Virus record (IMG/VR): IMGVR_UViG_3300001748_000015
Coordinates: 1-32,411 of that record
Length of the DNA stretch: 32,411 nt
Reading direction: 5' to 3' (one strand)
Source of the DNA: a virus
Of the stretch, positions 1 to 32,411 are shown in pieces (within the stretch, counting starts at the first letter, position 1; each line of letters begins with the position of its first letter). A model generated the notes under the pieces. That model had not been told where the DNA came from and did not search any database. It saw only the letters and a list, made by a program, of their open reading frames with translations. The position numbers and the translations under genes were made by a program.

Positions 1-3000
1 TCACAAGCCCCACAGCTTGCGGCGGTCCTTGGGGGGGCGGCAGCAGGTTTGGCCACACTTCCAGCGGCAGGGTTAAGCCTTGGCGCAAGTGCGGCCATTG
101 GTGGCGGAGCAACAGCTTTCACGCAGACTCAGAACTTCGGTGACCTGGTTCGCCAAGGTGTCCCAGAGGAGGAGGCGGTAAGCATCGGTTTCGGAACAGG
201 TGTGGTATCAGCGGCTCTTGAGTCTCTTGTGCCAGCGGTAGCGATCACCCCGCTGTTTAAGGCAGCAGGTCAGCAAGCAGGTAAGACTTTAACCAAGAGC
301 ATTCTCGACAGGTTGCCGGAGAGCCGGAAGGTTGCTGTCCTTCGTAACGCCGCCAAGAACGCAGGAGTGGATGGTGTTGCGGAATCGGCAACTGAAATGG
401 CGCAGGAGGCAGTAACTATTGCCTCGGAGATTTATGCTCAACGAAACAATCCAGACTTTGAGATCAGCGATGATGACATTCAGCGTCGTATCCTTAATGC
501 TGGCGTGGCTGGCGGTATTCTGGGGACTGGCTTGGGCGGTGTCACTGGTGCTGTCACTGCTCCTGCTTCTCGCGGGAGCGATGTCGATGCTGACACGCAA
601 CCCGATACACCTGAAGCGAACGACATCCCTGAAGCAACCGAACCGCAGGACGTTGTTTTCGGCCAAGCAGAGGTAGCAGCACAACGACCAATTGAGTCTC
701 TGCCTGAAGATCCGGTTGCAGATCCATCCTTTCCTCCGGCGGTCACACCGGAGCAGCAACAGAATCAATCTATCATTGAGGCGATTCAGGTGAGGCAATC
801 GCAGGAACCTCAAACCCAGGCTGGTCCGTTGGCAACTCAGGCTGACGTGGCTCCGCTTGAGCGGCAGATCGAGGAGTCGATAAGCGAACTTGAACAAGCC
901 CTTCAGTCCCAGGATGCTGATGCGTTCACGGCAGCTGAGCCTAAGTTCCGCCAGGTGTATCGCCTTGCTGAGCAATCCGGTATCGCTGGACAATTACAGC
1001 AGCAGCTTACGGCGGTGCTTTTGCGTAACAGGCAGAACCTTGATATCATCACGGCAGCGTTGCGTGATCGTTCAGAAACACAACCTCAAACTTCTGACGA
1101 GACAACACCTCAAGTCCTTGCTGCTCCAGAAGATGTCATTGAGCCAGAGATCGTTGAAGGCGAACTCGCTACTGTTACACAGGACACTCAGGATAATCAA
1201 ATCGCCACTCGACCACAGGAGCCCGAGGTCAGCGAGGTGCTGAACTGGCTGGATGATGAGTCGTCACCAGTGGTTGAGGACACGCAGGAAACGGACAAGA
1301 TCATTGCTCGACAGCCTTTTGTTCTTGAGATCGACGAGACCACCAGCGAGGAAGTTGTTGGGGATGGAGCACGAAAAGGCAAAGGAACAAACAACATTAC
1401 CCGCAAGTATGTGTTCTTTGAGGATGCAGTTGACCCTGATGCCAGGGTGGTGGGGCTTCCTGTTTACAAGCTGAACGGTCAATTGGTTGTGGCCAGACCA
1501 GACTTCATGCCTGACCTGAAGGTTGACGGAACGCCAAGAGCAAAACCAAGACCCGTTCCGTATTCCCAACTCATCGAGGATGGTAGGCTCGCCCCGATCT
1601 ATGCTGTGCGCCTTAAGCCGGAGAACGCGGTTAAGGGTAACGATCCGAATGCGGCGATCTACTTTGCCGACACAACGGATCTTGAGAATCGGCTGATTAA
1701 TCCTGCTCAAGAGATCCTGGCGCGTGTCCGTGAGTCTGCGGGAACCACCCAATCATCATCCATGGATCTGGATGAAGGAACGGGTAACAGTGCTGGCGGC
1801 AATCAGGTGGGGCTTGATGCAATTGGAGATACTGTTGCTGGGGATAGCTTTGATTTCGAGTCGGCAGAAGGCGGTGACCTTAACTTGTTCGCTAACACTC
1901 TGCTTGAGATAGCTGGAACATCGTTGCCGACTGAACAGCAGTTGATAGATGCATTCCGCTCTGCGGTTCAAGACGCCCGAAATCATCCGGTTGTGGAAAG
2001 ATTTCTGGTGGGATTCCTGGAATCCACGGGGCTTGCAAAGGATAAAACATTCTGGCAGAAAACAAAATATGAGCAACTCGACGAAATCACATTCAAGGCC
2101 ACTCCAGCAGTTCTCGCAATCAGAGATAGAAACGCTGAGCAACTTGCTGGACCGCGCCAAGGATCAGCTACGCAAGAAGGGCTACCCGATACCGGAGGAC
2201 AGCAATACTTCTCCATCCGAGAAGGACAAGGCTACATCGGAAACCAACCGGAAGCCTTAAGGGGCAAGTTCTTTTCCGTCCTTGAAAGCCTTCAGGGTGC
2301 TGGTATAGCTGTATCCCTGGACACAGCTATTGAGCAGGAGTTCGGTCAGACAACTCCAGCAAAAAGCTCCATCACGCTTGCGCTGAACGATTCACAGCAC
2401 CCGACACTGGACAACTTCCGGTTACTACTCCATGAAGCGGCTCACATTGTTGCTGCGTCCCTACCAAAACCCGTCTATGATGCGGTTCAGCGAGCGGTTA
2501 CGCGATACGCAAGGGAGAAGCTTAATCTTCTAAGCGATTCAGCGGACCCCCGCATACGAGAGGAGAACCCTGATAACCTGGATGCTCAAACATTGGCTGA
2601 GGAAATCTTTGCCGAGACACTGGCTCAGGAGTTTGGGGATGCGAACATCAGCCAGACACTTGCCAGCCGAGTCTTCCGTGTTCTGAAAGATATTTACTTC
2701 AGGGTTGCCATGGTGGGTCAGCGATTACTTGGTCGCCAGCCCAATCCTGAGCTTGCCGATGCATACGCACGCAACCGGTTTGAGCAGCTTGTTGGCGGTG
2801 ATGCTGACAGCCTGATAAGCTTCCTGGTTCCTAACTTTGATCCGCGTCAAGACATTGATTATGTGGATCGATTCTCTGTTCGCGCTCAGCAAACATCAGT
2901 GACCAAGGCGCACATGGATATTGCTGGCCACAATGAGGAGGCTAAGGTTCAGAACTTGATTGCGACGGACCTTGAGAAGAATCCGGTTGTCCTTGAGGAA

Positions 3001-6000
3001 GCGCAACGCACTGGCACTACTCCGAAGCAAGCTGTCTTAGGCATGCTTGGGCTCAGGGATAGCGAAGAGATAGCTCAAACGATTGCGTCAGGCATTGACC
3101 CAACTACAGGTCAGCCACTTGAAGCGGACCCAAGCTTCACGATGAACACTTTCAAGGGGCAGGATCTCCGTCACCGCGCCTTGAGGGATTACCGTGTCAG
3201 GCTCCAGAAATCCGTCAACAAAATCACGAACAAGCTGTCATCTGCGATTGCGAGAAAAACAGAAGCTCAGACCAAGCTTGAGAAGATATCCGTCGAACTG
3301 AACGACAAGCATGAGGCGTGGCTGGATCGATCACAGTTCAGCAAGTTCTTCGCTCAGACCATGCGCGGTATGATGAAGAAGACGCTTGAGGACGTTGAAG
3401 GAACCAGCTTCCAGCTTGGCGAGGTAACTCAAGAGCTTCGCTCGATCCGTAGAGACTTGTCCAAGGAGAACCTGATCAAGTATTACGGAACGGCATTACG
3501 CAAGCTGGCTCAATCCAAGAAGCTACCAGGTAACTTCAACATCCTGAAGTTCTTTGAGACGGTCATCACTGATCCAGACGTGAGTTTGCTGGATGATATT
3601 GACACTGTTAAGACTAATCTGAAGGAGTCAAACAATCCTGCGTATGCTGCTTTGATTGGGGATACGCCCGAGTCTGACGCGTTGCTGGCATCGATGATTG
3701 CCTACGCCAGGAAGGATGACGTTGTCATGCTTAACCTGGAGCTTGCCAAGATGGATTCGGTTGCTGATCGGCACGCGATCCACAAACGCCTTGGCGAACT
3801 GCTCAAAGATGCTCAAGGAGATTTCAAGGAAAGCTTACTCAAGCTCAAAGAGAATGTCAGGATGGAGGCAGCTGCTCGGATTATCTACAATCGAGCAAGA
3901 AAGAAGCGTGATCAATACAGGGCATCCATCAATAAAGCCAATAAGACCATCTCGGTTGCGGAGCCAGCCATCAAGCATTATACAGCGGAGGAGAACAGGC
4001 TTTCCGGTGAGTTGGGTATTCATGTCCAGTTTGTCTGGCACGATGGAGCGACTTATATTGTGCCTCCCGATGCATCAGCTTCATCTGATGATGTTCGCGC
4101 AAATCGTAAATCATTAACGTTAAGCGGTGACAATAACCCAACCAAGCCATCGGAGTTGAATGACCATCTCGGACTAATGGTGGCGTGGCTTGAGAACCGG
4201 AAGGCTGACAGTAACTTTGATCAAACATACCATGACGTAGCGCATCAGGTTCAAGAGTTAATGAAAGGCGTAATCCAGCGCGAGACAGACAAGCCATCAG
4301 CATTACAGTGGGTGTGGCAAACCAGATGGATCAGCATTCCTGATATTGTAAAACGATTTGGCTCCAACAATGCCAACGCGATTGGTCAAATGATCAAGGG
4401 GTTTGTGGCTGAGCACGGAGCGATCCACAAGAAAACCCATAAGCTTCAACGTGATATTGATAGGCAATACGCAGATGTCATAAAGCTGTTCAAGGGCTCA
4501 AAAATCAAAGTGGATCTGGATGCTTTCACGGCACAGTTCTACAATCCAGCCGTTGAGTTCCTGTCAAAGCAGGATGATATCAATGACATGGACGTGTCGG
4601 AGGACCAGGCATGGAGCGTTGCGATGGGGCGACTGAAGGATCATATGGATCAAGTTGTTGGGCTGAAGCTGCCAAGCCAGCGTGATAATTTCTACGCGGC
4701 ATTCTCCAAGCTGCTCCGATCCATGCGTGACCTGAATGATTTATGGGTCAACGAAATTGATGAATCAGGGCAGGGGGGAGTTATCGACGACGAGATCCAG
4801 ATCATGAACGCTTCCGGCATGAAGGTTCCAGCTGTCCGATCACGTATTCGCAGGGGGGTAATGACTGTGCCTCGGCGCATCAGCGATGATGCTCTGTCCC
4901 TGTTCCGCATTATGTCAGACGGCAGCACATCGATTCCTTGGCAGACATTCAGCGCGAAAGCCGCAGAAGCCAAGAATGCCTATGATGAAGGTGGATCCGA
5001 AGCGGCATGGGAAGTCATCGGCGGCGCGTTTGATAACAACGTGGTTCAGCGCATGTTTGTTGAGCCTATATTCTCATCGGAATCTGAGGCAAACATCCTC
5101 CCGTCACCAGGCCCAGGCTACACTGCGCCACTCATTGACGTGGTTCAGAATGCCCACACTGAGTCTGGCGGTAATATCATTGCGGCACTTGAGAAGATTG
5201 CCATCGAGCATGAAGCAGACCCATCTGTTTACATTCAGGAAAGCTTAACCGCTATGAGTAAGCTGTATCGCCAGCTTCGCAGTGCTCTCAAAGAGTCTCG
5301 ACCCGACGATATTAAGGCATACATCAAGGAGGGTGAAGTCGATGAGGGCTCCATTCAAGGCGGTGGGTATTGGTCGCAATTGGTGCCTGGCATCATGTTG
5401 AACGCCCGTAAGATTGATCACTGGCCAAGCTCATGGTTCAAGAACACTTACCTGGACGACCATACGATTGCTGGAATCAATGCACGTGTGGCAGCACAAA
5501 AGACTTTCGGGGCAAACAATAAGCGACTTGCCAAAGCGTTCGCATCACTGGAGCGTGAGGTTAATGCCAAGACAGACATCCTGACGACACTTGAAACAGA
5601 AGCTAATGCACTTGGATTGTTGTCGAAGGAGGACCGAGAGGCGTTCATGTCTGAGCGTGTTGGCGGGAAGAAGAAGCTGGAAGAACTTAGGGATCTGAAA
5701 GCCTTATCAGACCGGCATCTTCGCGGAAATGACAGCATTGCGCTTGGGCTGTGGAAGTTCTTTCATGGCAAGGAATCACCAACGGAGGACTTGGTCCTGT
5801 ATCGATCGCTTCTTAGCGGACTATTGGGTGCGATTATTAACCAGCCAGCATCAGCAATCTTACAGACATCCGAGTTGTTTGCGCTTGTTCTTAACTTCGG
5901 AGTGAGCCCAACATCTGTCCGCGCTATCGGAAGGGCGTCAGCTCAGGCGTGGCGCAACATAGCTGGAGGGTTACTCAATGTGTTGGGTATCAACTGGCAG

Positions 6001-7593
6001 AGAAACGACGCAGAGATCAAGCGTTACTATGAACTTGGCCTGAATGATCCCGTCCTTCATGACAGACTCAAGGATGTGATACTGACCCCGAACAGGCAGA
6101 TCCACACATTCTCAGACAGGGTTGCTCTTGTTACACAACGATTAACGCAACTAAGAGAATCATCCATCAAAACCAAAGGCTCATCCAGCACGCCATTCAG
6201 ACCGTTGGCACCGTTCTCATACTATGCCCAGGTCTTGAATGAAGCTCTGGTCGTGAATAACTGGAAGATCACCAAGGAATTTATTGGGTCAGGTTTAGAT
6301 ATCCTGCAAGACGGCAATGCTCAAGCAGACTGGACTCTGAAGAAGTGGGCTTCTGAAATGAATCTGAATACCTTTGATGCGGATTCGTTCGTGAAGTTCA
6401 TGCGTGTGCTTGAGGATGAGTATGGATTGTCGTTCTACCAATTGCTTCGTGAGGCTCAAGGCAGAGCTAAGAGCAACCAAGACATACTATCTGAGCGAAC
6501 CTCATACCTTCTGGCTGGTATGGCATTAACCAATATCACCCAGGAAGGCAGCATTGCGAACATGCCTGTTGGAGCCTTCAACAATTCAGTGATGAAATTC
6601 ATAACCCCCTTGCTTGGGTGGCCTTACAGACAGTCTCTCAAGGTAGCATCCAAGATCCTGAAGAACGATGGCGATAGGTTTACTATGCAGGGATTATCCC
6701 GCGCTCTCATGGCGCTGTCCGTAGTCGCTGGCGGTGGGCTCGCAATATCCATGGCGGTGGATGCCTATTCAGAAGAACTGCTTCGCAAGCGCAGGAACCT
6801 TGCCCCGCTCTCATCTGAAGGCGCACTCGCTAAAGCCCACGCTGTCATGGAGCATTTGACCAGGGTTGGGACATTTGGATTGGCTGGTGACTTTGCGCTT
6901 GAGTTCATCAACATTGGCACAGGTGAAGGCGATCTTCGTGGCCTTTCACCAGAGCGCAGGGTTGTCGCCTTGAACTCCGCATTCGGAATGATCGGGGCAA
7001 TGCAATCTTTCCTGAACCAGGATTTCACGGTGGATTATAGCGGCGTTGTTCGGCCAGCACTGTTCGCTATGGGTGGCAATGGTGCGCTTCAAGCGATCCA
7101 GATGATCAATACTCTCGGAGGTTTTGATAACCAGGAATCCAGAGCGGTGCGAAGAACGAATGTCAATAACTGGCTCCGCGCCGCAGGTCGCATATCAGGA
7201 ACAGAGCTACGGAAGTCTCAAGGAGGTTTCGGAACAAAGACCCCCGTAACGCCACACATATCCCGCATGTTTATGGCTGCGCTCTCTAATAACCCTTCCG
7301 ATTTTAGGAGAGCATACCAGGATGCGGTTAAAGCTGCCCGTAAAGCTGGCAAGTCTGAGCCTGAGTCCTACGTGAAGCGCACGTTCGGAAGCAGGAATCC
7401 ATTGCAGATATTCAGAGCAACCCCTACAGACACGGAGCTTTCCCGCATCTTGTCAGTGCTGCCGAAGGAGGGTAAACGTGATGTTCTCGGTGCGATAAGG
7501 ATGTTTGAGCATTACAAGAATCAGATATCAAGCGGCACCTCTAAACCGTCCAGCAAGAAGCCGGTAGATATTTTCAGTGGAACCTTGTTCTAG
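1..7593 (+). CDS. Giant virion/polyvalent-type protein, 5' truncated
   Basis: The frame is open from base 1, so the gene begins upstream and at least 2530 residues are present. Numbering from the TTG at 49, the N terminus is Ala/Gly-rich and hydrophobic (about 1-75), followed by a Gln/Glu-rich, low-complexity stretch (about 180-430). A zincin-type metallopeptidase signature, HEAAH, is at residues 795-799, with acidic candidates for the third zinc ligand at 851-856. Long helical, probably coiled-coil regions follow (about 1050-1350). The C-terminal third has hydrophobic segments near 1925-1950 and 2215-2240 and a Lys/Arg-rich end. This organisation resembles the very large internal-virion (ejection) or polyvalent proteins of phages, which travel in the capsid and enter the cell with the DNA; the peptidase could process virion or host proteins. 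The phage-virion role is inferred from size, architecture and the tail gene 39 bases downstream. I see no transglycosylase motif. Confidence 0.8.
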   Translation, partial: SQAPQLAAVLGGAAAGLATLPAAGLSLGASAAIGGGATAFTQTQNFGDLVRQGVPEEEAVSIGFGTGVVSAALESLVPAVAITPLFKAAGQQAGKTLTKSILDRLPESRKVAVLRNAAKNAGVDGVAESATEMAQEAVTIASEIYAQRNNPDFEISDDDIQRRILNAGVAGGILGTGLGGVTGAVTAPASRGSDVDADTQPDTPEANDIPEATEPQDVVFGQAEVAAQRPIESLPEDPVADPSFPPAVTPEQQQNQSIIEAIQVRQSQEPQTQAGPLATQADVAPLERQIEESISELEQALQSQDADAFTAAEPKFRQVYRLAEQSGIAGQLQQQLTAVLLRNRQNLDIITAALRDRSETQPQTSDETTPQVLAAPEDVIEPEIVEGELATVTQDTQDNQIATRPQEPEVSEVLNWLDDESSPVVEDTQETDKIIARQPFVLEIDETTSEEVVGDGARKGKGTNNITRKYVFFEDAVDPDARVVGLPVYKLNGQLVVARPDFMPDLKVDGTPRAKPRPVPYSQLIEDGRLAPIYAVRLKPENAVKGNDPNAAIYFADTTDLENRLINPAQEILARVRESAGTTQSSSMDLDEGTGNSAGGNQVGLDAIGDTVAGDSFDFESAEGGDLNLFANTLLEIAGTSLPTEQQLIDAFRSAVQDARNHPVVERFLVGFLESTGLAKDKTFWQKTKYEQLDEITFKATPAVLAIRDRNAEQLAGPRQGSATQEGLPDTGGQQYFSIREGQGYIGNQPEALRGKFFSVLESLQGAGIAVSLDTAIEQEFGQTTPAKSSITLALNDSQHPTLDNFRLLLHEAAHIVAASLPKPVYDAVQRAVTRYAREKLNLLSDSADPRIREENPDNLDAQTLAEEIFAETLAQEFGDANISQTLASRVFRVLKDIYFRVAMVGQRLLGRQPNPELADAYARNRFEQLVGGDADSLISFLVPNFDPRQDIDYVDRFSVRAQQTSVTKAHMDIAGHNEEAKVQNLIATDLEKNPVVLEEAQRTGTTPKQAVLGMLGLRDSEEIAQTIASGIDPTTGQPLEADPSFTMNTFKGQDLRHRALRDYRVRLQKSVNKITNKLSSAIARKTEAQTKLEKISVELNDKHEAWLDRSQFSKFFAQTMRGMMKKTLEDVEGTSFQLGEVTQELRSIRRDLSKENLIKYYGTALRKLAQSKKLPGNFNILKFFETVITDPDVSLLDDIDTVKTNLKESNNPAYAALIGDTPESDALLASMIAYARKDDVVMLNLELAKMDSVADRHAIHKRLGELLKDAQGDFKESLLKLKENVRMEAAARIIYNRARKKRDQYRASINKANKTISVAEPAIKHYTAEENRLSGELGIHVQFVWHDGATYIVPPDASASSDDVRANRKSLTLSGDNNPTKPSELNDHLGLMVAWLENRKADSNFDQTYHDVAHQVQELMKGVIQRETDKPSALQWVWQTRWISIPDIVKRFGSNNANAIGQMIKGFVAEHGAIHKKTHKLQRDIDRQYADVIKLFKGSKIKVDLDAFTAQFYNPAVEFLSKQDDINDMDVSEDQAWSVAMGRLKDHMDQVVGLKLPSQRDNFYAAFSKLLRSMRDLNDLWVNEIDESGQGGVIDDEIQIMNASGMKVPAVRSRIRRGVMTVPRRISDDALSLFRIMSDGSTSIPWQTFSAKAAEAKNAYDEGGSEAAWEVIGGAFDNNVVQRMFVEPIFSSESEANILPSPGPGYTAPLIDVVQNAHTESGGNIIAALEKIAIEHEADPSVYIQESLTAMSKLYRQLRSALKESRPDDIKAYIKEGEVDEGSIQGGGYWSQLVPGIMLNARKIDHWPSSWFKNTYLDDHTIAGINARVAAQKTFGANNKRLAKAFASLEREVNAKTDILTTLETEANALGLLSKEDREAFMSERVGGKKKLEELRDLKALSDRHLRGNDSIALGLWKFFHGKESPTEDLVLYRSLLSGLLGAIINQPASAILQTSELFALVLNFGVSPTSVRAIGRASAQAWRNIAGGLLNVLGINWQRNDAEIKRYYELGLNDPVLHDRLKDVILTPNRQIHTFSDRVALVTQRLTQLRESSIKTKGSSSTPFRPLAPFSYYAQVLNEALVVNNWKITKEFIGSGLDILQDGNAQADWTLKKWASEMNLNTFDADSFVKFMRVLEDEYGLSFYQLLREAQGRAKSNQDILSERTSYLLAGMALTNITQEGSIANMPVGAFNNSVMKFITPLLGWPYRQSLKVASKILKNDGDRFTMQGLSRALMALSVVAGGGLAISMAVDAYSEELLRKRRNLAPLSSEGALAKAHAVMEHLTRVGTFGLAGDFALEFINIGTGEGDLRGLSPERRVVALNSAFGMIGAMQSFLNQDFTVDYSGVVRPALFAMGGNGALQAIQMINTLGGFDNQESRAVRRTNVNNWLRAAGRISGTELRKSQGGFGTKTPVTPHISRMFMAALSNNPSDFRRAYQDAVKAARKAGKSEPESYVKRTFGSRNPLQIFRATPTDTELSRILSVLPKEGKRDVLGAIRMFEHYKNQISSGTSKPSSKKPVDIFSGTLF

Positions 7594-7594
7594 C

Positions 7595-7625
7595 TTGACA
7601 AACGTAACCCAATAAATAGTGTAAC
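7595..7625 (+). promoter_or_regulatory. Candidate promoter with GTnAC-N12-GTnAC element
   Basis: A consensus -35 box TTGACA (7595-7600), a 16-base spacer and TAGTGT (7617-7622) lie just before the tail-fibre gene. Two GTAAC half-sites (7604-7608 and 7621-7625) start 17 bases apart and straddle the -10-like box. The same layout recurs at 22412-22433, 24705-24726 and 32390-32411. A start point predicted about seven bases after TAGTGT falls at the first codons of the gene, so the transcript may be leaderless. No Shine-Dalgarno sequence is seen. Confidence 0.5.
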
Positions 7626-7632
7626 AAACGTG

Positions 7633-9963
7633 ATGAAGATTATGAGGTCTATCAAAGGTATTTCTGTTTTCTTGACGCTGGCAGTCTCTCTGCTTGCGTC
7701 AACCATCGGCGCTCAAGCGCAATTCAGTTCTGGAGCACCGACAAAACTGGTGCTGATCAATTCGTTTAACGACATTGCATCAGTTCAACCAGCGCAAAAC
7801 CAGAATTCCGTAGTGGTTATCCGCTATGGCAACTCGGTTGGCGACCAGCTTGGAGGCATGTTCATGTATGACCCTGATTCCGTGGTTGCTGCGGATAGCA
7901 AGAACGTGTTTGTTCCCGCGTCTGGTTCCGGCAGGTGGGTGCGCTATGACTACGCTGCTTACCTGCCGAAAGTGCAGACAGCTAATCGAGTCATTGTTAC
8001 TGATGGATCAGGCAATGTAGGCACTGACCCACAGCTTACGTTTGATGGCACAGATTTGACGGTTGGCGGTGATCTTACGGTAAGCACTCTCGCGGCTGGC
8101 GGGACAGATACCGTTGTTACCCATAACTCCAACGTGCTTCAGACACGCACGATCAACTCTGATGTGTGGAACCTTGCGGCTGATCTCGCCGGGGATAGTG
8201 AGAATGTTGCTTCGGGAACCAAGTTAGTTGGGCCTGCTATTTATTTTGGCGGCGTCAATGATTATATCGAGGTCGCAGACAGTTCTAAGCTCAGCTTTCA
8301 TACCGCTTCAGGATCATTGCAAGGCGCATGGTCGGCGGCAACTAACACTCCGTTTTTGACTGATGGCACTGGAACGACCGCTCATTACTACACAGTCTCG
8401 GCAGCCGGAACTCAAAACCTGGGAAGCGGAGCAATCACTTATGCGATTGGAGATATCATCAAGTATGACGGCAGCATATGGTATCAGGAAGATAAGGATG
8501 ATTTGGCTTTTAGCATTAGTGCTTGGGTGAAGCCAAGCGACATCACTTCTCTGAACCCGATTGTTAGTAAATACAGTTCGTCAGGTGAGTTTCTGTTCTA
8601 TTTCACCGGCGGCAAGTTAGTGTTTCTGCTTCGGGACGCATCGGTGCAGCCGCTTTTATCAACAGCTGCCCTAACGGTGTCGGTGGATGAATGGTTTCAT
8701 GTTTGCGTGACGTATGCGGGAGCTGGTCCCAACAAGGCAAATGGTTTCGCATCGGCAGCTTCGGGGCTTAAGCTGTTTGTTAATGGCGAGGATCTCACAT
8801 CGGCTGGCACCGTCTCAAACGAGGCTGCTTATTCAGGTATGCCAGACACGACTAATGCGCTACAGATTGGGAGAGCTGGATCGGATTATTACCAGGGCCA
8901 CATCCGAGACGTCAAAATCTTCAACCGCGAACTCACGGCTTCCGAAGTGGCCGAGCTTGCTCGTGGAAATGATTTGGGATTTGCTGATGAGTGGGGTGGT
9001 GCAAATGGAGGAGTAGGCACTATTGACGAAACCGTCGGGCTCTCAAGCTGGAGCGGGTCAGGAAGTGCGACCCCTACAAATCTAACTGAGACTGCTAATA
9101 CTACCGTTGGTGGGCGTCCAAATGTTCTACAGCAACAAGCCACCGCCACGATTGCCACAGCTACAAAAATAGCCATAACAAACGTGGCGAGCGTTGGTAA
9201 ACGTGTCCGAATTGAGTTTGATTATTACATCAACTCGGGAAATGCAACACTTGACACCATCATCGTAGCATCACCAACTGCGACCATCGCCACGCTCAAC
9301 ACCGCAGGTGCATGGACGAGAGCGAGTGTTGAGACAGTTCTTACAAGCACCACGGTAGAGCTACAAATAACAGATGGCGCAACCTACAACGCTACTGCGT
9401 TGGATTTTGTTGGTTTTGATAATTTTAGTGTCACAGAAATCGGCACCCTAGCAGATTTTCGCGCCGAGAACTTTGATGCAGACACCGGAAAGCTATACGA
9501 CTTATCCAGCAATGCTTTCATTGGTGTGAACAGTGGCTCCACGCTCACAGGGCGAGCTTACGCCTTCTATGAAACTGGAACATGGACTCCTGCGATTACA
9601 TTTGGAGGTGGAGCAACTGGCTTAACTTACGGAACTCAGGAAGGTTACTACACTAGGGAAGGAAACCAGGTGACAGTTCATGCCTACATCGTCTTGACAG
9701 CCAAGGGATCTTCCACAGGAACAGCATTAATGACCAGTTTGCCGTTCACGGCACGCAACACTGCTGGCAGCTCTCAGTCTTTGTCGGTGAGCGGCATGAC
9801 CAACGCTGCATCCCTTACGTCTCCAGTCACCGCCTATGTGACCGATAACGGAACCACAGTCAACCTTGTGGACTGGGGTGCGACGGGCGCTGTTGTTCTT
9901 GACGACACCAACTTCACTGACACGTCCACAATCAAGGTCTCTGGCACCTACCAGATTCAGTGA
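7633..9963 (+). CDS. Tail-fibre-like protein with LamG domain and signal peptide
   Basis: Product of 776 residues from the ATG at 7633; a GTG at 7630 is equally possible. The N terminus has basic residues, a hydrophobic core and an AQA cleavage-like site near residue 30, which is a typical Sec signal peptide and unusual for a phage tail protein. Next comes a roughly 70-residue domain (SFNDI, GDQLGGMFMYDP, GSGRWVRYD) shared with the protein at 10606-11253. Residues about 200-445 form a LamG/concanavalin-A-like domain (the YFGGVNDYIEV, SISAWVKP and HIRDVKIFNRELTASEVAEL signatures), a carbohydrate-binding fold. The end, from about 645 (ETGTWTPAITFGG, then GYYTREGNQVTV), matches a C-terminal module common in phage tail appendages. 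Role inferred: receptor binding at the tail tip. It lies directly behind the giant virion gene. An alternative is a cell-surface protein made during infection or lysogeny. Confidence 0.8.
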   Translation: MKIMRSIKGISVFLTLAVSLLASTIGAQAQFSSGAPTKLVLINSFNDIASVQPAQNQNSVVVIRYGNSVGDQLGGMFMYDPDSVVAADSKNVFVPASGSGRWVRYDYAAYLPKVQTANRVIVTDGSGNVGTDPQLTFDGTDLTVGGDLTVSTLAAGGTDTVVTHNSNVLQTRTINSDVWNLAADLAGDSENVASGTKLVGPAIYFGGVNDYIEVADSSKLSFHTASGSLQGAWSAATNTPFLTDGTGTTAHYYTVSAAGTQNLGSGAITYAIGDIIKYDGSIWYQEDKDDLAFSISAWVKPSDITSLNPIVSKYSSSGEFLFYFTGGKLVFLLRDASVQPLLSTAALTVSVDEWFHVCVTYAGAGPNKANGFASAASGLKLFVNGEDLTSAGTVSNEAAYSGMPDTTNALQIGRAGSDYYQGHIRDVKIFNRELTASEVAELARGNDLGFADEWGGANGGVGTIDETVGLSSWSGSGSATPTNLTETANTTVGGRPNVLQQQATATIATATKIAITNVASVGKRVRIEFDYYINSGNATLDTIIVASPTATIATLNTAGAWTRASVETVLTSTTVELQITDGATYNATALDFVGFDNFSVTEIGTLADFRAENFDADTGKLYDLSSNAFIGVNSGSTLTGRAYAFYETGTWTPAITFGGGATGLTYGTQEGYYTREGNQVTVHAYIVLTAKGSSTGTALMTSLPFTARNTAGSSQSLSVSGMTNAASLTSPVTAYVTDNGTTVNLVDWGATGAVVLDDTNFTDTSTIKVSGTYQIQ

Positions 9964-9990
9964 TCCGGATTCACTAAACAGGAACTAATT

Positions 9991-10275
9991 ATGGCAACTA
10001 AACGAGATATCATTCAGGAACACATCACTAGCTACCGCGCTAAGCTTGCAGCTGATAACGGCAAGGCGGACTTGCTTGATGCATTAAGCAACGCTGAGAA
10101 GCGTCTGGAGGCTAAGTCTATCACGGGGCAGTCCATCGATGATGCAACCGCAGTCAGCATTGCGACTGACGCTATCGCCAAGATTAACGCTTACAACTCC
10201 CAGGTTCAGTTGGCGCAGATCGATGTTGCCGCCCTGTCTGCTCAGCTAGCTGAAGCCGATTCCGACCCTGAGTAA
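9991..10275 (+). CDS. Small helical protein, unknown function
   Basis: Product of 94 residues beginning MATKRDIIQEHI. It is rich in Ala, Asp, Gln and Leu and is predicted by eye to be almost wholly helical, with an acidic tail ending ADSDPE. No signal peptide, membrane segment or catalytic motif is visible. A weak AGGAA ribosome site precedes the ATG. It starts 27 bases after the tail-fibre gene and is followed at 20 bases by a lipoprotein gene, so it is probably part of the tail/lysis transcript. It could be a fibre chaperone or an assembly factor, but nothing in the sequence proves this. Confidence 0.7.
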   Translation: MATKRDIIQEHITSYRAKLAADNGKADLLDALSNAEKRLEAKSITGQSIDDATAVSIATDAIAKINAYNSQVQLAQIDVAALSAQLAEADSDPE

Positions 10276-10295
10276 TTAACCATTGACACGACCGC

Positions 10296-10598
10296 ATGCC
10301 ATTAAAGCTCATCACGATACTTATCATGGCGACCGCGATGCTCTCTGGATGCCACATGACCAGGGAGCATCGTCGGCCTGTTGAGGTTGCTGGATCTGTT
10401 GCGTATGAGGAGTTCAAGGTTAAAGTTCCCATCTTCTTTGACTCAAAAGCAGCATCCGTTACAGGTGACCTAAAGGATGGGGACTACTCCTATTCCGTAG
10501 GAGCTAAAGATCTATCCATACTATCTGATGAGCAGTTTGCCGCACAGTTAGCCAAGATTTTTACTGAAGCTGCCAAAGCAGTTTCACCCTTGCCATAA
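10296..10598 (+). CDS. Predicted small outer-membrane lipoprotein
   Basis: Product of 100 residues. The N terminus (MPLKLITILIMATAMLSGC) has a hydrophobic core followed by the lipobox LSGC, so the mature protein would start at Cys19 and be lipidated by the Lgt/LspA pathway. The mature part is about 82 residues, polar, with a short basic stretch after the Cys and no further membrane segment. Small phage lipoproteins near a holin are often outer-membrane spanin subunits, but this one lacks the Pro-rich character usual for those, so a spanin role is only a guess. A superinfection-exclusion lipoprotein is another possibility. It sits 8 bases before a gene for another exported protein. Confidence 0.65.
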   Translation: MPLKLITILIMATAMLSGCHMTREHRRPVEVAGSVAYEEFKVKVPIFFDSKAASVTGDLKDGDYSYSVGAKDLSILSDEQFAAQLAKIFTEAAKAVSPLP

Positions 10599-10605
10599 TT
10601 TTACC

Positions 10606-11253
10606 ATGAAAAAATCTATCAAAGAACTTTTTTGTGTTGTAGCTGCCATTGCTGTAGCTGTGACCGCTCTTAACATTGTTGAATCAGCTACCACAGGCGC
10701 ACCTCCAAGAGTGGTGAACGTGGAGAAGTTTAACGACCTGCCTGATGCGTTGGTTAAGGAAAACTCCAACTCAATCTTTGCTGTCAATTACGGAACAACT
10801 TCTGGCGACGGTCTTGGCGGGTTGTTTGTTTACTCCAGCACAGCCACTAACACAGTGGATGCACGTGACGTTCATCTGAGTTACTCAGGTGTTGGCAGGT
10901 TGCTCCGCATTGGCCAAGGTCATCCATTGCAGGTTGGTCCTGATGCCGCAAACCCTCGTGAATACACTATTGCAAGTGGCGCGATTACTCCAACCGGAAC
11001 ATTCTTCACCATTGATACCCAGGGTGACGCGGGTTCTGACGACCTGAACACTATCACTGCCACCAACTACAAACCTGGCGACCTGTTGATTCTGCAAGCC
11101 AACAACACAGCGCGAACCGTTGTGTTGAAAGACGGGACAGGTAATCTCCGGCTGTCTGGTGATTTCAGCTTAGACAACACTGAAGATACTGCGACCGTGA
11201 TGCTGATCGGAACCAACTGGACACAGATTGCGACCGCTAACAACGGATCGTAG
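10606..11253 (+). CDS. Exported paralogue of the tail-fibre N-terminal domain
   Basis: Product of 215 residues with a signal-like N terminus: MKKSIKE, then a hydrophobic Val/Ala segment to about residue 28. Residues about 33-101 match the N-terminal domain of the tail-fibre-like protein: FNDLPDALV against FNDIASVQ, then GDGLGGLFVY against GDQLGGMFMY, then GVGRLLRIG against GSGRWVRYD. Residues about 120-211 (TIASGAITPTGTFFTIDTQG, DDLNTI, ARTVVLKDGTGN, MLIGTNWTQI) form a beta-rich module I recognise from other phage tail or capsid appendage proteins. It is probably a second appendage or decoration protein using the same attachment domain. It is the last gene before the terminator at 11275-11315. 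Why appendage proteins carry signal-like N termini is unexplained. Confidence 0.7.
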   Translation: MKKSIKELFCVVAAIAVAVTALNIVESATTGAPPRVVNVEKFNDLPDALVKENSNSIFAVNYGTTSGDGLGGLFVYSSTATNTVDARDVHLSYSGVGRLLRIGQGHPLQVGPDAANPREYTIASGAITPTGTFFTIDTQGDAGSDDLNTITATNYKPGDLLILQANNTARTVVLKDGTGNLRLSGDFSLDNTEDTATVMLIGTNWTQIATANNGS

Positions 11254-11274
11254 GCTTTGCTCGCAAATCTCAAC

Positions 11275-11315
11275 GCCAGCGGTCTGCTTCACGCAAGTTG
11301 ATCGCTGGCTTTTTT
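11275..11315 (+). terminator. Rho-independent terminator after the tail-appendage cassette
   Basis: The arms GCCAGCG (11275-11281) and CGCTGGC (11303-11309) are perfectly complementary and are followed by six T residues (11310-11315). It lies 22 bases after the stop of the exported paralogue and 13 bases before the holin-like gene, separating the two. The loop is long (21 bases), which lowers confidence somewhat. Confidence 0.7.
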
Positions 11316-11328
11316 ACAGCCCGCACCC

Positions 11329-11694
11329 ATGTCTGACAATGTTCAGCACAACCAAACCGACAATGAAGGAGGATGCCAATGTGGGCGTTGCCGTCACTTG
11401 GCGGCGTCACTGAACATTCGCATTGATGCTATTGAGGTTCAGATTAAAGGGATGAGCACTGCGTTCGACAGCATGAGTAAGTCAGTTGATCGCTTTACAA
11501 ATGCTGTTCTTGGCGACGAGCAGATGGGCGTTAAGGGTTACGGACGCAGGTTGGAGTATATTGAGCGTGACATGGGTAGCATGAAGGCGTTCAAGTCGAA
11601 AGTGATAGCTTGGGCTGGAGCCATAAGCGCAACAACATCTGCTGTGATTGCGTTCGCTATGAAGTTCTTTGGCTTCTTCTCATCGGGGAAATAG
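11329..11694 (+). CDS. Holin-like protein (coiled coil plus C-terminal membrane segment)
   Basis: Product of 121 residues. The N terminus carries a Cys cluster, CQCGRC. A heptad-like helical region follows (about 25-90, including LEYIERDMGSM), then one predicted membrane helix (VIAWAGAISATTSAVIAFAMKFFGFF) close to the C terminus. A soluble coiled coil with a single C-terminal membrane helix is the layout of XhlA-type accessory holins, and the position after the tail genes fits a lysis role. I see no endolysin in the window, so a complete lysis cassette cannot be shown. No clear ribosome site precedes the ATG. Alternative: a tail-associated membrane protein used in DNA entry. Confidence 0.6.
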   Translation: MSDNVQHNQTDNEGGCQCGRCRHLAASLNIRIDAIEVQIKGMSTAFDSMSKSVDRFTNAVLGDEQMGVKGYGRRLEYIERDMGSMKAFKSKVIAWAGAISATTSAVIAFAMKFFGFFSSGK

Positions 11695-11710
11695 TTATTC
11701 ACAAAAGCGT

Positions 11711-12283
11711 ATGAAGGAAACAACAAAGCTTCACCATTACAGAAAGATTAACGGTTACGCTGCTTTCATAAAAGGGGACGGGATTGATATCGGATGCGGA
11801 GATGATTGCCTGAGTCCATCAATGTTCCCAGGGATACTAAGCGTCCTCCCTTACGACCAACTGACAGGCGGCGATGCAAACACTTGCGCTGACATTGGGG
11901 GCAATCAATTTGACTTTGTTTATAGCTCCCATTGCTTGGAGCATATGCATGACCCTGGTGTAGCTATAAGGAACTGGATTAGGATATGCAAATCATCGGG
12001 CCATGTGGTAGTGTGCGTTCCTCATGAGTTGTTCTACGAGAAGTGTCGTTGGCCCTCTATGTTCAACGGAGATCATAAAACTTCATGGACTTTGGAGTGG
12101 AAGTCAGACTTACCGAAAAGCATTCACACTCCAGACTTTCTAAGAAACCTTAAAGATGATGGGCTTTGCGAAGTTGTGAGATGTGAGACAATCCTTCAGG
12201 ACTTCAGCTTCAGACACTTCAACGCAGACCAGACGCTCGGCCAGTCGATTTGCCAGATTGAGTTTGTCCTTAAAAAGAATTGA
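11711..12283 (+). CDS. Class I SAM-dependent methyltransferase
   Basis: Product of 190 residues from the ATG at 11711. I prefer this start because it begins just after the preceding gene, whereas an in-frame ATG at 11669 would overlap that gene. Motif I is DIGCGDD (SAM-binding glycine loop) and the later FDFVYSSHCLEHM is the Methyltransf_11-type motif IV with the common CLEHM ending; the C-terminal half contains HTPDFLRNL. No DNA-methyltransferase NPPY motif is present, so the substrate is probably a small molecule, glycan or protein. Such genes occur near tail and host-interaction genes in many phages, where they may modify surface glycans; that role is inferred. Its 3' end overlaps the end of the convergent nuclease-like gene by 14 bases. 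Confidence 0.75.
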   Translation: MKETTKLHHYRKINGYAAFIKGDGIDIGCGDDCLSPSMFPGILSVLPYDQLTGGDANTCADIGGNQFDFVYSSHCLEHMHDPGVAIRNWIRICKSSGHVVVCVPHELFYEKCRWPSMFNGDHKTSWTLEWKSDLPKSIHTPDFLRNLKDDGLCEVVRCETILQDFSFRHFNADQTLGQSICQIEFVLKKN

Positions 12284-12791
12284 TTACCGTATTGTAACGC
12301 AACAGAATGCGTGACGGAACAGGTAAAAAAAGAGCGTCGTCAGCATTGATCACAACATACTGGCGACTGACTTTATACACGGAATCAAACTTCTCCTGCA
12401 CCCTGGAAGGATCGACGGCACCCACACCGAACTGGACATAGTGGCGAAGGTCACATGAGAACATCATCCATCTAACAGGCTTGCGAAGGGAGGACCATTG
12501 CTCGGCAGGGCATACGAAGATCACTGGATAAGGCCATGACTTCCGGTTCGTGAACTGGGTTCGCTTACTCTTCCACCACTTTACTTCCACACACCCACCA
12601 TCAATCTCAATGTCACCGTTGTCGATGTATTGACCCCTGACCTTGTGGGTAGGTGCAGCACTGGTATGATTAACTCTTGGAGACAGTCCTTCATTCTCAA
12701 GTATCTGAGCGGCCAACCATACAGCTGCCTTGGATTCTTCAAGGCGATCCAGGAATGTTTGATGTGTTTTTGAGTTAATCCACTGGTTCAT
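12270..12791 (-). CDS. PD-(D/E)XK nuclease-like protein
   Basis: Product of 173 residues. The central stretch has the arrangement of a PD-(D/E)XK active site: acidic residues in NGDIEIDGG followed closely by VEVKWW, a candidate E-x-K. Hydrophobic strands follow (PYPVIFVCP). Proteins of this size and fold in phage replication clusters act as Holliday-junction resolvases or short-range nucleases. Its ATG overlaps the stop of the DnaB gene by four bases (ATGA), so the two are translationally coupled, which supports a role in replication or recombination. The family call rests on motif spacing only. A GTnAC-N12-GTnAC element lies inside its 3' end at 12294-12315. Confidence 0.6.
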   Translation of the reverse strand: MNQWINSKTHQTFLDRLEESKAAVWLAAQILENEGLSPRVNHTSAAPTHKVRGQYIDNGDIEIDGGCVEVKWWKSKRTQFTNRKSWPYPVIFVCPAEQWSSLRKPVRWMMFSCDLRHYVQFGVGAVDPSRVQEKFDSVYKVSRQYVVINADDALFLPVPSRILLRYNTVINSF

Positions 12792-14098
12792 TGATTATCT
12801 TCAGGGCCGATAGATGCGTTCTCAAATCTGGTATGCTCAGGGAACCACGCGATTGATATGTCTGCTTCCGCCCCTGCTCTGTTCTTGGCTACACCGAGGG
12901 TTCGTTGGCCTTCCTCCCTTTCGTAAATGAAAGTGACCGAGTCTGCGTCCTGCTCAATGCTCCCTGAATCCCGAAGGTCTGACATACGGGGTCTACGTTT
13001 AACTTCCTTGCCCTTGTGCATGCTTGGCTTGTCGAACTCACGATTCATCTGGCAAAGCGCGATAACCGGCACATCCAACTCTTTGGCCATAGCCTTCATG
13101 TTCATAGAGATTTCACCTACCTGATCGTTACGTGTGGCTTTCGGGTTTGTTGCCTTGATCAATTGCAGGTAGTCAATAATCAACACCTTCGCTCCTTGCC
13201 GAACCATGCGTCTGGCGCGTGTCCTGATGTAGTTGATATTTACGCCAGCTGTATCGTCGATCTGTATCTTGGTTTTAGCAACATGTCTGAGCGCATTCAT
13301 GAACCGTGCGAGATCCGACTCCGTCACGTTCTCTTTACGCAAGATAGCCTGAGTGTTCACCTTGCCATGGACTGCTGCGAGACGTGCGTTCAGCTGGTTG
13401 CGGCTCATCTCAAGAGAGAACACACCAACAGGTATGTCTTTATCGGATAGCCTTAGCGCAATGTTAAGTGCGAATGCTGTCTTACCCATACCTGGCCTTC
13501 CTGCCATAACAACCAGATCAGTCTTTCGTAACCCCCCGAGAACCCGGTCGTAATCCACGTAGCCAGTTGCATAACCGAGGGCATCTTTCTTGCCGTCCCA
13601 TACCGCTTGATAGAGCTCGGCAATTTCAAGGACAGATTCTTTCTGCGTCTTGGTTTGAGTGATATCTTCCTCGCGCAACTCAGCCATAGCATTGTCCACG
13701 TTGGCTATCACATCAGCAATCTGACCGCCATCAGGATTCTCGGAAGCAGTCTTGAGTTGCATGGCAGCAAGGAAAGCTTTCCTTCGCAGCAACCCGAGCC
13801 TTAGATCCGACATCCACATGGGCCAATTATCCTTGGTCCCAGTCTTGCCTATGTAAGTCTCAATGTGGTTGTTCAGATGCTTCTTGCCGTCCTTGCAGAC
13901 AGCGAACCGAACAGTTGCCTCATCGACCTGACGGCCAGCAGCCTCCAGCTTCTCCATCAAGCTAAACAGGTATGAGCAGGTCTGGTCCCAAAACCAATCA
14001 ACGGTCAACCCTGCGCTGATAACCTCCTCCCACGCACCCAGGATCAGAGACCCTATCATGCGCTCCTCTGCTTCTAATTCGTAGGGAACCTTAGCCAT
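12788..14098 (-). CDS. dnaB: Replicative DNA helicase, DnaB family
   Basis: Product of 436 residues, close to the usual length of DnaB. The N-terminal helical domain starts YELEAEERMIGSLIL, the classical DnaB opening. The RecA-like core has Walker A GRPGMGKT (200-207), a SLEMSRNQLNAR segment (about 228-239), Walker B VLIIDYLQL (305-313) and the LRDSGSIEQDAD motif (375-386). It unwinds the fork 5' to 3' as a hexamer. No separate primase or DNA polymerase gene is visible in the window, so the phage either uses host enzymes or encodes them elsewhere. It starts two bases after the stop of the upstream unknown gene and overlaps the next gene by four bases, in a compact leftward replication operon. 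Confidence 0.95.
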   Translation of the reverse strand: MAKVPYELEAEERMIGSLILGAWEEVISAGLTVDWFWDQTCSYLFSLMEKLEAAGRQVDEATVRFAVCKDGKKHLNNHIETYIGKTGTKDNWPMWMSDLRLGLLRRKAFLAAMQLKTASENPDGGQIADVIANVDNAMAELREEDITQTKTQKESVLEIAELYQAVWDGKKDALGYATGYVDYDRVLGGLRKTDLVVMAGRPGMGKTAFALNIALRLSDKDIPVGVFSLEMSRNQLNARLAAVHGKVNTQAILRKENVTESDLARFMNALRHVAKTKIQIDDTAGVNINYIRTRARRMVRQGAKVLIIDYLQLIKATNPKATRNDQVGEISMNMKAMAKELDVPVIALCQMNREFDKPSMHKGKEVKRRPRMSDLRDSGSIEQDADSVTFIYEREEGQRTLGVAKNRAGAEADISIAWFPEHTRFENASIGPEDNQ

Positions 14099-14099
14099 G

Positions 14100-14855
14100 T
14101 CAGTAAGGGAGACCTAAATGCTTGAGGATAGGAGTAATTTTGGATTGCTTGCTATCTCGCCCAACGGCAGGAAGCTCATTCTGAATCAACCCCCAAGGCA
14201 TGTGTTCTGTGGCAAGGCTTTTCCCTTCATAGCACTGACCAGCGATAAAACGTTCCGTCACTTGATCGGGAAGCACTACTTCCCTCCTGCAAATAAGAGC
14301 ATGAGAATCATCCCCGTAACCAAGCTCATCATCAACAGGGCAAACGTGCATGCCTAGCTGCTCACACCACATGCTCATCGTGTTATACGGTTGGATGTTG
14401 CTGTGATAGTCTTGAATCTCGAATACTTGAAAAGGGGTAGGGAAATTGTATATGCGTCTACGCGCATATAGTGTCCAGAATCCCGCAATAATCCACCCAT
14501 CAGCGATGTGCTTTTGGATTGGGACGTAGAAGTTACTGGTTAGATACCAGTGTGCTTGGCGAATACCTGGCGCTTCATGGCTTAGGCATGGATCACCTGC
14601 GTTAGTGAGGACATGTATCTGTCCGCGAAGCTTCACAAGGACAACAATGTGTGCATCCAATCTAGGAATCCTGACCCACTCATATTCATCGACCACATCA
14701 TAGAGCTCTTCCGGGTAAATGTCGTTGCGTTTTGGTGGATCAATGATGAGTTTATTTATCAGCGGCGACTTGCCCTCCGCTGCCATCACTGTTGCCAGGT
14801 TGAGTTGACCCCTTCTCTTCTTCGCTTCCTGAAAGTATGCTTCGTTGATCTTCAC
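14100..14855 (-). CDS. Unknown protein in replication operon
   Basis: Product of 251 residues. I place the start at the GTG at 14855 because AAAGGAG (14864-14870) lies eight bases upstream; an ATG 39 bases further up lacks such a site. The protein is mixed alpha/beta with many aromatic residues, hydrophobic strands (HIVVLVKLRGQIHVL) and several scattered Cys (PCLSHEAP, MWCEQLGMHVCPVD, ALICRRE) that could bind metal but form no standard finger. I recognise no family. It lies between the nuclease-like gene and dnaB; its first 104 bases overlap the upstream gene in another frame. Its position suggests a helicase loader or replication accessory, but no AAA+ motif supports that. Confidence 0.75.
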   Translation of the reverse strand: MKINEAYFQEAKKRRGQLNLATVMAAEGKSPLINKLIIDPPKRNDIYPEELYDVVDEYEWVRIPRLDAHIVVLVKLRGQIHVLTNAGDPCLSHEAPGIRQAHWYLTSNFYVPIQKHIADGWIIAGFWTLYARRRIYNFPTPFQVFEIQDYHSNIQPYNTMSMWCEQLGMHVCPVDDELGYGDDSHALICRREVVLPDQVTERFIAGQCYEGKSLATEHMPWGLIQNELPAVGRDSKQSKITPILKHLGLPY

Positions 14856-15165
14856 GTGTAATTCTCCTTTGTTCGGCAACAGATTCAAGATCATCGGAAT
14901 GCACTAAGATCCAGAACCCTTCTTTATTCTTTTCATGAAGGCAGACTACCGGAATCTTATCCTCCAGCACTGCCAGCTTCTTAGTTCCTCTCCATAACGA
15001 GACCGCCGTGTGCCTGACTCGATGCTTAGCCTCAACGAATATACGGCTATGCAAACTGTCTGACCGTGTGTGACCTGAATTGCCACCAGACAAAGGCGTG
15101 CGGACTGACCCGAAGAAGGATGCGATCCGTCGCTCAACTTGCTTCCACGTCTTTGTTGGCGGCAT
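14752..15165 (-). CDS. Putative PD-(D/E)XK endonuclease / resolvase-like protein
   Basis: Product of 137 residues from the ATG at 15165 (MPPTKTWKQVERRIASFFG), which sits four bases after the stop of the gene upstream; longer in-frame starts would run into that gene. RTPLSGGNSGHTRSD followed by RIFVEAKHR gives the acidic D, then E-x-K, of a PD-(D/E)XK site, preceded by an ERRIA helix, as in small phage resolvase-like nucleases. The last 30 or so residues are polar and low in complexity (ILSGSEEEKGSTQPGNSDGS) and coincide with the 104-base overlap with the next gene. It probably cleaves branched DNA during replication or recombination. No ribosome site is visible, so translation is likely coupled to the gene before it. 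Confidence 0.65.
   Translation of the reverse strand: MPPTKTWKQVERRIASFFGSVRTPLSGGNSGHTRSDSLHSRIFVEAKHRVRHTAVSLWRGTKKLAVLEDKIPVVCLHEKNKEGFWILVHSDDLESVAEQRRITREDQRSILSGSEEEKGSTQPGNSDGSGGQVAADK
14864..14870 (-). promoter_or_regulatory. Strong ribosome binding site deciding a GTG start
   Basis: AAAGGAG on the minus strand, eight bases before the GTG at 14855. It lies inside the coding end of the upstream nuclease-like gene and selects the GTG over the ATG at 14894. Confidence 0.7.
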
Positions 15166-15169
15166 ACGA

Positions 15170-15490
15170 TTAGAGGGAGTTAAGGTCTTCCGATATTTCC
15201 CGCAGGTGTGCGGCAAACATATTGCGTTGACCTTGGTGGGCGTGTAAGTGAGCAGCCTCAATCATTCCTTCAAGATTTCTCACCTTATAGTCGATGTGCG
15301 ATAGTCGTTGACGAAGTGCTGCAATGTAGAACATCTGATCGATCACTTCCTTGCCAGCCTCTTCCAGAAGCCCGTCTTTTTCCCAAAGGTTACCTGAGTG
15401 TTCAGCTTGACCCGCTCGGTATTTCTCTTCCGCCTTGCCGACGAACTCGGTCAAGGCGCCCTTCATGCTTTGCTCTTGCTCGGGTGTCAT
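15170..15490 (-). CDS. MazG-like / all-alpha NTP pyrophosphohydrolase-like protein
   Basis: Product of 106 residues, nearly all helical. KYRAGQAEHSGNLWEKDGLLEEAGKEVID is split by a short loop and carries the E/EE...D acidic pattern of small phage proteins related to the MazG/all-alpha NTP-PPase group; FYIAALRQRL follows. Such enzymes hydrolyse (d)NTPs to monophosphates and may tune nucleotide pools during infection. Family assignment is by pattern only and no complete ExxE...ExxD signature is present. It begins one base after the stop of the exonuclease gene and is tightly followed by the nuclease-like gene, in the replication operon. Confidence 0.5.
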   Translation of the reverse strand: MTPEQEQSMKGALTEFVGKAEEKYRAGQAEHSGNLWEKDGLLEEAGKEVIDQMFYIAALRQRLSHIDYKVRNLEGMIEAAHLHAHQGQRNMFAAHLREISEDLNSL

Positions 15491-15491
15491 G

Positions 15492-16166
15492 TTACAGGAT
15501 TCCGGTTAAGCGCATTTTGTTACCGATAGCCAAAGTGAGTTGAAGATCATTCTCAAGATACGCGATTGCCTCATCCCTGTTCTCGCGCCAGACTTCAGCG
15601 TAGAACTTGCCTGTTCCGTCCTTGTCTCCAACACCCAAAGCAACAGCCATCTTCTGAAGGCTCACTTTCTTGCGCTTGCGCTCGTAAGATCCGTAGCATG
15701 CCTCGATGCAAAGATCCCGGAATTGCTTACCGCCTGACCCGTAACTTCCCCCAGTGTAAAAAGCAGGGGGAACGCGAAGGCTGTGGAAGACTGCTCGACC
15801 CACAAGGAACGGGATATCAAAGTCGTTCGTATTCCAGCCAATGAATGTGGCGTTGGTGTGGTGAGTCTCAATGAACTGAAAGAATCGCATGATGTCATCC
15901 TTCTCGTCTTCCAGTGTTTTCTCTTTGTCTCCGCGAGAGAAAATGTCAGTGGTCTTCTCAGACTTAACACCAATGCCGTAAACCATCCCGGTCTCTGGTG
16001 CGAGTGCAGCGTTGCCGACCCATTTGCGTTGCTGCTCATCGATGTTTGCGGCGATCTTGTCAGGATCTTTCCACGTGGATGGTGCTTTAAATTTCGGAAT
16101 GATGGGTAAAAGAAATTCGTCGTGTGCGGGTCCAGTCTCAATGTCGTATGCGTAGAGGTCGCTCAT
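15492..16166 (-). CDS. PolB-type 3'-5' exonuclease
   Basis: Product of 224 residues. All three exonuclease motifs of the DnaQ-like PolB proofreading domain are present: Exo I DIETG (8-12), Exo II WNTNDFD (111-117, the N-x3-F-D pattern) and Exo III Y203-x3-D207 in YLENDLQL. There is no polymerase domain, so this is a stand-alone exonuclease of the predicted PolB-like 3'-5' exonuclease group found in many phages. It may trim DNA ends for the Sak4/SSB recombination pathway or proofread in trans. The gene follows the SSB terminator (16198-16242), so it needs readthrough or its own promoter. The ATGAGCGAC start is identical to that of the SSB gene. Confidence 0.88.
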   Translation of the reverse strand: MSDLYAYDIETGPAHDEFLLPIIPKFKAPSTWKDPDKIAANIDEQQRKWVGNAALAPETGMVYGIGVKSEKTTDIFSRGDKEKTLEDEKDDIMRFFQFIETHHTNATFIGWNTNDFDIPFLVGRAVFHSLRVPPAFYTGGSYGSGGKQFRDLCIEACYGSYERKRKKVSLQKMAVALGVGDKDGTGKFYAEVWRENRDEAIAYLENDLQLTLAIGNKMRLTGIL

Positions 16167-16197
16167 AATTATATCCGTTGTGATTGGTTGTTTGTGG

Positions 16198-16242
16198 AAA
16201 AAATGGGGGCAGTAGCGAACAAAGGAAATCTACTGCCCCCAT
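16198..16242 (-). terminator. Rho-independent terminator downstream of ssb
   Basis: A perfect 13-base stem is formed by ATGGGGGCAGTAG (16203-16215) and its complement (16230-16242), with a 14-base loop. On the minus strand the stem is followed by at least five U residues (the A run at 16198-16202). It lies 36 bases after the ssb stop codon and before the exonuclease gene. It probably limits or attenuates transcription into the rest of the leftward operon, giving more SSB than downstream product. Confidence 0.85.
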
Positions 16243-16250
16243 GTGTGGGT

Positions 16251-16281
16251 TGATCAGGCGAAAGGAGGAAACACCTGATCA
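16251..16281 (-). repeat. Inverted repeat overlapping the ssb stop codon
   Basis: The arms TGATCAGG (16251-16258) and CCTGATCA (16274-16281) are complementary, with a 15-base loop containing an AAAGGAGG-like run on the plus strand. The right arm includes the ssb stop codon. No U tract follows, so it is not itself an intrinsic terminator. It may stabilise the ssb mRNA 3' end together with the adjacent 13-base hairpin. Confidence 0.6.
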
Positions 16282-16710
16282 AAAGGGAACGTCATCATCG
16301 TCGGCTGGACCCGATGCGTATTGTGGTGCGGGAGCTTGGGCTTGCCCAACTTGAGGTGGGTTCTGCCCCTCTTCGCGGGGCTTCCAGTCTATGGGGTTTA
16401 GCTTGCCGATCTTGATGGATATCTTAGATCGCTTCTGCCCTGTCTGCTTATCATCCCATTGCTCCAGGTTGAGTTCGCCAGACAGCGACACTCGCTGACC
16501 CTTGAAACAGTGTCTCCCCGTGAACTCCGCCAATGGGCCGAAGCCGACAGCATCGACGAAAACTGTCTTCTCGATTCGCTGACCATCCTTGGAGTAGGAG
16601 TTGTCCACAGCTAACCCAAGGTTAGCGATGCCTGTGCCGCTTGGGGCGTGTCTAATTTCGGGATCACGTGTGAGTCTGCCCGTTAGTATGACTTGATTTA
16701 AGTCGCTCAT
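16279..16710 (-). CDS. ssb: Single-stranded DNA-binding protein
   Basis: Product of 143 residues. The OB-fold starts with LNQVILTGRLTRDPEIRHAPSGTGIANLGLAVDN, the canonical bacterial/phage SSB opening, and continues with the WDDKQTGQKRSKISIKIGKL strand region. After a short Pro/Gln/Ala linker the protein ends in the acidic tip DDDDVPF, the docking tail for partner proteins. It coats single-stranded DNA during phage replication and recombination. It lies between the Sak4-like gene upstream and a strong terminator downstream. The 49 bases upstream are AT-rich, with TATACT (16720-16725 on the plus strand reads AGTATA) as a possible -10 box. Confidence 0.95.
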   Translation of the reverse strand: MSDLNQVILTGRLTRDPEIRHAPSGTGIANLGLAVDNSYSKDGQRIEKTVFVDAVGFGPLAEFTGRHCFKGQRVSLSGELNLEQWDDKQTGQKRSKISIKIGKLNPIDWKPREEGQNPPQVGQAQAPAPQYASGPADDDDVPF

Positions 16711-16719
16711 AATTTATGT

Positions 16720-16750
16720 AGTATAACGTAATAGAAGTATTATTTGTCGA
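16720..16750 (-). promoter_or_regulatory. Weak candidate promoter for ssb
   Basis: On the minus strand TCGACA (16750-16745) and TATACT (16725-16720) are separated by 19 bases, longer than the usual 17. The region is AT-rich and lies 10 bases before the ssb ATG. Confidence 0.3.
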
Positions 16751-16759
16751 TAAAAAAAA

Positions 16760-17710
16760 TCACGCCGCTGCAAGTTTCTTCTCGATACCCTCGACGGCGG
16801 TGCGTGCCATGTCCTCAGACAGATCCACCCATCCAGAAATGTTGAACCGCTTGAAGATTTGTTGTTCCGTAATGCCAGTCTTCGACATCAGCTCGCGCAG
16901 CTTATCGGTTGCAGGTTGGCATGCTGGTGGAGTTGAAGCCTCCGCTGCCTGTGCAGTAGGGGGTGTCTGCGTTGCTGATGCCGGTGAAGACTGAATAGGT
17001 CCGTCACTGGTGAGCCAATTGCGGATCTCCTTCCCGATATCTTCAGTGATATGCGGGTGAATGATGCGGTCTTGAGGAAACAGCCCCGTGCGGTCCTTAG
17101 TGGATACGGCTGAGTTCGTGTTGCTCACGTCAAGGATGACCGTAAACTCATACTCCGCGCCATCACGGAACACTGGGGCCATGCCTACCCGACGAGGAGC
17201 GGATTTCCCTCGGTCGTTCTGCTCGATCACGTATTCCTGCTTGGAGCGCAAGCATACGATCACGTGGATACGGGCCTGAAGGATTGCGTCCACAGCTTTT
17301 TTAAACTTCTCGCCAGCTGTGCGCCAGTTGGTGAAGCTGTTGGTCGCGCCCCGGTTTGTATTGTCCAGCTTGTCCTTGTAATCCAAGACGCCCTCCCACA
17401 GGTGGGAACCGGAGTCAAGAATGACGCATTCGTATCCCGCCTTCTGCGCTTCCAGGACTGCATACACGAACTTCTCCGACTCAAACGGAGGCTGAATATC
17501 AAGCGCATCAAACTGAAACCTGTCAGAATACAGGGATGCACTGTTGTTTTCCGTGTCAATGACAGCGATCTTGCCGCTTTCCAGTGGAGCCTCATTAACG
17601 AGACCTTTAGCCAGACGTAATGCGCTCATGGTTTTGCCAGACCCGCTGGCACCCGTAACGCATAGCTTGATATGCGTTGCTTGTTTCGTTGCTTTTTTAA
17701 ATAGTGACAT
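16760..17710 (-). CDS. Sak4-like RecA-family ATPase (single-strand annealing/recombination)
   Basis: Product of 316 residues. Walker A GASGSGKT is at 20-27, the IAVIDTENNSASLY strand at 48-61, and Walker B CVILDS at 95-100. This core matches phage AAA_24/Sak4-type proteins, RecA-core ATPases that anneal single strands with SSB. The C-terminal 70-80 residues are separated by an Ala/Pro/Thr-rich linker (about 235-265) and form a small helical domain (TGITEQQIFKRFNIS). The adjacent ssb gene supports a Sak4-SSB pair, a known functional partnership in phages. Its ATG is 33 bases after the small gene at 17744-17899, with an AAAGGA-like site about 12 bases upstream. Confidence 0.85.
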   Translation of the reverse strand: MSLFKKATKQATHIKLCVTGASGSGKTMSALRLAKGLVNEAPLESGKIAVIDTENNSASLYSDRFQFDALDIQPPFESEKFVYAVLEAQKAGYECVILDSGSHLWEGVLDYKDKLDNTNRGATNSFTNWRTAGEKFKKAVDAILQARIHVIVCLRSKQEYVIEQNDRGKSAPRRVGMAPVFRDGAEYEFTVILDVSNTNSAVSTKDRTGLFPQDRIIHPHITEDIGKEIRNWLTSDGPIQSSPASATQTPPTAQAAEASTPPACQPATDKLRELMSKTGITEQQIFKRFNISGWVDLSEDMARTAVEGIEKKLAAA

Positions 17711-17743
17711 GTGTATGTGTCTTCCTTTCCGTGTGTTGCTTAC

Positions 17744-17899
17744 TTATTGCTCTTTACTGGTTTCACCAAACAAGGCAATGCATGAATTGATGAATGAATC
17801 AATGTCTGTGTGTTCTGACGCTTCCTCGATGAGTGCGCGTGTCTCCGGTGATGGAGTGAAGTGGATGATGGAGGTTTGGGCTTCAACGTGACTGTCCAT
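17744..17899 (-). CDS. 51-residue ribbon-helix-helix-like protein
   Basis: A short gene starting at the ATG at 17899, with AAAGGA (17905-17910 region) five bases upstream and a TAA stop at 17744-17746. The product reads MDSHVEAQTSIIHFTPSPET, then RALIEEASEHTDIDSFINSC, then IALFGETSKEQ. A beta strand followed by two helices (IIHFTP, ETRALIEEAS, DIDSFINSCIALF) is the layout of ribbon-helix-helix DNA-binding proteins, and the layout resembles that of the divergently transcribed protein at 18138-18413. It could repress the divergent region between them. Homology is too weak to prove by eye. Confidence 0.6.
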   Translation of the reverse strand: MDSHVEAQTSIIHFTPSPETRALIEEASEHTDIDSFINSCIALFGETSKEQ

Positions 17900-17951
17900 T
17901 TTGTTCCTTTCTTTAAGCTTGGTTTATGTCCGAACGGATAATCTACCTATT

Positions 17952-17980
17952 AGGGTATGCTAACCATATTATTTATGCAA
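17952..17980 (-). promoter_or_regulatory. Weak candidate promoter, leftward unit
   Basis: On the minus strand TTGCAT (17980-17975), a 17-base spacer and TACCCT (17957-17952) could drive the 51-residue gene and the Sak4-ssb genes. The -10 box matches the consensus poorly. Confidence 0.3.
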
Positions 17981-18031
17981 GGTTTTTCTTTTATTGTTTA
18001 CGGCCTAAGCTTGGTTGCAGTAAGTCTTGGT

Positions 18032-18060
18032 TTGACTTTGTTGGTTACTCGGCCTATGGT
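18032..18060 (+). promoter_or_regulatory. Candidate promoter, integrase unit
   Basis: TTGACT (18032-18037), a 17-base spacer and TATGGT (18055-18060) fit a sigma-70-type promoter. It lies 78 bases before the small regulator gene that is coupled to integrase 1. The degenerate GTTAC-N12-ATTAC element overlaps the spacer and the -10 box. Confidence 0.5.
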
Positions 18061-18137
18061 ATTACTGATCGATGCAGGTATTATGCAACCCTAAAAAGGA
18101 AAGGGGGGGGGTGAAAATAAACAACAAAGGAAACGAA

Positions 18138-18413
18138 ATGAAAGAGACAAGCAAAGTAACCAAACAAGAAAAAGAGAAACCGTATGTGACATCATTTCGG
18201 GTGGCCCCCGAGAACTCGTCACTGATCGCCAACGCCAAAGCACTCGGGTTTAATGCGGGTGAGTTCATCAATGAAGCCATCATGATGCATGGCCCTCATT
18301 TATTAAAGAAGCTGAAGACACAATCCAAGCGCAGGATTGAGATGGTTGAATTCATCGAGGCACGCAATAGCGTGGTCAGTAAAGAGATTGAGAAGATGAA
18401 GGCAGCAAAGTGA
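18138..18413 (+). CDS. Small ribbon-helix-helix-like regulator coupled to integrase
   Basis: Product of 91 residues from the ATG at 18138, chosen because AAAGGA (18126-18131) is six bases upstream. A GTG at 18111 and an ATG at 18072 are in frame but read through or next to a run of nine G. After a Lys/Glu-rich N terminus, the core VTSFRVAPENSSLIANAKAL then GFNAGEFINEAIMMHG follows the strand-helix-helix pattern of ribbon-helix-helix proteins, with a basic helical tail. Its stop overlaps the GTG start of integrase 1 by four bases (GTGA), so it may act as an excisionase or as a regulator of integrase expression. The core resembles the divergent 51-residue protein. Confidence 0.7.
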   Translation: MKETSKVTKQEKEKPYVTSFRVAPENSSLIANAKALGFNAGEFINEAIMMHGPHLLKKLKTQSKRRIEMVEFIEARNSVVSKEIEKMKAAK

Positions 18414-19561
18414 GCTATGCCTCACTGGGGCGCAATCTCTACAGGAGAGGTAAGACGTTCTACTTCAGGGATCAATCCAAGCGTCAAAGAGAATGGATAC
18501 GATTACAAGCATCCACAACGAGCGAAGCACGCAGAGAGGTCGCTCAACATGTATCAATCTCAGCATGCCCTCCACAAGAACCAACGGTTCACGATGTCTT
18601 AAAGTTTTACCTCGACCACAATTGCCCCAAGCGTAACGAGCAACCCAGGTCGAGTAGGCAGTTAGACATGGAGATCCAACGGGTTTCCACCCTCTCAAAA
18701 TTCTTCATTCATTACCCATCATCACAAGTTAATCACTCAACTCTACGCGCATACCGCGAATGGAGAGGGCAGACACGTGCATGCGAGCTTGATATCGCCA
18801 CACTTGCTGCCGCATTCAGGTGGGCCTATCGGAACCCCGACATGACAGGGCTTTACGACAACCCAATGCCACATGATAGGCCGAGGTTTGCGAAACCCAA
18901 GACACATTGCAGGGATAGGCAACCATTAAACGCTGATCACTTGCACGCCATTGCTCGATCAATGATGTCAGATCCGCGATCAGGGTGTATGGGTTGGATG
19001 GTTCTGTTTCTTGCGCTCACCGGACTTCGTAGGGACAAGGCCAGGTTCTTTCAGTGGGGAGCGTCCAGCCATAATCCAGGTCACAATGATGGTGAATGCA
19101 TATGGGTTGGAGTGAGCGAGACACACAAGGGAGTGTTCCCGTTCATCCGGTTTCATGATGCACTTTTATTATGGTGGAACGCCTTCGTTGAGTGGCGAAA
19201 ACAGGAGAATCTTGCTAGTCCATGGTATTTCCCTAGCCCAAGGAACCCATCGTTACCCGTCTCAAGGGACGGACTGGGCCAGGCTATGCGTCGAACATGC
19301 AAGCAGCTTGGCATCCGGTCATGCTCACCTCACGGCCTCCGGTCATACTACGTCAACGTGCTCCGGTCCAACGGAGTCATGGATTCTGAGATTGCTTTAC
19401 GCATCGGCCACCGATCTGGAGGGAGATTGATAGTTGATGTTTACGGGGAGGTGCTGCCTCATTCTATTTCATTCATGCCTGACAGTCATCCAGCCTGGAG
19501 TGCTACTGATTGTGCTACTGATTTTCACAGTAAAACGGTGCAGAAAGATTGCGTAACATGA
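18410..19561 (+). CDS. int: Tyrosine recombinase / phage integrase 1
   Basis: Product of 383 residues from a GTG that overlaps the previous stop. An N-terminal arm-binding-like region (about 1-50) and a core-binding domain precede the catalytic domain. Candidate catalytic residues are Arg207 (LTGLRRDKA), Lys240 (SETHKG), His308 and Arg311 (SPHGLRSYY), His334 (IGHRSGG) and Tyr345 (VDVYGEV), so the full set is present. It would join phage and host DNA at a specific site. The gene ends 48 bases before a complete tRNA-Arg gene, a classic integration target, with 12-base tandem repeats inside its own 3' end (19500-19523). Other proteins would be needed for excision; the small coupled regulator is a candidate. 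Confidence 0.92.
   Translation: MSYASLGRNLYRRGKTFYFRDQSKRQREWIRLQASTTSEARREVAQHVSISACPPQEPTVHDVLKFYLDHNCPKRNEQPRSSRQLDMEIQRVSTLSKFFIHYPSSQVNHSTLRAYREWRGQTRACELDIATLAAAFRWAYRNPDMTGLYDNPMPHDRPRFAKPKTHCRDRQPLNADHLHAIARSMMSDPRSGCMGWMVLFLALTGLRRDKARFFQWGASSHNPGHNDGECIWVGVSETHKGVFPFIRFHDALLLWWNAFVEWRKQENLASPWYFPSPRNPSLPVSRDGLGQAMRRTCKQLGIRSCSPHGLRSYYVNVLRSNGVMDSEIALRIGHRSGGRLIVDVYGEVLPHSISFMPDSHPAWSATDCATDFHSKTVQKDCVT
19500..19523. repeat. Tandem 12-base repeat, candidate integrase arm sites (left)
   Basis: Two perfect adjacent copies of GTGCTACTGATT (19500-19511 and 19512-19523) lie in the 3' end of integrase 1. An 11-base copy, TGCTACTGATT, recurs at 19745-19755 on the other side of the tRNA. 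Spaced direct repeats on both sides of a core are the layout of integrase arm-binding sites in an attP. Confidence 0.55.
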
Positions 19562-19566
19562 CGGCT

Positions 19567-19582
19567 CAACTTACGCAAGTTG
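19567..19582. repeat. Small palindrome CAACTT-ACGC-AAGTTG
   Basis: Perfect 6-base arms with a 4-base spacer, six bases after the integrase 1 stop. An 8-base piece of it, ACTTACGC (19569-19576), recurs at 19699-19706, just downstream of the tRNA. No T tract follows, so it is not a typical terminator. It could be a protein-binding site of the attachment region. Confidence 0.4.
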
Positions 19583-19609
19583 TTGATACTGTTTCATCCC
19601 TCCTATGGC

Positions 19610-19686
<77 letters not shown>

Positions 19687-19744
19687 TTTCTTTCAAGGAC
19701 TTACGCTTACTACAGCCATTATTTCTGGCGGGTTTTCGCTCAAA

Positions 19745-19766
19745 TGCTACTGATTTAGAAGTAGCA
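19745..19766. repeat. Third copy of arm repeat and small hairpin
   Basis: TGCTACTGATT (19745-19755) matches the tandem repeats at 19500-19523. TGCTAC (19745-19750) also pairs with GTAGCA (19761-19766) as a 6-base stem with a 10-base loop. On the minus strand this hairpin is followed by TTTGAG, so it could be a weak terminator for the terminase transcript as well as a right-hand arm site. Confidence 0.45.
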
Positions 19767-19776
19767 CAGCAAGAAT

Positions 19777-21396
19777 CTACCTTTGGTAATCAACCTTGGA
19801 TGGGCTGACTTTACCTTGTGACGGTATGGCGAGCGGGTTGATAGTGGACAGCTTGATCATTGGGTATGTAAGGCTGTCGAACACGTGGAGATGCTTGCAA
19901 CGCTTCGGGTGGAACCGTGCGTCAGGATCGTATTCACCTTTCGGGGATTTGCTTTCAAGGAACATCAACATGTCGATTGTCTTGGGGCATGTTGCAGATA
20001 TGATAATCTCTTCCGATGTCAGCACATCCAGAAGGATGCGGACACGCGACATCACTGACCCCTTGCCCTTCGGTGCTGCCTTCATCCTGATTCTTCCACC
20101 GGATAAATGCTCGACGGTCTGGTGATCTAGGCTTCCGTCCGGCCTTAGCTGGTTGAATGCTGAGTCATCGGATATGTGCTCAAAGTGAAATGAATGTTTA
20201 CATCGCTCGTCCCAGTAATCCATTCGCTTGAGAAGCTGAGGCACAATCCTCGCGTATGAGTAGCGCTTCTCAACAAAGTTAAGCTCATCAAATACCAACC
20301 ACATGTGCCTGTCTGCGCCCACTAAATACTGCATCATGTGGATACTGCTGTGTGCGGGACCAAGGTCATACCCAACCAGGATAGGGAAGTCTGTGGACGG
20401 TAAAAGACCTGTGCCTTTGAGCATGTTTCCCAAGACGTGGATCTCTTTAGAGAATGATGAACCAAAGATCGCTTCACCTGATGGGGCATCAATCCATTCA
20501 CCTCGCAGCATTCGGGCTTCCTCAATCGGGTCACCCTTAACCGCTGCCATGACGTTGTCATAGTATCCGTCCGGTAGGTTCTGAATGTTCTCCTTGATCG
20601 GGAAGAAGTATTCAGCGTAATCATCGTTCCACTCTCCTGTTTCCTCGTCAACAGGATGGATAAAGAAAGTCTTGTATAGCCAGTGACTTGGGCCGTCAGG
20701 GTTGCAACAAAACAAAGCTTGCTGCGGACCTTTGGCAAACGGGTGACGCCCTATCTGTTGGATCAGATACTTGAAGACATCGTTGGTCTTGAAGTTCTGC
20801 GCCTCATCCACCACCGCAAATGATGGTTCGTAACCTTTGACACGTGACTCAATCTTCCCGTCAACAGGCAGAGATATGAACACGATACGGCTATGAGTTC
20901 CGAACCTGTTGGCAACCCACACGAATTGCTTGCGTGTCACTGGGTCCATCTTGGGGACTGAATACTCCAGGCCAACCCCGCACACAACAGATCCATCAGT
21001 GTGCCTTAGTGTCGGACTGCCCTCTGGTGGTGCTCCCCATTCAGGAAGGATCAACTCATTAAGCTTGAACCATGTCCCACCCTCAATAGCTTGGCCTGAT
21101 GTCTGAGTAATGATGACAACAATCGCTCGGTCATTGTTGAACGCATGCTCCACCGCCTCATGCATTGCCCCGATGGACTTGCCGGAACCACGCGGACCAT
21201 GGTAGAGCTTGAACTTGGCACTGCGGTTGCGGTATGCCTTGGCCTGGATAGGTTTGTTTAACCTGGGAGTCCAACCGTCATCAAGCAGTTGGGCAGTGCG
21301 GTCATGATCCTTGAAGTCGGGCGCACTATCGTTCAGCCTTAACTCTTCAAGCAACGCCTCGGTTGCGTGACTTACATTTGACCCAATGTTACCCAC
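19777..21396 (-). CDS. terL: Terminase large subunit
   Basis: Product of 539 residues. The ATPase domain has Walker A GPRGSGKS (67-74) and Walker B AVVDEA (194-199). The C-terminal RNase H-like nuclease has acidic candidates at Asp344 (VGYDLGPAHSS), Asp370 and Asp410/411. It drives DNA into procapsids and cuts the concatemer. The start is the GTG at 21396. It is the last gene of a three-gene leftward packaging unit, with the 98-residue protein three bases upstream and the small-terminase candidate before that. Portal and capsid genes are not in the window and presumably lie upstream of the giant virion gene. Confidence 0.93.
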   Translation of the reverse strand: MGNIGSNVSHATEALLEELRLNDSAPDFKDHDRTAQLLDDGWTPRLNKPIQAKAYRNRSAKFKLYHGPRGSGKSIGAMHEAVEHAFNNDRAIVVIITQTSGQAIEGGTWFKLNELILPEWGAPPEGSPTLRHTDGSVVCGVGLEYSVPKMDPVTRKQFVWVANRFGTHSRIVFISLPVDGKIESRVKGYEPSFAVVDEAQNFKTNDVFKYLIQQIGRHPFAKGPQQALFCCNPDGPSHWLYKTFFIHPVDEETGEWNDDYAEYFFPIKENIQNLPDGYYDNVMAAVKGDPIEEARMLRGEWIDAPSGEAIFGSSFSKEIHVLGNMLKGTGLLPSTDFPILVGYDLGPAHSSIHMMQYLVGADRHMWLVFDELNFVEKRYSYARIVPQLLKRMDYWDERCKHSFHFEHISDDSAFNQLRPDGSLDHQTVEHLSGGRIRMKAAPKGKGSVMSRVRILLDVLTSEEIIISATCPKTIDMLMFLESKSPKGEYDPDARFHPKRCKHLHVFDSLTYPMIKLSTINPLAIPSQGKVSPSKVDYQR

Positions 21397-21399
21397 AGG

Positions 21400-21696
21400 T
21401 TATTGATTAACACCCTCAAGCGGAAACTCGCCGCCATCATGGTTGCTTTTTTTTGTAAGAATGCCAGACGCAATGGACTCCATGATTTTATCAAGTGTCT
21501 TCTGGCAGTCAGAAAGCATGGACTTTAGAGCGATGATCTCGACTGGGCTTTGGTGGACGTTGACAACCAGCATGGGCATGCCTGTCTCCGCATCGAAGCC
21601 TACAGCGGCGAACGTGTCGAGATGTTCGGAGAGTATAGCTCGCACCGTCTCACCTGTTTGCTGGAAATAATTACCTTGGTTTGGATTGATCATCAT
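21400..21696 (-). CDS. Unknown protein between terminase genes
   Basis: Product of 98 residues beginning MMINPNQGNYFQQTGETVRA. It has a small strand region (FAAVGFDAETGMPMLVVNVHQ) followed by a long helix (EIIALKSMLSDCQKTLDKIMESI) that could form a coiled coil. No family is recognised. Its start overlaps the stop of the small-terminase candidate by four bases (ATGA), and terL starts three bases after its stop, so all three are probably co-translated and it may be a packaging accessory. A run of eight A near the end of the gene encodes KK. Confidence 0.75.
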   Translation of the reverse strand: MMINPNQGNYFQQTGETVRAILSEHLDTFAAVGFDAETGMPMLVVNVHQSPVEIIALKSMLSDCQKTLDKIMESIASGILTKKSNHDGGEFPLEGVNQ

Positions 21697-22400
21697 GTCT
21701 TGTTGCTCCTGCCTTTCTTCTTGCGATCAGCTTGTTTCACCACTGCCTGAACCAGTGCGGACTTGTGGATCACCTCGTTGACGCGAACAGTAGTCTCTTT
21801 GTTTTGCGCCATGATCCGGTGAATCCTCTCAATCTCACCGAGTATCGCAGCACGTTGCGCTGATCCGACTGGAGCCTCTTCAGCCTTGTTCTCCAGCTCT
21901 TTGACCGCCATCTCAAACGCAGGTTTAAGCTGCTCCGACTCCTTGATGTTAGACAGGAAGGTATGAACCAAACCTCCATGCATCAGCTGCAACCCTGACT
22001 TGAAGTGGTTGTCAGCCATGGAGTGCAGTTCTTTGGCGATGTTCACAACGGAATCATCCCAACCGAGTCGGGTAAGCGAGGAAGCGAACTGCTCGTTTTC
22101 CTCCTTCATCTTCTGAACCATTGCTGCCTGTTCCGTGATATCCAGGTCGCCAGTTGGATGAATAAACACAGGCTCACCGTCACCTACGAACTCTGACTTC
22201 CGATGGATGGTGTCCGTGTCGTTAGGAATATCCCCGGCAGACTGCTTGCCCCACCTGGTATTCAGTTGGTCGCATCCCTCAATGGTTCGCTTAAGCTTTT
22301 TAGAGGGCCACCCCATAAGGACAGCGGCGCCAGCCGTATGGCCATTGCATTCCTCCATGGCTTTGTGAATGTTCTTGATTTGTTCGTCCGTGAGTGCCAT
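21693..22400 (-). CDS. Terminase small subunit candidate
   Basis: Product of 235 residues. The N terminus (EQIKNIHKAMEECNGHTAGAAVLMGWPSKKLKRTIEGC, about 5-42) reads as a helix-turn-helix of the kind small terminases use to bind pac or cos DNA. The middle and C-terminal parts are long helices (ELHSMADNHFKSGLQLM, EMAVKELENKAEEA) fitting oligomerisation, and the tail is basic (KKKGRSNKT). It is the first gene of the packaging unit that contains terL. No ribosome site precedes the ATG; the GTnAC-type promoter element ends 11 bases upstream, so the transcript may be almost leaderless. The name rests on position and helix-turn-helix pattern. Confidence 0.65.
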   Translation of the reverse strand: MALTDEQIKNIHKAMEECNGHTAGAAVLMGWPSKKLKRTIEGCDQLNTRWGKQSAGDIPNDTDTIHRKSEFVGDGEPVFIHPTGDLDITEQAAMVQKMKEENEQFASSLTRLGWDDSVVNIAKELHSMADNHFKSGLQLMHGGLVHTFLSNIKESEQLKPAFEMAVKELENKAEEAPVGSAQRAAILGEIERIHRIMAQNKETTVRVNEVIHKSALVQAVVKQADRKKKGRSNKT

Positions 22401-22411
22401 AGTTTCTGAAT

Positions 22412-22443
22412 GTTACACTATGTGTTGCGTCACATTCTGGCAA
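22412..22443 (-). promoter_or_regulatory. Candidate promoter with GTnAC-N12-GTnAC element, packaging unit
   Basis: On the minus strand: TTGCCA (22443-22438), 17 bases, TAGTGT (22420-22415). GTnAC half-sites are GTGAC (22433-22429) and GTAAC (22416-22412), starting 17 bases apart. It matches the element before the tail-fibre gene in -35, -10 and half-site layout. The predicted start point is about eight bases before the ATG at 22400. Confidence 0.55.
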
Positions 22444-22496
22444 TAAGAATCTTCGGTTTCAAGCTGATAAGATTTGTTGAGTTTGGGAAGGTGTTC

Positions 22497-22787
22497 GTGT
22501 CTGAAGTTGGTCCTGCCGCTTGGCCTAATCGCGCATGGATCATTGGGAAGATAGTCGTCGCCTTGCTTCGAGCAAAGCGTCAACCAAAAGAAGTGTATCA
22601 AAGAAGGCTGATGGGAGGGTGCCGTAACTGCGTGATCTACAACAGGCAGACCAAGCAATGCGGATCAAGTGATGAGGATAAGTTGGGGTGTGGCTGTTAC
22701 ATGCCATTCAAGGCAGCACTGGCCGATACCCCTGAAGATGGGTGTTGGTTTGAGCGGGAAACAGGAACCAAGATGTGGTCACAGTGA
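22497..22787 (+). CDS. Small Cys-rich protein, probable zinc binder
   Basis: Product of 96 residues from the GTG at 22497, with a GGGAAGG run (22484-22490) six bases upstream; an in-frame ATG at 22410 would add 29 hydrophobic residues and overlap the divergent promoter element. The core is VYQRRLMGGCRNC, then NRQTKQCG, then LGCGCYMPFKAAL, six Cys in C-x2-C...C...C-x-C spacing with another in DGCWFERE, so a zinc-binding fold is likely. Similar small Cys-rich proteins are found in many phages without assigned function. It is the only rightward gene between two leftward blocks and its end overlaps the end of convergent integrase 2 by nine bases. Confidence 0.6.
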   Translation: MSEVGPAAWPNRAWIIGKIVVALLRAKRQPKEVYQRRLMGGCRNCVIYNRQTKQCGSSDEDKLGCGCYMPFKAALADTPEDGCWFERETGTKMWSQ

Positions 22788-23849
22788 TTGGATCGCTTCC
22801 TTGAGGTAGTGCCTCCGCGTCGTGGACTCCAGCAAGTGGCCCATCAGTGCGGAGATATGCGGATACTGAACGCCTTTCTTTAGGCACTCATTAGCAAACG
22901 TGTGGCGCAATCCGTGGAAGGTTCGCCCAAAGATATCCACCTTAGCGCACAACCTGCTGAACTGAACGGATGTTTTGCTTCGTATCTTTGGGTCAACTGC
23001 GTCCATCGCTCTCGTTGGCCAAAAGAAATTCTCCGTGTAAGGCAACCAAAGGATTGCTTCCTTGAGCTTGGCGTTCGCAATCGGGATCTCCACTCTTGTT
23101 TCGCGCTTGTCCGTCCAGATGGTTAGATAACCAGGCTTCATGAGTGACTCCTGTTTAAGCTGGCAGATATCACCGAGGCGTAGTCCAGCGTATCGGGCAA
23201 GGATGATGGCGCAGAACCAGAAGGAGTCTTTATCCTTCATGTCATCAGGGTGGGTGAGCGCGAGTAGCGCACTGATTTGCTTGTCGTCAAACAGTTGGAT
23301 CTCTTTCTTCTCCTTCTGCGCGTGCGATAGGTTCCCTTTGGTGACTCGTGCCAGCTTTGCAGGATTGCCCATGATGTAGCCGCGAGCACTCAAGAACCCT
23401 GTGAAGTTCATGATGCATGCACGTAGGAACTTGCGGTTATTGTAAGATCCTTTGTCTTCTCCATTGATCCATTCCGACACGTGCTCACTGTTTAGTTGCG
23501 AACATTTCAGATCTTGGATACCCACCTCAGACATCCACCTGTCCACCCGCCCGACGTAGTTACTTCGCGTTAGCTCTGACTCGGTTCCGCTCTGGCTGAG
23601 CCACCGATCCCACTCTTCCCGCGCCTCAGTCAGTGATAATCCTTTCTTGCCAAGGATTGCTTTGTCGAATACCTCAGCGGATATCCTGCCAACCTTTGCA
23701 GCAGCCTCGATCTCCTCAATGTTTGATTGCTTCGCTACCTTCAGTGCCTCCTGGCGGTTGCGTGTCTTGGTTGAGACTTTGCGCCTCTTCCCGTTCCGAT
23801 CCACATACCTGATGTGATATACCCCGCTCGGGGCTTTCGTTAAGTCCAT
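22779..23849 (-). CDS. Tyrosine recombinase / integrase 2
   Basis: Product of 356 residues. The start is well supported by GGAGG seven bases before the ATG. An N-terminal arm-type domain (GVYHIRYVDRNGKRRKVSTK) resembles the beta-sheet DNA-binding domain of phage integrases. Catalytic candidates are Arg224 (AGLRLGD), Lys248 (TDKRE), His312 and Arg315 (FHGLRHTF), His338 (MGHLL) and Tyr348 (RRHYLKEA), a complete set. The sequence is clearly different from integrase 1. Two intact tyrosine recombinases in one phage may act at different sites, in dimer resolution, or be the result of module exchange. Its 5' end overlaps the preceding gene by 134 bases. Confidence 0.92.
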   Translation of the reverse strand: MDLTKAPSGVYHIRYVDRNGKRRKVSTKTRNRQEALKVAKQSNIEEIEAAAKVGRISAEVFDKAILGKKGLSLTEAREEWDRWLSQSGTESELTRSNYVGRVDRWMSEVGIQDLKCSQLNSEHVSEWINGEDKGSYNNRKFLRACIMNFTGFLSARGYIMGNPAKLARVTKGNLSHAQKEKKEIQLFDDKQISALLALTHPDDMKDKDSFWFCAIILARYAGLRLGDICQLKQESLMKPGYLTIWTDKRETRVEIPIANAKLKEAILWLPYTENFFWPTRAMDAVDPKIRSKTSVQFSRLCAKVDIFGRTFHGLRHTFANECLKKGVQYPHISALMGHLLESTTRRHYLKEAIQSL

Positions 23850-24423
23850 GTTCTATCCTCCATTTCTCTGCCAGACGATGCTTCACGTTCTCAATCGCCT
23901 GATATTTGACCTTTGTTTCCAGACTTTCCAGCTGCTTCCTTATGTAGCTGTGATCCACTTGGGAGGTTCGTATCTTGGATGCTTCATGCACCTCTTTACG
24001 GAACGCTTCCCACTTTTCTTTATTTGATTCTTGTTTAACTTTGTTCTGATTCTTCCGAATGCCAGACATCTTCTCGGTGAACATGCCTGTTGCGATGGAT
24101 ATCTCCACGATCCTGCGCCGGGTCCATGTATCTTCCCGAACTTTAGCCAACCGGATAGCCTCCGCTTTACTGACCTGATTCTTATCCAGGTGACGAAGCT
24201 CTGCAATGTCATGCCGCTTCTTAAGTAACCTGCGATACTCCCTGATGACCTGCTTCCAGAACTCAGACGGAGTAATGAACAGAGGAATATCATCCCCGAT
24301 CTGGTTAATCGTCGTGACGTGCGCACCCCGCTTGCGCGGCACAGACTTTACTGGCCTCGGTCGCTTGATGACAGGCTTTTGATTAGCGTCATCCCCTCCG
24401 GGCTCTCCCGCACGTATCTCCAT
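23716..24423 (-). CDS. Unknown basic, helical protein
   Basis: Product of 235 residues from the ATG at 24423, with AGAGGAAAG just upstream (an ATG at 24441 is the alternative). It opens with a basic, Pro-rich segment (KPVIKRPRPVKSVPRKRG). A middle region FITPSEFWKQVIREYRRLLKKRHDIAEL and later KVREDTWTRRRIVEIS are helical and strongly charged. The C-terminal half has KYQAIENVKHRLAEKW followed by a low-complexity tail that overlaps integrase 2. I recognise no family; the charge suggests nucleic-acid binding. It overlaps both neighbours (76 and 134 bases) on the same strand, so expression is tightly coupled. Confidence 0.65.
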   Translation of the reverse strand: MEIRAGEPGGDDANQKPVIKRPRPVKSVPRKRGAHVTTINQIGDDIPLFITPSEFWKQVIREYRRLLKKRHDIAELRHLDKNQVSKAEAIRLAKVREDTWTRRRIVEISIATGMFTEKMSGIRKNQNKVKQESNKEKWEAFRKEVHEASKIRTSQVDHSYIRKQLESLETKVKYQAIENVKHRLAEKWRIEHGLNESPERGISHQVCGSEREEAQSLNQDTQPPGGTEGSEAIKH

Positions 24424-24701
24424 TTGTCTTTCCTCTTGCATGCAATCAACCGTGTGTGCTGCCTCATCCGAAGTCGGTCACAGAAATCCACATCACACCC
24501 TTTTAGGTAGGCGAACATGGTGTCAAACGGAACACCATCCCATGTCCTGCGAGTGGCCAGCGCCGACACCATCAGCAAGTCCAAGCCTGACCGCTTGGCT
24601 ATCTGCTCAACAGTGTAGAGCACTGGCCGTTTGCTTCTCGTCCGCGCCAACAACCGACAGGTTGCTGGACTAAATCTCTTTGCCTTCTTCCAGAAGTTCA
24701 T
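24348..24701 (-). CDS. Putative helix-turn-helix protein, integrase 2 unit
   Basis: Product of 117 residues. YTVEQIAKRSGLDLLMVSALATRRTWDGVP reads as a helix-turn-helix in which AKRSGLD is the turn, followed by FDTMFAYLKGCDVDF. The N terminus is basic. This may be a DNA-binding regulator or excisionase-like factor for the integrase 2 unit, which it heads. The ATG is three bases from the GTnAC-N12-GTnAC element (24705-24726) and has no ribosome site, so the mRNA may be leaderless. The last 76 bases overlap the next gene. Confidence 0.6.
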   Translation of the reverse strand: MNFWKKAKRFSPATCRLLARTRSKRPVLYTVEQIAKRSGLDLLMVSALATRRTWDGVPFDTMFAYLKGCDVDFCDRLRMRQHTRLIACKRKDKWRYVRESPEGMTLIKSLSSSDRGQ

Positions 24702-24704
24702 CGT

Positions 24705-24726
24705 GTCACAATACCCATAGTGTTAC
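24705..24726. promoter_or_regulatory. GTnAC-N12-GTnAC element before integrase 2 unit
   Basis: GTCAC (24705-24709) and GTTAC (24722-24726) start 17 bases apart; TAGTGT on the plus strand at 24718-24723 matches the box in the other copies. Here the TAGTGT orientation is opposite to the gene at 24701, so a protein-binding (operator) role is more likely than a core promoter. A short palindrome, TTGAC-N6-GTCAA on the minus strand, lies just upstream, and TTGACT in it could be a -35 box for the leftward gene. Confidence 0.45.
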
Positions 24727-24750
24727 ATGTCTTGACGGGAAAGTCAACTG

Positions 24751-24960
24751 TTACCATTCGCAACACACCTCAAACTCGTGTCCGCATACCGGACAAAAGA
24801 CCTCCATGTTATCAGATCTTTCCGTGTCGTGCTCCGCTATGTCTAATTGCCGACAGTCCCAGAAGTCGGGCTCATCAAGCAGGTTCACGTATTGCTCACA
24901 CTTAGGGCAATCACAGTTTAATTCCACGTTCCACCCAGCTTTAACTTTTGCTTGCTTCAC
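24751..24960 (-). CDS. Small zinc-ribbon protein
   Basis: Product of 69 residues from a GTG that overlaps the stop of the methyltransferase-helicase gene. Four Cys pairs or clusters: NCDCPKCEQY near residue 16, DCRQ near 36, and FCPVCGHEFEVCCEW at the C terminus. The CPKC...CPVC pairs form a rubredoxin-like zinc ribbon found in many small phage proteins. It may bind nucleic acid or be a partner of the upstream enzyme with which it is coupled. AAAGGAAAG lies a few bases before the GTG. Confidence 0.7.
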   Translation of the reverse strand: MKQAKVKAGWNVELNCDCPKCEQYVNLLDEPDFWDCRQLDIAEHDTERSDNMEVFCPVCGHEFEVCCEW

Positions 24961-27900
24961 GCTACTTTCCTTTCGTTGTTCTTATGTTCTGCCAAGAACT
25001 GAGCAAGCTCCCGCTCCACTTCAGTTTCTTCCTTAGACGATTTGATGTTGAATTTATTTCCTGCCTCCGAGATCAACTCGTTCATATCGATGGGCTTGAA
25101 CTCCACATCGATACGTTCACCGTGCAAGCATATCGTTGCCGCATCCTTCTTCGTTGCTACCTTGTCGAACATGAGTTCCTCAATGGTATCAGCGTGCAGG
25201 ATACACCAGATCTTAACTGGATACTTTGAGTTCACCCTGAACACTCGCCCTTCAGCTTGCGCCTTAGCACCGTAGCTCCACTCCAGGCTGGTGATGATTT
25301 CGTTCGGACACTCAGGGAATGAGTAGCCAACCGCGCACTTGATCCCCATCAGCATGACCTCTGTTTTCTTCTGCTTAAACAGATTGGATTGCGTGTTGTG
25401 ATTATCGGGCGATACCGTGCTGTCAATCCGCGAGTAAGTGATGCCAGCCTGTTCCAGTAGATCCGCAATCGTATTACTGATACCTACCCTTGATGAGATC
25501 ACAACCACCTGCTCACCCTTGGCGTTCAACTCAAGGATAAGCTTCAGAGTTGCCATGATCTTCGGATTCATGTTGCTTAATACTTCAGGGCCACCTCGCT
25601 GCTTAGTGTCAAACCCCGTAGGGTCAGCGCAGATCCCACGCAGGTAAGCCGATTGCTTGCGTGCAATCACAAGCGGGTTCTTGCCTGGGATGTTGGACCT
25701 CTGGAGGAAGTGGGCGTAAAGCTTTGCTTGCTGTGTCCCGAGCGGAACACGCACATCCCGAACCGTGCATCCAACCAGGTCAGGATTGCATTTCTCCTTG
25801 TTGATAAAGGATAGCGTCGGGCTGATTAACTTCAGGAGTCTTGCAGGTGATGCGATAACCGGAGATACAGACTCACACTTACCATTCCAGTTGCGATCCT
25901 CCACCCTTCTGTCCCGCTCACGTGTAAAGTCCCGTTCCTTGGTTAGGAAGGTTGCTTGAAACCTGCTCATCTCATCGCTAGCATAAGGCCACGCCACATT
26001 CCTGCGCTCACCGCGATACCAGTCAGGAACGCACAGCCACCCCATGATGCTGAACATATTGTCCACACGGTTCGGAATGGGTGTTGCACTCAATCCGAAT
26101 CGATACTTGGGTTGCAACCGGATCAACGCCTTGGTCCTGAGACTGTCAAGGTTGCAAGCGTAATGGTTCTCATCCAGGATGACCGCATCAAACTCATCAC
26201 CGATCAGCGTGGCCATGTTTGGCTTAACCACGCAGCGGATACCACCGATATCCTGCCCGACACGCTTTGCCCACCAGCTAGGATCACCGCTTTCATGCGG
26301 TGCAAGCGCATGCTTCTCATCCTTCGGGTCAACCCCCATCTTCCTGCACATTTCAGCGTGTAGCTTCACGTCATCCCACGATGCCGGGACCGCCTCCATG
26401 GATTTGTTAAGCGTCAACGCCTCATAGTAGGTGATGTAAACACCGTGCGGAAGCTTGCCTTTGTTCAACTTCTTGATCCGGTAGTAGTCCTCCATGCTGA
26501 ACAGCTCAAACACCGTCATATATGGAGCGAACTTATGGATCTCAGACACCCATTGACTCGGGTTGTATTCGTGTTCCTCGCCATCCTCCCCTTTAATAGT
26601 GCCACGCGGAGCGCATATCAAAGTGCGCTTGGGTGCTTTCATGGCGATGAGCGATATCGCCATGAGAGATTTTCCTGTGCCAACATCAGCCGCAACCTGC
26701 CCGTAATCCTTGATGCCGACCCGTGCAATGTAATCCTTCTGTCCTGGGTAATACTCAAACCCGCCGATCAACTCGCACGTTGACAACAGGCTTAGGTTGT
26801 TGGTGTATTTGTCCTTGTATCTGGTAGCGATATCCTGAACAAGTGGACGCTTGAACACTTGAAACAATTTGCTATCACATATCTCCAATGATTTCTGCTC
26901 TGTGTTCACGTGTCGCTTGAAGGTGAACCATGTCCCATCGTCACCATTCACACGAACATATCTATCCTGGCCAGAGATAGCGCACTCATGTTCGCGGGTA
27001 AACATTTCATCCGTTTCAGCATTGTAATGCGTCTTGTTTCGGGTGAACCGCTGCGTGAAGTTGTAGGTTCCAGTCTGAATGGGATAGGTTTTGCCAGCCG
27101 TGAGAGCCAGACCCATAGGATCAACGCACTCAAGGGCTTCCTCTTCATCAGCGTATGCTGTCATCATGAAGTCAGTCGGCGGCGTGATTGGGCAAGCGGA
27201 TTCTTCCGCTTCAGCCAATGCCTTATCGATTGCGTCCCTGGCTTCAGGCTCAATGAGATACTTGCCGTCCTCTGCCATTTCACGCATCAGGTCACGGTTC
27301 TCTTTCTCAGCCACCAATGCCAACGGGTGAGCATCATTAATGCTGCTCAACCTCAACACATCCTCGCGTGATAACTTATACTCAACCTTGGTGAGCCTGG
27401 ATAAGTAAACCTTCAGCTTACCGCTTGCTGTTGTGTAGATGTTCCACTTGGGACGGTGCTTAGATTGTTCTTCAGCGATTGCTTTCAGTTCCTTCCAGCA
27501 TCTTGCCATTGTGGTCATGGGGGGCGTCTCCCTTGGCTTCGACCAGATCACAATCCCAACCTCCACGTTGCAGTTATCCCAACACCCAACCTCTGTCCAA
27601 TACTTGATCGTGTGCTCATTCTTATCCCATCCGTTTTTCTCAATAGTCTTTCGGTTTGAGATGAAGACAACTGTGCGTCCGTGTTGTATCGCCCAGTTCC
27701 AGGTGTGAACAGATGAATCAACCACCTCATCTCCCACCTTCCACCGCTTGGCAAACGGAGGATTGCAGAACACATGCGTAAAGAATGGCATATTGTTTCT
27801 GATGATGCGCTCATCCTCCTTCGCTACAATCTTGCGAAGAATCTCAGACGCCTTAACGGTATCCATGCACACCTTGTTGATACGCCCCGCCATCGGGTTA

Positions 27901-28190
27901 TCGATGTCTCGTTTATCAATATCCAGGCCGAACAGGTATGACGGGAGGTTGTAGATGCGATCTTTTCCTATCGCCAGCAGACTACCGTTACCGCACTGAG
28001 GATCGATGACAGAGCTATACCAACCAGGAAGAAGGTTCCTGCCTCTTAGTATCGCCTCAATCTTGCGAACCAACCATTCAGGTGTGTAATACTGTTGCGT
28101 GTTCTGGAGCGTGCTCCATTTCGCTGAATCTTCAGCGTTGATTTGCTCATCGATTGTATCGATGTCAATCGTGGATCTGTTTTGTTTCAT
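24957..28190 (-). CDS. DNA N6-adenine methyltransferase fused to a superfamily 2 helicase
   Basis: Product of 1077 residues with two enzymatic halves. N-terminal methyltransferase: a YYTPEWLVRKIE opening, motif I DPQCGNGS (63-70), and the catalytic NPPF (143-146), the signature of N6-adenine DNA methylases. C-terminal helicase: Walker A GTGKS (504-508), a DENH motif II (673-676), motif III SATP (about 698), and GRVFR (981-985) as the motif VI arginines, in the SNF2/DEAD-like layout. About 340-470 link the two. No nuclease motif is seen, so it is not a complete type I/III/ISP restriction enzyme; it resembles phage methylase-helicase proteins such as DarB-type antirestriction factors. Possible roles: protecting phage DNA or remodelling it during infection. 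It is coupled by 4-base overlaps to genes on both sides. Confidence 0.85.
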   Translation of the reverse strand: MKQNRSTIDIDTIDEQINAEDSAKWSTLQNTQQYYTPEWLVRKIEAILRGRNLLPGWYSSVIDPQCGNGSLLAIGKDRIYNLPSYLFGLDIDKRDIDNPMAGRINKVCMDTVKASEILRKIVAKEDERIIRNNMPFFTHVFCNPPFAKRWKVGDEVVDSSVHTWNWAIQHGRTVVFISNRKTIEKNGWDKNEHTIKYWTEVGCWDNCNVEVGIVIWSKPRETPPMTTMARCWKELKAIAEEQSKHRPKWNIYTTASGKLKVYLSRLTKVEYKLSREDVLRLSSINDAHPLALVAEKENRDLMREMAEDGKYLIEPEARDAIDKALAEAEESACPITPPTDFMMTAYADEEEALECVDPMGLALTAGKTYPIQTGTYNFTQRFTRNKTHYNAETDEMFTREHECAISGQDRYVRVNGDDGTWFTFKRHVNTEQKSLEICDSKLFQVFKRPLVQDIATRYKDKYTNNLSLLSTCELIGGFEYYPGQKDYIARVGIKDYGQVAADVGTGKSLMAISLIAMKAPKRTLICAPRGTIKGEDGEEHEYNPSQWVSEIHKFAPYMTVFELFSMEDYYRIKKLNKGKLPHGVYITYYEALTLNKSMEAVPASWDDVKLHAEMCRKMGVDPKDEKHALAPHESGDPSWWAKRVGQDIGGIRCVVKPNMATLIGDEFDAVILDENHYACNLDSLRTKALIRLQPKYRFGLSATPIPNRVDNMFSIMGWLCVPDWYRGERRNVAWPYASDEMSRFQATFLTKERDFTRERDRRVEDRNWNGKCESVSPVIASPARLLKLISPTLSFINKEKCNPDLVGCTVRDVRVPLGTQQAKLYAHFLQRSNIPGKNPLVIARKQSAYLRGICADPTGFDTKQRGGPEVLSNMNPKIMATLKLILELNAKGEQVVVISSRVGISNTIADLLEQAGITYSRIDSTVSPDNHNTQSNLFKQKKTEVMLMGIKCAVGYSFPECPNEIITSLEWSYGAKAQAEGRVFRVNSKYPVKIWCILHADTIEELMFDKVATKKDAATICLHGERIDVEFKPIDMNELISEAGNKFNIKSSKEETEVERELAQFLAEHKNNERKVA

Positions 28191-29098
28191 GATGCTTTGT
28201 TTGTTGAATGTTGCAGTCCGTCAGAAAGAAGCTTGTCAATCTCTTGAGCTGCCTCCTCCGGTGTTTGAGGCCACTTGTCTTCGCGCTTGCCGTAGCACAC
28301 CATTGCGCCAACCTTGAATGTTCCGCCCTCACATGAGATTCCCTTATGCCCTGAAGGTATGCCGTAGCCAGCACCGTTCACTTCATACGCTCCAACCCGG
28401 AATGCTTTTCGTATATCTTCTGAGAAATGGGCCTCCATCACTCGAAGGATGCACCGCCTGAAGAAGTCAGGATTGCAGAGCGCAAACGCTATCCTTTCGC
28501 CTGACATTGGCTTATCAGGTGAGCAGATAGGTGTTGTGATGTGTATCGCCATGCGCTTACCCCCGTTTCGCAGGTCAGTTTCCACTGAAAAGTTAAGGCT
28601 TATCTCACAACTTCCACCCGCTCTCACGATTTTGTCATACAGCCCAAGCACAACCAGTCCGCGCATTAATAATTCGTGCGGCGTGAATGATGCCGACGCG
28701 ACAGGGTTATACTCGATGCTGTATATCTGCCCGGGTGAGCCGCATTCCTCCATGCGGTAGGTGATCATGTGTTCATTCTCGCCCTCAAGGAACCTTCCGA
28801 TATCAAACTCATCGCCCGAGTCACTGAACTGAGGCTCAAACCTGAGCGACATAGATCCAACGTCTTTAATTTGATTGGAGCTTTCCTTGATTTTATCCCA
28901 ACCTTCAGGCCAGCCCTTCACCTTGAATGCATCCATCGCCTCTTCCCATGTGTCGAAGTAAAAGAAGTCATGAAGCTGTGATGATGTGCGGTCACTAGCT
29001 CCTCCGTTGAGCTTCGGTTTGTTTGCAGCACGCTCAAAGTCTTCCCACGTGTCACAGTGAAGCGTAACCGCATCGCTTGTTTCAGTTATGTGAATCAT
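28187..29098 (-). CDS. Unknown protein next to MoxR-like ATPase
   Basis: Product of 303 residues. The N terminus has two related Trp-containing stretches (CDTWEDFERAA near residue 15 and FDTWEEAMDAFKVKGWPEGWDKI near 48). The pattern of a TWEE/GWPEGW opening is one I associate with phage proteins of unknown function encoded beside MoxR-like ATPases (DUF7192-type), but I cannot verify that. The centre is beta-rich (GGSCEISLNFSVETD, RMAIHITTPIC). The ATG has a strong AAGGAGG upstream and the stop overlaps the start of the methyltransferase-helicase. It lies ten bases after the ATPase gene, so it is probably that enzyme's partner or adaptor. Confidence 0.7.
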   Translation of the reverse strand: MIHITETSDAVTLHCDTWEDFERAANKPKLNGGASDRTSSQLHDFFYFDTWEEAMDAFKVKGWPEGWDKIKESSNQIKDVGSMSLRFEPQFSDSGDEFDIGRFLEGENEHMITYRMEECGSPGQIYSIEYNPVASASFTPHELLMRGLVVLGLYDKIVRAGGSCEISLNFSVETDLRNGGKRMAIHITTPICSPDKPMSGERIAFALCNPDFFRRCILRVMEAHFSEDIRKAFRVGAYEVNGAGYGIPSGHKGISCEGGTFKVGAMVCYGKREDKWPQTPEEAAQEIDKLLSDGLQHSTNKAS

Positions 29099-29107
29099 AC
29101 ATCCTCC

Positions 29108-30481
29108 TTACTTGTTGCATTGCTCCAGGATCTTGCGAATGTCCGACTGCTCCAGCCCCTTCCAGAGCAGCATGGACTCAACCTCTTGCCGCGCAATCCC
29201 TGCATTAAGCAACCTGCACCCATAGATGGTTGCTCTCGGGGATACCACGTGGCGAATGCCAAGTTGATCGACTGCTTTTCGGATGTTGGTCACACCAAGC
29301 AACCACTCTTCCGCATCGCAATCGGTTGCAGCATCAGCTTGCCACTTGAATTCAGGGCTATCTTTCTTCAGCCCGACCAGCGATGCCTCCAAACCCTCAT
29401 CGACAGGCCACTCGATGAATGCGAACCGATCAAGTGTTGCAGCATCCAAGTGATTGCGCCCAACGTAATGGCGGTTACCGCCAACGCCGAACGTGTTGGC
29501 AGCAGCAATAAACCTGAAGTCTTTATGTCGCTCAAACGTCCCGCCCGGAGTTACGATCTTGCCGTTGCTCATAAGCAGGTTGATCATTGTCAACACGCCA
29601 GGGTGAGCAGCATCGATCTCATCCATCAGGAACAGCTTGCCGTCACGGTATGCCCTTACCAACCCCGTCTCATGGTAGTTACCATTGGCATCCTTGAACC
29701 CAAACAGGTCACCCTTGGATGTTTGAGGGCCGACGCTCATGATCTCGTAGTCCAAACTCAAAGCCTTGGCCACATTGATTGCCGCTGTTGACTTACCAGT
29801 TCCAGCGGGTCCAACAAGGAACGCAGGAACATCATTGGCCGCTACTTGAAGGAGCATTCCGAACTTGTAATGGTTCCTGCCTTCCAGTTCCTTGGTTTCA
29901 GTGGGAGTCTTAATGACAACAACCTCACGTGGAGGTATGCTTGCAATGTAGTCATCCACTTTCTTGCGGAGGATACGTTGCTCTTCCTTGAAGATCTTAT
30001 CAACGGACTCATGCACATGGCCCTCATTCGGTGACAAATCCGACACACGTTCCTCAACCAGCGGGATCACCGCCTCAAGGATCATGTCCGTCAGCCTGTC
30101 ACCAGTGGATGCAATCTTCTTGGTTGCTTTGGGTTTCTTCGTTTCCGGTTTGGGCTCACTTGCAGGTTCCGTGTCCTGTTCAGGTTCGCTTTGTTCCTCC
30201 GGCGCATCATCAGGCTTAATCTCACCGCTCACGTCGAAGTCACCGAGCAGCGACTTGTTGCCGAGCTTGATCGCCTCAATCAATCGGTCAGCGCATTCAT
30301 CCTTCTGCTCCAAGGTGGTGCCGCTGGACATGAAATGCATCAGGTTGGATGCGTTGTATGTGTCCATGACGAATGCGTTGGCGTGCTTCATCCAGTCAGG
30401 ATGCTTTTGGAGGAACGCGAGTGCTGCTTGCAGTTTCTTTGTGACTTTCTTAGAGTCAAGAGCGATAGTTTCAGTAGTCAT
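29108..30481 (-). CDS. MoxR/CobS-like AAA+ ATPase
   Basis: Product of 457 residues. The N-terminal half is helical with an acidic, Pro/Glu-rich linker (about 88-125). The AAA+ domain has Walker A GPAGTGKS (224-231), Walker B LFLMDEID (283-290), sensor-1 AANT (327-330) and an arginine finger in LDAATLDRF (Arg352); ETGLVRAYRDG before the Walker B matches the MoxR/CobS/MCM-like clade. Such ATPases remodel proteins, usually together with a von Willebrand factor A (VWA) partner; no VWA gene is visible in the window. It is followed closely by the 303-residue gene and the methyltransferase-helicase. Confidence 0.88.
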   Translation of the reverse strand: MTTETIALDSKKVTKKLQAALAFLQKHPDWMKHANAFVMDTYNASNLMHFMSSGTTLEQKDECADRLIEAIKLGNKSLLGDFDVSGEIKPDDAPEEQSEPEQDTEPASEPKPETKKPKATKKIASTGDRLTDMILEAVIPLVEERVSDLSPNEGHVHESVDKIFKEEQRILRKKVDDYIASIPPREVVVIKTPTETKELEGRNHYKFGMLLQVAANDVPAFLVGPAGTGKSTAAINVAKALSLDYEIMSVGPQTSKGDLFGFKDANGNYHETGLVRAYRDGKLFLMDEIDAAHPGVLTMINLLMSNGKIVTPGGTFERHKDFRFIAAANTFGVGGNRHYVGRNHLDAATLDRFAFIEWPVDEGLEASLVGLKKDSPEFKWQADAATDCDAEEWLLGVTNIRKAVDQLGIRHVVSPRATIYGCRLLNAGIARQEVESMLLWKGLEQSDIRKILEQCNK

Positions 30482-30492
30482 AATAGTTTTAA

Positions 30493-30903
30493 TTAAAGGT
30501 TTTCGAGTTGAGCCATCAGTTCCGCAAGGTCCTGGCTATAAGATTCATCTTGATTGTCGTTTTCTCCAGAAGTAACGCCACCATTAGCGTTACCTTTACC
30601 GCCCCGGAAGAACGGGATCGGCTTGTTACAGGCATGCCCCCAATAACCAACCTTGTCGGTGCCAGGTATAGGGTGACCATCCTTTTTCTTGGTAGCACGA
30701 AACCCGAGGGCGAACAGCTTCTTGGGAGTCTCTGCGCCATACTCTTTCTTCGGGACTTTAGTCGTGATCCACAACCATGACCTGTCCGCTTCAGTTTGAG
30801 CTGCTAAGGGTGGGCTCAGTTCCTCAAGCTTCTTTAAGCATTCCTCAATAGACATGCGTGGACGAGGTGATTTCTTTCGCTTGGTTTCCTCTGTTTTATT
30901 CAT
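30493..30903 (-). CDS. Small protein with a WLW...GFR module
   Basis: Product of 136 residues. A basic N terminus (KTEETKRKKSPRPRM) precedes a helix (SIEECLKKLEEL). The core SWLWITTKV, then KKLFALGFRATKKKDG, then KVGYWGHA resembles a short module with the pattern W-L-W-x(n)-K-x-L-x2-x-G-F-R-x3-K-K-x(n)-W found in phage and plasmid accessory proteins of unknown function. The C terminus is Asn/Asp/Gln-rich. The ATG has a double GAAAGGAAAGGAAAG upstream. It heads the group MoxR-like ATPase / 303-residue protein / methyltransferase-helicase. Confidence 0.65.
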   Translation of the reverse strand: MNKTEETKRKKSPRPRMSIEECLKKLEELSPPLAAQTEADRSWLWITTKVPKKEYGAETPKKLFALGFRATKKKDGHPIPGTDKVGYWGHACNKPIPFFRGGKGNANGGVTSGENDNQDESYSQDLAELMAQLENL

Positions 30904-30928
30904 AACTTTCCTTTCCTTTCATTGTTAA

Positions 30929-31213
30929 TCAAAGACCTAAGCACAGCCCGATACCAGCCATCATCCCATACCCTATAAGGAACAGAATGAAACCAGCACC
31001 GAACGCTTTCAGCATCATGACCCCGGTTATTTTTGGTGGAGCTTCATGCGGATGCATTGGACACCAAGGACGAAAGGTTCCGTGTCCCTCCAATCCAGTT
31101 CCAGCAGTCTTGAATATCTGTTGACACGACTTTGTCTTACACGCGCCACTCTCGGGTGGGATCGCGTTGTTTCTTTGAGGTGAACGAATGGCTTGTCTTT
31201 CATTAGCTTTCAT
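30929..31213 (-). CDS. Small membrane protein
   Basis: Product of 94 residues. The N-terminal two thirds are polar, with Cys and His (CKTKSCQQ, WCPMHPHE) that could bind a metal; the C terminus is a single hydrophobic segment (KAFGAGFILFLIGYGMMAG, about 69-93) likely to span the inner membrane. No clear ribosome site precedes the ATG. A tail-anchored accessory protein is likely; I cannot assign a function. Confidence 0.55.
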   Translation of the reverse strand: MKANERQAIRSPQRNNAIPPESGACKTKSCQQIFKTAGTGLEGHGTFRPWCPMHPHEAPPKITGVMMLKAFGAGFILFLIGYGMMAGIGLCLGL

Positions 31214-31249
31214 TTCATTTGTTTGGTTTATATTTGTGTGTGGTGGGTG

Positions 31250-31933
31250 TTAATACTCTCGCACGGGCATGATTGCCCCTATGTATCCTTTACCGGAGAA
31301 TACGATTGGCTCACCATGCCCGACGTAAGCAAACCTTGGTGAAGGGAGATGAAGAATGTCGTAAAGCAGGTATGACTTAACCGGCGCACCAACTTCTTGG
31401 TCAGGAACTCGCATGCTCTCAGTCAGGAACTCACAGACTTCCTTAGATCCATCGCAAGTATTGCACGTCACCCAAACTTTAGGTGTTACTGGAACAGAGC
31501 CGCTTCCAGAGCATTCCTTGCACCCCGTATCAGAGCCACAGCACTCACACTCCACCTCTCCAATCCCTTCGCATTGCGGGCAGTCCATTAGCTTCGGAAC
31601 CTTCCCATCCTTATTGCATATTGGACATCGGTTCACCACCCTCTCGATACAGCCAGGATCAATGGTGAATAGTTCAGTTTCCTGCATGGCACTAAGAGGG
31701 TGGATGATGCTGCCCTTAATAAGGTTACACACAGACTTCAGGAATTCCTTAGTCAGTGTTGATCTGTGGTTACTATCGGTTTGAGGGTATTCATACTCCA
31801 CCGCAACCAATCGCCTGCCATCGGTCGCAACAGTGTAGCCGTCTAGTATTGTGAACGGCTTCATTAAGTGTGGTCTCCAATCAGCTTCACAGAACTTTAT
31901 AAGAGTTTCCCACGGGATAGGCGGCTTACTCAT
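31250..31933 (-). CDS. Protein with DnaJ-type zinc-finger insert
   Basis: Product of 227 residues. The ATG has AAGGAGG (31938-31944) close upstream. The N-terminal domain includes DGYTVATDGRRLVAVEYEYP. In the middle, Cys pairs follow each other in the DnaJ central-domain style: CPIC, CPQCEGIG, CECCG, CKECSGSG and CNTCDG, giving two zinc sites. The C-terminal domain (KSYLLYDILHLPSPRFAYVG, then IVFSGKGYIGAIMPV) is beta-rich. The zinc module appears inserted between the two halves of another domain. There is no J-domain, so it is not a DnaJ co-chaperone. The ATDGRRL segment recalls sliding-clamp-like sequences, but this is weak. Function unknown. Confidence 0.7.
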   Translation of the reverse strand: MSKPPIPWETLIKFCEADWRPHLMKPFTILDGYTVATDGRRLVAVEYEYPQTDSNHRSTLTKEFLKSVCNLIKGSIIHPLSAMQETELFTIDPGCIERVVNRCPICNKDGKVPKLMDCPQCEGIGEVECECCGSDTGCKECSGSGSVPVTPKVWVTCNTCDGSKEVCEFLTESMRVPDQEVGAPVKSYLLYDILHLPSPRFAYVGHGEPIVFSGKGYIGAIMPVREY

Positions 31934-31937
31934 GCTG

Positions 31938-31944
31938 CCTCCTT
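31938..31944 (-). promoter_or_regulatory. Strong ribosome binding site of the zinc-finger-insert gene
   Basis: AAGGAGG on the minus strand, four bases before the ATG at 31933; the AT-rich 90 bases upstream probably hold the promoter, but I see no convincing -35/-10 pair. Confidence 0.6.
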
Positions 31945-32039
31945 ATGCTCTGGTTTGATGTTTAATGTTGTTGTGAGTTTCATTGCTTTGATATGTGATT
32001 AGGTTAATAAAAAGTAATACAAATATTATTTAATGCAAC

Positions 32040-32067
32040 AAAAAAAGACCAGTGGTTAGCTGGTCTT
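32040..32067 (-). terminator. Rho-independent terminator after the 92-residue gene
   Basis: The 8-base arms AAGACCAG and CTGGTCTT (32045-32052 and 32060-32067) with a 7-base loop are followed on the minus strand by a run of at least five U (the A run from 32040). It lies 12 bases after the stop codon at 32079 and separates this gene from the next leftward unit. Confidence 0.85.
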
Positions 32068-32078
32068 GAATCAATGCG

Positions 32079-32357
32079 TCATGCAACCTCTTGAAGAATC
32101 TTCATCAACTCCTGTTTTACCATTCCGCGAACATTTACCTGTGGATCAGGCATAACAGATGGTTGCTTGCGTTCTGGCTTCCTTTTCGTTGGGCTCTTTC
32201 GTGTTGCTTTCCGGTAACTGAGGCGGCTTACGGTATCCATCAGGGATTCATAAGCTCTCTCAAGTTGTAATGCCTGGTCATCCATTGTGTCGGCCAGGTT
32301 ATTTGCTGCTGCGAACAGTTTTCTCTGTGTTTTGGTTGAAAACCCATGCAATCGCAT
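32079..32357 (-). CDS. Small basic protein, unknown
   Basis: Product of 92 residues. The helical N-terminal half (KTQRKLFAAANNLADTMDDQ) is followed by a very basic segment (YRKATRKSPTKRKPERKQP) and a short helical end. It could bind nucleic acid. No ribosome site is seen. Its ATG is part of a 12-base inverted repeat (32346-32384), and a GTnAC-N12-GTnAC element lies 32 bases further upstream, so expression is probably controlled both at the promoter and at the start codon. It is a monocistronic unit ending in a strong terminator. Confidence 0.65.
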   Translation of the reverse strand: MRLHGFSTKTQRKLFAAANNLADTMDDQALQLERAYESLMDTVSRLSYRKATRKSPTKRKPERKQPSVMPDPQVNVRGMVKQELMKILQEVA

Positions 32358-32384
32358 ACATCACAGAGATACATGCGATTGCAT
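32346..32384 (-). repeat. 12-base inverted repeat across the start codon
   Basis: ATGCAATCGCAT (32346-32357) and ATGCGATTGCAT (32373-32384) are perfect complements with 15 bases between. The start codon of the 92-residue gene is the first three bases of the downstream arm in the mRNA. It could be an operator or an RNA hairpin that hides the start codon. Confidence 0.65.
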
Positions 32385-32389
32385 AAGGT

Positions 32390-32411
32390 GTGACGCTATG
32401 TGTTGGGTGAC
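32390..32411 (-). promoter_or_regulatory. GTnAC-N12-GTnAC element at window edge
   Basis: On the minus strand GTCAC (32411-32407), 12 bases containing CCAACACA and TAGC, then GTCAC (32394-32390); the box TAGCGT is at 32398-32393. It matches the elements at 7604 and 22412. Any -35 box lies outside the window. Confidence 0.5.

What the first reader, a model, noticed from the sequence alone, without database searches (positions are those of the whole stretch)
7595..32411. Recurrent GTnAC-N12-GTnAC element with TAGTGT box at four transcription starts
Two GTnAC half-sites starting exactly 17 bases apart occur at 7604-7625 (+), 22412-22433 (-), 24705-24726 and 32390-32411 (-). Each is just upstream of a gene (tail fibre, small terminase, integrase 2 unit, 92-residue protein). 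Three copies share the pattern GTnAC, CCAAYAMA-like, TAGYGT, AAC or CAC; two have a TTGnCA box 16-17 bases upstream of TAGTGT. Seen in sequence: spacing and placement. Inferred: a phage regulator, or a modified sigma-70 promoter class, controls packaging, tail and integrase genes together.
Basis: partly seen in the sequence, partly recalled or inferred. Interest (0 to 1): 0.75.

Follow-up and report, generated by a model that had tools for sequence, protein, structure and literature searches.

The report
Late-gene operator of marine phages
A 22-base, roughly mirror-symmetric DNA signal sits right in front of the start codons of the shell, tail, packaging, lysis and integrase genes in this virus and in dozens of distant, never-cultured relatives, so it is almost certainly the docking site of a regulator that switches those genes together.

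Summary
A 69-kb record of the same phage has 9. The element is conserved in an uncultured, apparently marine phage group whose terminases are only 40-51% identical to the window's: up to 17 copies per 80-kb genome, before orthologous genes (capsid, gene after the terminase, integrase, tail, holin-like). In ten genomes 63 of 82 copies lie outside genes, mostly 0-13 bp before a start codon. It reads as a dyad operator (GTnACAC..GTGTnAC) whose inner bases change by clade; one sister clade has a centre-aligned TGAnCTA..TAGnTCA version. It is not a hairpin. A TTGAC -35 box is enriched upstream, so the element covers the -10/start region of near-leaderless promoters. Best reading: operator of a phage regulator, probably a repressor, for a late-plus-integrase regulon. 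The regulator is not identified: a recombinase-fold protein (SroF/MrpR-like) co-occurs with the element but is absent from the window's phage and does not track element type; a 117-aa HTH-like protein sits directly behind one element here.

The parts
7604..7625 (+). element copy GTAACCCAATAAATAGTGTAAC, 4 bp before the GTG (7 bp before the ATG) of the 777-aa tail-fibre-like gene 7630-9963
   Evidence: gene product matches PHROG minor tail protein and Pfam Laminin_G_3
7595..7600 (+). TTGACA, putative -35; 16 bp before TAGTGT 7617-7622
   Evidence: read; TTGAC enrichment upstream of elements
   Evidence: that ORF has a homologue in L036
22412..22433 (-). element copy GTGACGCAACACATAGTGTAAC, 11 bp before the TerS-like gene 21693-22400 (-); a small Cys-rich ORF on the + strand (22410-22787) also begins over it
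   Evidence: homologues of the Cys-rich ORF
22438..22443 (-). TTGCCA, putative -35; 17 bp before TAGTGT 22420-22415
   Evidence: read
24705..24726 (-). element copy, in gene direction GTAACACTATGGGTATTGTGAC, 3 bp before the 117-aa gene (unit 117 aa - 241 aa - integrase)
24348..24701 (-). 117-aa HTH-like protein directly behind the element; family conserved near the terminase throughout the phage group
   Evidence: predicted fold resembles XRE/C-protein controllers, weak (best VIA Z 5.6, C.Esp1396I)
22779..23849 (-). 356-aa tyrosine integrase; orthologues in relatives have the element 1-8 bp before their start
32390..32411 (-). element copy GTCACCCAACACATAGCGTCAC, 32 bp before the 92-aa ORF 32079-32357; also the last 22 bases of the contig
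21693..22400 (-). TerS-like gene (235 aa) behind the element; packaging unit with TerL 19777-21396
   Evidence: the TerS call rests on position next to TerL

Best explanation
The element is a double-stranded DNA operator: a 22-bp near-palindrome with half-sites GTnACRC / GYGTnAC, read by a dimeric phage-encoded regulator. It lies over the -10 / transcription-start / start-codon region of the promoters for late virion, packaging and lysis genes and for the integrase. Binding there most likely blocks RNA polymerase, so that the lytic late genes and the integrase are held off together, in a lysogen or early in infection, and released together. Transcripts from these promoters probably start at or within a few bases of the start codon. 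Shown: the sequence, its enrichment, its conserved position before orthologous genes, its dyad character and its clade-specific variants. Inferred: dimeric binding, repression rather than activation, and near-leaderless transcripts. Not identified: the protein.
For: Enrichment: 6 against 0.26 expected in the window; 9 against 0.8 in the 69-kb record; 88 against about 10 per other spacing in 0.97 Mb of relatives; up to 17 per genome with 0-3 in the reversed-pattern control. A de novo dyad scan puts GT-n-AC with gap 12 first in G001, G004, G011, G015, G026 and G024 (intergenic DNA only). Placement: 63 of 82 outside genes while 68-92% of 22-mers lie inside genes; other gaps 35 outside / 111 inside. 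Most of the 50 oriented sites have the start codon within 13 bp. Orthologous placement before the major capsid protein, the gene after TerL and the integrase, and before the capsid gene in many loci. Positions 3 and 20 are not complementary (19 against 25 expected), so no hairpin is maintained. TTGAC in the 30 bp upstream: 19 against 1.3 expected; TTGAC to ATG mostly 34-40 bp, where a sigma-70 start would fall. Only 6 of 62 have a Shine-Dalgarno-like string in the scanned stretch. A sister clade carries TGAnCTA-N6-TAGnTCA, aligned on the same centre, before the same capsid gene.
Against: No binding or transcription data exist. Only 23 of 62 sites have TTGAC in the 30 bp upstream, so many promoters may need an activator. 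A quarter of the copies are inside genes, which a pure promoter operator does not explain (roadblock-type sites possible). The window's phage lacks the one candidate regulator that co-occurs with the element elsewhere.
Confidence: 0.55

Rival explanations
1. Late promoter or activator site: the element is read by a phage sigma-like factor, phage RNA polymerase or late activator that switches virion genes on.
For: The downstream genes are nearly all late-type (capsid, tail, holin-like, terminase) plus the integrase. The element replaces the usual -10 region, and a -35-like TTGAC is missing from 39 of 62 sites.
Against: The spacing to TTGAC varies; the element is a dyad with no fixed second box; no single-subunit RNA polymerase motif set was seen in the long proteins by a crude pattern search; the integrase is an odd member of a late-activated set; activators normally bind upstream of -35 (general knowledge).
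Confidence: 0.27
2. On the identity of the binder (compatible with the best explanation): the regulator is the roughly 335-aa tyrosine-recombinase-fold protein encoded beside the terminase, a master repressor of the SPbeta MrpR / phi3T SroF type.
For: In 30 of 37 loci long enough to hold its position the gene is present, nearly all with an element; of 7 without it, 5 lack the element. Its HxxR histidine is N or D, as in MrpR N254 (PMC10516654). The predicted model matches SroF (Z 11.2) and MrpR 8A0A (Z 10.2) among recombinases.
Against: No homologue in the window's 69-kb record. Its sequence clusters do not follow element type: L090 and L087 share the TGACC-type element while their proteins are only distantly related (different clusters); L039 and L053 share the GTnACAC type at about 40% identity. 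Active recombinases (XerA, lambda Int) match at least as well as SroF/MrpR. Co-occurrence is confounded with phylogeny.
Confidence: 0.3
3. On the identity of the binder (compatible with the best explanation): the regulator is the 117-aa HTH-like protein whose gene lies directly behind the element at 24705 in the window (autoregulated XRE/C-protein type).
For: Homologues sit just upstream of TerL throughout the group and follow the core lineage as the element type does; weak structural match to C.Esp1396I, Z 5.6; the element is 3 bp before its gene in the window.
Against: Equally present in relatives without the element, for example L002, L099, L100. Its putative recognition helix varies among phages that share one element type. 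No element lies directly before it in the relatives listed.
Confidence: 0.2
4. An RNA-level or structural signal (leader hairpin, N4-type hairpin promoter, tyrosine-recombinase attachment site).
For: The arms are inverted repeats with an 8-base centre; two integrases are present.
Against: Positions 3 and 20 do not pair; up to 17 copies per genome, in front of unrelated genes; positional constraint is to start codons, not to one attachment locus.
Confidence: 0.05

Closest known systems
SPbeta repeated element (SPBRE) bound by MrpR (YopR); phi3T SroF
   Same: One short operator repeated about ten times in promoter regions of a temperate phage and bound by a tyrosine-recombinase-fold repressor (PMC10516654); a protein of that fold accompanies the element in most of this group.
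   Different: SPBRE is a 15-bp motif in a Bacillus phage; here a 22-bp dyad abuts start codons of late and integrase genes in an uncultured group; the window's phage lacks the candidate protein.
Mycobacteriophage L5 stoperators (from general knowledge)
   Same: Many copies of one repressor site spread over a phage genome, some inside genes.
   Different: Stoperators are 13-bp asymmetric sites; here a dyad placed over start codons.
P2 Ogr / P4 Delta late activation sites, T4 late promoters (from general knowledge)
   Same: One signal shared by the late genes.
   Different: Ogr sites lie near -55; T4 late promoters are an octamer without dyad; here a dyad lies over -10 to the start codon.
Proteins reading GTnAC: Borrelia EbfC, Acinetobacter UmuDAb operator core
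   Same: GTnAC is the recognised core (PMC8581549, PMC11332147).
   Different: A single GTnAC core, not two at a fixed 17-bp spacing; no link to phage late genes.

Membership tests
Distributed repressor operator of the SPBRE/MrpR type | Many copies of one motif in promoter regions of the phage genome | tested here: met
Distributed repressor operator of the SPBRE/MrpR type | Bound by a tyrosine-recombinase-fold protein that lost recombinase residues | tested here: inconclusive
   A protein of that fold co-occurs in relatives but does not track element type; binding cannot be tested here
Distributed repressor operator of the SPBRE/MrpR type | Such a protein encoded by the window's own phage | tested here: not met
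   No hit of the family HMM in the 69-kb record beyond the 356-aa integrase at E 0.21; by eye both tyrosine recombinases of the window keep R, K, HxxR and Y. The record may be incomplete
Sigma-70-type promoter class | -35 TTGACA and a -10 box at 17 +/- 1 bp | tested here: inconclusive
   Two window sites fit; TTGAC enriched 19 against 1.3 expected, but absent from 39 of 62 sites and at variable distance
N4-type hairpin promoter / RNA hairpin | Complementary arms maintained across copies | tested here: not met
   N3/N20 complementary in 19 of 63 against 25 expected
Tyrosine-recombinase attachment site | One or a few copies at the integration locus | tested here: not met
   5-17 copies in the longer genomes, before unrelated genes
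P2 Ogr-type late activation site | Site about 55 bp upstream of the transcription start | tested here: inconclusive
   The element ends 0-13 bp before most start codons, which argues against it, but no transcription start has been mapped

The most novel reading that the evidence does not exclude
A whole group of uncultured, probably temperate marine phages runs its late genes and integrase as one regulon through an operator that replaces the promoter -10 region and abuts the start codon, giving near-leaderless late messages, under a repressor descended from a tyrosine recombinase whose target sequence has shifted by clade.
Probability: 0.2. Interest if true: 0.7.

Novelty: new variant of a known kind. 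Interest (0 to 1): 0.52.

Why it matters
It gives a readable regulatory code for a phage group known only from metagenomes: late genes, and probably the lysogeny decision, can be predicted from sequence. It offers a sharp test of whether recombinase-fold repressors of the MrpR/SroF type exist outside Bacillus phages. The operator sitting over start codons with almost no leader is an uncommon late-gene arrangement that can be tested by expressing the candidate proteins in a laboratory strain.

Tried and rejected
A chance repeat: rejected. RNA or N4-type hairpin: rejected by non-pairing of N3/N20. Virion RNA polymerase in the giant protein: only scattered, non-diagnostic motif matches in a crude regular-expression search; not pursued. 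The tyrosine-recombinase-fold protein as the proven binder: I favoured it after the co-occurrence result and the structure match, then lowered it when its clusters did not follow element type. A hidden element in the element-less relatives G022 and G002: none found by PWM or dyad scan. Conservation of intragenic copies beyond protein constraint: suggestive at a tail gene, contradicted by L096 at the DnaB-region site; left open. Host: the GTDB scan returned only three contigs of one 'uncultured archaeon' MAG, which I read as phage contigs binned together, so the host is unknown. Extending the contig past its end: no other record. Close relatives of the window's phage by capsid gene and by either recombinase: none. 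Literature for a GTnAC-pair phage operator: nothing fitting.

Full report
Observation. GTnAC-N12-GTnAC occurs six times in the window against 0.26 expected from shuffles. Two more, 12294-12315 and 30572-30593, lie inside reading frames. The -35-like boxes are real: TTGACA-N16-TAGTGT at 7595-7622 and TTGCCA-N17-TAGTGT on the minus strand at 22443-22415.

Whole phage. The window is bases 36876-69286 of a 69,286-bp record, IMGVR_UViG_3300005512_000020, called G001 here. That record has nine copies. Among GTnAC pairs the start spacing 17 occurs nine times, against 0.8 in simulations with a maximum of 3; the next best spacing has 5. The copies precede the 546-aa capsid-family gene (d = 5 bp), the 777-aa tail-fibre-like gene (4), the TerS-like gene (11), the 117-aa/241-aa/integrase unit (3) and the 92-aa ORF (32). 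Four are intragenic. The capsid assignment is by clustering with the 624-aa family found in all genomes next to portal-like genes; it rests on synteny and conservation, not on a named domain. The TerS assignment likewise rests on position next to TerL.

Relatives. TerL of the window has no annotated-phage relative above about 23% identity. A profile search of viral contigs gave 80 loci, the window's own phage among them, the others with TerL 39-51% identical. I take many of them to be marine from the metagenome studies; I did not verify the sources. In 0.97 Mb of these loci the pattern occurs 88 times against about 10 for an average other gap, and gap 12 is the peak in most loci that hold it. 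Long records hold up to 17 copies with 0-3 in the reversed-pattern control. A de novo scan for spaced dyads puts GT-n-AC with gap 12 first in six genomes and at 10^-18 in the intergenic DNA of G004. Tandem arrays of three or four GTnAC at 17-bp period occur in L025, L030 and L084.

Placement. With a simple ORF caller, 63 of 82 copies in ten genomes lie outside genes, although 68-92% of 22-mers lie inside; for other gaps the split is 111 inside, 35 outside. Fifty copies can be oriented to a downstream gene; most end 0-13 bp before the start codon, commonly 0-4. The same genes carry it across genomes: capsid protein, the acidic gene after TerL, integrase, tail/fibre-like proteins, a holin-like 154-aa protein (named by eye). 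It is not in front of the DnaB or SNF2-helicase genes examined.

Shape. In gene direction the consensus in the main clade is GTAACACGAANNNNNNTGTAAC, with four fixed positions in each half and a dyad GTnACAC..GTGTnAC. Other clades read GTnACCyAA..TTrGGTnAC, GTnACTA..TAGTnAC and, in the window's phage, GTnACGC..GYGTnAC. A sister clade (G030, L087, L089, L090 and others) lacks GTnAC pairs but has TGAnCTA-N6-TAGnTCA aligned on the same centre at the same place before the capsid gene, five times in G030. The free bases 3 and 20 do not pair (19 of 63 complementary, 25 expected), so a hairpin is not maintained.

Promoter context. TTGAC is found 19 times in the 30 bp upstream of 50 sites against 1.3 expected, mostly at -9 to -14 from the element. 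TTGAC to ATG is mostly 34-40 bp, about where a sigma-70 transcript would start, so these look like near-leaderless promoters whose -10 falls inside the element. Only 6 of 62 show a Shine-Dalgarno-like string. The TTGAC box is absent from 39 of 62. The -10 box itself was not scored statistically.

Regulator. Candidate 1 is a roughly 335-aa protein at the head of the TerS/TerL unit in most element-bearing phages. Profile and predicted structure place it in the tyrosine recombinases; the HxxR histidine is N or D while R, K, R, H and Y remain. MrpR, the SPbeta master repressor, has N at that position and the same fold (PMC10516654), and phi3T SroF is among the matches. Among 37 loci long enough to hold it, 30 have it, nearly all with elements; of the seven without it, five lack the element, one has a single chance-like copy, and one is the window's phage. 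Against it: no homologue in G001, and its clusters do not follow element type. Candidate 2 is the 117-aa protein behind the element at 24705. Its family sits upstream of TerL throughout the group and its predicted fold weakly resembles XRE/C-protein controllers, but it is also present where the element is absent. I leave the binder open.

Judgement. The element is real, conserved and regulatory. Operator of a phage repressor over late and integrase promoters is the most likely reading (0.55); late activator or promoter signal is the main rival (0.27). The two rivals about the binder's identity are sub-hypotheses, not alternatives to the operator reading. The kind (a repeated phage operator) is known; the arrangement over start codons of a late-plus-integrase regulon in this uncultured group, with clade-shifted half-sites, I did not find described in the searches made, which cover open-access papers only.

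Noticed in passing
window 18410-19686: A second tyrosine recombinase (383 aa, catalytic residues apparently complete) is followed by an intact tRNA-Arg(ACG) gene at 19610-19686, a likely attachment locus; the phage therefore has two integrase-type genes.
   Followed up: partly
window 18072-18413: A 113-aa protein just upstream of the 383-aa recombinase looks by eye like a ribbon-helix-helix protein; no Pfam match.
   Followed up: no
window 32346-32384: A perfect 12-bp inverted repeat (ATGCAATCGCAT / ATGCGATTGCAT, 15-bp spacer) lies between the last element and the 92-aa ORF and covers its start codon.
   Followed up: no
window 32411 = G001 69286: Both contigs end at the same base, the last base of an element; no record extends past it. 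Shared reads or a real end cannot be told apart.
   Followed up: partly
window 49-7593 (G001 36444-44468): Giant virion-type protein of 2,674 aa; relatives in the group reach 5,699 aa, with conserved N- and C-terminal parts.
   Followed up: partly
window 22410-22787 (+): Small Cys-rich protein with homologues in several relatives; its ORF begins over the TerS element, so one element may serve two divergent genes.
   Followed up: partly
L103 14007-15011 and orthologues: The recombinase-fold gene is preceded by its own short direct repeats (for example TTTGTCAACAGTTTTGTCAACATG in G013 and G014), possibly an autoregulatory site.
   Followed up: no
L141, L142, L143: Three different phage contigs of this group sit in one GTDB genome labelled 'uncultured archaeon' (CALIKS01), probably a binning artefact.
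   Followed up: no
G022, G030: PWM matches to the element are absent from these relatives, fewer than in base-shuffled controls, a hint of avoidance.
   Followed up: no
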